This document shows positions 1 to 64,000 of a stretch of DNA of 64,000 nucleotides, piece after piece. The first letter of the stretch is position 1, and every line of letters starts with the position of its first letter. The notes beneath the pieces are model-generated. The model was not told the DNA's origin, did no database searches, and saw only the letters and a list, made by a program, of their open reading frames with translations. The translations under genes and the position numbers were made by a program. Location of the stretch: contig NC_088301.1 of the NCBI RefSeq assembly GCF_032854445.1, positions 22,003,808 to 22,067,807 of the forward strand, written 5' to 3'. This DNA is from Liolophura sinensis. Lineage: Eukaryota > Mollusca > Polyplacophora > Chitonida > Chitonidae.

Positions 1-320
1 TGCCAAATGTCCTCAATGACAACGAGTCAAACTCGTTTTCTGTAAGCAGTTGAGGTAGCGCCAGATGTTGACATTCGTGCAACAAGGGGAGAATTTCATA
101 CTTTCAAAGAATGGTCTCTACATTTTGTTTATTTATTTACTTTGGTGTTTAACGTCGTACACAATAATATTCCGGCCAGAATTACAGAAGGAGAAAACCG
201 GACAGAACCAATATTACTGCATGGAAAACGTTTGACAGACTGAAAAAAATGGGAGCCATCTTGGATAATATTAAGTATCCACATGAATGAATTTTTAAAT
301 CTGAACGAGATAGGCAAGTT

Positions 321-418
321 TGATAAATGGTCTATGGGCAAACACAACCGGTTGATAAATTGTCTATGGGCATGCACAACCGCGGTTGATATGTGGTCTA
401 TGGCCATATAAAACCGGT
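321..418. repeat. short tandem repeat, about 33 bp x 3
   Basis: Three diverged copies of a unit containing GTCTATGG and ending near AACCGGT. Together with a SINE-like core fragment at about 121-210, this accounts for most of the first 540 bases. A minus-strand open frame here looks fortuitous. Confidence 0.6.
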
Positions 419-605
419 TGATACAACCGGTAGGGCATACACAGTTGGTGACATGAAGTAACTTGTTGTTTTTTACACCCTGAACACAATGCCCTGTAAG
501 GGACAAAGTCAAAAATAAAATATCAAATGCCATATAGTATGAAAATCAACATTTTATTATCCGATAAATTTCGTCCACTGGCAGGTAAATAATGGGAGAA
601 TAAGG

Positions 606-611
606 TTTATT
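606..611 (-). terminator. poly(A) signal of the mosaic gene
   Basis: AATAAA lies on the minus strand 30 bases past the SRCR exon's TAA stop, a typical distance for the 3' end of this transcript. Confidence 0.6.
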
Positions 612-640
612 GATAATCTGAATAGTTGATCAAAAATAGT

Positions 641-1572
641 TTAACATGGTGAGCAGAAGACACCAGCGTCTTCGCTCTTCTCGCAGTTGTGTTGACCTAC
701 TGACGTTTCCAAAGGACACTGGAACAGACTTGCCTCTTCCCCTGAACACATAACATCGTCTAGGTGAATTGGTTGGTGAATCGAACCGGAGCCAAAATAC
801 TGCTGAATTGTAGCCAATCCGCCACAATAACCTAACTGTCGACAGACAACCCTAGCGTCGTTGTTATCCCAGCTATCATCGCACACACTGCCCCATGTTT
901 CATCGAGCATCACTTCGAGGCGGCCGCTTAACGCTGTGGGGCCGTTTACCAAGCGCATACACGGCGTCTCCACGTTGCACTCGACGGCGGCATCCATCCT
1001 GTGAGGACAGCCGGGATTCGCGCCCAGAGGGCAGAACATCAGATTCGATTCGTTGCCTTGACATCCCATAATCGCGTAAAACACTGGCCCGTTCGCAGAT
1101 GCGAATGGATTATTCCCGATAGCGGTTCCATTACAGAAGCCCAGCTGTCTGCAGACGACGGTGGCTTCGCGATCGCCCCAGCCCACGTTACAAACTGTCC
1201 CCCAGGTACCGTCTTGCATCACTTGCACCAGCCCCTGATGGCCGTCTCCACCTGTCAGCCGCAGATCACACGGTTTGCAGATTACTCCTGCGTCTTCGGA
1301 GTGGTCACAGTTGAGAGGAAAGATGTGCGAGCACTGGTTCAGATTGTTTTCACTACCTGAACAGTTTACATAAGACATTAATATTGGCCCGGTGCCTTCT
1401 CCAAACCTGGCCCGGTAGGTGGCCTTTCCTCCGCAGTACCCTAATTGACGACATACTACCTCGGCTTCTTCGTGTCCCCAATCGTCGTCACAAACTGACC
1501 CCCAACCTGCTTTAGTCCTCACCTCAACCCTACCGCTGGCCAAATTGATCCCGCCCACCAGGCGTACGTTGT
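641..1572 (-). CDS. exon 21 of the mosaic gene: three SRCR domains and C-terminus
   Basis: One uninterrupted exon encodes three scavenger receptor cysteine-rich domains of about 100 residues each. Each begins R-L-x-x-G and has the W-G-[ST]-V-C and V-V-C-R-Q-L-G motifs (WGSVCDDDWG, VVCRQLGYCGG) and a late A-[GA]-V-x-C strand. Domains 1 and 3 have about eight Cys, as in group B; domain 2 is similar. The exon starts after a TTTGCAG acceptor in phase 1, as exon 20 requires, and ends GVFCSPC-stop at 643-641. There is no transmembrane segment or GPI signal after the last domain, so the product should be soluble. SRCR domains commonly bind microbial or endogenous ligands. Confidence 0.92.
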
Positions 1573-4500
1573 CTGCAAAGTGAAGTTGTAAATGACAAGT
1601 GTTAATGTTTAACTGAACAATGCGTAGCTTTCCAGCGCAATGGCCACTCGAGCCCAAGGTAGAATGACCAATATTCTCTTGAAATACATGAGTAATACGT
1701 TACCAGTTTGATTCAATTATTGATTTATTGATTAATTTATTTATCTGATTGGTGTTTTCGCCGTTCTCAACAATATTTCATTTTTACGACGGCGGTCAGC
1801 TTTATGGTGGGAGGCAACTGGGCAGAGCCCGGAGGAAGCCCATGACCAGCAGCAAGCTGCTAACAGACGTCCGACCAGAGAGGAAGCCTGGTGAGAGACT
1901 CCTGGGTAGGTACCAGCTTGCTAAACTGATAAAACAAAAAAGAAAACGTCTTCACAAAGGCAAAAGTGAACAATATGTACATGTAATGAGTAAGAATAAA
2001 TTGCTCTCTTCATTTTACAAAAACATTTCTAGGGAGTTATGTTTAACTACAGACATTCAAGCAAACGATCATTCAATACATTACAGTACAATCAGCGGCC
2101 CACAACTTTCAACCAGCTACACACTGGTATAACTTAATATATTTATGGTCCTGTTGAAGACGTTAAGCATGACACCCAACACTGCCACACTTTACCGACA
2201 CGGGGCCAACCAGTAATTGGGTCTACGCCCTATGACACCCAACACTGCAAGACTATACCGACACGGGGCCAACCAGTAATTGGGTCTACGCCCTATGACA
2301 CTCAACACTGCCACACTATACCGACACGGGGCCAACCAGTAATTGGGTCTACGCCCTATGACACCCAACACTGCAAGACTATACCGACACGGGGCCAACC
2401 AGTAATTGGGTCTACGCCCTATGACACTCAACACTGCCACACTTTACCGACACGGGGCCAACCAGTAATTGGGTCTACGCCCTATGACACCCAACACTGC
2501 AAGACTATACCGACACGGGGCCAACCAGTAATTGGGTCTACGCCCTATGACACTCAACACTGCCACACTATACCGACACGGGGCCAACCAGTAATTGGGT
2601 CTACGCCCTATGACACCCAACACTGCAAGACTATACCGACACGGGGCCAATCAGTAATTGGGTCTATGTCCTTGCGCTGGCAGCCAAAGCAGAACGATGT
2701 CTAGGGACCAACGTGGGCTTAATTAATTCCATAAATTTGTGCCCCGCTATTTGTGCCCCGCTATTTTTATTGACTCAAGATCATTAAGATTAGCAGCCTC
2801 TAGGCTAAACAAAATGACTGAATATCTCACAAATTAAGTGATACACACTATCTCCAGGCGATATGTATTTCTCATGGACATTCTGTATTTGTACGTATGA
2901 CGTGCTTCCCCACTTACGCATGTTATCCGAAACTTTTATCTACATGTTGGAGCCAGTTCAGTTTTTTTGTCATCTTGTTATGATTCTCTCTATAATGCCA
3001 ACAAAAATTCACATCCTTTCAATGTTCGTGCTCAGGATATTTTGCAAAAAGCTGGGGTAAATTTCGGGCGTTTACAGAAGGAATGTCTCCCGCCATTTCC
3101 ACCCGTGGAAGGTCCAACTACCATCTGTATCCATGGACCTATATCCTATATGCAGATTTCAGACAGTCTTCGCTACATTTCTGTGATTTCTAGCGAACAT
3201 GTCTGCAATAATTGTTGTACATACATGCAAATTTATACCGATGCCTCTAAGTGCCCTTCTACTAGTAAGACTGGTGCTTCTGTTTGCGTACCAGGATTGC
3301 GATGTGAAAAAGTTCTTAGACTGTCGGATAACCTGTCTGTATATTCAGCAGAGCTCTAGGCAATTCTGAATGTTCTTCTCTTTCTTTGGATTTAAGGCCA
3401 TTAAGAGCTGTTACATTCACAGATTGTCTCAGTGCTTTACAATTTATGACGTCATTTACATGGATAAATGCTATCCTGTTCTATACGCAGTAGTTTTTCT
3501 ATCGTCCTCACTGTTCTTTGCTGGTCTTGACATTTATTTCTCCAGGGTTCCTCGGCATTCTGGAGTTTCTGGTAATGCACGAGAAGACAGACTGGCCAAA
3601 TTATCGCTAAGTCTGCGTGGTGTCACTTCTAATATCAAATTGTCCATATCCATGGCCCTAAATGAAGTAAAGTCATTATCATGTCAAACTGTGACAAACT
3701 GAGAGGGGCGCTACGGAGAAGGGTCGTGTTTAACCCGGTAGTCAAAGTTCCTAACAACCTACATTTTTTCTTACCTACAAAAGTAGAAATCTTGTGTTTC
3801 CGACTTCCATCAGAACACCTTCCAGTTAATAGCTACTTGATTCAAGGTAAGAGATTCAGATCCGACTGAGAGGGCAATCCATCATGTTTTACTAGTGCAC
3901 TGCTCAAAGACAAATATTCCTTTCTGACCTTGTAGACGTTGGACTTGTTAAACCAACTGTGAGGACGGCGCTTTGTCCAGCGAAAAATGCAAGTTTAGCA
4001 TTTAAAGCGGTAGGGAATTATTTATGTAGGATCCACAGATTTTAGGCCACATTACTGTGGCAATAGTTCTCTATGGATTGACCAGTATTAATTAGAACAG
4101 TACAAATCCCTAAAACACATCCTATTGCCTGGGCACAAATCATTCCATGGCATGGAGTCGCCATATAAACTAATTTATGTATGTATATATCTACATGTTT
4201 TACAAGGTACGCGCTATCGCTGCTCGCTGCGTACTTCTCACTAGCACAGGTTTTGTCTACGTGCCTTTCACTCTGAAGACGCCACTATGTAGTTATATAT
4301 GGATTGAGCGGATTGTTCGAAATATTCGCCATCAAATGGCTCTCAAACATTATTTATTATTTATAATAAACTCTTACGATGGCGACCAGCATTATGGTTT
4401 TAGGAAAAAACCGGTGGAAACCTACGACCACAAGGTTGCTGGAAGACTTTCCCACGCACGGCCTGAGATTGAACCTGCATGAGCTGGACTTCCAACTTAC

Positions 4501-7500
4501 AGCGACCGCACTAGTGAGAGTTATTGCGCCGCGCTGGCACGCTAACTACTCGGCCACGGAGGGCCTCCAAGCATTATTTGATGACCATTTAAATGCAATG
4601 ATATGTGAAAATACACCAAACTACTTCCCGCTTCTGCTGCTCTTAGATTTATATGTATGTATGTACGTATGTACGTATGTATGTATGTATGTATGTATGT
4701 ATGTATGTATGTATGTATGTATGTATGTATGTATGTATGTGTACGTGCGGGCATGCGTGTGTATGTGTGTGTGTGTGTGTGGATGGGTGTGCATGTATGA
4801 ATGCTTTTCCGTCGTGCTTAACAGTTTTTCATTCATATTCGGTGTTTGCACATATACTGTGTCTTCTCGTGGCAGGGCGAGTCCATGCCACCACTGAAGT
4901 ATCATGCCAAAGACAGCAGACATGACACCCCACTCAATCACATTATACTGACACCAAACCAACCAGTTTCTTTCTCTCTTTGTTCTAGCCTCTCAGTTCT
5001 GAGAATTAAGCGAGGCCACTCCTAGAAAGCAGATGCTCAGAAGTATCATCAGTATTTTATCAACCTGGAGTTCAACGTTCTGCGTTTTTGCCAAGCTGCT
5101 CTAAGCATATTTTCAATGTACTTATATTTAGGTTACTTGAACTTAGTATTAGTGAAACAAGATTGATTTTAAAGTGTTCGCATAATTTTATGAGTCTGTC
5201 TAACAGATTCACCGATCCAGAACGATGGTAACACTATTTCGACCTTCCTTGTGATTTTGGTTTCTGCTACCATTTTCTTGTAAACTTATGTACATTTCAT
5301 CTATTTTTTACGTTAATTTATGTATATATGTTGTTGTTTTTTTGCTGAGAAACCCTCGTGGTCATTAAGCTGTCGGAAATCCTGATGGAATGAATAAAGA
5401 ATTGAATTAAATTAAATTAAATTAAATTAAATTAAATTAAATTAAATTAAATTAAATTAAATTAAAATCATGCAGCAGTCGTTGGAAGTTGGTGACAACA
5501 ATCAGGCATAGTATGAGTGCTTGTGTACTCCAGCTCCCTACCACCAGTGTAGCGTAATTATTTGTAGGTCCCACGAGGAAAAGTTGGACAGTCACCTGCC
5601 AGTGGTCGGCGTATAATGAAATATTTTTGAGTGTAGCGTTAAACAACAATGAAATAAAATAAATAAATATTCGAAGTCTCATTGTAAGAAATTAAAGAGT
5701 TAAACCTACTAAAACAGGTTATTCGTCCATTTTTCTCAACCTGCATTGTTGCTGGGGGGCATTCTAGTAGGCAGTCGTCACTCTTCTCAGTTTTCACGCG
5801 ACACAGACAATGTGAACTTCCGAATTCGGCTCTAACTCCTACTCTAAGGGGGGAACAGTGCTGCACACAGGATCCTCCTTCCATCAGAGCACCTGAAAGT
5901 ATAGAAAGAATAAAAATTATGCTTAAAACTACAAGTATGGTGATAACGTACCGGGCCTCCGGCGCTTAATGGTTAGCGTGCTATTGTGGCACAAGACCCA
6001 GGAGTCTTTTATCAATGCGAACGCTGTGAGTTCAAGTCCAGCTCATGGTGGTTTTCTCTCCAGGCGTAAGTATTTATTTATTTATTTGATTGGTGTTTTA
6101 AACCGTACTCAAGAATATTTCACTTATACGACGGCGGCCAGCATTATGGTGGGTGGAAACCGGGCACAGCCCTGGGGAAACCCACGACCATCCGCAGTTT
6201 GCTGCAAGACCTTCCCACTTACGGCCGGAGAGGAAGCCAGCATGAGCTGGATTTGAACTCACAGCGACCGCATTGGTGAGAGACTCCTGGTTCATTGCGC
6301 TGCGCTAGCGAGCTAACCAAATGAGCCATGGAGCCTACCCCCCCCCCCCCCCCCCACCCCTCGGGCGTAAGTGGAAAGGTCTGGCATCAACCTGCAGATG
6401 GACGTGGGTTTACCCGTGCTCTGCCCGCTTTCATCCCACCATAATGCTGGCCGCCGTCGTATTATGATATATTCTTGAGTACGGAGTACCACCAATCAAA
6501 TAAGTACATAAATATAAAATTCAAATATTTAAATGTATTTAATTCTATGCAGGTTTTCAGTGATGGTCCGATTCATGATTTAGTTACCGCGTCTAGATAC
6601 ATCCACTAGACTGCACTCTGAGGCTACCTAAAGCCCATTACGCTACACATCAGCACAAGCTACTAATGTTAGCTTAGCGTATTATGATTCGTAGATACAC
6701 ACTTAAAGCAAACTATTTTAATAATGAAACGACAGATTAATATGTCATAACATTTCACTACATATTAAATATTCATTTAAAGTCAATGGAAATCAAAATT
6801 TAAGTATCTATATTAATCATAATTTTGTCCTGATGAACTTCACTGGTAGTACAATAATAAGGCTCAATGGTGTGGCATACATTGGGGCCCCCTTGGCCGA
6901 GGTGGTTAGCACGCCAGCATGTCCCAATGACCTAGGAAGCTCTATTCAATGTGCTCGTCGTGAGTTTAACTCCAGCTTCTGCTGGATTCCTGTCCGGCTG
7001 TACGTGGAAAGGTCTGGTACACAGAGTTGTTATTCAAATTTCTACTACCTGTGCCTCTTAATATGGGCGGGTTTAAGTGGTCACCTATCTCATTTGCATA
7101 AAAATATTAAATAAATCACCAGAAAAGACCATGTTACTTACACACACACGTTTTGCTGTCTGGTTTCGGTTTGTACATGGCTGGGCAGGATTCAACACAT
7201 CGGTCTCCAAATTTGAAGTTCCGACACTTCCGACACGTGCTGTCAGATCCGGAACTATGGCAACCTGGGAAAAATTGAATTGATCAAATAGATTTCCCCT
7301 TCTGCCACTTATATTTACTTTGTATTTAGTCACATGATCACATTGGCCTTAATGGACTTCCTTAAGTCTCACTCAAATGGTACAATTGGAGTCAGTCAGT
7401 GAGTGCTTGGGGTTTAACGTCGTACTTAACAATTTTTCAGTCATATAACGATGGGGGAATTCTTAGAATGCACTAATGCGCCTCTTTGTTGCAGAACGGA

Positions 7501-10500
7501 TTTCCACCGCTCTTTTATCCAATGCTGCTTCACTGAGACGACTTACCGAAGGCAAGTAAGTCGCCAATATACTGAGCCATTATACTGATACGGGTCAACC
7601 ATTTGTTGCACTATCCTCATTATACTGAACGCCAAGCGGAGAAGTTAAAACCCTGGATTTACCGCTCCCGAAGCGGGAGGCTAGAACAACTGTGCTATCG
7701 GGGCCGATGGTACAACTGGAGAATGAAAATGGGACATATGCTATTTCGTGTGATTGCAGCATTCGAAAACATCGCATCGTCTGAACACGGCTTATGAAAT
7801 AGACTTGACTGTCTTCATACCACTTATGGCCTTCGACGATTCCGTGTCACCATAGTGTTTCCGTCACTGAAGTATCATGTCGAAGACACCAGACATAATA
7901 CCCCACCCATCAAATAAACAAATAACACCCCACCTAGTCACATACTGACACCGGGCCAACCAGCCCTGTTTCCTTGCTCTCACCTGTCAGAGCTGAGCGC
8001 CAAGCGAGGCAGCAACAAGTACCATTTATAGTCTGCGGTATGATGCGTCCCGTGTTTGGTCCCAGGTCTCCAGACTTCGAGTGGAACGCTCTAACCACTA
8101 GGCCACCAAAATGGTCAAGGAAGCTAGTGATACGTCATGGGAGAGTAAATATCTATATATAAACCTACCGATGCACTGTGGATGGCATTTCTCCACACAA
8201 CGTCCTTGCTCAAGTACGGTCCCTCCCAGGCAAATCTGCGTCCCCGGGGATAAGGCAGGGAACAGTTCCACGTTCATGATTGTCGCCTCAGTCTCACCAT
8301 TTCCAAAAGCATAAAACCGGACGTGCAGTGGGTCGTCGTCCTCATACACGGCGTAAACATAGGATTCCGCCTGGAGAAAGAGGCCATGCAAATAGATTTA
8401 TTTATTTATTTGATTGGTGTTTTACGCCGTGCTCAAGAATATTTCACTTATACGACGCAAATAGATAGTTATACGCTCACCTTATTCGGGGCATGTATCT
8501 GTATAACGGATACCTGCATCCATATTCATAGTTCGTAGTGCAGTGATGTCATAGCTGCTCAGAGGCAATCATCAGGACACTCTTTGGTCACGTGACTAGG
8601 GTACTTGAGGTGCAAATAGGTTTTGGAGAAGAATGAGGAAAATAAAAAATACAACCTTCAGGTAAGAATTTTTTCTGAAAAATGTAGGATGAATGTGCCT
8701 AGCCTTCCAGTAACATAGTTTCAGTGTCCTATTTGTGCTAGTTTACTTTGGGAATCGGCAAAGATAAACATGTCCCTTCGCCAGTTAACTACATGTTATT
8801 TATCACCTCCTGCCTCCATGCGAAGGTTATGTTTGACATTTACCAGCATGCATTTCCCTCTGTCCTACACACATGCTACCTCCTGCGTAAACAAAGACCT
8901 CCACTCTGACTGAAGCGGTTGACTCTGATACGTTAATTTCAGTAGACTCGCGAGTTCACGCACGTTTAGACAAGATAAGCTTGAGGCTATCACAAATTAA
9001 CGCGGCTACCATAAGTGGTTTATGGTTGAGTAAACAGGGGCGTAGAAAGCGGGGGTGGGGACAAGGGGAACCATGGTCGTCCCACTTTCAAAAGTGGGGA
9101 CCAGCATAACTTTCGCCCCCCCCCCCCCCCCCCCAACCCCCCACCCCCACACACATTTTTCAGGTTCTGGAAATCATATATACTTGTAACACAAACAGGC
9201 CCTTTGTCGTATAAAACATCACGCTATTGCAAATATATTTCTCGATAAACTAAATATGGTAAACGGCGATTTTCCCGGTGCACATTACATTTAATATAGG
9301 GCCTACATGTTTTTTCCGTCCTTGGGCCTACATATTTATATATGTTTATGAGTTAGCTCCCTTAGATGGGACTCTTCAGTCGATTGAAATGGAGCCGCCA
9401 GAACTCTCTTTTTATGAGAGTTGCTTAGCGTAGGCGGTTTTCTGAAGTGCAAATTTTCTTGCCTCATGTACTAAAATAATGGTCTTTTTATAATAAACAT
9501 TATTCTGCAACCGTCGGTTTTATATTTTCTGCATTCATGCAACCATAGCTGCAATTGTCGTAAGGTTGTGAATTTTGATTATTTATCAAAGATTTTGCTT
9601 TTCCCAGATCACATGGTATAGTGTCACGAAGTTATATATACCTATTTTTCCAAACTAATAATGTGCCAAAATTACACATGTTTATGTAAGGTTTGTTTGT
9701 TTTAACTTTCAGTACAAATATAGAAGTATCATATATTAATATATACAATTCTCCCACGGAAGGGCAAAATCATCTACAGTGTAATTTGACACAAAGGTGG
9801 ACTCATTTGTCTCCAAACACAATCTTTTTTTTTTCTGATTTAGTGACTGTGTTTCAACGCAATGACCTCGCAGTTCTATTCAGCCCAAAAGCAGAATAAT
9901 TATTACATTTGTACAATATATGTACTCATCGGTGCTGAGTTATTTATTTCATTATGGTTTATCGTCCTTCCAAGATCATTTCACTTAGGACGGGTTGCAA
10001 GATTCATCAGTGAAGGAAAGATAAGTAACCGTTGTAACCACCGACGCGTTACTGGCAATTCGCCTAAATCAGACGCACGCCTCTTTCCTGAGCCGAAGGC
10101 CTTATCAAAAAGTGTATGTATACATGTGAATGACATTGATTTCAATCAAAAGCAAGCCAGCGTGAATAGGCCGGCAAGTTTACCACCAAGGCCCAGTGAA
10201 AACATGGATGTTTCTTTTCAACCATTCTCCTCCATACGAGTTAAATGCTTGTATTAGTCAATCTACACCAACCTTTCTCCGACATGCATAAATTTAATGT
10301 TGAATTCTGGATAAATTGTTACAATGTTCTTTGTTGACCCGTGGTTCTCCAGGCAAAAACGTCAACAAATGAGCTATCTCAATTTTTTCAGGCAGGCTTA
10401 AATAGTCAATAACACATCAAACTGGCATATCTAAGATACGGCAAATCGTCTCTAAGGCGATGTAGCTCCTTCAGAGCTTCCGGGGCCTTGGCGGCCCCTG

Positions 10501-13500
10501 GACCCTCGCCTTCTTTGCTGGGCATTGCCCCCCCCCCCCCACCACCACCACCCAACCCCACTTCGAAATTGTTTCCTACGCAACTTGTATACATCTACAT
10601 CATGTATGTAACTGGATTAGTCAGCTCAACGGCACACGTTATATCTAATACGTAAAAGCACATCTTCCATTTGCGTTATTTTGCGAGAACCCCCACCTTC
10701 CATCTTCCATCTGCGTTATTTGCGAGAACCCCCACCTTCCATCTTCCATCTGCGTTATTTTGCGAGAACCCCAAACTTCCATCTTCCATTTGCGTTATTT
10801 TGCGAGAACCCCCACCTTCGCTTCATGTAGTGCTGTTCTACTTATTCTGATCAAAACTTTGCTCACCCCGTTATCAGCAGTTTTCCCGTACTTAATGGAC
10901 AGGCGGTCGCCCCCAGCAAACTCGTGAAAACAGACAAAGTAAGACTCATACAGCCGTGGATCTCCCAAGCTACGTGCCTCGGCATCGCTGATGAATTTCA
11001 TGACTCTGTTACCCTGAAACATCAACTCAATATTTAGTTATTTATTTATTTGTTTATTTTTCTCAAGAAAATTTCTTGACACTGACACAGGCAATTTTGA
11101 TAATGAATACAACTGATTTTACGGAGAGCGGAATATAGGCGGCAAGCTGGAAGAAAAATACTACACCTAGAGTGGATATTTGCAACATACCTACCATATC
11201 TGCCATGTTAGGGCGATAACACGTTAGATCCAGAAAACTAGCCCAGAAAACTAGGATCTTTCACCAGATCTTTTCACACAAGTTGATTATGCCATATGTG
11301 CATGGCGCTACACATAAGTAGAGTTTTATTAAAGTTTTTCTGAGAAAATCTAAATGCTAGAAATGAACGAAGTTTTATTGAGGTCCTATTTACTCTACAG
11401 GAAACATACCTTGTAGATGGCCACTCCCTGAGGCCCAATCTGCAAATAGTACCACGTCGTTCGATCACGTGGTATGACCGAGAAAACAATGAATATGTCC
11501 CCTTCGGAGGCAGCCGTGAAGAAAACACAGGTATCATGTTTGGAGAATCTCTCAAACGATAAGCGTTTGAACCAGGCCAAGTTACAAGGGATCGCTCCAA
11601 CTCCGTACTTGTCCCTGCAATATAGGGTATGCTCACCTTATTCGGCGTGTGTATCTGTATAATGGATGCTCGCATGCATATTCATAGCTTTGCAGTGATG
11701 TCATAGCTGCTCAGACGCAATCATCGGGACACACTTTGGTCACGTGACTAGATGCAAACAGAGATAGGCTTTGGAGAAGAATCTAGCATGAAAAAAAATA
11801 TGTAACTTTTAGGTAAGACTTTTTTTTTTGCTTTAATGTGCCCAGCCTTCAAGCAATATAGTTTCATAGCACAAATGTTTGCCAAAGTATTGTTGTCAGC
11901 GCCATGGTTAAATGTGGGATACTATAAAGGCATACAGTATAAAGAAGTAAATGCGAAGGCGGACCACAGAGAGATAGGCCTCAGTTAGAGAAGTCATCCC
12001 ATGTGTTGCTTAACGCCATACTCGAGACGTTTTCACTTATACAATGGCGGTCAGTTTTATGAGTGGAAGAATTTGGAGTGGCCCGGGTATAAATCATCGA
12101 CCTTTGACAAGCTGCTGACGAACTTTCCCATATGTGACGTACATATATGTGCACCACAGTGGTGGTAAACATGTGGTCTTCAACGAATGTCACACAGGTT
12201 AAAGTTGTCATCAAGGCTAAAGCCAGAAAAGCCAAAAATTCTATGCATGGCGAAGGCCAGGATTGAAATCACCCCCCCCCCCCCCCCACCCTCTGTGCCC
12301 TAGGCGACTCTTGAAAATCCAGGCAATCTAACATAAACAGATATAAAAAAAAATTTATTGAGCTTATTTTCATACATATTGTTTCGTTCTTCCTCTTCCT
12401 TCGTCATGCGAATGTTAAGGCAGGAATGCCTTTGTAGACATGTGTTAAAATAAGTGGTAATAATAACAATTTTCTGTGTAATTTCATTTGACCTATAAAT
12501 ATGGCGTCTAAATAGGCCTAAGTCACCCGCGGGGAAGTTCCTCAACAACTTGCCAAAAATCAGTGGTATTCCGGGCACTCCGGTTTCCCTCAACCCATAT
12601 AAACTATTCTTCATCTTATAAAATGAAATTCATGACTACGGCGTGATACACAAATCAAATATGAACAAAATTAAGTAATCTTACCTACTTAACTACCTAC
12701 TCTCCTACTGTAATATGCAACATCACAGTCACTTGTGCTGTAATACTTACTTGTGTTCTTCAATTTCATGAAATCTCGATATTGCTTCGACTTTGGCCAG
12801 CGGTAGGCCCCTCAGTGATTCGGGTAAATTTGGCAACACTTTGCGAGATTCGGTAAAAGAGTCTTCAGTCAAATACAAAAGCCCAGATTTGACCTCATAA
12901 TCCAAAACGAGTCCGCGAATTGACATCTGAAAGTAGATCCGAGCAACAACACATATTATCCACTGGATATAAAAAGTGTCATCAACATCATATTATCCAC
13001 TGGATATAAACAGTGTCATCAACATCATATTATCCACGGGATATAAACAGTGTCTTCAACATTATATTATTCACTGGATATAAACAGTGTCATCAACATC
13101 ATCATACTATCCGCTGAATTTGAACAATGTAGTTATCAATGGTAACATATTATCCAGTGAATATGATCAGCGTGGTGAACAACGTCATATTATCCACTGG
13201 ATATGAACAGTGTGATGAACAACGTAATATTATCCATTGAATATTAACAATATGGTGAATATAATAACACTGTCAACTGAATATAATGACCGTGGTGAAA
13301 AACGTCATATTACCCACTGGATATGAACAGTATGATTAACAACGTGATATTATTCACTGAATATGAACAGTATGGTGAATAACATATTATTGTCCTTGAA
13401 TATTATCAGCGTGATGAAAAACGTCACATTATCCACTGGATATGAACAGTATGATGAACAACATCAAATTATCCACTGGATATGAACATTATGATGAACA

Positions 13501-16500
13501 ACGTCATGTTATCCACTGAATATGAACAGTATGATGAATATCGTCATGTTATCCACTGGATATGAACGGTGTGGTGAATAACATAATACTATCCACTAAA
13601 TATAATCATCGTGATGAAAAACGTCATATTATCCACTGGGTATGAACAGTGTGTGGACAAACATCATATGACCCATTGGATATGAACAGTGTGTGGGGAA
13701 TAACATTTTATTATCTACTAGATATGAGCAGTGTGATCAACAACACAAAAATATCCAATGGATGTGAACACCATGATGAACAACATTATATTATTCACTA
13801 GATATGAACAGTGTGATGAACAACATCATCTTATCCACTGAATGTTAACAGTATGATGAATAACATCCTGTTATCCAGTGGATATGAACAGGGTGAGGAA
13901 CAACATCATTTTATCCCCTGGATATGAACAGCACGGTGAACAGCATCGTATTATCCACTGGATATGAACAGGGTGAGGAACCGTACCATATTATACACTG
14001 GATATAAACGGTGTCTATAGCAACATCAAATCATCCTTTGAATGTGAACAGTCTGATTACCAACATCATCCCCTGGGTATAAAAAGTGGGGTGCAGTGAC
14101 ATGCTTACAGGTGTAATGTAAAGTTTCGTCCGCTGTATAACATTCCTGCAAAAAAACTCAATATTTTGCTGTTTTACAGCGGAGGAAATTAGTGTAAATA
14201 CTTAAAGTCCAAAGATCCAGGAGTACATCTACAAAAATCTTCCTTACTGGTTTCGATGTGATCTAAGACCACTTGATGAAAGTGTAGTTTTGATTTACTT
14301 ATTTATTGAATTGGTGTTTTACGCCGTACTCAAGAACATTTCACTAATAATTGGAAAACGGCGGCCGGTATTATGGTGGGGGCAATCCGGACAGAGTCCA
14401 CGGGAAATCAACGACTATCCGCAGGTTAGTTTAGTTTTGAGAACTCCCCATATGCAAACGGACAGATACGGTATGTTACAGCTCATGGACAGCTGACTAT
14501 CGCTATTGTTGCAAAGGCTGTATTGTCTTTGTCCAAACATAGGCCCATAAATAAGCATTTATAACCACTAAATAACAAGAAAAATTGTGGTTAAATATGT
14601 TTTTTCCAAAGACCAAAAAGGGTGAATGGATCAAATTAAATATATCGTAAATTTTAATAATGCATGATACGTTTTGAAAGATTCCACAAAGCAGATTTTT
14701 AAAATTAAAATCTAAAACTTCTGTATCATGCTTATTTGATTGAAATTGGTACAAATTTATCTTAATATATTACTAATTATTACGACTATTCGAATCTATC
14801 GATTCTATATTATGTTGAAAGTCTCGTGGTTTTCAGATACGAGTGAAAATTGATCAATCAATGCTCATTGCTGGACAATCCGGTAATCACTATTATTAAG
14901 AGCTGGTACCTTCCCGTACTATCACACTAAATTTACAACAACAACATGTTACGACTTACGATACCGTAGTACGGTAGTTTCCATTGGTCATTTTGGATGG
15001 TATTAGGTGCCCATCCATATATAGTAGCTTCATATTTGTGCGCTTTTTAGGCAAAAGTAGTATATATGTATGTATGCATGCATGTATGCATGTATGTATG
15101 CATGTATGCATGTATGTATGCATGTAGGTATGCATGTATGTATGCATATATGTATGTATGTATGTATGCTTGCGGTTTTATGTAGTACTTAACGATTTTT
15201 AGTGTATGCATGTATGCATGTATGCATGTATGGATGTATGTATGTATGTATGCTTGCGGTTTTATGTAGTACTTAACGATTTTTTAGTCAGATGACGACC
15301 TGGTGTCATTATGGGCGTGTACATATACCTGTGTCTTACCAACGTATCATGCTGCAGACACCAGACATGACACCTACCCAGTCACATCATATCAACACCG
15401 GCCAACCGGTCCTGTTTCTGATTGAGGGAAGGATTAAATCTCATACCACCCACCTTGAGGCTGGAAGTTACATTGCTTCCTCCGTTGGCGTAACCGTCAT
15501 ATAAGTGAATAACTCCGTCCTTGCTGCGCACGAACCATTTCCTGGTCAGTTTGTTAAAGAATACAACCAGCACTTCCTCCTTATCCCCGACGCCTTCAAT
15601 GTCCAGCGGGCATCAAAAAGTACCTAGACATCAAACATCACACAGAAGTAACAGTTCAACATGTACAGCCAATAAGAAAGAAAATAAAAATCATATGAAA
15701 GGCAGTGAAGTTAATAAGTCTCAGTGGAAAGAGCACTGAAAAGCCATATTAAATACCACATTTATTAACTTTTTATTACTTTTATTTTGGATGGTTGAAT
15801 TAATAAATTAGGAAGCCTAATATTTCAATCCTATGGTGAATTTTTGGACCAGTTTAGGTTCGGTGACGTCAGAAATACCTATTCGAATGGATATTTTGTG
15901 TCGATAAATTGCACTAGTGAACGTCATAAGAATTATATCAAAAGGTAAAAATAAAAGTATAACTCAGTTTCGCATCACTGGCACCTAAACCACATCAACA
16001 CAATAATCTATAAAATTAGGACGAGATTTGATTGATCGATTAATTGATTTATTGATTAACTGCTTTATGGATTCATTGCTTTATGGATAGATGGACTGAT
16101 ATACTGTCACAGATTTATTGATAATGTTATTGTAATTTGTTTAACGCCATACTTAAGAATTTTTATATGATGGTAGTCAGTGTTATGAGCGGGTAAGCCC
16201 AAGAGCCCACTAACAAAAAATACCCACCTTCGGCAAATTACTGATGTCATTGTCCTCATAATTAGGAGACCAACTGTGCTACATCCGGTTTTCGACCACA
16301 AAGAGAAGATGGCCGTTTTGTTTCTATTGCCTCTGTTCTCATTTCTTTTTTTCTCACATAGTGCCAGTCTTACTTCTGTCCTTGGTAGCATAACACTTGT
16401 TGCTCGATGTTTCTTTCTGTTTGTGAGCTTTGTGTTCACGATTGCTTGGGAAACGGATCTTGCTACCATAAACTCTATCAGCCACAGTGTCTTTCTGTTT

Positions 16501-19500
16501 GATAACAGATACACAAGAAAATGTATCTTGTATTGCTCTGGAGCTAAACTTACCTTAAAGTGAGATCCATCTGTCAAGTTCGCCCAAGCCATGATGTCTC
16601 TGGCTGAGCTGGTTAAGTCATCGCCGGCTTTGTTGACGTCACAAGCAGTACCGCCTGGTGGCAAATATATGTCCGTTGAGGGAATGGGGCCCTAGGGAAT
16701 ACACGTTTAAAAAACATTTTAAAACATGCATTTAAAGTTTTCTTTTTTTTTTTTTTGGGTGGGAGGGCAGGAGCTTAGTTGCTGTTATGAGTCTGACAAA
16801 AGAGAAGTAGAAATATTGCTTACGTAAAGACTGGCAAATTATTACGAAATAAATGTATTATTCAATGTTCAGCTTGGTACATTGTCGCAGTGCCCATATA
16901 TCAAGGAATTATTGTAACTGTCGAGGTGCAAACGGGTAACGTCAACAGGATATTTGTTTATGTCAGCTTCGTACAAATGGAAGATTGGAACTGGTATATT
17001 TTTGTTTGAAGTATATCCATACATACTTTTACCAAACAGATTCATAACATAAGGTACTACCTTTGCTATCTTGATTTCACAGTAAGAGGGGTTCGACGGC
17101 GGTTTATTGAAACGTTTTTCTCTTAACATGCAGCTCTATATTTTTTGAAGCAATTCCTTTTTAAGACAAAGTCAGTTTAAATGCAGAGAATCCTGATTCC
17201 TTGGTTTTTCAACGGGTGGTATAAAGCAGAAGTATGGTTTAAGCCGTGCCACTGCAGATAAAATTATTTGTATGTACCGCACTTGACCTAAAATTTCGTC
17301 CATGAATAAAATCACCCACGTGGCCTGATTTAAGAGCTCTGTTGATGTCCAAAAAGTATTGTGAAATTTTGTTAGGAGGTAGGGTGATGATACCCTACAG
17401 GAAGAAATGTTGGTATCAGTATTAGAAGTAAAATTGCAATATTTTTTCTTTATTCTCAAAAATGGCAGTATATTGGCGAAATTTGAGTACAAATACTGTA
17501 CGTCGAATATGACACAACGAGCACCTCACCTCTTCCAGGTACACTGAGATGGCTCTTCTTCAGAGCATTACAGCGCCTCCGTAACGCCCTGTTTGAAGGG
17601 ATTTGGCTGAAGTGTAGTCACAATATCGCCTCTCCTCCGTGTATTCGGTGTCGTTCCTCTCGTCATCATGGAAATTCTGGACGCGAATCACGTAGTATTT
17701 ACGGCCCGTCCTCTTCTTCGGTGTGTAGGACCCTAAGCAACCGGGAAATCAATCGTCAAAGAAATTTGTCTGAGTAGGTCTACGTAGCACGATAAACGTT
17801 AGTGAATGAATTGTAAAGAAAATGTGTCAGGAGTACGAAGGACCCTCGACAATGGGAAAATAAACAATCGAGAAATTCTGCCTGGGTATATTGGAGCCTA
17901 AATAATGGGAAAAACAATCTTCAAATCTGCTCATATATGTAGGACACTAAATATTGAGGAAATAAATAAAAAAGTATAGTTTGTCTTAGTTTATAATGTA
18001 ATAAAATTACTTACAAAAGAGTATAACCAGAGTTGCAGAATTAACATGTACTTGAAAAGCCAAATTTAGAACAGGAAAGAACACCAATTGTGGTTGGTTC
18101 GTTGTTTATGCAATAAAGAATTAGTGTACAATTTTTTAAACTCTCTAGAGCAAAACACTTCAACTGTAATGTGTTTTAAATTTTGACTTATGTCTGGAAA
18201 AGTTTGATAAATATGAGCTGTGCAATTCAGAAGTTTACAAATGCACTTACTCCTTGCCAAAACAGCCCATGTCCTCGGTACCATTGGGAAACAAGGTTTT
18301 GTAGTTCAGCCGGCAAAGATCAGTAATTGGTGACATCTGAAAGTCAAAAGGTTTTGGGTATTCTGGGATAGAATCAAGCCAGTCGACCAGCTCGTGTTTG
18401 AAGCCAGATGTGTACATCTCTGTCAAGATGGCGGCTATCTTCTGGTCTCGCCCTCCACCATAAGTGCCTCATTAGTGTACTGCTGGCGAAATCTGAAACA
18501 AAGCAAAATATCGAACACAACTAGTACACCTTTGTGTCCAAGTTATTGGGTCGTCAGATCACCTAACATTAATTAATTATAAACTTGCATTTAGTTAATT
18601 ACTGATGAATATCTATAACGGAAAAGTCACCGAAATATAGCTAAGCATTATCGCGAGGTTTTCAATTTTGTGCCGCCTGTTCCATTCAGTATAAAAAAAT
18701 TTTCCTTTTAGAAAAGCAAATGAACGCCTCGCTATGAACTTGATCAAAAAAAGTTACTACTGAGGCATACTTTACTAACAACATCGTTCACTCTCCGTTG
18801 TTTTTTCTCAGTTGATTTTGTGCTGTGTAGAACATCAAAAGTATTAATATTTATGCCAGGGGGAAAACAGGCCATTTCTCTCACCACGTTGATATCTGCG
18901 TATAAGTATACACATATTGACCTGTTAATAATATATTCAGAATTATTCACTACATCAGCAGATTCGCTGGGGAGAAAAAACTGAAACCTGAGGAAAATCA
19001 GAGACTCATTCGTTAGGTTTCTCAGTCTGAGGGTGAACTTTACGATGCTTAATATTTGGATACATGACCCATCAGGAGGCTTAAAGGGAAAATAAAACAT
19101 AAAAACAAAAATTAAAATCTCATGAAAGATATTTTTTAAATATGGTCTTTAATATTTTTTTGATTTTTATTTCAGGAGAAAATGGGTAGAAAAGATTTTT
19201 CTATGGTGGGTTTTTTGAAGCAACTCTTGGTATATATCATCTATGCACGATAATGTTCTATAACAATGGATGTGATGCATGTCTAATAAATTTATAAGAA
19301 TGTAAATGAATGTAATATGAATGTTTATAATTATCCAAATTTACCACTCAAATACATTTAATTCTATGATTATATTTTAGGAATATATTTAAAATATAAA
19401 TATGATCAAAATCCACTTTGAACGCATTTCAAAAGACCAAATTGTAGTGCAAATATATTATTAAACATGTTTAAAATCATCCGTTATAACATTATTACGC

Positions 19501-22500
19501 AAAGACAATATATACCAAGAGGTAGTCCAAAATATCCATATGCCAAAGTCATTTTCAAGCGTGAAAACAGAAAAAATATTAAATATTTAGCTCACCCGTT
19601 AAGGTCTAGCCTCTGTGATGTGGAGGACGCGGACTTTCCTAAAACACTACCCCGCGCCTGTTTTCGTCTCTACGCCTGCCTTAGCAGAGTGGAACAAGCT
19701 ACTGGACTCGTACTGGAACGACTTAGCCGAGAAGGTACTGCAATATAAAGACATGTATAAGCTGTATATGGGCCTATTTGCATGACCACAGGACCATGTG
19801 CCAGGGGTTGGGAGTGGGAGACGGGGTAATTAACGTACCAGCGACCAATGCGGTCGCTGTGAATTCAAGTCCATTTCATGCTGGCTTCCTTTCCGGGAAG
19901 GTTTGTCAGTAACCTGCAGACGGGTTTCCTCCGGGCTCTGCAGAGTTTACTCCCACCTTTTACTGACCACCGTCGTTTAAGTGAAATATTCCTGAATAGG
20001 AGGTGAAACAATAATCAAATAAATCAAATAAATAAACAGCATGTGCAGTGCAGTTTCTAATCGTATCCTAAATGTACGGAGAAACTGGCTGTCCAACTTG
20101 TGACGTAGCAGCGAGGTCATGCGTTATATCGACCAAGGCCTCATATATTCATATATTTATGGCAAGGATCCATACCGGATAACGTCATGTCTTGTTATGC
20201 TGGTACCTCTTGACTTGATGGTATCTATAAGGGAATTAGTTATCTTGGTAACTCTTAACTTGATGGTGTCTATAAGGGAATTAGTTATCTTGGTAACTCT
20301 TAATTTGATGGTGTCTATAAGGGAATTAGTTATCTTGGTAACTCTTAGTTTGATGGTGTCTATAAGGGAATTAGTTATCTTGGTAACTCTTAGTTTGATG
20401 GTGTCTTTAAGGGAATTAGTTATCTTGGTAACTCTTAACTTGATGATGTCTATAAGGGAATTAGTTATCTTGATAACTCTTCGCTTGATGATGTCTATAA
20501 GGGAATTAGTTACCTTGGTACCTTATCACTTGGTGATCTTGTCTCTTCACTTGATGGCATCCATAAAGGATTTAGAAATCTGGGTACCTCTTAACTTGAT
20601 CGTGTTAATAAAGGAATTCACAATCTTGGTATCTGTTCACTTGATGGAATCTATAGCGGAATTTGCAATCTTGGTATCTGTTCTCTTATCCATCGTGGAA
20701 ATGGTTGATAAATCTAATTACCTGAACATCCCTTCGTAATCGGCCTCAGCTTTCGTAGCGAACGAATCGATTGTCTCCCCTTCTTTTGCTCTTTTTGTTT
20801 TGGCCAGCTTGAGTTGGCCGCCGAATTTGGCAGACTTTATGAAATGGGTTCCCCAGCGCAGGATGAAGTCCTCTGAATAAAACCAAACAAAACACACAGC
20901 TAAACCATTTGTTTCAGACTGAGGCAAATATATATTTCAGGACAAGGTTAACAGAATTTATTCCGCCAAGAACATTCGTAGAGCTTTTCCAGTGTCATCG
21001 AAAAGTGTGGAATGCTTCCTTTTACATGAATTCGAACTAATCACTTACTTTGTATACTTTCTGAGTTCTGTGGATAACCCTAAAGCTGCTGTTGTGGAAC
21101 TTTTGCCTTACGATTACTGATCCAGAACGCTCGTTGTGGTTGACGATTGTTATACAAATGTCAAAAATGTTTCAAAATGTAGACCTAATTACATTACTGT
21201 GGCTGCATATCTTCAAACAGATAAATCCATAACATAAATTATTTGTCTTTTTGAAGACAGTTCTTAAGAGAGGTCAGAAAATGACATAATTTACAGTAGA
21301 TAATTTCAAACATGACATTACACAGCCATGTTTGACCCAGGAGCCTTTGACAAGTGCGGTCGCTGTGAGATCAAGACCAGCTCACGCTGGCTCCCCAATC
21401 TGGCCATACATTGGAAGGCCTGCCATTAACCTGCGGATGGTCGTAGGTTTCCTCCGGACTCAGCACAATTTCCTCCATGGCGGCAGTCGTATATTTGAAA
21501 TATTGTTGAATACGGCGTAAAACACCAAGCAAATAAATAAATAAATGCACGGCCATGTTGAAGACAATACTTACGGAACTTTTGAGGATTTGTGCCAACA
21601 TATGATACGGGTAAATCGAGGAAGTCTTCAAGGAACTCCACGTTCAGATCGTTGAAGGATATGTCATCTAGAAAAAGTTCATACCTGTGGAGATTAACGA
21701 GAGTTTCTTGTGTTTTATTAAATTCGGTTGCTATCCCATGTAGAAAAAAAGATCTCATTCCCACATCTTTCCAATGCCCTCTTGTACAGAGATCGTAGCT
21801 ATAATCGATTGTAAAGCCAACAATTGAATCAAGAAATGACTGTAAAGCCCACAGCTGAATCAACAAATGATTGTAAAGATAAGTATGTCAAAAGGAATTG
21901 TAAAGGGATTTTACCTTTTCGGAATTATGATAGCAATCGTACGAAAATTTGGCTTGTGGTTTGTGTAAATGGAAGGTGTACCAGCCAATAACTTTTTCTT
22001 CTCTTTATTTTCAAAAGAGCTCTACGAGGAGTCATCCAGTGTGTGTACATGTACTATATTTTCCTCTATCAGAGAGAGTCCATACCCCCAAAAGTGCTGC
22101 CGCCACTGAAGTATCATACCGCAGACACCATACATGACACCCCATCCAGTAACATTCTACTGAAACCGAGTCATCCAGCTCTATTTCCTTGCTCTAACCT
22201 TTGAGTGCTAAGCGCCAAACACGGCAGCAACAAAATACCATTTTTAAAGTCCACAGTTTAGTCATCCCAGTACATCATAATACTCCACCTGCCAACAACA
22301 TGCGAAACAATTCGCAAATCGTAAAACAGTTAAATCGCAAACCGTGTCATAATTCGATGAGCGAAAGTCACGACTATCGAAGCTTACAATTCCTTTGTGC
22401 AAGACTGTAGGGATTACAAGTTAGGGCTACGGTTGCAATCCTAGTGATTTAGAAAGCTACCGATCCCTTTGTACAAGCTCTCGCCCCCACCCCACCCCCC

Positions 22501-25500
22501 CCCCCCCCTCCCAGTACTTTCACGTAAGTCTCCATAATAACATTATGACAGTATACAGCATGAGTTTGTGTACTGGACGATCATATACTTATACATCCTT
22601 AGGATCTGTTGCAAAAACATTTATAATTTACATTTTTTCATGGATTTCAACGGCTCATGTGTTCTCTTAACAGAACACTAATTTGCCATATCATTAAAAT
22701 ACGTCACAAAAAATCTCACCGTATAACATTTAGTTCAAACACGGACAGATACATTGCACCTTTCTGAGATGTCTTTTGGTTTCGACTAGCAGCATTAAAC
22801 CTTGAATTTGTCTGGGATGAGGATTCCTTGTCGAAGGAGTCCACTGAGAAACCCCCTCCAAATAAACCCAAAAACCCAAACGATGCTCGTCCGTATGCCT
22901 TGGTGGTCGCCTCTTGAAACATGTGACTGGACTGGGCCACGGCAGCTTTGGACTCTAAGTACGACTGGTACTGCCTGGCCGACTCAAAAGCCACTGTTTT
23001 CGTATCGGTGTCGTAGACTCCGTGGACTGTCATCGTGTCCGGGACGCTATACTTCCCGTACCTGTGAAACCATGTACGAGAAAAACATGTTGTTGGTGAC
23101 CTCAGGGAATAAATAAATGAAATTTTCTTACAGAGGATAACATAAGCAAAATATTATGACGAATGCGATAGGAATAAAATGAAAACATTCTGATTTCTTG
23201 CCTACGTGAAGATCGCTAGCAGTAGGGGAGTTTCCATTTCGAATTCTGTTATCTCAAAAGGTCAAAAAAAGTTCTATAGTAAAATGTGACCGATCAAAAC
23301 AACAGGAAATTTGGGTTACATTTAATATAGCACGGCTGTCTGATTAACGTTTCATGAAAAAGGTTGATGGAGTGGACGGACGATGTAGAAACTTGAAGAG
23401 TTTGTGAACGTTTGTGAACATAAGGAAAGCTCCAGAGTAGAAAACGGTGAAACAGGGGATTAATGTCAACAGTTTATTTTATTTTAATTTAATTTTTCTT
23501 TAAAATTAATGTAAACAAATTTATGGTTGGGAAAAGATACATTTATGGTTGGGAAAAGGAACAATTATTCCTGCGTACGCTTTTGTTGTTAACTAAGTAC
23601 TACATTTATAAAATCAAATTTCAAACAGCTACATTAAACTTTATAGCATTTTTACAAAAGATAAAATACCGGAATATCACTGAAACCTTTGTTTCAACAA
23701 TTAACCTAAGCTTTAGAATAAACTGGTAAATCGACATTTGTAAAATATATATTTCAACGTGTTCACACTGTGTAACATTTTTGGGTTACTTCCTTGATGG
23801 TGTTTATATTTTAGACACATTTTACGTTTTGAGATTCTCAATGATCTCTGATTGTAACTGATCTCTGCTTAATGTATAATTTTCCGTATATCTGTAAGAC
23901 ATATTTGTGAAAATGTATGTACTCCTGTGTCAAATATGCATAAAAAATAAAATAAAAATAAAAAAATAATGTCAGCAAAAGTTACCAAACTGTTTTGACA
24001 AATCACATGATCACAGCAGGACTTTTTCACATGTCGATACAAAAAGCGTTCGAACTCGAAACTGCCCTGTTGTAAATTGGTAAAGAATACATGTCTTTTG
24101 AACATCCGTCAAAATTTCTAGCTGAGATCTTACTTTCCCCTGTCGTTGCAGGTTCTTTGAATGACACTGTTCTTTCTGGAGGACGCGCTATAATCGCCCC
24201 GCCCATCAAACCCGACCCCGATAAAGCTGGCAGCATCCAGAAGGTTCTGTGGGAAGAAATTAGGGACATTTAAAGTACTTATTTATTTATACCATGCTGG
24301 AATACCACACAATAGAATCTCCTGTATCTACTGTTGGCGGCTGTCAGGAAGACAAATGCCGAATACTCTCAAGAAACAAATGTGTACCGTTTTGTACACG
24401 TGTTTGTCTACCCTACCCTGTGTACGGTGTGGTACACATTAAAAGTGAAGGTACATAAAGATGCAAAACACACATTTGTGTTCCTGTACAAATTTGTTAC
24501 AATTAATGTGGGCCTGTGGTACACATTTTGTGTATATTTTACACACACTTGGTTTTAAAAAATAGGGTCCGGTAGAAATGATCACACTTTCCAAGCATGG
24601 AGTTGAGGCCGGTATTTGATTGACTGGTTGATTGATTGATTAGTTTGTTGAATAATTCGTGTTTTATGCCGTGCTCGTGAGTATTTGATTCGTGCGATAG
24701 GGGCCAGTTTATAATGCGTGGAAGAAACGGAATATCAGGATGTAAACCACAAGGGTTTGGCTAGTAAATGTCATATATAATTCCATCTCATTTGTTTTAC
24801 GAAAAAAAATATCCCGAACAAATCTGATACATTCTACAAAGTGTGTATATGTGCAATATAAGAGATCAAACCCCATAAGGCCTTTTTCTATTCCGTTAGG
24901 TAAGCCCTAACCATTATCTGTCCGGTTTCCCCCTCCCATGATGCTGAAAGCCATTGTATAAGTGAAATATTATTGAGTAAAACACCAGTCAAATAAATAA
25001 ATACGAACACTGTCGATCGCAAATACCACCGAGGCGCCCCGCGAACAGGTGACGCAGGGATGCCTCAAGGATTCTCTGTCCGAGACTGGGATATAACCCA
25101 CAGCTCATTTTTTTCTGGCGTTTCCAGTATTTGGTAATCTGTGAAAACCCAAACAAAACGATAAAAACGGATATCTACTGCATTTCAACCAGGAAAGCCA
25201 AACATCCTTTTAAATTCAACGTTGACTGACAATGCCTTATATCTCAAGACAAATTAAAGCGTGTCAGTTAAAGGAGGGGGCTTTAAAAATGATCCCCGAA
25301 AAAAGATACCCTAACATTGTTTTACAACTATACATTTAATATTTCCCTTTTCAGATTATGTTTGCAGCTATTTTCTTTCAGTTTTGAAAACATTCTTTAA
25401 TCTTTATATTATATGTTCAATGTTCTATTTTAAATTTTTTTAATTGTTTTTTTTTTTAACTTTTGCTCTTCCAATTTCTGGTTTTAGGGATTTTTCGTGT

Positions 25501-28500
25501 AGGGTTGTCTTAGTTCTTCGCATGTGTGGAAAGTGACGTGTGATAATCGAGACCAAGTAAAAAAGATGGCTAACAATAAAGCGACTACAAACTGTTGACA
25601 ATGTGTACGTAGAAATTTTCTGATAACTTATTTTGGCGAAATTTATTTGTTAGCTAAGCCTTTCAGTTATGTGTATGAATTATCCACCCGATAAAATGAT
25701 CATATACACGCAATGTTTTCTATATGCAAAAGTTTTGTACAGCCTATAACACAGAGCTTTTCAAATTAGAGAATAGAATCTACTCAAGGTATCTATCGCA
25801 TTTAATTAGATCGTGGTTGAGAAAGGGCTCAGTGGCCGTGTATTTGACGTACTGGCACAGAAGAATAACTCCGAAACTTATCACCAATCAGTTACCCAGT
25901 GTAGTAATTACTAGTACTGAAAGAGGATGCTTTCTCGCTACCAACGTTTTCCATAACCTTTACCCACCGAGTTTTACAAATTAGAGAATAGAATCTGCTT
26001 AAGATGTCTATTGCATTTAATAAGAGCTAGGGAGAAGGGAGAGCTTAGTTTCCGAGCGGTTAGCGTGCTAGCACAGAACAACGACTCTGAAGCCTAGGGG
26101 CCTCCAGTAATAATGCTGGCCACGGTCGTATAAGCCATGTATTCTTGAGTGCAGCTTCAAACATTAATCAATCAGATAAATAAACAAATCCACTTCTCTA
26201 GTGACAGAAGCAACCATCTCGCCAAAGAATACTTACCCTGCAGCCTTTCAAAAGGCGCATGGCGAACCTGCATGGGTCCTGTGAGTACATAGGGCCCATT
26301 GGGCCCATTGGCCCATGTGGGTTCATGTATCCCATCATTCCGTTCGTATAACATCCATTCAGAAGCATATTACCGATGCCACCAGGGTATCCATATGCAA
26401 ACTGATTGTGGTCTATGGGTTCAGGGCTGTGGAGAGTCAATACATTCTGCTGAAAACTTCATTACCCTCTTGATCTAGGTTGCACCAAGCTTTAAGCAAA
26501 AGCATGCTTCAAAGTAAATAGTGTTTCTTCGGGCATTCATCATTGCTGCGTGTACTTACCCAGGGACAGATTCCACAAAGCTGTTTCTGATTTAGGTCAA
26601 AATTTAAATTCTCTTCACGCTGCTTAGATTTTGGTACTAGAAGTTGAAATAAGAACACGTTTGTCGTGAGGTATTATTGATAAGGGGGACAAAGTTTTAA
26701 ATTGTTCAGCCCAAAAATAACCTTTAAGATTGTATTTCATATTTTGAATTAAATTAGAAATACCCTTGAGGGATTGGTCCCTGATCCCGTATTTATCCAA
26801 CGTCTTAAGAATTAAGTCAAATATTCAAACACAGTTACAAATAAAATGTTTCTGTAGAACAATGTGCTACCCATAAGTCTGTTTCTGTTCTGAGTTTAGC
26901 TTTTTAAAGGCTTACAATTTATGATCGTAGAGGAAGCCAATATGACCAGTGTTTGAGCTCACGACAGTCGATATGGTGAGAGGCTCCTGAGTCATTGTGC
27001 TCTACGAGCACACTCTCCTCTCGATCACAGAGGCCTCCTCTATGAAGTTTGGACTCTTAAGCACTTACAGTATTACTTAAGTCTTAAGGCGCTTGGTTAC
27101 ATCCGGGCTCAGGGCAACACTAACACACTCCAACAATGAAATATAGAGGGCGTAATGTGACACACGTCTAGTTAAAGTTATCTTCAACATTCTCCTATCA
27201 TATGTAATCTTAATGGAAGCCCCAAACCTCTTAGCCTCCACCAACATGACGCACATGTATGTCACACGTGAGAAAGTTTGCCGGTAGCTTTCCAGATGTA
27301 AGTCGTTTATTCCGGCATCTGCATGAAATTATATATCTTCTATACATCAAACATGGTGCTATCTTGTAAGTGGCAAATTCTTGGATACAATATACCGTAT
27401 AACAACGAAGACATAAATAAATATGTGTTAACTTTCTACCTTATGGTTCAGTATATGAGCTTACATTTTTGTTTGGATGACAAAGTCATTACACCATAAT
27501 TGTTACCTTTTGTTTGGATATGATTCCTTGATTCTCCAGGCTGGGGGTAGAAACATCGACCCAAGATCCATCCCACGTTCAGGAACAATGCTGATTTCGG
27601 CCTAAACAGAAATGGCTGGTCAATTAATTAGCAGTTAATTAATTTGTAAATGAGTGCAAGTGTGAGTTACAAACACAAGAGTGATATAATGAGTTAAAGT
27701 CAGGGCAGAGGTGACTGGCTGAGCGCGCAAGTGTGAGTTACAAAACCAAGAGTGGTATAATGAGTTAAAATCAGGACAGAGGTGACTGGCTGAGAGCGCA
27801 AGTGTGAGTTACAAAAAAAAAACACGATCGGTAGAATGAGTTAAAGCGAGGGCAGAGGTGACTGGCTGAGCGCGCAAGTGCAGGGGTGACAAGCTGAGCG
27901 GGCGAAAACAGGAGTAGCTGGCTAAACCAGAGTACATGCGGATCAGCATAGGGGTGATTGGCAGAACTTGGCAGAGCAGTTATGACAGGCTGAGTCGAAC
28001 GAGAGCATGGGTGAGTGGCTTAGTGGGCGAGAGCAAGGGTTGACTGGCTGAAAGGGTAAGAGGTGATTCGCTGAGCGGTTGAGAGCAGGGATGACTGGCC
28101 CAGCTGGCAAGAGCAGGTGTGACAGGCTGATATGGCGAGAGCAAGCGTGACAATGGATGTTAGCAGAGGTGACTGGCTGAGCCGGTGATAGTAAGGGAGA
28201 GAAGTGGCTGAGAGCACGGGTGACTGACTGAGCGGGGCGACAGCAGGGGTGACGGCGACTGTCTGATTTTGAGAGAGCAGGGGTGACTGCCTGATCTTGC
28301 GAGAGCAGGAGTGACCACCTGATCTGTCGAGAGCAGGGGTGAAAGGCCAAACGATCAGAGGTGGCTGGCTGAGCGAATGAGAACAGGGGTGACAGACTGA
28401 GGAAGTAAGAGCAGGGGATTGCAGACTGAGCGGAGCGAGAGTTGGTTGTAACAAGGTAAGCTGGTGAGACGAAGAAAAGCTTGGTGAACAGTAGAGGCTG

Positions 28501-31055
28501 ACAGTGTGTGGCTCAGAGGGAGAAAGAGGAAAAGTGTTAGTATAATGTGACTGGGTAGGGAAATTCAGTGAAGGAAACAGAGACGGTAACCCTGGGTGTT
28601 ATCTTGCCGGGGGCTAATGGGACACAATATTTATTTATTTATTTGATTGGTGTTTTAGGCCGTACTGAAGAACGACCATCCGGAGGTTGCTGGAAGACCT
28701 TCCCACTTACGGCCGGAGACGAAGCCAGCATGGACTTGATCTCACTGCGACCGCATTGGTGAGAGTTTCCTGGGCTAGCTAACCAACTGAGCCATGGAGG
28801 CCCCTAGGACATGATAAGACATATGAGCTATTAGTGCTTAACGCCACATCGGCAATATTGCAGCCATGTGGTGGCGACATATTGACATAATATAGCTTTT
28901 TAAGGGTGCGTGGTTTAGTCTGGGAACTCCAGGAACTCCGGTTTCCTCCACCAATAACATACTCCCCGCCATTCTATAAGTGAACAATTTGTGAGCATTC
29001 CGTTGAAAGGGTACAGAATCGACGCTGACTGATTGACGTTGGAGATTCCCCGGGTTAAACCATGAAGCACTGATCACGCTTGAACAAATCTTCCATACCT
29101 AAAACTCAACTCTCACACCAGCTAATCAGAATACATCCTCTATCAAACAGAGCTTGCAGATTAATGGAAATTTAGTTAATTATAGTTAACATGATCTGTA
29201 TACTAGTTGTAGCCTCTTTAACCAAGGCTAGAATGGGTCCTATACAATTAACATTAAAGCATTATTCCAATGAAATGGAGCGTGATATCACCGATGTGAA
29301 TGTCATTCCAAATGTAGATTTCTTTTCATAATAACTTGTGTTATTTCATTTTCGACTTATCCCTTTAAATGAATATAGATGGCAGACGGTGCTTAAGAAC
29401 ACGCTGTAATAAACTCCTGTGCGTAATGACGGGAGTTCAATTTCATTCAAAATACTTCATATTAATAACCTCACCCCTTCCTTAATGAAGGAATCTTGGC
29501 GCTGCCTAAGCTTATTCATAACCCCCTGCAGTCGAGCATGCTGCTGTCCGCTTTCTTTCGTGGCCTCGTCGAAGAACTTCTCAGAGTGGTTGCCGAAAGA
29601 TTGAAATATCTCATCTTTCCGATTTCTGTCCAGTATTTCCGAAAACAGTTTATCAGCAATTCTTTGAATACCGTCGCCCACAATCTTCTGACCTTGACCC
29701 ATCATAAACTGTTGTGCTGCCGCTGCAATTGCCCGTTTAGAGTGGGATTTACTTCTGCCTGCAATACAACGAAGACCAGTTCTACTTACTTTGTGTCATT
29801 CAGAGGCAAGAGGCAAAAGCAGAAAAACAAAACTTACAACTGGCATGCGCGTGTTATTCGAAGGGGTTAGGAGGCAGTCTGGCTAGGTTTAAATTTTGTG
29901 TTTCCAGTCCATCTGTTCGTTTAGAGCCTGACAAAGTAATTTTAGATTACTAAATAACACATAACCGGGTTGTTGACTCGGGAGCCTCTCGCCAATGCTT
30001 TCGCTGTGAGTTCAAATCCAGCTCAAGATAACCTACTCTCCGGTCAAACTGCCAGCAACCTGTGGATGGTTGTGGGTATTCCCCGGGAGTAGCCCGGTTT
30101 CCTGCCACCGTAACGCTGGCATCTGTCGTATAAGTGAAAAGTCTAGTATACGGCGCAAAACTCCAATCAAAAAAATAGATAAATGTAATATGTAGCCCCG
30201 GCTTTATAACGGGAATTTTGTGGATTCATTCGCTTTCACTATTTGTATAGAGGCTGATGTAACAATCATAAGATAAAGTCCGTTGTAGTCACGGAAGTTT
30301 GTGCTTTATCTCAGCCTGCGTATTTACATAGACCTGGAAAGAATTCCAAAAAAATTTGCACAGTTTTTGCATAATTAAAAATAATGATAAATTGTTTGAA
30401 ATCTATTGTTACTCTTGCATTTATGTTTCTAACCCGTGATGAATCGCTAAAAATGCTAAAACAACACATTGTTACATGTATAAAACGATTAACACACGCA
30501 TCAGCTAAAGCTTTTATACACATATACAATCCGGTAAAATTCACCCTTCGCGGTTCATTTAGACTCACTCTTTGGGAATAAGGCTGAACATTGCTTATCC
30601 AACCGAATCTTAAATATACCAACATAATATACCTGTATGTTTATTTCACATCAACTAAATAGGAAAAAGGGAGCCTCCGTGGCTCAGTCGGTTAACGCTG
30701 CCAGGGCAGCGTAATGATCCAGGAGTCTCTCACCAATGCGGTCGCTGTGAGTTCAAGTCCAGCTCATGCTGGCTTCCTCTCCGGCCGTACGTGGGAAGGC
30801 CTGCCAGCAACATGCGGATGGTCTTGGGTTCCCCTGGGCTCTGCCCGGTTTCCTCCCACCATAATGCTGGCTGCCGTCGTATAAGTGAAATATTCTTGAG
30901 TACTGCGTAAAGCACCAATCAAATAAATAAATAAATAGGAAAAATGTAACTACAGCATACTGTGGCTTACCGTGCCGAACCGGTCTTTCTTCGCAAAATG
31001 AGCCAGACATAAGAAGATATATCCACGTCAAGCACAGTAACATTCGCATCGACAT
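641..31055 (-). CDS. secreted MACPF / Methyltransf_FA / furin-like / SRCR mosaic protein, 21 exons
   Basis: Hand-built gene model. Exons in transcript order: 31055-30971, 29758-29475, 27601-27507, 26636-26560, 26449-26237, 24246-24134, 23061-22720, 21684-21575, 20872-20722, 19737-19596, 18492-18251, 17732-17530, 16691-16554, 15623-15454, 12926-12751, 11614-11410, 11013-10867, 8370-8169, 7264-7142, 5892-5710 and 1572-641. Every junction has an AG acceptor and GT donor. Phases agree from exon 4 to 10 and from 15 to 21. Slips occur at the end of exon 3, in exons 10, 11 and 14 and at the exon 11/12 junction, and a TGA lies in exon 12. The product would be secreted: MACPF suggests membrane insertion, SRCR suggests ligand or microbe binding. 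An immune effector role is inference. It could instead be two adjacent genes, but the exon 20/21 phase match argues for one. Confidence 0.6.
1722..1910 (-). mobile_element. SINE family A, 5'-truncated
   Basis: Reads in reverse from a TTTATTTATCTGATTGG tail through the conserved core (CGCCGTTCTCAACAATATTT) into the body. It lies in intron 20 of the mosaic gene. Confidence 0.7.
2170..2690. repeat. 63-bp satellite, 8 units, with higher-order pattern
   Basis: Eight units of exactly 63 bp. Units alternate between CTGCCACACT and CTGCAAGACT variants, and the odd units alternate again (CTTTA versus CTATA), giving a 252-bp higher-order period present twice. The unit's core (ATGACACCCAACACTG... GGGGCCAACCAG) resembles the body of SINE family B. 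Because 63 is divisible by 3, a minus-strand frame stays open through the array; I regard that as an artefact. Confidence 0.9.
2930..4010 (+). mobile_element. non-LTR retrotransposon fragment (RNase H and 3' end)
   Basis: Plus-strand frames contain the start of a LINE RNase H domain (IYTDASKCPSTSKTGA, then LRLSDNLSVYSAEL near 3230-3357). Further on is its characteristic end (RHSGVSGNAREDRLAKLSL near 3550-3610), followed by a tail with HHVLLVHC and LCPAKNASLAFKAVGNYL in shifted frames. Stops, frameshifts and a non-homologous middle section show a dead copy, sense-opposite to the host gene in intron 20. I cannot assign the clade securely; Jockey-like is a guess. Confidence 0.65.
4350..4567 (-). 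mobile_element. SINE family A, near full length
   Basis: Reverse-oriented copy running from a diverged tail through the CAGCATTATGG body to the tRNA-like head (GGCCACGGAGGGCCTCC). It lies in intron 20. Confidence 0.65.
4653..4790. repeat. (TATG)n then (TG)n microsatellite
   Basis: About 90 bases of ATGT repeats pass into GT repeats. Adjacent to SINE family B sequence. Confidence 0.95.
4798..5025 (-). mobile_element. SINE family B copy
   Basis: Shows the core (CGTCGTGCTTAACAGTTTTTC) and the body with GAAGTATCATGCC and ACATGACACCCCAC. The tRNA-like end is missing. In intron 20. Confidence 0.6.
5404..5466. repeat. (ATTAA)n microsatellite
   Basis: About twelve tandem copies of a five-base unit, in intron 20. 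Confidence 0.95.
5710..8370 (-). CDS. exons 18-20 of the mosaic gene: end of Methyltransf_FA and furin-like Cys-rich repeats
   Basis: Exon 18 (8169-8370) begins with a segment like the end of a Methyltransf_FA domain (DPLHVRFYAFGNG) and then enters a Cys-rich stretch with CVEKCHPQC. Exon 19 (7142-7264) continues with CRKCRNFKFGDRCVESCP, the spacing of the furin-like or growth-factor-receptor cysteine-rich repeat. Exon 20 (5710-5892) adds nine Cys. The repeat spans the exon 18/19 junction in phase 1, which supports their linkage. Exon 20 ends at an A/GTAGGT donor in phase 1, matching the SRCR exon. The frame also stays open past this donor to 5639, an alternative terminus. Confidence 0.65.
5951..6515 (+). 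mobile_element. SINE family A copy interrupted by a second, inverted copy
   Basis: The outer element's tRNA-like head and body (5951-6071) continue at 6364-6515 after an interruption, ending in ACCAATCAAATAAGTACATAAATA. GGCGTAAGT flanks the insert at 6063-6071 and 6364-6372, the expected target-site duplication. In intron 19. Confidence 0.85.
6072..6363 (-). mobile_element. SINE family A, inner nested copy, full length
   Basis: Complete reverse-oriented copy from the TATTTATTTGATTGG tail to the GAGCCATGGAGCC head. It is followed by a run of about 18 C at 6339-6356, itself inside the duplicated target. Confidence 0.85.
7395..7640 (-). mobile_element. SINE family B, rearranged copy
   Basis: The core (GGGGTTTAACGTCGTACTTAAC) is followed by a rearranged body containing CATTATACTGATACGGGTCAACCA and GAACGCCAAGCGGA. 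In intron 18. Confidence 0.5.
7855..8107 (-). mobile_element. SINE family B with tRNA-like promoter end
   Basis: Contains the diagnostic GAAGTATCATG and GACACCAGACAT, then ends in a tRNA-like segment. On the minus strand that segment has an A-box-like TGGCCTAGTGGTTAGAGCG and, further in, a degenerate B-box region. In intron 18. Confidence 0.75.
8398..8456 (-). mobile_element. SINE family A, 60-bp truncated insertion with perfect target duplication
   Basis: Only the tail and conserved core are present. GCAAATAGAT occurs directly at both edges (8388-8397 and 8457-8466), a 10-base perfect duplication. The insertion is in intron 17, upstream of the exon 18 acceptor at 8371. Confidence 0.85.
8467..10660. 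other. intron 17 interior
   Basis: No gene seen. It contains a G-rich stretch at about 9049-9076, a C-run at about 9116-9134 and AT-rich sequence. Plus-strand frames at 9693-10257 look random. Confidence 0.5.
10661..10820. repeat. 40-bp minisatellite, 4 units
   Basis: Four copies of a unit beginning CATCTTCCATTTGCGTTATT and containing GCGAGAACCCCCACC, with starts near 10661, 10701, 10740 and 10780. It lies just inside intron 17, about 47 bases from exon 17. Confidence 0.9.
10867..16691 (-). CDS. exons 13-17 of the mosaic gene: linker and start of Methyltransf_FA domain
   Basis: Exons 13 (16554-16691), 14 (15454-15623) and 15 (12751-12926) encode a region I do not recognise, with one base missing in a G-run of exon 14 near 15590. 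Exon 16 (11410-11614) and exon 17 (10867-11013) carry the pattern of the farnesoic-acid-O-methyltransferase-type domain: alternating strands (DIFIVFS), Y-Y-L-Q-I-G followed by a V/I-rich strand, and then LYESYFVCF before a Gly-Lys end. In many invertebrates this domain is found in secreted proteins and is not an enzyme, despite its name. Phases are 2 then 0, and everything from exon 15 on is unbroken. Confidence 0.6.
11995..12135 (-). mobile_element. SINE family A, degenerate
   Basis: Core-like GCTTAACGCCATACTCGAGA and body-like CAATGGCGGTCAGTTTTATG in reverse orientation, in intron 15. A smaller core remnant lies at about 11037-11090, in intron 16. Confidence 0.5.
12950..14095. repeat. 1.1-kb diverged minisatellite, about 40-bp unit
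   Basis: Roughly 28 diverged units around ATTATCCACTGGATATGAAC and GATGAACAACGTC fill much of intron 14. Divergence suggests an old array. Confidence 0.9.
14293..14427 (-). mobile_element. SINE family A, 5'-truncated
   Basis: Tail, core (TTTTACGCCGTACTCAAGAA) and start of body in reverse orientation, in intron 14. Confidence 0.7.
15061..15250. repeat. (TGTATGCA)n microsatellite with an embedded duplicated SINE-B core
   Basis: Two blocks of ATGT/ATGC repeats, separated and followed by the same segment (TGCTTGCGGTTTTATGTAGT), so the microsatellite and neighbouring SINE-B sequence were duplicated together. Confidence 0.85.
15250..15440 (-). mobile_element. SINE family B copy
   Basis: Core at about 15265-15290, then GTATCATGCTGCAGACACCAG and ACACCGGCCAACCGGTCCTG. 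It ends beside exon 14, whose donor is at 15453. Confidence 0.65.
16115..16210 (-). mobile_element. SINE family A, degenerate core
   Basis: TTTAACGCCATACTTAAGAA followed by a body-like GTAGTCAGTGTTATGAG, in intron 13. Confidence 0.45.
16869..17492 (-). other. unassigned open frames in intron 12
   Basis: Two minus-strand frames of 86 and 106 residues lie back to back between exons 12 and 13. They read as plausible protein but match nothing I recognise, and I see no splice phase linking them to the host gene. They may be chance or a relic of an inserted element. Confidence 0.2.
17530..24246 (-). CDS. exons 6-12 of the mosaic gene: MACPF domain
   Basis: Exon 6 (24134-24246) carries ASFIGVGFDGRGDYSA, matching the G-x-G-[YF]-D start of MACPF domains. 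Exon 7 (22720-23061) has a Gly-rich FGFLGLFGGGFS and a Ser-rich strand. Exon 8 (21575-21684) has FLEDFLDLPVSY. Exon 9 (20722-20872) has the family signature WGTHFIKSAKFGG. Exons 10-12 continue the domain, with a Gly-Gly-rich turn in exon 11 and Cys-containing segments. Breaks: one extra base in a G-run near 19646, one missing base near 18468, one extra base at the exon 12 acceptor near 17732, and an in-frame TGA at 17562-17560. Splice sites are intact. MACPF proteins oligomerise and insert beta-hairpins into membranes; activity of this copy is unproven. Confidence 0.75.
18744..19100 (-). other. unassigned open frame in intron 10
   Basis: A 118-residue minus-strand frame with a good upstream acceptor (TTTTCCCTTTAAG) and a possible GTAAAG donor. 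Its phases (0 in, 1 out) do not fit exons 10 and 11, so it is not a constitutive exon in this frame. No domain recognised. Confidence 0.2.
19840..20035 (+). mobile_element. SINE family A
   Basis: Body (GCGGTCGCTGTGAATTCAAG, the B-box region), core (AAGTGAAATATTCCTGAATA) and ATCAAATAAATAAA-type tail, in intron 9. Confidence 0.75.
20190..20695. repeat. 45-bp minisatellite beside exon 9
   Basis: About eleven units of TTGATGGTGTCTATAAGGGA plus ATTAGTTATCTTGGTAACTC, exactly 45 bp in the central units and diverging at the right end. Because 45 is divisible by 3, the plus strand has an open frame of hydrophobic 15-residue repeats (LMVSIRELVILVTLN). The array ends about 27 bases from the donor of exon 9. 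Confidence 0.95.
21330..21546 (+). mobile_element. SINE family A
   Basis: Diverged copy from the B-box region to an AAATAAATAAATAAATG tail. It abuts the exon 8 donor at 21574. Confidence 0.75.
22070..22260 (-). mobile_element. SINE family B copy
   Basis: Body segments GCCGCCACTGAAGTATCAT and ACATGACACCCCATCCAGT, and a GCAACAAAATACCATTTTT boundary. In intron 7. Confidence 0.65.
24630..25005. mobile_element. two opposed SINE family A remnants
   Basis: A reverse core at about 24630-24735 (GTTTTATGCCGTGCTCGTGA) and a forward core with tail at about 24895-25005 (AAGTGAAATATTATTGAGTA, AAATAAATAAATAC). Both are diverged, in intron 5. Confidence 0.55.
26040..26190 (+). mobile_element. SINE family A, internally deleted
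   Basis: Head (GAGCGGTTAGCGTGCTAGCA) joined directly to the distal body (AATAATGCTGGCCACGGTCG) and tail, so the middle is deleted. It ends about 45 bases from the exon 5 donor. A reverse head fragment lies at about 26930-27035. Confidence 0.65.
26237..29758 (-). CDS. exons 2-5 of the mosaic gene: N-terminal helical and Gly/Met-rich region
   Basis: Exon 2 (29475-29758) encodes 94 residues rich in Lys, Gln, Glu and Ala, with no Cys and a helical or coiled-coil look. Exon 3 (27507-27601) and exon 4 (26560-26636) are short. Exon 5 (26237-26449) is exactly 71 codons, with a Gly/Tyr/Met-rich segment (HGPMGPMGPMYS) and then a Cys-containing stretch leading into MACPF. With the best donor for exon 2 (GGG/GTGAGG), exon 3 ends in phase 2 but exon 4 needs phase 1. 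An extra A in the A-run at the exon 3 donor (near 27508) would explain this. So would use of a weaker donor, AG/GTTATT, for exon 2. I recognise no domain here. Confidence 0.55.
27655..28470. repeat. minisatellite, about 23-bp unit, in intron 2
   Basis: Irregular tandem copies built around GAGAGCAGGGGTGACTGGCTGAGCG, preceded by three longer units containing GCAAGTGTGAGTTACAAA. Units vary in length. Confidence 0.9.
28625..28804 (-). mobile_element. SINE family A, internally deleted
   Basis: Tail and core join directly to GACCATCCGGAGGTTGCTGG; the head ends in GAGCCATGGAGGCCCC. In intron 2. Confidence 0.75.
29965..30185 (+). mobile_element. SINE family A
   Basis: Diverged copy from the head region (GGGAGCCTCTCGCCAATGC) to core and AATCAAAAAAATAGATAAATG tail, in intron 1. 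Confidence 0.75.
30669..30931 (+). mobile_element. SINE family A, full length, with target duplication
   Basis: The best complete copy: A-box-like GTGGCTCAGTCGGTTAACG, B-box-like GAGTTCAAGTCC, body, core (AAGTGAAATATTCTTGAGTA) and AAATAAATAAATA tail. TAAATAGGAAAAA is duplicated at 30656-30668 and 30932-30944. The right duplication is about 26 bases from the exon 1 donor. Confidence 0.92.
30971..31055 (-). CDS. exon 1 of the mosaic gene: signal peptide
   Basis: The ATG at 31055 opens a 28-codon stretch with a basic start, a hydrophobic core (MLLCLTWIYLLMSGSFC) and then polar residues EERPVRHG, a classical cleavable signal peptide. It ends in phase 1 at a GTAAGC donor. A good acceptor (TTGTTACAG) lies 10 bases before the ATG, so a further 5' untranslated exon probably exists upstream. 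I could not locate it. Confidence 0.7.
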
Positions 31056-31287
31056 GACGACCCTTCTGTAACAACAAGAACAAGAACAATGAACGAATAC
31101 ACAACACTTTACTGTAGCTACATGGGTATAGAAAACAAGTGCAAAATTCAAGAGGAATGCCTTCCTGTGTACTCTTCACGTAGACCATAATTAAGTGGTC
31201 CGGTTAAAAACCTTTTCCCAAAAAATACACATAAACTTCACCTTTAGCACCATTTTTGGTAAATGGACTTAAAGTAGTTCAAAGTTG

Positions 31288-31380
31288 AAAGCACCACCTA
31301 GGCGTTAGTAGCGTTCATTGAGGCCACACAGGCCTATATATACATATATATGAACTCTACTGAGGCCTAGGTGGTGCTTT
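31288..31380. repeat. 93-bp hairpin (inverted repeat)
   Basis: Arms AAAGCACCACCTAGGC (31288-31303) and its exact complement (31365-31380) extend imperfectly by 12 more bases each, around a 37-base loop with alternating AT. It lies 230 bases upstream of the mosaic gene's start codon. Confidence 0.85.
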
Positions 31381-31589
31381 AACCTCGGGATATTCTGTAG
31401 CGTCGAATTAATGTCTACGTTCTAAGAACGATAACTACTATTTATTTTGCTCTTTATTATATAGTATAGTATAGTATACCAAGGGAATTCACCATCCTTC
31501 TCCTCCGCAATCCGACCAATCAAATGTTACAACACCTCTGTACTGGCACTACTTTTTACAACTTTTTCTTGTCGTCTGCAAATGTCAAC

Positions 31590-31869
31590 ATGGCCGACTT
31601 TCGACCAGGGGATATAGTAAAAATTGACAAAAAAGGACGCACCAGAGTTATAAATGTGACAAGAGATAATCAAATCAATGTGGAAATCCTCGGCATTGAC
31701 TACGACACAGAGCTATCGCCACGAAGGTCAGGTAATGGCGCCGATATTTGGCGGCCCCATATCGGGTGGTGTCTGCAACGTGCATGTTCATTACAATCAT
31801 GAAGCACCCAAACGAGGACGTGTTATTGAATCGTCATCCGAATCTTCAAGAGAACTAGCTGATGTTTAA
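31590..31869 (+). CDS. unrecognised small open frame, possibly frame-broken
   Basis: An ATG in good context (AACATGG) opens MADFRPGDIVKIDKKGRTRV and stays open to 31802. The next frame is open to a stop at 31869 with a Gly-rich, Ser/Glu-ended tail (IFGGPISGGVCNVHVHYNH), as though one base were gained or lost near 31720. AATAAA follows at about 32117. I do not recognise the product. It is divergent from the mosaic gene and next to the retrotransposon, so it could be a gene relic or an expressed single-exon gene. Confidence 0.3.
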
Positions 31870-32138
31870 ATTCCAATCAGCCCTTACAACTCTGCAAGCT
31901 GTTTGGCTTGTTCAACCTTTGTTAACTTAAACTGTCAGTTGTTTTTTGAAAGTTGCACAGCGTATTCTCAGGGCACATGAAATTTGTCTGTTTTTAGACA
32001 GCAATTCTTTCTGTAGTAAAATGTAATATTCTTATTATAAATATTAACGTATAGAACGATATATTGTATAAAGCAAACTTTTGACATGTCTATGATATGA
32101 AAAAGTCGTTATGTAAATAAATTTTGTCCGTACTATAT

Positions 32139-32733
32139 GTTACGACCCAAACTGTCTGTATTATAAAGAGATGGCTTGTTCGAAATACGGGACAGTTTAG
32201 CCGCACAAAAAAGTAACCAAAACCAGCAGATTTTTAATTTACAACAATTTATTAGCTTAACAAGAACAGATAATAAAACTTATACAAATACTAAAGTACT
32301 TAAGTTTAACAAGAAAGGATAGCAGTAGGCCTATCTATAAAAATACTGAAGTACTTACGGTGTCAAGTCCAAACGGACGCATATATTCCACAATATATAT
32401 ATCACACAGGCATAAATGCTCAGAGGCAAATTCACAAGAGGGAAAATCCACAGTATAACTGAGCATATGACGAAATATACACAAAATTCCACAGACAGGG
32501 TCCGTGTACTAATAGGCACTGTGTATACAAGAGCACAAATTAAACATACAAGTTCAGACTGAACAAGTGCTCAGTGGAGATAGGATATAACAAAGCCAGA
32601 GGCTATAGAGACACCAAATTTCAGCACAAAAGGCCTACTAAAGTAATACACAGCGAAAGCATCCAAACTCTCAATAATTCTCCTTTCCGTTCTCTGTTCT
32701 CTCCCGTCTTATATAGCCTGGTGGAATTGTCCA
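32139..32733 (-). repeat. 3' LTR
   Basis: 595 bases with TG...CA ends (TGTTACGACC at left, GGAATTGTCCA at right). It matches 37613-38201 except for a few substitutions and a GGCCTA present only here. On the minus strand it carries a TATATAAG box (about 32709-32715) and AATAAA sites. Confidence 0.93.
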
Positions 32734-32773
32734 ACATTGTAAAACCACATGTAATTAAACATTTATACACAAC

Positions 32774-33682
32774 TTATACACGAGACAAGCAATCTGCAAT
32801 AACATTATCTTTTCCCTTTATATGTTTGATTTCAAGATTGTATTCCTGCAACAATAAACTCCACCGTAACAATCTCTGATTCTTTCCCTTAACTTTCTGT
32901 AGAAACACAAGTGGATTGTGATCAGTATTTACAATCACAGGTTGTCTTGAAGCTGTTACATAAACTTCAAAATGTTGCAGAGCTAAAATAACAGACAAAC
33001 ATTCTTTTTCAACAGTTGAATAATTTCTCTGAAACTTGTTAAGTTTACGAGAAAAGAAACAAACTGGATGATCAACACCAAGATTGTCCTCCTGAAGCAA
33101 AACTGCGCCTATAGCAACATCACTTGCATCAACTGCTAACTTAAAAGTTTTCTCAAAATTAGGTGCGAACTTTTAAGTATGGCTTTTATCTCATCAAAAG
33201 CAGTCTGGCACTCGTCTGACCAAGTAAACTTGCTGGACTTCTTCAACAGATGAGTCAATGGCTCACTAATAGTGGAAAAAATTGGACAGAATTTCCTGCA
33301 ATATCCAGCCATACCCAAAAGCGCTTAAGCTCCCTCTTGTTACAGGGTACAGGAAGTGTAGAAATAGCACTGACTTTTGAGTCAATAGGCTTAACTTGAC
33401 CTTGGCCGACAACATGACCCAAATATGTGACAGTGGCACAACACTTTTTACAAGATTGACGGTAAGTTTAGCCTGACTAAGTCTCTTAAACAACTGGCGT
33501 ATTCTGGAAATGTGCTGTTCCCAAGTGTCGGCGAAGATAATGACGTCATCTATGTAGACACGACACCCGTCCAAACTGGAAGTGACCTCATTCATCAGGT
33601 GTTGATACGTAGCTGGGCTATTCTTCATTCCAAACCTTGTACTGAAAGAGTCCATCGGCCGTAGCAAACGCTGAAACTTCAC
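32774..33682 (-). pseudogene. pol: retrotransposon reverse transcriptase (C-terminal part) and RNase H, frame-broken
   Basis: Continues the upstream pol frame after a break near 33640, where several bases around the conserved Val-Met-Pro appear lost. The catalytic YIDD (VYIDDVIIF) is at about 33540-33562. Thumb residues follow in three frames, with A-run and T-run slips near 33446 and 33318 and another break near 33160. The RNase H part (KLAVDASDVAIGAVLL, VNTDHNPLVFL, KGKDNVIADCLSRV) ends at a stop near 32774, about 40 bases before the LTR. Confidence 0.9.
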
Positions 33683-35624
33683 GAGCCCTAGGAGTAAGAG
33701 GAACCTGCCAAAACCCTTTTAACAGATCGAACTTTGATACATGTTTCGCCTGACCAACAGCGTCAATACAGTCATCAATACGAGGTATTGGATAATTGTC
33801 TGATTTAGTGACAGCGTTGACTTTCCTGTAATCCGTACACATTCTATATGTACCATCAGGCTTGGGTACCAAAATACATGGTGAACTCCAGTTACTGTGA
33901 CTAGGCTCGATAAAGTCATTGTCTAACAGGTACTTAATCTCATTAGAGAGGTACTTAGCCTTCACTGGGTTTAACCTGTAAGGGTGCTGTTTAATAGGTG
34001 AGGCATCACCAACATCAACATCGTGAAAGATGACATCAGTTCTTGATGGTACATCCGGAAACAAATGTGAAAACTCAAAAGCAAGTTCAGACAGTTGCTG
34101 TTGCTGAATGGGTTCCAGATGTTGCAGTTTAGAATCAAGTTGTTTTAAGACATCTGAATTCTGAAGCTTTGAAGAATTGAGCTTAGAATCAACCAACTGT
34201 TCGCCAATATCATCTGTATTACAGCAACTCTGGTCAATGTCAGCAGCAACAACATTAACAGAATGTACAGCAGTGTTGTCAGTGTCACTTCTGTTTACAT
34301 AGGGTTTCAGCATGTTAATATGACATAACTGACTTGATTTGCGCCGATCACGTGTTTTAACAACATAGTTAAGCTCACTCAGCTTTTTGTCAACAACATA
34401 TGGACCAAAATATCTGACATCAAAGCATTTACCAGGTACAGGTAACAATACTAAAACTTTCTGACCAGGTTGAAATGACCGAACAAGAGATTTCTCATCA
34501 TATCTACGTTTCATATTCTTCTGAGTACATTCAAGATTGGCTTTAGCCAATTCACATGCTCTGACAAGCTTAGCACGAAAATCCGATACATAATCCAAAA
34601 TATTTACATTACTTGTGTCATCATTGAGAAACTGTTCCTTGTAAATTAACAAAGGTCCTCTAACAGTATGTCCAAATACTAAATCAAATGGACTGAAACC
34701 CAATGATTCTTGTTCTGACTCTCGAACAGCAAACATAAGAAATGGAATACCTTCATCCCAATCTTTCTCTGTATCATAACAATAAGTCTTAATCATGTTC
34801 TTTAATGTTTGGTGAAATCTTTCAATTGCACCTTGACTTTCTGGGTGGTAGGCAGACGACTTGTATTGTTTAATGCCTAACTGGTACATAACTTGCTGAA
34901 AAATACCAGACATAAAGTTTGAACCTTGATCAGACTGTATGGATTTGGGTAAACCAAACAGAGTAAAAAACTTTGTTAAAGCTTTTACAACAGACTTGGT
35001 GTTTATATTCCTTAAAGGAACAGCTTCGGGAAATCTGGTTGCTGTACACATAATAGTTAACACATACTGATTTCCAGACTTCGTCTTAGGTAGAGGGCCT
35101 ACACAATCAATCAATATTTTGCTGAATGGCTCTTGAAAAGCTGGTACAGGCTCTAATGGTGCCTTAGGAATAGTCTGATTGGGCTTACCCACTACCTGGC
35201 ATGTATGACATGATTTTCAAAACTGGGTTACATCTCCCTTTAATCCTGGCCAAAAGAAGTGGTTCAGTATCCTGTAGTAGGTCTTGTTAACACCCAAGTG
35301 ACCAGCTAATGGCATTTCATGTGTCATACGTAAAATTTCAGTTCGGTATGCCTTAGGTGCAACAATCTGATGTTTAACAGCCCAGTCATCATCAACAGAT
35401 ACATCAGGTGGTCTCCATTTACGCATAAGTATATCAGATTTGACATAATAACACACAGGTTCAGATGAAATAACACAATCATCGAGAGCTTTGTCAAACA
35501 AACATGAAATTTCCGGGTCTTTATGCTGTTCAGTTACAAGCTGATGTTTAGAAACATTTGATATGTCACTAGGTGTACAATGGTCTGATTCATCATTATC
35601 AATGCAGTCGCCTTGAGTAAACAT
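33618..35624 (-). pseudogene. pol: retrotransposon integrase followed in frame by reverse transcriptase (N-terminal part)
   Basis: A His-His-Cys-Cys zinc-binding region (HLGVNKTYYRILNHFFWPG ... CHTC) is interrupted by an in-frame TGA at 35216-35214. The integrase core follows with catalytic Asp (LIDCVGP), Asp (SDQGSNF) and Glu (YHPESQGAIERFHQ). A Gypsy-class GPY module (FGPYVVDKKLSELNYVV) comes next. The same frame then runs through about 100 linker residues into Gypsy-type reverse transcriptase (WSSPCILVPKPDGTYRMC, KFDLLKGFWQVPL). Integrase upstream of reverse transcriptase is the key oddity. Confidence 0.93.
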
Positions 35625-37494
35625 TTGTGTCCGTTACTGTGTTTTTGCCGTTATCAAAAAGTTTGTTTGACATAGACCTCGTTACAGCACAAGAGGGATA
35701 CAAATCTGGAATTTCTTTCTCGACAGGATCAACAGTTTGATTTAAACAAGGTTTATCCGTCACAATAGGATTAACCATTACTTTGTCACCAGCAAGACCA
35801 TTGCCAAGTAGTAGATGAATTCCTTTAAAAGGCAAAGTAGGCCTAATGCCGACAGTAACAGGACCCGAAATAATATCTGATGACAAGTAAGCTTTGTGAA
35901 GAGGCACAGATTCAAATTCAGCAGAGCTTACACCTCTAATTAATACATTTGATCCAGAATATGACTCATCAGAAAATGGCAAAACATCTTGTAACAATAA
36001 AGACTGAGAAGCTCCAGTATCTCTTAATACCCTGACCTTTGTATCACAAGACATGTCACTTTTAAGTGAGACTTTACCGTCACAAATAAATGGCTCAAAA
36101 ACCTTCATAACATTATCCTGTGAATTCTGTGTACAATCTACTGGTGGAGTCTTAACATAATCAAATGCATCAACATTGTTCACTATATCAGACTTTTTAG
36201 CAGTAACACACAAACCAGTAGGCTTGGAGCCACCCTCCTGTTCTTGCCTTCTCTTTAAAGCATAACAATTTGATATGACATGGCCTGGTTTCCTACAAAA
36301 ATTACGTGTAACCCTGCTAAACTGTCTATCAGTAAATGTATGGTCAGACCTTCGTTGAGTAGTGTTCGAATTAACAGGTCTTCTTTGATCACCTGATTTG
36401 TCAAAATTTTGAGCCTGTTTCGGTGGGCCTGAATTTGGGTCAAATGAACCGCTGGAAAAGGGTTGAGGCTTTCTAAATGTAGACGGCTTTTTCTGAAATG
36501 AGACCTTATGTGTAACCGTGTATGTATCGGCCATAGTGGCTGCTGCTTCTAATGTATCAGCCTCTTTGTCCTCAGTGAAAGTTCTGACATCATCATTAAT
36601 ACACCTTTTAATCTTCAATCCAGAATGATCTGTTTTCAACTTTTCATAATCATTACCTACACTTTTAGCATAACACCACCGCTCAAACAATTGTTCCTTC
36701 TGCCTAGCAAATTCAATGTAAGTCTGATCTCTTTTCTCAAAATTTCTAAATTTCTGCCGATAGGCCTCTGGCACAAGCTCGTATCTTTTTAAGATAACAT
36801 CTTTCACAAAATCATAATCTGCAACCTGTTCTGTTGATAACTCTGTGTATATATCCATAGCTTTGCCAGTTAACACACTCTGTAAAAGGGTAGTCCAAAA
36901 CTTTTTAGGCCACTCTAAATTCTGAGCAATCTTCTCAAACTGTAGAAAAATATTTATCTACATCAGTTTCACGAAATTGTGGCACCAATCTTATGTTTCT
37001 AGCGACGTCAAATTTTGAGGCATATCAGAAAAACTTAAGCCAGACCTATCTCCTTCTAGTTTCCTTGCTTCAATTTCGCTCTGAAGTCTCAATTTCTCCA
37101 ATTCGAACACTCTTTCATTTTCCCTTTCTCTAAACAACCTTTCATTTTCTCTTTCCTTAAACAATCTTTCTTTTTCTTTTTCTTTAAACAATCTTTCATT
37201 TTCTTTTTCTTTAAACAATCTTTCATTTTCCCTTTCCTTTAGTTCTAACTCCTTCAGTTTTATTACAGTGGAATCATCGCCCTCAGGCCTGTACGCATCT
37301 AATGCACTTTCATCAAACTCCTGTAATTCTACCAAACACTTAGCAATACTAAACTGCATATCTTTCTTACGTAAGGATCTTTTGATATTAAGATTCAGGT
37401 ACTTGCTTAAAGCATACAAATCATTCTTATTTAACACATCAAAAATATCCTGATCTGGCGCTTCCATAAACTCGTCGGGCTTAAAATCCGACAT
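35599..37494 (-). pseudogene. gag: retrotransposon gag with coiled coil, SCAN-like capsid, zinc knuckle and protease
   Basis: The ATG at 37494 opens 167 residues with tandem E-N-E-R-L-F-[KR]-E repeats, a long coiled coil. A missing T near 37015 and an extra T near 36950 break the frame before the capsid. The capsid region (LVPEAYRQKFRNFEKRDQTY, then EFARQKEQLFERWCYAK) resembles SCAN domains. A zinc knuckle lies near 36255-36310 (FCRKPGHVISNC); its first Cys appears replaced. The aspartic protease active site is LRDTGASQS near 36002-36021, with LLLGNGLAG following. Confidence 0.88.
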
Positions 37495-37591
37495 GATGAA
37501 TAAAATCTGCTGGCAAAATTTACTACAAAGTCAAAGACTAGAAAAATGACACAACTTACACAAAATCCTTTCAATTCCAATTCAAATTCAC

Positions 37592-37609
37592 TTCCCGGAC
37601 AAGCCCCCA
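37592..37609 (-). promoter_or_regulatory. primer binding site, tRNA-Pro-like
   Basis: Three bases inside the 5' LTR, the minus strand reads TGGGGGCTTGTCCGGGAA, differing at two positions from the well-known tRNA-Pro primer site of gammaretroviruses. Confidence 0.75.
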
Positions 37610-37612
37610 ATT

Positions 37613-38201
37613 TGTTACGACCCAAACTGTCTGTATTATAAAGAGATGGCTTGTTCGAAATACAGGACAGTTTAGCCGCACAAAAAAGTAACCAAAACCA
37701 GCAGATTTTGTTTTACAACAATTTATTAGCTTAACAAGAACAGATAATAAAACTTATACAAATACTAAAGTACTTAAGTTTAACAAGAAAGGATAGCAGT
37801 ATCTATAAAAATACTGAAGTACTTACGGTGTCAAGTCCAAACGGACGCATATATTCCACAATATATATACCACACAGGCATAAATGCTCAGAGGCAAATT
37901 CACAAGAGGGAAAATCCACAGTATAACTGAGTGTATGACGAAATATACACAAAATTCCACAGACAGGGTCCGTGTACTAATAGGCACTGTGTATACAAGA
38001 GCACAAATTAAACATACAAGTTCAGACTGAACAAGTGCTCAGTGGAGATAGGATATAACAAAGCCAGAGGCTATAGAGACACCAAATTTCAGCACAAAAG
38101 GCCTACTAAAGTAATACACAGCGAAAGCATCCAAACTCTCAATAATTCTCCTTTCCGTTCTCTGTTCTCTCCCGTCTTATATAGCCTGGTGGAATTGTCC
38201 A
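37613..38201 (-). repeat. 5' LTR
   Basis: 589 bases with TG...CA ends, near-identical to 32139-32733. The minus-strand TATATAAG (about 38177-38183) is the likely core promoter. Confidence 0.93.
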
Positions 38202-39937
38202 GAATAAGAAAATTCTTGAACACTTGATGTAAACAAACAGGAACCGAACTGAGCGCATTCTGGAATATCCTAAGGTAGAGGCAGACAGCACTCCCTGAAC
38301 TTAGCATATGTAAACAGTGGCAAGCTATATTTATAAACTGACGGCAGTCGTGCATATAACATATACTCGATACTCGTACTTACTGATCACTTACTGATGT
38401 CGCTTCACTAAACTTATCTATGTGATATCACTACGCGGTTAGACGTCGGCGCAGTTTCCGAAAAGTTTAAATCGTAATGATTTTTTCCGCTATAAATTTA
38501 TTATAAGGCATGAATGGGATAAATAGGATATGAAATTTGTGACCCGCGATATCAAATTTAATAAACTCGAATGGTAGATTTCATTTTTTCCTCTCCGGAG
38601 GCTCGAATTTGATATGTTCGGGTCACTCATTACATATCCTCTATATACATACAGCATTGCTATATATCACTAAACACGAGACGCCCGACGGACTTGAAAA
38701 AAGAAAAAGCAACCCAGAACTCACCAACTCTGCCTGGCAACTGGACAACAGACCTGACCGTCACAATGACAATAACTAGCTCTTTGATGGATGCAGGCCT
38801 ACATGGGCCCTCACTAGCCAACTGCTTGAGAACCGGATGTTATCGGAGTTTTCGGATTCAGATTACTGCTGTGTACTTTCATTATAACGTATTTACACGA
38901 ATTGTCCCATTACTTTTAATATCACTACTGACTCAACGATGATTAACAACAAGTTGGGTTACACATAGTTTGTAGACTCTAATGGTGGGGGGGGGAGGGG
39001 TGAGATTGAACCCTTTTTATTGCTGAAGATAAAAAAGTCCTACTGTGTGACGTGACTTGTCAGAAAATGTAAGACAACTATCGCGGGATCACATTTACAA
39101 TAATATAGGCGTCTGAAAAAAGATATTTAGAGTACACGAGGACGGGAGAAGATTAAGGAGCTGAACGTTTGTAAACTTGAGAAGTTTCGAAAGGAAAGAG
39201 GTGTTATTGGTACCTCTGGAACACGATGAGACAAGTGATCCGCAAGGCAATGTCTACAGAGTTTGCCTAACATTTTTCACAGGTCATATGATACAGGAGG
39301 AATGTATCCTTCAAACATAAAAGGGTTTGAACTCGAAACTCCGGGTGGCACGTCTGATTAAAGATGAATACGATATTCATCAAGTGAGATACATTTAAGA
39401 CAGATATTTTAGAGAATTAGAAAATTTGTCTACACCTCTGTAAATTTCTTCTCTCAACCAAATTTTTTTTGAAAATTAACAGAACGTATGTTGTGTGATA
39501 GATGCTAGAACGTATTCTGTTACTTCAGGAGATTATTCCATCATGGCAGGAAATTATTCCGTTAAATAAAGCAAACATATTCAAATAATTCAAAATAAAG
39601 ATTGCATTAGACTAACAGGTAAACATTATGTTGAATATGACACTGCATTATGTTATAATAGAATACATTACACTAACAGACTTCCTTTTTAAATGAGCAT
39701 TATTTTCTTTTTTTTTACTTTTACAGGAACACTGGCGGCTGAATTTGTACAGGGTGCAACAGGACAAAATTAATTCACACAATTTGTAGAATTCGAAGGC
39801 GTCTTATCAAACAGTATTTTTCCAATTTTCGCTTGCCTATATAGTAGAAATCGACGAGTCGAGAAGACAAATCGCAACGTTTGAAGGCCACCGTTGAAGT
39901 AACATCTGACCTGTTTTCGTTTGCCTAGTCGAATTAG
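38202..39937. other. intergenic, contains an imperfect inverted repeat
   Basis: No gene recognised. At about 38520-38648 two arms (AGGATATGAAATTTGTGACC and the complement of GGGTCACTCATTACATATCC) form an imperfect hairpin of roughly 50-base arms. A G-run lies at about 38984-39000. Confidence 0.5.
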
Positions 39938-40009
39938 ATGGCTCAGTACGACAAATGGAATCGTGTGAGTGTTGCTTTAGTGATTATCCTTGGCTCTGCT
40001 GCGACTTGA
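39938..40009 (+). CDS. possible first exon of a membrane protein
   Basis: ATG in good context opens MAQYDKWNR followed by a hydrophobic run (VSVALVIILGSAAT) and a stop. This is the look of an N-terminal cytosolic tail entering a first transmembrane helix. A GTGAGT donor after NR is an alternative end. No downstream exons identified; could be chance. Confidence 0.2.
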   Translation: MAQYDKWNRVSVALVIILGSAAT

Positions 40010-40264
40010 TGCAGTTTTGTGTATTTAACCAAGATACTCTGCATATATAAATTCTAAACGAATGTAGTGTAAGCCAACTCCATTTCACCAGTTAGGACAT
40101 CCTGTTACGCCATATTATATTGACTATGGATACAATACTTGCACGAAAGCCTGCAGTGTAGGCATCTGCCTACATCTCTGTTGTGTGGGACGACGGCTTT
40201 CACTACATTGAGTGTAGGCCGTACACTATAGATTTTGACTGTTTATTAAGAAAAATACACATTT

Positions 40265-40380
40265 TATTGATAGATTTTATTGGTGTTTTACGTTGTACTC
40301 AAGAATATTACACTCACTCCGACGGCGGCCAGGATAATGGTGATGGAAACCCACGATCATTCTCAGATGACAAACCAAAT
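40265..40380 (-). mobile_element. SINE family A, 5'-truncated
   Basis: Tail remnant, core (GTTTTACGTTGTACTCAAGA) and body start, in reverse orientation. Confidence 0.65.
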
Positions 40381-40399
40381 CATGTGAACGCAGCTTAAA

Positions 40400-41710
40400 T
40401 ACAGATACACAAAATTTAGCTGCATTTTTTACTTCTAAAAATAAGTCAAACTAAGCTTGGAGATAATTTCAGAGAAGTAGCCTTTCCGCTATAAGGCTAA
40501 CTTTCACTTAGCTTTTCGCACCACCCTCGTGATTGATCCAGAATGACGCACAGCCTATCTCTATAAGAGCATTGCTGGCATAAGACACAATAACCAAATG
40601 AACCACAATTCTGATCTCAATTGCTCCCAACCTGGGCTTGTAGGAATGTTTGAGGAACACATTACAGTACATTACTGGAAGTTACAATAAACGACACCTA
40701 ACTACTTATAACAGCGTTGTTTTAACACTAGGCGAGGTATTAAAATCACAAAACTCAAGCCATTATGTTATGTGCTAAACTGTTCAGCAGAAGATGATGA
40801 TCTTGCGAGCTAAAAACCTATTGTTTTTGCTGCAAATGTCTCCCTTCTTCTTAAATATGTCATCACCAAGTCGCTAGAGGTACCTGCTGGTGTCTAAACC
40901 GTACCCGCCATACTGTCGAAGTATGGAAATATCCATGATACCCATGTGCAGTACTGGGGTATCAATCAGGTTTGCATATTTGGTTCAAACTGGTTGTTAG
41001 TGGGGGGGTTTTTTTGTCTTTTTTTTTTAAACCCCATAATTAAGACTATTTCATTAACAAGCTACGATGTAGCTCAGTTCAACGGAGGCCGGGGGAGGGG
41101 GGGCGTAGTGCACCAGCAAGGCTGTGCATCCCCGATGCTTGGCAAATCTCTAACGGCCTGCGATATAGGACAACAGGCTTGCAAGTCATGTAGAACTGGA
41201 AGACTGAGTAAATGCTCACGCATGGGCGCCGGCAAACACATATTGTCACCGACGCCAGTCAAATGAAAAATGAAAAAGAGAAATCCAGAAATTTTATACC
41301 GGCAATTAAGTAATGTAACTCTATTCATGTAGGAACAAACATTATGGTATTTCCTGATGAGGTAAAAGGCAGTGATCTAACATGTATTTATTTGTTTCAT
41401 TGTCCTTTTTTTTACGCCGTTCTAAACATTCATAACAGTCATCCAAACGTTTAATCATGACTGATGGATGTACGTCAGATTACAGCGCTTTTCGTCGGAA
41501 AAGTGAGATCCGTTTTGTTTACACTATTTCTGTCAGTCTGATGCGTCATGACGACTTTGTACCGGATGTCAGTTTAAGAAGTGATATCAGTATCATTTAG
41601 TTTTATCGGACAATACTCCACCAGGCGTTAATGTTACACATGTAACTGCCGGCCCTCTTCGAATCTGCGGCTCTGATTGGACTCAACGGATGTAATCTCT
41701 ATACCGATAA
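40400..41710. other. intergenic, no gene seen
   Basis: Unique-looking sequence with a degenerate SINE core at about 41383-41450. Open frames near 40946-41328 on both strands overlap a G-rich tract and look fortuitous. Confidence 0.4.
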
Positions 41711-41715
41711 CAGAA

Positions 41716-41722
41716 TATAAAG
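41716..41722 (+). promoter_or_regulatory. TATA box of candidate secreted-peptide gene
   Basis: TATAAAG lies 64-70 bases before the ATG at 41786. Initiation about 30 bases downstream would leave a 40-base leader. Confidence 0.35.
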
Positions 41723-41785
41723 CTATTTATAGAGACGTTACTAGCCATGAATTGAAAGTTATCAAGCAGTAAGAAAGATTGAACA

Positions 41786-42676
41786 ATGCTGTACGCATGT
41801 GTTATGCTGATGTTTATCGTCGTATCGTACTTTACTCCACTTGGCGACGAGGAGTCAAAAGGTATTGAAGGACAATAAAATTAATGAGTAAATTATATAT
41901 ATTCTCAATGTAACTGTACGATATGCAGTAAGCTGACGTAAATAGCGTTGAGCTTTCATTGGAAGAATACTGTATATAATCTGTATAGATTTACAATAAT
42001 ATATTTAAACGGATCAAACATATAGCATGACAATATATGAAGAATATAAAGAAAATGTCGGTGTCTCCATTACGTTAAATGTACATGTAAGGTAACACAC
42101 GATGTGCGGGGCGTCTGTGAACCAGCCTAAACTTAGACTTGTTCATTTTCCATAAAGCTCGGAAGTGGACATATGATGTGCAATGTACATCCTTAGGACC
42201 ATGAAATGGACACAATGAAGTCATCATATTGAATTCCATGTAAGAAACTAGCGAGAGGAAAAAATCCTTACCATTTGTTTGTACACATTATGATTCTGGG
42301 TTTGTCTCATTATTAACATACATTGTAAGTGCAGATGGAAAGATATCACACAGACACATAGACGTGGATGAATAGATATTACATAGATATAGAAGGATAT
42401 AGAAAGATGCAGGAAAACACTACATCAAGAGGGGAACCAGTGCTAGAAGGGGCGGCCATTAGATTAAAGTACACGCAGTTCAATAAGCCGTGTACTAAGG
42501 TTTCTTGTCGGTGAAACTGAATGAACATCACGTGATCAATACATTACACTCGAACTGGCGGTGCTGCTTACTTCAGATGAAAAACATTGACCACGAACCT
42601 AATGTGAACGATGGACAACGATGGACACAGATATGTCATAGCTGTGGCTCAGTGGCCATCCTACACTGTCTTATCG

Positions 42677-42707
<31 letters not shown>

Positions 42708-42930
42708 TATTGCTGTTTACGCTGTTCTCAAAATATTTCACTTGTACGACGGTGGTCATCATTATGGTGGGAGAAAACCGAGAGAAACCAACGACCATCC
42801 GCAGGTTGCTGACATATCTGCCCATAAGTTTGTCCGTTTCATAGTGTAGTGTAATTTTTGAGACTGTCCAAACAAATATGTCAATTTCTTTCAGGGGCTG
42901 CGCTCCAGATTACGACTATTGATCTATAGC
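41786..42930 (+). CDS. candidate small secreted peptide gene, two exons
   Basis: Exon 1 (41786-41861) encodes a clear signal sequence (MLYACVMLMFIVVSYF) followed by an acidic stretch, and ends in phase 1 at an AAAAG/GTATTG donor. A strong acceptor (TTTCTTTCAG) about 1.03 kb on would add eleven residues and a stop near 42930. That makes a product of only about 36 residues, so other or alternative exons may have been missed. There is no family match I can name. The exon 1 promoter and signal peptide are the stronger part; the second exon is speculative. Confidence 0.3.
42675..42835 (-). mobile_element. SINE family A, 5'-truncated
   Basis: Long TTTATTTATT tail, core and body in reverse orientation, within the intron of the candidate peptide gene. 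Confidence 0.75.
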
Positions 42931-42939
42931 ACGTACGCC

Positions 42940-43770
42940 TACATCACGTGGTCATGACCGTCCCGTTCCTCTCGCGGCCCGCGGCACGAGGACAGTAGTG
43001 TTCGCGCGCGATTCGAGATATCCTCATCCGGAATCCATAAAATGTAGATTTTCTCTGAATTCATAAATTATTTCTTCCTCTTCTTTTTTTCGATTTATAA
43101 AAATATGATTGGTTCAACAACACGATACTTCATCATAGCTTACTACTCCCTAAATAGACACTAACTATGTGAAAATGATTTTGGTTCACGAAATCATATT
43201 TTTATCATGAAGGGAATTCGTCAAAGGAAAAGCCTTAAATTCTGCTTCTGACCCTGCCTTTGTCTTCTGATAACACAAAAAGCATAAATAGCATCGGTCC
43301 AATTTTTACCAGACATGTTCTTCAGTACTTGTACTTAATAGGCAAGTAAGTTTTACGTTCTGCTGCTTTAAAAATTACACCTCACTGCTGCCCTAAAAGT
43401 GGGGTGATTTTATATCTAGTTGCAAGGAGTCCTTTATTATAATCCACAAATTGTAGTAAAGTATAACATACGGCACAGTGTATATATATTTTACTGTTTA
43501 ATACAATAAAGTCTCAAAATTCCACTGACCACAAGTTTCATATTTGCCTGGGTATTTTAAATCCCATAGCGAAAATAGTTCTTTCCCTATAACTCGTTTC
43601 TTGTCTGAAGATTTAGCTGTGTTTTTTATACTTGTTTATTTCTACCTGAGCCTATGAGTTGTCCATTTTTACTATCCTTCTTCATTGCCTACTTCAAGAT
43701 AGCCAACCTTCAATACTGTGTAACCAAAATGTATTATTGTTGTTTCTAAAATTTGCTGGGAAAACAAACA
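42940..43770. other. intergenic, AT-rich with a short CpG-rich patch
   Basis: A GC- and CpG-rich patch at about 42965-43015 (CGCGGCCCGCGGC, TTCGCGCGCGATTCG) stands out from AT-rich surroundings. Nothing else recognised. Confidence 0.4.
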
Positions 43771-43777
43771 ATACAAC

Positions 43778-43992
43778 TGACAGTGTAACTTACAGCCCGT
43801 GTAACAACACAGTTGACTAGTGTAACTTACAGCCCGTGCCACAACACAGTTGACTAGTGTAACTTACAGCCCGTGTAACAACACAGTTCACTAGTGTAAC
43901 TTACAGACCGTGTAACAACACAGTTGACAAGTGTAATTTACAGCCCGTGTAACAACACAGCTAACCAGTGTAACTTACAGCCTGTGTAACAA
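43778..43992. repeat. 37-bp minisatellite, about 6 units
   Basis: Units of GTGTAACTTACAGCCCGTGT plus AACAACACAGTTGACTA, highly conserved, immediately upstream of an unrecognised coding relic. Confidence 0.95.
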
Positions 43993-43999
43993 GTGAAAC

Positions 44000-46050
44000 A
44001 TGGATTCCTACCCAAGCTACGAAACATAGCCAGGCCTTTCGCTGAAAAGTCAGTGAAACTATGCCCTTCAAGACTGTGCTGCTCCAGCAGTTCTTTGCCC
44101 CCCTGATGGCATAACCAGGGCAATCCAACAGTCAAATGCCACCATGAGCAAGGTCCTGAGAGAGTCTTACCGAAGTCTATGCCCGCCACAGTTTATGTCC
44201 TAAGAGGAGCCCAGTCAAGTCTCCACCTATAGCCCATAGGACTGTACCGATTTAAGCTGATAGTTACTCGGACTCCTCAGAGGTTATCCAGCCAAGTACT
44301 TTGGCGCATGTAATTACAGCGTCAGCATTTACAGATGAACACCATAATAGCGAATCCAGTCAAACTTCTGATGACCTCTCGACTCCATCCAGATACAAGG
44401 TGGGCTCAACAAGAGTCAAGAAAGACTTCACAGTAAACACCGTAGATTGTGCTACCCAGAACGACACGGTTGATGTAGAGTCGGCTCCACATCATTGGAC
44501 AGTGAGTGTTGTGAAACACACGATAACGTCTAAAACGTAATTTCACTAAACAGCAACATCGCACGTTTTGGAGGCAAAAGAACTAGCTATCCAAGCCACC
44601 CACGATACAACGTCAGTGGCGGTTCAGTTCGCTCACGAAATGGTCAGCGCAATAACACAAGATGGCCGATCAGTACGGTCTGTTGTGGAGCAGGTCAAAA
44701 TGGACGTGGTCAGTTCTGTAACTCAAGCTGATGTAGTAACAAAAAATAGTGGCACCCAGGTTGTCCATGACACCATGAACCAATGCACCCAGTATAAGCT
44801 TGTCTCCGTGATCAGATCCACCCAAACCGTGGAGGGGTTGGTGGGGAGGGGGGTGTTCAAGTGTCAAAAGTTATGTCGAAAGTGATCTCATCACGTACAA
44901 TTTCGACTGGGAAGAAGCCATTGACTGTAGTAAACTTTGCGAGTTTTCTCAAAGACTGAGCTAAAATTGTGAAATCTTGCAACAACATGTTTATAGTTTT
45001 ACATTTCTCCAGAATCAGCTTCTACACCAGGTACAGCACAGCGCAAGAGGATTTGCTTCATACAATCATCAACATTCAAGAGTTGTAGAGGTTATGAAGA
45101 ATTCATCTTCGCAATCTTTTACCTCCGTGAACAATGAAAAAAAAAAAGATAAATAACTCATACTACAGCCACATGGTTTCATCCGACGACGCCATACCCG
45201 TGGAAGATATTTTGAGGCACAACACACACCGGAAGCTGATATTGACGATGGATGGGTGGATGCGCGGCTAACGGTCCCCACCCCCCACCCTCTCAGCATA
45301 CAGGCAGGCAAGTCAGGAGAGGTGTGGGAACCCTATCACAACTGCCCCATATCAATTGTCAACAGGGGAAGGTGGAGCAGTTGGTGGTTTTACTGTGGAA
45401 TGTTTCCCGCCAGGATTATGTCAAGATGCCCAAGGCTACCAGGTTCCCGACGTGGACGTTCCTGTCATATTGAATGATGACATTGAGGTGCAGCTCCGAG
45501 ATGACGGCTCAGAGTGGGTACTAGGAGCCAGCTCAATTGGTACGGTAGAGGCGGCGTTTTATTAATCCCCTGAATGACCGGTCGTAGAGGTGGGTGTAAA
45601 GAAATACTTATGGGAAAACCGTGACGCAGTCATCACAGAGGGGACGGTGATGGAGTTTCTGCAGAAAATAGGTGCGTTTAATAAATTCTATGGGTTTATG
45701 GGCATCGGCGAAGAGAGCCAGGCCATTTTTTGTTCCTGTCAGACATTTGGGGTCTTGGCATCTAGTTGCTGGATATCGCCACAGTATCAGGAGTGCCAGG
45801 ACTTGAGCATGTGGCGGCGGTAGCTCTTGCTGAGAATCCGGACCAGAGGGTCTGCCTTGATGACATGATAAAAGCCCTGGTTGTGATTTTAGCCAGGCAA
45901 ACTTTGTGTGGGGAATTTAAACATCAAAGTACCCCTGCACATCTGACTCAACAAAGAGGCATGTACTGTAGTCCTGACGTCATGGGAATGTGGGTTTCAG
46001 TGAGTAAATTGGATAATGACTTCATGAGGCGATCCCTCCTGTATGCATGA
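44000..46050 (+). pseudogene. unrecognised intronless coding relic
   Basis: Plus-strand frames relay through this stretch with few gaps: 44301-44540, 44568-44885, about 45160-45370 (a frame passing through RYFEAQHTPEADIDDGWVDA), 45352-45565, 45590-45740 and 45766-46050. Composition is protein-like, with Asp/Glu/Gln-rich soluble character. The first two frames share a recurring Val/Thr-Gln periodicity (CATQND, SVTQAD, MNQCTQ). Stops and frame changes break it into at least six pieces, and there are no obvious splice sites between them. I do not recognise any domain. It could be a degraded integrated element or a retrocopy. Confidence 0.3.
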
Positions 46051-47980
46051 CACATTGTGAAGCGATATAAGTCCATTTATGGCAAACATTTTTGGACGGA
46101 TATTTCGATGGGAAGTAAGATTTAATTGATGACCTTCCACGAGATACAAGTGACGACATCACGGAATAACCGGTTTATTGGTTGTAGTAAGTAAAGGCAT
46201 ACTATTATAATTTATCAGCATTGTTTAAACCCCATTATAAACTTTGTTTAAAGAAATACATTGCTTGGGATCTTCCTAGAATTTTATTAAATTTAGGGAT
46301 TCCATCACTGCACATGAAAATAAAGAAAAAAGAAAGAACTAAAAGGAAGCCATGCTTTACGTGGCTGTTATCAAGGTTGCAGTTTTCTAAATCAGCGTAT
46401 GAAACCAAAATCCTAATGTTATTTAGATGTCTAACAAATTTCAACTGTTTTCAGTCGACATATACATGCACGTGGAATTTTACCTTTGTGGCTTTAGGCT
46501 GCAGTATTTCTTTTGTATGCAAAAATGCGTATTACGTGTTCCAGTGCTTGACATGGTGTAAAACCTTAAATGCTATAATTGTATTAGTTCAAAATGGGAA
46601 TTTGGTGTAATATAAGCAGTATGCATGCAATATTGGAAGTTATTGTTCGAGATGCCAAGGGCTCCAGACGTATTCTTACAGTTTGTAAAGAAATGACGCA
46701 AATATATTGACATGTAATCAATGTGAAAAAAATAACTGTACCTTTACCTCGTAACGGTGTAATACCGGTGCGTGGAACTCTTCTGTGTGTGAGGTTTGAT
46801 AAGTTTGTGAGACAGGAATTCAGTGGGATGCGCTCGTGGGATGTTGGCAGGAAATGATTGATTTTGTGGATAAGCGTTTCCTTCAGTTAACCACAGTGTG
46901 AGTACACCCATACTCTTTAACAGTAAGACAGACTGTCGTTGCATTTTATAATGTAATGATTTTTACCTCCTGGAGATGTGACACTAAATAAACTAGATCG
47001 GAGTTCATTCCACGTGCTTCGGTCAACTGACCTCTATAAGTAGACTGAACTCATCAATCACGCCGAACTTTGTGAACATTTAATGTTAACATTGTTTTAA
47101 CTCAAGTTTTAAAGTGTTTATTGAATGCTGCTATACCTTCAAATGGATAAAAGTGTCTAATTCACAGAGATTCATTTCACGCCAATTTGTAATGCTTTGT
47201 TCGCTACAAAATATTATCTGCCGTGCATATCAGCCATTAAGGCGTAGTAATTCCTCTCTGTGCATAAGTTGTAGATAAGTTGAAAACGAATATTGATAAA
47301 AGTAGTCAGTTTTCACAACAGAGGTTGTGTTTTAGTTTTAAAGTTTCCGTCAGGATTACGACAGTTTATTATTCAATGTAACAGTAAACGCTAAGCATGT
47401 TTTACTTTCATTTTCTTGTGGCCTTTTAACGTTCACACAATACATAAGGTACGCCACACATGGGTGGACTGTTGTTTGCTTGTTCTGTCATCTAAAGTAT
47501 AATAAATGATGGAATGTTTACATTGGACTTGTGGTGCTCATGTATTAACGGTTGCCTGACTGTTTTTATCTCCGAGGAGAGTGAGAGCAGCATAATAGTT
47601 ACAGGCTATCACAATGCAAACAGTGATGTCATCTATGTAAAGCATGGAAAGTATATCTCTTCCACTTAATGGTATAACTGTGTTAAATTATGTAATGAGA
47701 AAGTCATTGCTGTGTGACCATGCTGCATAAAACATGAAAGGTGAAAACATGAAAAACACAAAAAAAATTAAGAAAAAATTGTTGTAAAAATATATGAAGC
47801 AAAATAAGTTGGAAAAAAAAACAGGTGAAACAACATGAAAACTTGACTTTAAATTTGGTATTTATGTAGTGCCGCTATGTGTTTTACATTTGTTATACAA
47901 ACATTTCTTTTAAATATTTATATTTCTATGAATATTAAGCAAGAGAGGTATCCTTTTATGCTACAGTCAGTGATAATGCA
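46051..47980. other. intergenic, no gene seen
   Basis: AT-rich unique sequence. Open frames at 46221-46610 look fortuitous. A-rich patches occur at about 47755-47830. Confidence 0.4.
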
Positions 47981-47984
47981 TTGG

Positions 47985-48215
47985 TCAGGTTTTATGTGTG
48001 GATGAAACCTATTAGAACTCGGCAGAAACCTCATCCGTGCCTCGTTTGGTCAGATTTATCTGTAATGAAATCTATTAGAACTCGGTGGAAACTTCGTGTA
48101 CACCTCGTTTGGTCAGTTTTTATTATTGAAAGAAACCTATTAGTACTCGGCGGAAACCTTCTCTACGCCTCGTTTGGTCCGGTTTATGTGTGGAGGAAAC
48201 CTGACAAGCCTCACA
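47985..48215. repeat. about 64-bp minisatellite, 3.5 units
   Basis: Units share GAAACCTATTAGAACTCGG, GGAAAC and CCTCGTTTGGTC. The units diverge by several substitutions each. Confidence 0.85.
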
Positions 48216-48444
48216 AAGTGTGAAATCAGTCGTTCAAAGTTGAGTGTTTGTCACAGCCTACCACGCCGCCATGTCTGAATTACCTCGTTAGCAGCATTTC
48301 CGACAGGTGCTGTGTCAAGGTGATCCAAACGTACACGTAAACTTACCATGCCGAATGTTTCCGAAGACGGCTGAGGCAATTCAAACTCGATGGCGCGGTA
48401 ATATGTGAACGCTACCATCGCCCTAGTGAATAGTTTTAGTCAAA

Positions 48445-48594
48445 ATGGAGAATTCCAAACAGAATACATCAGGAACCGTGCGTTTGGAATCTGTCAGCCC
48501 GATGCTGTGTCGAAAGACACCTTGTTTTCTGAAACGATTGAAACGTGACGTAATTCTTGTCAAAGAACTACAAATTCTGCTGGTCGAAGTGGAG
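48445..48594 (+). CDS. candidate first coding exon, 50 codons
   Basis: ATG in good context (CAAAATGG) opens a 50-codon Lys/Leu-rich stretch (MENSKQNTSGTVRLESVSPM ...) reaching a GAG/GTGTGT donor, with an in-frame stop upstream of the ATG. No domain or partner exon recognised. Confidence 0.2.
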
Positions 48595-48939
48595 GTGTGT
48601 CTTCATTAATATGCACATAACTTACACAGATACAGGTTGTCGGCAACCAAGCCACACATTTCTAACGAAAAAAAAAACTACTCAGGCAAATTTCTGGCGT
48701 TTCCTATCAACCAAAAATCGACCATGAATAATCACCACACTTAAAACCCAATCTCTGTCTATGAACTTGATAAAATTTGGCCCGTATTCACCCTACCGCT
48801 TAGTTCATGCGCAGTAACGTACATAGTACGACTTCCGATGTTACCATCGTTTTCATTGGTCATTTTGGATTATGTTAATTTGTCGTCTGTATCAGATTCG
48901 TGAGCTCTTTCAACAGAGACAACCTGTGTATGTACGTGT

Positions 48940-49440
48940 ATGTATACTTGGGGTTTTATTTTGTTAAAATTTTTCAGTAATATGACGAAGAAGAGTCACT
49001 AGATGTGTGTACATCTATACATTGTCGTCTTTTGGCAGAGCGAGTTCTTTCTTTCTAAGTGCTGCCGCCAATGAGGTACATCATGCCAAACACACTAGAC
49101 ATGGCATCCCACACAGGTATATTATGCTGACACCAGGCCGACCAGTCAGTTACCTTGCTCTACACTCGCAGTGCTGACCGCAGGCAGCAACAAGTACTAT
49201 TTTTAAATTTCTCTCCGGCCGTATGTGGGAAGGTCTTTCAGCAACCTGCGGATGGTCGTGGGTTTTCCCCGGGCTCTGCCCGGTCTCCTCTCACCGTAAC
49301 GCTGGCCGCCGTCGTATAAGTGAAATATTCTTGAGTAGGGCGTAAAACACCAATCAAATAAATAAAAAAAAATACATTTTTAAAGTATTATATGACCTGA
49401 CCCGGGTTGAATCCCAGGTGCAGAGGTAGTATATGGGGAG
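48940..49440 (-). mobile_element. SINE family B interrupted by SINE family A
   Basis: Family B core (TTTTGTTAAAATTTTTCAGT) and body at 48940-49207 resume at about 49373-49440 with the tRNA-like end (GACCCGGGTTGAATCCCAGG). ATTTTTAAA at both edges of the insert is a likely target duplication. Confidence 0.7.
49209..49372 (+). mobile_element. SINE family A, 5'-truncated, nested in family B
   Basis: Starts mid-body (CTCTCCGGCCGTATGTGGGA) and runs through core to a CAAATAAATAAAAAAAAAT tail. Low divergence from the full-length copies suggests it is young. Confidence 0.85.
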
Positions 49441-49608
49441 TATCAGATTCCCTGTACAAGGGTGGAATTGAACTCAGGACTCATTAATACACCCAAGCAT
49501 CAGACCCGATGCACCCGCCCTTGAAACACCAATGTCACAGACAGTAAACAAATTTCACAAACATTTCATATTTAAAGTTTAATCAGATCGTTCAATGAGA
49601 TCTGTTAT

Positions 49609-49614
49609 TTTATT
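49609..49614 (-). terminator. poly(A) signal of the small Cys-rich gene
   Basis: AATAAA on the minus strand about 140 bases past the TGA stop at 49754. Confidence 0.55.
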
Positions 49615-49753
49615 TTTCTTCCAAGTTCATTCATTACACTTTGACGAAAATGTGTGTGATTGAGGTACACCCAAATTAATGCAGATTTGACAGTGGGTTT
49701 AATCTGTACTCGTGAACCCCTGATGAAATGTCATGGAAATACGACTGATACAT

Positions 49754-52700
49754 TCACAGAGGATGTATGGGGTCGGCCGATTCATAACAGCAACAATAGT
49801 TGGGGCCACAGGATGAAATGCCACAGGCGTCGGAACTGATGAAGCGTTGGATGCTGAGACCCTGAGTGATCGCATCGGGCTGATATCCAGGCACAGGATT
49901 TGCTTCTAGTAGCCTCGGTTCTTTGTACACGTACAGAGAATTATCGCAACTTAGTCTGAAGCAAAAGAATGCACAAAAATGCATATACGAGAGACGACGT
50001 ACACTCTAAAAACTAATCTGTTAAATTGACAGAATATTATATTTTCTCAGTGATGGCAGATTATGCTATTGCTGCAGACTTAACTGTTATGCTGTGGACG
50101 ACAGTATTGTTATTTTTATATTGTATATTTATATTATTATGTTATTATTGTTGTTCAGAATATTTACCTGACATAATAATAGCTTACATAAACATAACCT
50201 AGTCTAGTCTATCTGAAACAATATGATATTATGTTGCTTTTAACAGATTCATTTATAGAATGTAGCATTAAACGAGAGTAAACAAATTTCGTGTTTCGAG
50301 CCTCCGCAGTGAAAACACAAAACGATATTTTTTACTCCACTCAGTTCGGTTGGGCGCGCTAGCGCAGCGTAATGACCCAAGAGTCTCTCACCAATGCGGT
50401 CGCTGTGAGTTCAAGTCCAGCTCATGCTGGCTTCCTCTCCGGCCGTACGTGGGAAGGTCTTGCAGCACCCTGGGATGGTCGTGGGTTTCGCCCAGGCTCT
50501 GCCCGGTTTCCTCCCACCATAATGCTGGCCGCCCTCGAATAAGTGAAATATTCTTGAGTACGGCGGGTAAAACAACCAATCAAATAAATAAATAAATAAA
50601 TAAATAAATGTTCGTGTCAGGGTAGTCTAACGCTAGTTTCACATCAGATCGATGTGGAAGAGTTTATATTTTAGGTCGAAGGCGAAGGTTTTTCGTCCAA
50701 CCGAACGTTCTTAGGGGCGTGACCTAATTCTCGACGAAACCATAAATGTGTTTTACAGAGGGTGTTAAAATGCGATGCTAAATATTACGGACGTGCTTCA
50801 CGACTAGGATAGAATAATAAAAAGAATACGTTTGTTTCTCGAAAACAATTCCGACTATAAAATATAGCACTATAAAATAACACATCTGCAGGCTGCTTTC
50901 ATATTGCAGCTAAGACGCTATTATCAGAATAGGCTTCGGTGAGAAAGCAGGGTGTCAAACAGCGACCACACTGACAGTGAGCCGGGAAGGTCGCTCGTTG
51001 CTGGAAGCGAGAGTTCGGGGAGATCTCCCAAACTCTGTCTGACGAGCTAAAGGAGCTGGAAACCTCTGGCATCAGCAAAACGCTACCAAAATGGGGAGCT
51101 CAACTGTTTACACGTAATTAAAGTTTGAATTACGTACGAAAAAAAATAATTTAACACAAAATTAGGTTGACAATAGTTTTGATACTGAATTTTATTTGGT
51201 TACTTGTGTAAATGCTTTGCGGTCGTGTTGTATTCTGTGTCAAATTCATAAACACTGGGTAACGAATGTTTAAATAATGGAACACTTCAGTTCACAATTT
51301 TCAATTCAATATTAATTTCTCAAAATATGTTGATAAATAACAAAACAATAACAACATTATAGATATGCGTTTATGCTTATTATAAGTAAGCAAATAAATA
51401 TATTATAATTTATATGTTGAAGGTATCATGAAGATAAATATGATTTGCGTTTATTGTATTGTATTGTAATATCCCGTTAGTCTGATAGAATCTTCATGAT
51501 GAATTAATAGAATATGTGTGTTATATTTAACAGAATAATCTGTTGCAATAGCAGAATCCATTCTAGCATCATTAAGACAACGGACTTTCTGTTAAACTTA
51601 ACAGATTAATTTCTTGTAAAAAGATTACAGATTGAGTCTCAGATCTGTAATATCTAGTTTCTAATTGTCTAGTTACCTTGTAAAAGCGCAAGCAGAAATG
51701 GTAAGTAAGTAAAAAAGTGCTAGCTAAGAATTGCTTTTAATCACACAAGCTTAATTGGCGTTTCGCTGGAATGTCAGTGCCAGAGCTGGTGTAGGTTTGC
51801 TATTTATTTATTTGATAGTAGGTTTACGTCGTACTGAAGAATATTTCTCTTATACGACGGCAGTCAGCAATATCGTGAGGGGAAATTGGACAGAGTTTGG
51901 AGGAAACCACGATAATCCACAGGTTGATGGGCAAACCGTTCCACCTACCACCGAAATGGAAGCCAGTATGAGCCTGGGCTTGAACTCACAGCGATCGCAT
52001 TGAAGAAGGCCTCCTGGGTCATTGTGTTGTACTTGCATACTAATCGCGAGGCTACGGAGGACCTGTTAGTTTGATAACAGCGTACATTAGGCGATTTAAA
52101 GTGTCTTCTTGTCTTTATACGTTACTGATTTCTTTGAAGGGGGTTTTACGCCGTTTTGACCGTACAACGGCAATCATGCCCATGGTTGCTAAATCAACAT
52201 TATTCACTAGGCATCTCCTCTATATGTTTTGTACCAGAAGGAAAAACAAAATCGGAGCATGGGATTTTACCACATATATTTATCAAACTCTTGCGGAAAG
52301 CTATTAAGCCTTAATGAATGCAGATATTACAACTTACCTGACATTATCGCACACTTCTTCGCAAGTAATGCTAACGGATTTACAGTCATGACGAACGGCC
52401 CACACTTTCACGTGGTCATCAGGCGCCAGGGGCGGTGCACGTGGACTGAGCCATGGTGTCCATGAAGTTGTACACCAGCACGTGATGCTCCCACTCGGTC
52501 ACACACATCACCAGACCTGGAGGAAAATACAAAAGACGTTTTGAGATAACCCAGAGTGTTTAGTCTGCTCTATGGAATGTCACGTACTAGTCACGGCGGT
52601 TCATCTCGGTTTCATGAACCTGTCACACATCAGATTCACAGGCGGTTCAGTCTGCTCTATGGCCTTATCACGGATCAGTGCCATATGCCGTACATTTTGG

Positions 52701-53914
52701 CTTCACGGACATGTCACGTAAGAGAATCAAACGGTACCGTTGGCTCCATGGGCCTCTCACATATCAGAGTGACAGGCAGCTCAATCCGTTCCATGAGCTT
52801 AACTCAAAAGATTAATCTATCATACAGACTTACTGTTAATATTCACAGAATAATCACACATCAGCGTCACGTGATTCAGTCAGTTCAAGGACCTGCCATA
52901 TAATCAGTCACAGGCCGTTCAGTTTGCACCACAGGTCTGTCACAAATCAGAGTCACAGATTGCTCATCGGTCTAACACTCTCTGAACAGTTATACCGATC
53001 GAACGTATTCACTAAACTACAACTCTAACTCTACAAAACGTAAAATACAGATTTTCGTCTGTGAAGGACATCCTCTTATAGAGATACGTGTACATCACAG
53101 ACAATGTAAGCATACAGAGAAAAAAAAATCCGCGTATATACGTGAAAGTAGTAGCAGGAAGAAGGGAAAGAAGTACGAAATTTCTGAAGAAAAGCTGTCG
53201 AGTCAACACACATTTTGGAGTAAGAGTTATGTGTATTGATAGGCTCATGTCAAAGCCACCTCAGTTCGCCAAACATCGGATAATTCAAACTCCCGGATCG
53301 TACAATGCAGTGGAGTCTGCGAGAGCTAGATTCCAACCAGCGAACATGGTCATATATACTCTACCCGGCCGTGGACAGAGGATTTGTACACCCATATTTT
53401 ACCGCTCTCACTGCTTGCAGAGGCTTTGTAATAATATACGATCAGCGATAAGGATTGTTAGTGTTCATATCTGTACATCACATGAAGTGGGAAAGTTCGT
53501 CAGAAACATGCCAAAAGTCAGTGGTTTGCACCGGGCACACAGTTTTCCGCCACTTATGAAGATGACCGCCTTCGTAAAAGTGAAATATTCTTGGATATTA
53601 TCAAACAGATAAATAAACGAACCCATCTCTCAAGAGGGAACGTAACATTACGCCTGTCTAGTCACCACGACGTCGCACACTGACTGTATATATAGTATAC
53701 ACCACCTTGGCACTTGCGACCAGCGTAACTTTTCGATCGCTTAGATACACAGAAGTCTAGATACAAACTTTTATCGGCTAGCAATGTTTAAACATACACG
53801 AACGCAGATACAACTTCGCAATGTTGGACACCAAGCGATTCCCCTCTGCATAAGGGAAAGTCATTTAATCTTACCTGGAAAAAGCAGAGTTGCTATTAAG
53901 CCTGTCCACATCAT
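49754..53914 (-). CDS. small secreted cysteine-rich protein, 3 exons
   Basis: Exon 1 (53875-53914) encodes a short hydrophobic signal start (MMWTGLIATLLFPG) and ends in phase 1. Exon 2 (52338-52516) has a perfect CCTCCAG acceptor and GTAAGT donor. Its first third (TEWEHHVLVYNFMDT) and the rest (HVKVWAVRHDCKSVSITCEE) lie in different frames, implying one extra base near 52449-52456. Exon 3 (49754-49955) ends GISSCGPNYCCCYESADPIH... and a stop. The mature protein would be about 125 residues with about ten Cys, the last cluster C-x4-C-x4-C-C-C. I know no family for it. It is extracellular by its signal peptide; function is unknown. Confidence 0.65.
50346..50608 (+). mobile_element. SINE family A, near full length
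   Basis: Runs from the head region (GCGCGCTAGCGCAGCGTAAT) through the B-box, body and core to five AAAT tail repeats. It lies in intron 2 of the small Cys-rich gene. Confidence 0.85.
51798..52061 (-). mobile_element. SINE family A, near full length
   Basis: Reverse copy with tail TATTTATTTATTTGATAGT, core, body and head (GCGAGGCTACGGAGG). In intron 2 of the small Cys-rich gene, about 280 bases from the exon 2 donor. Confidence 0.8.
52540..52980. repeat. diverged minisatellite, about 45-bp unit
   Basis: Irregular units around TGTCACACATCAGAGTCACAGG and GGTTCAGTCTGCTCTATGG, in intron 1 of the small Cys-rich gene. Confidence 0.7.
53545..53620 (+). mobile_element. SINE family A 3' remnant
   Basis: Core (AAGTGAAATATTCTTGGATA) with CAGATAAATAAACG tail only. 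Confidence 0.55.
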
Positions 53915-54026
53915 CTTGGAGAGACAAAAGAGCTTATGCTGACTGCTACTGTGCCTATGTTAAAGCGGGATTGAAAACTCCTAGGTCACTCCACGGAGTA
54001 AGTGCTTCACTGTTTAGTCTACTTGG

Positions 54027-54034
54027 TATTTATA
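54027..54034 (-). promoter_or_regulatory. TATA box of the small Cys-rich gene
   Basis: TATAAATA on the minus strand, 113 bases upstream of the start codon, implying a leader of about 80 bases. Confidence 0.5.
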
Positions 54035-54039
54035 GAACT

Positions 54040-55262
54040 CTTGGTGTTTTTTTGTAACAATTCATCACCCCTTTGGCTAATGGGTTAAATAAAATAGCAA
54101 TTTCACTAAGAAAAATGCTCGGGTTTCTATAGACCCAAACAAAACAGCTTTTTTTGCCTTCATCTATTTGGGAAACTTTAATTTCATAGCCCTTTATTCA
54201 ACACAGGAAATGAGCAAATGCTTCAATGGATCATACGTATTTTTCAAGCGTTTAAGTATTTTGTTGAATGTTTATGAGTCTAATATATTTAATTTGATCT
54301 TTTACATTACAGGGTCTACTCCATGAACAACGAATCGACACAGAAACAATTAAAATACGCATTAACGATTTGGAAAAGACTACACATGTGAACAAAAAGG
54401 AAACAGTGGTGGGAAAATCGTGTACAGCAGATCTTGCCACGAAAATAGAGGCTATTGCACAGTGAAGGTTTAATATCACAAATATATTTCGAGTGAGAGG
54501 CAAAATGATAACCCACAAGATGCGACCCAAATATAGATAAGAGACGCTCAAATTACGCTTTTAACTAAAGACAGCCACGGCAGTTTTACCTCTGTGCTAG
54601 CCCGTCTACGTGTTTGTGGACGTGTTTTTTCTTAGTTTCATGTATAAAGAGTTGCCGTCATATCTAAAGGAATGCCGTCAAATATTTTCGTCCAAAAATT
54701 TGAACTGCTACATATCTTACTTTATAGGTGCTCTAGTTTGAAATGTTAGATGTCATTTCTGTAGTGAGATTGGCTTTTAAATGTTTCCGGTGTGCAGTGG
54801 CCTAAACATAACCTACCGTGCACGTACAGTAGAACCAGGAAACAAATACAGGACAAGAGACGGTTTTAAAAACCCAACTAAAATAAACAAATATTAGTCA
54901 AAATCGATAATCACATTAAATATAGTCCTCATATTATATCCACATATGTTTAAAATACCTTGTAAAAATTTAACTGCAGCATCGACAGCTCAGCGGTGTC
55001 AGACAATAGAAATAGTGAACTGTGATTGGGAGCACTCTGGGAAATAGTCCCCATCGAGGAAAAAATTATGTTTTAAACGATATAAACCTATTTAGTTCAC
55101 TCAGCCCACGCGAGAGAACAGCTCTGCGTTTATACTCTGTTTACAAAAAAGCTTCCATAGAAGGCAAATTTCATCCACGGGGAAATGTGAGGCGATACAA
55201 TCAATATTGTACGACAATATTGGTCAAGTCAGAGACAAGATATGCCTATATGGGGATTACAG
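54040..55262. other. intergenic, no gene seen
   Basis: AT-rich unique sequence between the promoter of the small Cys-rich gene and the large satellite. Short open frames on both strands look random. Confidence 0.4.
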
Positions 55263-58200
55263 GTTACATAGCCATGTAACACGGAAAGTGTGGGCTACAG
55301 GCCATTATACTAGCCATGTAATATGGGTAGCGTGGGCAATAGGTTATTATACTTTCACGGTGTTACATGGAAAGTGGGTGCTATAGGTCATTATACCTAG
55401 CCATATAACCTGGACAGTGTGGGTCATAGGCCATTAGACCCTAGTCATTTAACAAGGAAAATGAGGGCTATAGATAATTATACCCAGTCATGTAACATTC
55501 AAAGTGTGGGTCAAAGGTCATTAAATCTAGCCATATAAGGAGGTTTGGGCTATAGGTCATTATACCTAGCCATGTAACATGACAAGTGTGGGCCATAGGT
55601 CATTATACCTAGCCATGTAATAGGGAAAGTGTGGGCTATAGGTCATTATACCCAGTCCATGTAACATGCAAAGTGTGGGCCAAAGGTCATTAAATCTAGC
55701 CATATAAGGAGGTTTTGGGCTATAGGTCATTATACCTAGCCATGTAACATGACAAGTGTGGGCCATAGGTCATTATACCTAGCCATGTAATAGGGAAAGT
55801 GTAGGCTATAGGTCATTATACCCAGTCATGTAACATGGAAAGTGTGGGCCAAAGGTCATTATACCTAGCCATGTAATAGGGAAAGTGTGGGCTATAGGTC
55901 TTATATCCAGTCATGTAACATGGAAAGTGTGGGCCAAAGGTCATTAAATCTAGCCATATACGGAGGTTTTGGGCCATAGGTCATTATACCTAGCCATGTC
56001 ATAGGGAAAGTGTGGGCTATAGGTCATTATACCCAGTCATGTAACATGCAAAGTGTGGGCTATAGGCCATTGTGCCTAGCCATGTAACATGGCATGTGTG
56101 GGCCATAGGTCATTGTACCAAGTCATGTAAAACTGAACTGTGGCTATAGGTCATTATACCCAGTCATGTAACATGCAAAGTGTGGGCCAAAGGTCATTAA
56201 ATCTAGCCATATAAGAAGGTTTTGGGCTATAGGCCATTATACCTAGCCATGTAACATGACAAATGTGGGCCATAGGTCATTATACCTAGCCATGTAATAG
56301 GGAAAGTGTAGGCTATATGTCATTATACCCAGCCATGTAACATGGAAAGTGAGGGCTATAGGCCATTGTGCCTAGCCATGTAACATGGAAAGTGTGGGCT
56401 ATAGGTCATTACACCTAGCCATGTAACATGGAAATTGTGGGATATATATCATTATACTTAGCCATGTAACATGGAAAGTGTGGGCTGTAGGTCATTATAC
56501 CCAGTCATGTAACATGCAAAGTGTGGGCCAATGGTCATTAAATCTAGCCATATAAGGAGGTTTTGGGCTATAGGTCATTATACCTAGCCATGTAACATGA
56601 CAAGTGTGGGCCATAGGTCATTATACCTAGCCATGTAATGGGGAAAGTGTTGGCTATAGGTCATTATACCCAGCCATGTAACATGGAAAGTGTGGGCTAT
56701 AGGCCATTGTGCCTAGCCATGTAACATGGAAAGTGTGGGCTATAGGTCATTACACCTAGCCATGTAACATGGAAATTGTGGGATATATATCATTATACTT
56801 AGCCATGTAACATGGAAAGTGTGGGCTGTAGGTCATTATACCCAGTCATGTAACATGTAAAGTGTGGGCCAATGGTCATTAAATCTAGCCATATAAGGAG
56901 GTTTTGGGCTATAGGTCATTATACCTAGCCATGTAACATGACAAGTGTGGGCCATAGGTCATTATACCTAGCCATGTAATGGGGAAAGTGTTGGCTATAG
57001 GTCATTATACCCAGCCATGTAACATGGAAAGTGTGGGCTATAGGCCATTGTGCCTAGCCATGTAACATGGAAAGTGTGGGCTATAGGTCATTACACCTAG
57101 CCATGTAACATGGAAATTGCGGGATATATATCATTATACTTAGCCATGTAACATGGAAAGTGTGGGCTGATAGGTCATTATACCCAGTCATGTAACATGT
57201 AAAGTGTGGGCCATAGGTCATTATGCCTAACCATGTAACATGGAAAGTGTGCGATATATGTCATTATACCTAGCCGTATAACAATAAAGTACTGAGCAAT
57301 AGGTCATTTTACCCAGTCATGCTGCATGGGAAGTGTGGGCCATAGGTCATTATACCCAGCCATGTAACTTACAAAGTGTGGGCCAAAGGTCATTAAATCT
57401 AGCCATATAAGGAGCTTTTGGGTCATAGGTCATTATACCTAGCCATGTAACATGAAAAGTGTAGGCCAAAGGTCATTGTACCTAGCCATGTAATAGGGAA
57501 AGTGTGGGCTATAGGTCATTATACCCAGCCATGTAACATGCAAAGTGTGGGCTATAGGCCATTGTGCCTAGCCATGTAACATGGAAAAGTGTGGGCCATA
57601 GGTCATTGTACCAAGTCATGTAAAACTGAAACTGTGGGCTGTAGGTCATTATACCTAGTCATGTAACATGCAAAGTGTGGGCCATAGGTCATTACACCTG
57701 GTCAGGTAACATGCACAGTCTGGGCCATAGGCCATTTTACCTAGCCTTGTAACATGAAAAGTGTGGGCCATAGGTCATTACACCTGGTCAGGTAACATGC
57801 ACAGTCTGGGCCATAGACCATTTTACCTAGCCTTGTAACATGAAAAGTGTGGGCCATAGGTCATTACACCTGGTCAGGTAACATGCACAGTCTGGGCCAT
57901 AGACCATTTTACTCAGCCTTGTAACATGAAAAGTGTGGGCTATAGGTTATTATACCTAGCCATGTATCATGCAAGGTGTGGGTTATAGGTCATTATACCT
58001 AGCCATGTAACATGCAAAGTGTGGGCTATAGGTTATTATACCTAGCCATGTATCATGCAAGGTGTGGGTTATAGGTCATTATACCTAGACACGTAAGATG
58101 GAAAGTGTGGGCTATAGGTCATTATACCCAGCCATGTAACATGGAAAGTGTGGGCTATAGGCCATTGTGCCTAGCCATGTAACATGGAAAGTGTGGGCTA

Positions 58201-59450
58201 TAGGTCATTACACCTAGCCATGTATCATGCAAGGTGTGGGTTATAGGTCATTATACCTAGCCATGTAATAGGGAAAGTGGGGGCTATAGGTCATTATACC
58301 CAGTCATGTAACATGTAAAATGTGGGCCATAGGTCATTATGCCTAACCATGTAACATGGAAAGTGTGTGATATATGTCATTATACCTAGCCGTATAACAA
58401 TAAAGTACTGAGCAATAGGTCATTTTACCCAGTCATGCTGCATGGGAAGTGTGGGCTATAGGTCATTATACCTAGCCATGTAGCCAAAGGTCATTTAATC
58501 TAGCCATATAAGGAGCTTTTGGGTCATAGGTCATTATACCTAGCCATGTAACATGAAAAGTGTAGGCCATAGGTCATTGTACCTAGCCATGTAATAGGGA
58601 AAGTGTGGGCTATAGGCCATTATACCTAGCCATGTAACATGCAAAGTGTGAGCTATAGGCCATTGTGCCTAGCCATGTAACATGGAAAGTGTGGGCCATA
58701 GGTCATTGTACCCAGTCATGTAAAACTGAAACTGTGGGCTGTAGGTCATTATACCTAGTCATGTAACATGCAAAGTGTGGGCCATAGGTCATTACACCTG
58801 GTCAGGTAACATGCACAGTCTGGGCCATAGACCATTTTACCTAGCCTTGTAACATGGAAAGTGTGGGCTATAGGTCATTGTACCTAGCCATGTAACATGG
58901 AAAGTGTGGGCTATAGGTCATTATACCCAGCCATGTAACATGGAAAGCGTGGGCTATAGGTCATTATACCTAGCCATGTAACATGCAAAGTGTGGGTCAT
59001 AGGTCATTATACCTAGCCATGTAACATGCAAAGTGTGGGTCATAGGTCATTATACCTAGCCATGTATCATGCAAGGTGTGGGTTATAGGTCATTATACCT
59101 AGACACGTAACATGGAAAGTGTGGGTCATAGGTCATTATACCTAGCCATGTATCATGCAAGGTGTGGGCTAAAGGTTATTATACCTAGCCATGTATCATG
59201 CAAGGTGTGGGCTAAAGGTTATTATACCTAGCCATGTATCATGCAAGGTGTGGGCTATAGGTTATTATACCTAGACACGTAACATGGAAAGTGTGGGATA
59301 TATGTCATTATACCTAGCCATGTTAACATGGAAAGTGTGGGATATATCATTATACCTAGCCATGCTACATGGAAAGTGTGGGCTATAGGTCATCATGCTT
59401 AGCCGTGTAACATAAGACAGTGGGGCGCATAGCTCATTACAAGTAGTTAT
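55263..59450. repeat. 4.2-kb satellite, about 43-bp unit, roughly 95 units
   Basis: Units of the form GTGTGGGCTATAGGTCATTA plus TACCTAGCCATGTAACATGGAAA. Variants (CCCAGTCATG, TAAATCTAGCCATATAAGGA, CACCTGGTCAGG) are arranged in blocks. From about 56479 an eight-unit block repeats with a 340-bp period (56479, 56819, about 57159). A longer block recurs about 1.1 kb apart (about 57210 and 58335). Confidence 0.97.
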
Positions 59451-61065
59451 GTAACAAGGAGAGTGTGTAATGTTTATATGGTAGGCAGAAAAACTCTGTA
59501 AATACCTCTTTTAATAGCAATCATAGTATACGTGACCCACCAACTACATTTACATACACTAATGAAAGTTTAAGTAAATATCAATCCCGCTACCTTCAAC
59601 TCCGTAACTCAATCTACCGTAACAGGGTTAATGTCTGGTAACAGAGTTGAAGCATACTCGCAGCTTAGCTCATGAAATGTCGCAAAAATGTCATTTTCTT
59701 TTATTTTTGAAGTAAAGGGCCTATTACAGACAATGTATACTTACCGATATTCATCAAAATGATGCTAACTGAAATAATTATATAGTTCAGGTTCTATATA
59801 CTATGCTGTTAACAGCTGCCGAGAAGAAGAAAGGAACTACTGCCACTAAGCCCTCTAACCAGCCCACCCGGATCTGCTTGTGTTTAATTGTTTAGATTTA
59901 TATTAAAGGAATTACCACTTAACTGGTTTCAGTTGTTTCTTGTATGACACATTTTTTAGTTGCGGGATAGAGATCGTTAGTTTGTTTGGAGTTTGAGGTC
60001 TCCTTCAACGTTTTTTCTGTCATAACAGTTTCTCTTTGCACAGTCCGGTTCTAATGTCGATTACTACAATTTTACAAAAAATGAACTATCATCCACAAAA
60101 CCTTTCTGGATTCTTTTTTTCTGGAGTTCTCTTTTTAATCGCTAGTACAAAAATAAAATGAATATGCAGACATGTTCTAATTTTTTTCATGCCAGATTAT
60201 GCAAAGTGTTACACAGTTTGACAACTGCTACCAAAATCAAGGCTATGAAGAATATTTTGGCTTTTGGTTCAGTTCCAGTTGTGATAAATTTGTGTTAAAC
60301 GTTAAAAAGTATATAAACAATATACTTTTAACATGATTTTCATTAAGTTGGTGAAAAATCCAAGGAAACGAAACGGGTACGGAGCCGAGTTTTCAAGAAC
60401 GGGATGAACTTTAAAGACCAGTGCAAGACACTTTTTTTTCATAAGTTTTCACCCACTTATGATGATCATATATACCTACGGTGGCCTGTTGGTTCCATTC
60501 GAAATTTTTAACAGCCTCTAATGATTGAGTGTGGTTCAAGGTTTAAAAAAAGGCATTAACAGACCACCGTAGATACCAGTGTTAAAGGTCTATTTTTTAA
60601 GGTCCTTGGTATGACCCGTTCAGGCATCTCAAGACCTCAAGGATGACGTTCTTACCACTAAGTCACCGAAGCTGTTACTATTAAAAAAGCTGCCTTTATC
60701 AGTGAAAAATGAAAATATGGCTGCTGAGGCAGAAAAAATACGATGAAAATATCTACAGATTGGGCCATGTAAATTACTTTGACACTGACCTGCTATTAAG
60801 CCTCAGAAGCTTGTTTGCGGGTTCAATGTGCAGTTGTAGGCTATTATGTACAGTCACTGATTCAGGCCTGTGAACACCTTATACAATGATTGAAGTGTTT
60901 CCTAGAGCAACTGAAGGCTTGTTCAACCCATGTCATTCACGACTTAATTAAATCGTGCATGAGAGGGCAATATTTTTGAAAAGTCCTTTGTTCATATAAA
61001 ACCAATTACTAATAACTAGACTCCACTGACTGTTGATAAAATAATAACAAGTGGTGGATGAACTA

Positions 61066-61097
<32 letters not shown>

Positions 61098-61198
61098 GAT
61101 ATATATAGATATAAATTTGTTATTTATTTGTACAACAAAACACGAGGAATTCCTTTCATACATAGCTGCTCCTTTAGCTAAAGCTATGCATGGAAAGT
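59451..61198. other. intergenic, no gene seen
   Basis: AT-rich unique sequence ending in an (AT)n microsatellite at about 61066-61120. Confidence 0.5.
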
Positions 61199-61330
61199 TG
61201 ATTGATTCATTTATTTGACTAGTGTTTTTCGCCGTACTCAAGAATATTTCACTTATACAACAGCGGTCAGCATCATGGTGGGAGGAAAACGGGCAGGGCC
61301 CGGGAGAAATCCATGACCATCCGCATGCGG
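61199..61330 (-). mobile_element. SINE family A, 5'-truncated
   Basis: Tail, core (CGCCGTACTCAAGAATATTT) and body start in reverse. Its truncated end runs straight into the neighbouring satellite. Confidence 0.8.
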
Positions 61331-62440
61331 GTGTACTCAGTACATTGCATGGACAGTGCAAGTATAAATCATGGTTGGGTTTAGTCAATATACTGGGTGG
61401 ACATACACCAGTATAAATACTCGTTGGGTTTACACAGTAAACTAGGTGGGCATGTGCCAGTATAAATACTGGTTGGGTTTACCCAGTACACTGCATGGAC
61501 ATGTGCCAGTATAAATAATGGCTGGGTTTACCCAGTATACTGTGTGGGCATGTGTTAGTATAAATAATGGCTGGGTTTACCCAGTATACTGTGTGGGCAT
61601 GTGCTAGTATAAATACTAGTTGGGTTTACCCAGTATACTGGGTGGGCATGTGCCAGTATAAATACTTCCTGGGGTATACTCAGTATATTGCATGGGTATG
61701 TGCCAGTATAAATACTGGTTGGGTTTACCCGGTGCATTGTACGGACATGTGCTTGTATAAATACTGGTTGGGTTTACCCGGTGCATTGTACGGACATGTG
61801 CCTGTCTAAATACTGGTTGGGTTTACTCAGTGTACTGCATGAACATGTGCCAGCATAAATACTTCTTGGGTTTACTCAGTATATTGTATGGATATGTGCC
61901 AGTAAAAATACTGGTTGGGTTTACCCAGTCTACTGCATGAAAATGTGCCAGTATAAATACTGGTTGGGTTTACCTGAATATATCGCACGAGCATGTGCCA
62001 GTATAAATATTGGTTGGGTTTACTCAGTATATCGCACAAACATGTGCCAGTATAAATAGGGGCCTCCGTGGCTCAGTCGGTTAAAGCGCTAGAGCCTAAA
62101 GAGTCTCTCACCAATGCCGTCGCTGTGAGTTCAAGTCCAGCTCATGCTGGCAGCCGTACGTGAGAAGGTCTGCCAGCAACCTGCGGATGGTCGTGGGTTT
62201 CCCCCGGGCTCTGCCCGGTTTCCACCCACCATAATGCTGGCCGCCGTCGTATAAGTGAAATATTCTTGAGTACGGCGTAAAACACCAATCAAAAAAAAAA
62301 AAAAAAAAATCAATCAGTATAAATACTGGTTGGGTTTACTCAGTATATCGCACGGTCATGTGCCAGTATAAATACTGGTTGGTTTTATTCAGTATACTGC
62401 AGGAGCATGTGCCAGTATAATTAGGTCAGGGCAATGCACC
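61331..62440. repeat. satellite, 49-50-bp unit with TATAAATA, about 18-20 units
   Basis: Units of CATGTGCCAGTATAAATACT plus GGTTGGGTTTACCCAGTATACTG, interrupted by a SINE at 62059-62315. Each unit carries a TATAAATA match. Confidence 0.95.
62059..62315 (+). mobile_element. SINE family A, full length, inside the 49-bp satellite
   Basis: Complete copy starting GGGGCCTCCGTGGCTCAGTC with a B-box, body and core and a 19-A tail. AGTATAAATA flanks both sides (62049-62058, 62316-62325), although the array itself contains this string. A short deletion in the body (GCTGGCAGCCGTACG) removes part of the usual CTTCCTCTCCG. Confidence 0.92.
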
Positions 62441-63640
62441 AGCCACTTTCCTTCACCTATTTTTATGTAGGCAACAAGAAACTTGATGGTTGCAGTAGAG
62501 TATATGACCATTTTGGCCCTTCACTTGGAAACGTTGAAGTCGCTATATCATCTGACAGAAAACATAGCATTTTGTTTCATCTCTCGATTCTACAAAGCCA
62601 TTTTTGACTTCAATGGATACAAAAAATGCTTGGTTTTTATTTCTGAATACGGAATATAGGATGTGGCTTAACACATGCAAGTTACAAGAAAGCTTCTCCG
62701 TTTTTTGTGTTGTTGTTTTTTTTGAGGTGTGAAAATAGCTTTAAACTAGTTTTCCTAAGGAATTCGCAAGTGATGATAGCTGTCAATACATCTTTGGGGG
62801 ATGGGTGGGGGGGGGGGGGGTATAAGTTGGGGCTGAATTTGGGGTGCTAAGCTGGTCCCGTGTTCCCAGTATGTTCATCGATGACATTATTTCCCAATAT
62901 TTCCAACAACTGATGGAAAACATGCATAAAAAAAGGCATTAAGAAGTGTAAAATTTAATGGATTTTTTGGGGGCATATCTTGTCAGAATTTAAAAGTTCA
63001 TTCCGGTGAGCAGTATGCGTCCCAAGAAGTTCAACCTCTGATACAATCATCTTAATGTAACACTTGTCATATGTTCCTAATTTCAATTCCTGGCGTCCAA
63101 AATCAAGCTTTTAAATCAAAAACCACATTTGACTAAGTCAGAACTGGCTGTGTACATCACAGAAGATGGTTGCTTAATAATAATGAGCCAGAAATGCGCA
63201 CTGAATACAAAAAAAAAAAAAAAAAAAAAAAACCAACAAACCCCCCCCCTCCCAATTTTTGGCTGAAATGACCCACTCTACCGTAACCAGAAAAATACTT
63301 TTACCAAAACTTGCCACCTGAGATAGACTAACAATCATTGGGGTGAGGGGATGAAAGGGGCAGGAGTAGTGGGGTGGGGGTGATGGATGGGGGGGGTGAT
63401 GGGGGGGGGTGCTTGAGGAGCTTTATCCTTTAGTACCAGCACACAGCATTCATGTTCACATGTAAACATCTCTCATGGAAAAGTTAATGTTTTAAATATC
63501 ATAATGGTTGCCCCAGGGCTTCTCATGTGCTCTGATGAATGATTTACATGTAGCCAGCTTCCTTCACATTGAAACTTCTGCCATTTCCCAAGTGGATAAG
63601 TAAGGCTTATGGTGGCTGCCAGGCACTGTCCTGTCCTGTA
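62441..63640. other. intergenic with homopolymers and G-rich tract
   Basis: Holds G-runs (about 62804-62820), an A-run and C-run (about 63209-63250) and a G-rich stretch at about 63338-63411. No gene seen. Confidence 0.5.
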
Positions 63641-64000
63641 AAGATTGAGATCTGCCCAGTCCAGTATAGCTTAGGATCTGCTCTGTCCAGTATATATTAG
63701 GATCTGTCCTGCCCTGTGAAGACTAGGATCTGTCCAATCCAGTATAGATTAAGATCTGTTCTGTCCTGTAAAGATTAAGATCTGCCCAGTCCAGTATAGC
63801 TTAGGATCTGCTCTGTCCAGTATGGATTAGGATCTGTCCTGCCCTGTGAAGACTAGGATCTGTTCAATCCAGTATAGATTAAGATCTGTCCTGTCCTATA
63901 TAGATTAAGATCTGTCCAGCCCAGTACAGCTTAGGATCTGTTCTACCCTGTACAGATTGGATCTGTCCTGTCCAGTATAGATTAGGATCTGTCCTGTCCA
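63640..64000. repeat. minisatellite, about 27-bp unit, runs past the window end
   Basis: About 13 units around AGGATCTGTCCTGTCCAGTA plus TAGATT. A block of several units recurs with a period of about 130 bases (compare 63650 and 63780). Confidence 0.92.

What the first reader, a model, noticed from the sequence alone, without database searches (positions are those of the whole stretch)
641..31055. Apparently new protein architecture: MACPF + Methyltransf_FA + furin-like + three SRCR
Seen: intact splice sites and matching phases tie a signal peptide, a MACPF signature (WGTHFIKSAKFGG), a Methyltransf_FA-like domain, a furin-like Cys-rich repeat and three SRCR domains into one minus-strand transcript. 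Known: MACPF proteins form pores, SRCR domains bind ligands, and many invertebrate Methyltransf_FA proteins are secreted. Inference: a soluble recogniser-effector in which SRCR and Cys-rich modules target a membrane-active domain. I know of no named protein with this order.
Basis: partly seen in the sequence, partly recalled or inferred. Interest (0 to 1): 0.88.

Follow-up and report, generated by a model that had tools for sequence, protein, structure and literature searches.

The report
Chiton pore-former with swapped SRCR tail
A chiton gene belongs to a little-described animal family that joins one constant pore-forming-like core to exchangeable recognition tails; the domain order is real and also found in relatives, but in this genome sequence the reading frame of this copy is broken in the middle.

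Summary
The window is from the chiton Liolophura sinensis. Intron phases agree with an intact paralog (LOC135473788) at 14 of 14 compared introns, positions at 13. Two corrections. (1) The frame is not intact: six breaks in exons 9-11 and 13, none in the other coding exons; RefSeq holds two proteins here (486-aa MACPF, 655-aa SRCR). The broken exons show no excess of replacements, so the breaks are recent or consensus errors (14x HiFi). (2) The order is unnamed but not new: the paralog, a Lingula protein and 18 of 99 listed Branchiostoma proteins carry MACPF core plus SRCR. They belong to a family (129 hits, mostly Branchiostoma, also Cnidaria) whose ~930-aa core is shared while the tail varies (F5/8C, C-type lectin, SRCR, chitin-binding, pentaxin, kringle and more). 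Best reading: a secreted MACPF protein aimed by interchangeable tails, probably immune; function untested. The listings of nine paper searches showed no description of this family.

The parts
30971..31055 (-). exon 1: start codon and hydrophobic, signal-peptide-like N-terminus
   Evidence: hydropathy; RefSeq P0004 begins here
29475..29758 (-). exon 2: N-terminal region
   Evidence: intron after it matches the paralog in position and phase
27507..27601 (-). exon 3
26237..26426 (-). exon 4
24134..24246 (-). exon 5: about the start of the MACPF fold (FIGVGFDGRGDYS)
   Evidence: fold limits carried over from the model of relative P0024
22720..23061 (-). exon 6: MACPF
21575..21684 (-). exon 7: MACPF
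20722..20872 (-). exon 8: MACPF signature WGTHFIKSAKFGG
   Evidence: Pfam PF01823
19596..19737 (-). exon 9: MACPF; one frame break; RefSeq's 486-aa protein ends at the in-frame stop here
18251..18492 (-). exon 10: MACPF C-terminal part; one frame break
17530..17732 (-). exon 11: about the end of the MACPF fold; three frame breaks (the first inferred from the phase carried in from exon 10)
16554..16691 (-). exon 12: first part of jelly-roll region, frame open
15454..15623 (-). exon 13: jelly-roll region; one frame break; exons 12 and 13 are one exon in the paralog
12751..12926 (-). exon 14: RefSeq's 655-aa protein begins here (MSIRG), inside the jelly-roll region
   Evidence: Pfam PF12248 only E 0.13-0.15
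10867..11013 (-). exon 16: jelly roll
8169..8370 (-). exon 17: end of jelly roll, start of Cys-rich region
7142..7264 (-). exon 18: furin-like Cys-rich region
   Evidence: Pfam PF00757 sub-threshold; Foldseek matches to HER2/HER3/HER4/EGFR ectodomains
5710..5892 (-). exon 19: end of furin-like region; last exon shared with the paralog, followed by a phase-1 intron at which the tails part
641..1572 (-). exon 20: three SRCR domains in one exon, stop codon
   Evidence: Pfam PF00530 three stretches E 1e-70

Best explanation
The locus is a Liolophura sinensis member of an animal family of MACPF proteins with a shared core (N-terminal region, MACPF fold about exons 5-11, galectin/CBM66-like jelly roll about exons 12-17, furin-like Cys-rich region exons 17-19) and an exchangeable C-terminal tail, here a triple SRCR exon joined at a phase-1 intron. 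Shown: domain content, conserved intron plan, family membership, tail variation among relatives, frame breaks in this assembly. Inferred: the protein is secreted; the jelly roll, Cys-rich region and tail bind glycans or other ligands on a target surface; MACPF subunits then assemble and act on the membrane; the role is in immunity. The copy as assembled cannot encode the full-length protein; I think local consensus error somewhat more likely than recent real disablement.
Against: The frame is broken six times in the only sequence held, and RefSeq has two proteins, labelled isoform X1 and isoform X3, so transcripts may really be separate (the reads behind them were not seen). No activity, localisation or expression evidence. 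The MACPF fold was modelled on an amphioxus relative with 274 of 1029 residues below pLDDT 50, including 291-334 and 438-485, where I would expect the membrane hairpins. A jelly-roll fold is common and shows no sugar binding. One stretch inside the jelly roll is quite hydrophobic (1.77 in P0001, 2.03 in P0002); the model makes it strands, but I cannot exclude another role. The relative-rate test uses pieces chosen because they are readable. The window's C half has a long branch (1.04), so its exact place is unsure. Tail counts rest on predicted gene models and a tree without bootstrap.
Confidence: 0.72

Rival explanations
1. The breaks are real: this paralog has recently lost its middle and is a pseudogene or null allele, while LOC135473788 on contig C8 carries the function.
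For: Six frame breaks in the assembly; an intact paralog exists and no third core copy was found in the genome at E<=0.001 (only 68 of 405 and 31 of 336 candidates were scored); the window copy has the longer branch (1.04 against 0.17 in the C-half tree). MAC/perforin-like domains are enriched among dispensable genes of two lancelets (PMC12373286 passage).
Against: No break in the 3338 coding bases of exons 1-8 and 14-20; broken exons are no more diverged than the flanks.
Confidence: 0.36
2. Two genuine genes, as RefSeq has it: a 486-aa MACPF-like protein (LOC135469660) and a 655-aa SRCR protein.
For: P0004 ends at the exon 9 stop and P0001 begins at exon 14, both 100% to the window.
Against: The borders fall inside the MACPF fold and inside the jelly-roll region; the C half starts without a strongly hydrophobic stretch (0.71) although its tail holds 24 cysteines; introns and exon order match one intact gene on C8; both halves have the same phylogenetic place; exons 10-13 are still conserved.
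Confidence: 0.12
3. The family is not membrane-lytic: the MACPF fold serves adhesion, aggregation or a structural task, with the tails as ligand-binding modules. (This rival concerns the mechanism and can hold together with any of the others.)
For: Some MACPF proteins are not lytic (recalled); nothing here shows pores; the putative hairpin regions are low-confidence.
Against: The MACPF fold is kept in the modelled relative, and the signature WGTH..GG in the six members printed.
Confidence: 0.3

Closest known systems
Liolophura sinensis LOC135473788 (P0002, 1525 aa)
   Same: Same core and, except for one intron between exons 12 and 13, the same intron phases; 49% identical to the window over exons 1-9 and over exons 14-19
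   Different: Frame intact; after exon 19 it has further Cys-rich exons (one EGF-like by eye) and one SRCR split by an intron, instead of three SRCR in one exon
Lingula anatina LOC106160199 (P0015, 1510 aa)
   Same: MACPF, furin-like (sub-threshold) and SRCR in the same order; 65% identical to P0002 over its residues 200-1130
   Different: One SRCR; closer to P0002 than to the window gene (unresolved in the C-half tree)
Branchiostoma floridae LOC118414613 (P0059, 1671 aa)
   Same: MACPF core and three SRCR stretches
   Different: F5/8C and Ephrin_rec_like between core and SRCR, a sub-threshold PAN piece after them
MPEG1/perforin-2 (a chiton copy seems to lie at contig C8:35455332, L001)
   Different: L001 is one 778-aa open frame with a hydrophobic stretch near its C-terminus by eye (family name from my own reading); its tail domains were not scanned
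Perivitellin-2 of apple snails
   Same: A molluscan MACPF domain linked to a lectin, so works like it in principle (start of abstract of PMC12031178 in the search listing)
   Different: Other lectin and other assembly (recalled); no membership was tested

Membership tests
MACPF (PF01823) | Profile score above the curated cut-off | tested here: met
   36.9 bits against 21.5 on the 562-aa draft of exons 1-9; 35 of 36 relatives match at E<=0.01
MACPF (PF01823) | MACPF/CDC fold over the whole domain | tested here: inconclusive
MACPF (PF01823) | Forms membrane pores | not testable with these tools
   needs protein
Methyltransf_FA (PF12248) | Profile score above the curated cut-off | tested here: not met
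   12.2-12.5 bits against 24.2; at most 1 of 36 relatives at E<=0.01
Methyltransf_FA (PF12248) | Methyltransferase activity | not testable with these tools
   predicted fold is a galectin/CBM66-like jelly roll
Galectin / CBM66-like jelly roll | Same fold | tested here: met
Galectin / CBM66-like jelly roll | Sugar-binding residues and sugar binding | not tested
   only 4-11% identity to the 50 chains listed
Furin-like Cys-rich region (PF00757) | Profile score above the curated cut-off | tested here: not met
   12.6-13.4 bits against 26.8; Lingula 20.5 bits, also below
Furin-like Cys-rich region (PF00757) | Fold like the Cys-rich part of EGFR/HER receptors | tested here: inconclusive
   Foldseek E from 1.3e-4 with 22-29% identity to HER/EGFR ectodomains, but mostly rmsd 10-14 over 98-143 columns, and the aligned residues are not printed
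SRCR (PF00530) | Profile score above the curated cut-off, three copies | tested here: met
   234.8 bits against 26.1, three stretches
MPEG1/perforin-2 | C-terminal membrane span (defining feature recalled) | tested here: not met
   highest 19-aa hydropathy in the last 400 residues of P0001 is 0.78

The most novel reading that the evidence does not exclude
Cnidarians, amphioxus, a brachiopod and chitons share a secreted immune weapon with a constant pore-forming core (MACPF - jelly roll - furin-like) and recognition tails swapped at exon borders, with dozens of versions in amphioxus: a germline-coded repertoire in which one warhead is aimed by many recognition modules. The chiton locus would show one such swap: two paralogs with the same intron plan up to a phase-1 intron after exon 19 and different tails after it.
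Probability: 0.45. Interest if true: 0.82.

Novelty: new variant of a known kind. Interest (0 to 1): 0.6.

Why it matters
MACPF proteins need something to aim them. Here one core of about 930 residues is kept in Cnidaria, amphioxus, a brachiopod and a chiton while its tail is replaced by at least a dozen kinds of extracellular module. If the core is active, the family would be an invertebrate repertoire of targeted pore-formers, testable by expressing one core with two natural tails. The locus also warns how such genes get lost in annotation: a frame-broken stretch made one gene look like an SRCR protein plus a short MACPF protein.

Tried and rejected
Rejected exons: candidates at 26560-26636 and 25005-25138 and a longer exon 7 (21575-21798), dropped because phases chain without them and the paralog lacks them. 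An alternative donor in exon 9 that would avoid its break was considered; the paralog's exon has the full-length form, so I count the break.

Phmmer of the N- and C-terminal pieces against PDB sequences gave nothing below E 0.04. The model of the C half gave no confident SRCR part (pLDDT mostly under 50 from residue 350), so SRCR rests on Pfam. The fold lists are filled by one or two domains, and absence from them shows nothing. A wider Pfam scan at E<=10 showed 25 of 51 families and not PF12248 among them.

Origin of the tail: another triple-SRCR exon with a phase-1 acceptor lies at C11:7219.4-7220.4 kb (L024), with no convincing core-like match in the 27 kb fetched around it (best E 0.84, at the SRCR exon on the other strand). 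The window's SRCR domains are 37-54% identical to its three and 33-41% to those of P0002 and Lingula, but there is no one-to-one correspondence, so I claim no donor. Two stretches of the C8 SRCR cluster showed no open frame of 200 aa or more, although one search prints open frames of 351-362 aa there; I did not resolve this.

Literature: ten searches, of which one search was about the chiton genome and nine about the family. I saw only the rows listed (for example 20 of 61, 20 of 55, 20 of 30, 25 of 31), and none was about this family; subscription papers and supplements are not covered. PMC11312191, PMC12373286, PMC4346834, PMC4284660 and PMC11068029 were read as passages only, PMC12441733 whole, the others as listings.

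Full report
What the window is. The C-terminal product matches a protein of the chiton Liolophura sinensis at 100% (P0001, 655 aa), and the N-terminal product another at 100% over its full length (P0004, 486 aa, LOC135469660 isoform X3). The window's own genome record has 609,464,459 bases in 632 contigs and places the window at C7:22003808-22067807; C7 has 60,359,117 bases, the contig length printed for P0001 and P0004. This agrees with the published chiton assembly of 609.5 Mb in 632 scaffolds (PMC11068029, passages), first called L. japonica and corrected to L. sinensis (PMC12441733, whole text).

Gene model. Twenty exons with GT/AG borders run from 31055 to 641 on the minus strand. Phases chain without conflict through exons 1-9 and 14-20. 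The paralog LOC135473788 (P0002) lies at C8:41345-41359 kb, and its introns were located exactly by script. The introns after window exons 1-8 have phases 1,0,2,0,2,2,1,2 and those after exons 14-19 have phases 2,0,0,1,1,1; the paralog has the same phases. Twelve map to the same residue by script. The one after exon 1 does not: it lies in a poorly aligned N-terminus. The one after exon 19 was mapped by the script to residue 1525, a misalignment, and I read it off the tblastn alignment instead (paralog residue 1120, phase 1). Exons 12 and 13 of the window are one exon in the paralog. This is strong evidence that the core exons descend from one gene.

Frame breaks. Tblastn of the paralog and of Lingula P0015 against the window changes frame inside exon 10 and reads through a stop in exon 11. 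The three-frame translations show the pieces: exon 9 matches the paralog up to its stop; exon 11 changes frame three times, the first inferred from the phase carried in from exon 10; exon 13 once. Of 18 comparable exons, 14 differ in length from the paralog's by a multiple of three; the four that do not are exons 9, 10, 11 and 12+13. I give no mends. RefSeq's 486-aa protein ends at the exon 9 stop and its 655-aa protein begins at the first codon of exon 14. By comparison with the folds modelled on P0024, these borders lie inside the MACPF domain and inside the jelly-roll region. The 655-aa protein has no strongly hydrophobic N-terminus (0.71 against 1.45 for the 486-aa one).

Error or decay? 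All six breaks lie within about 4 kb (19.7 to 15.6 kb), shorter than the mean HiFi read of 8,347 bp, in an assembly from 14x HiFi. The 3338 coding bases of exons 1-8 and 14-20 have none. At residues where paralog and Lingula agree, the window differs at 93 of 259 in exons 1-9, 44 of 142 in the readable pieces of exons 10-13 and 80 of 223 in exons 14-19 (middle against flanks p 0.32). A stretch long free of selection should differ more. So the breaks are either local consensus error or recent. I put error slightly ahead; reads would settle it. No second copy of the window gene was found in the assembly: outside the window and the C8 paralog, the 75 and 34 matches listed for P0001 and P0002 fall in the SRCR part (only 68 of 405 and 31 of 336 candidates were scored).

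Domains. MACPF and three SRCR pass Pfam's cut-offs. Methyltransf_FA and Furin-like do not. A model of the 655-aa protein is mostly confident over residues 1-345; residues 66-214 are a jelly roll closest to CBM66 and galectins. Foldseek also matches HER2/HER3/HER4/EGFR ectodomains, which I take to be the Cys-rich part (high rmsd, so suggestive). A model of the amphioxus relative P0024 (1029 aa, mean pLDDT 68.6) gives the MACPF fold at about residues 192-637 and the jelly roll at 639-946.

Family. A search with residues 200-1130 of the paralog gave 129 proteins at E<=0.01 among the 7988 candidates scored; 120 are listed: by the names printed, 99 Branchiostoma, 17 Cnidaria, one each chiton and Lingula, two unnamed. 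Of the 120, 118 carry PF01823 in the printed table; P0108 and P0128 do not. In an alignment of those 120 plus the window's N half, 106 of 121 rows fill at least 80% of the core columns (paralog residues 200-1010). Tail domains by the printed Pfam lists, typed over into a script: Ephrin_rec_like 34, F5/8C 32, SRCR 20, C-type lectin 19, EGF 17, NCD3G 11, laminin-G-like 10, chitin-binding 6, SUEL lectin 5, kringle 5, pentaxin 5, fibrinogen 4, PAN 3 and rarer ones; 31 have none. On a quick core tree the presence of F5/8C needs at least 19 changes, Ephrin_rec_like 18, C-type lectin 12, SRCR 7; mispredicted genes inflate such counts. Trees of the two halves of the window gene, made apart with 31 chosen relatives, both place it with the paralog and Lingula (100/96 and 100/99), and the 12 cnidarian rows lie on one side of a branch in both. 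The N-half quick tree puts the window gene outside paralog + Lingula (96); the C-half tree leaves the three unresolved and flags the window's branch as long.

The tail swap at this locus. The window gene and its paralog share the intron plan up to the phase-1 intron after exon 19 and then differ: three SRCR in one exon here, Cys-rich exons and one intron-split SRCR there. This is what exon shuffling at a phase-1 border predicts; which tail is older is not known.

How it may work. Inferred from the anatomy: the protein is secreted; the tail, and perhaps the jelly roll and Cys-rich region, bind a target surface; MACPF subunits assemble there and act on the membrane. SRCR domains bind varied ligands and MACPF proteins often make pores (general knowledge). 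An immune role fits the amphioxus expansion and the report that MAC/perforin-like domains are enriched among dispensable genes of two lancelets (PMC12373286, passage), but no expression or activity was seen.

Novelty. In the listings of nine searches of open papers I saw no description of the family. I file the locus as a new variant of MACPF proteins.

Noticed in passing
window 32774-37530, minus strand: Decayed LTR-type retroelement: a gag-like frame with a weak SCAN match (E 0.00035, below cut-off), integrase lying before reverse transcriptase in the same frame, then RNase H. Gypsy-type domains in a copia-like order recall Gmr1-like elements (name recalled, not tested; no LTRs looked for).
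   Followed up: partly
window 12945-14069, 20194-20520, 2169-2666, 10661-10819: Tandem arrays inside introns of the gene (units of 40, 45, 63 and 40 bases); the first two lie on either side of the frame-broken stretch.
   Followed up: no
window about 21.5, 25.0, 30.1 and 30.9 kb, minus strand: Copies of a dispersed element with a shared start of the type TTATTTATTTGATTGGTGTTTTACGC, seen by eye in introns; not counted.
   Followed up: no
L024 6447-7487 (G000:C11:7219.4-7220.5 kb): A second phase-1, single-exon triple SRCR that ends in a stop like exon 20, with a further partial SRCR copy at L024 722-997.
   Followed up: partly
L001 1054-3390 (G000:C8:35455 kb): MPEG1/perforin-2-like 778-aa protein in one open frame (name from my own reading).
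   Followed up: no
G000:C8:3798-3824 kb, C13:28989-29119 kb, C4:18652-18750 and 22972-23031 kb: Clusters of SRCR-coding places in the chiton genome.
   Followed up: no
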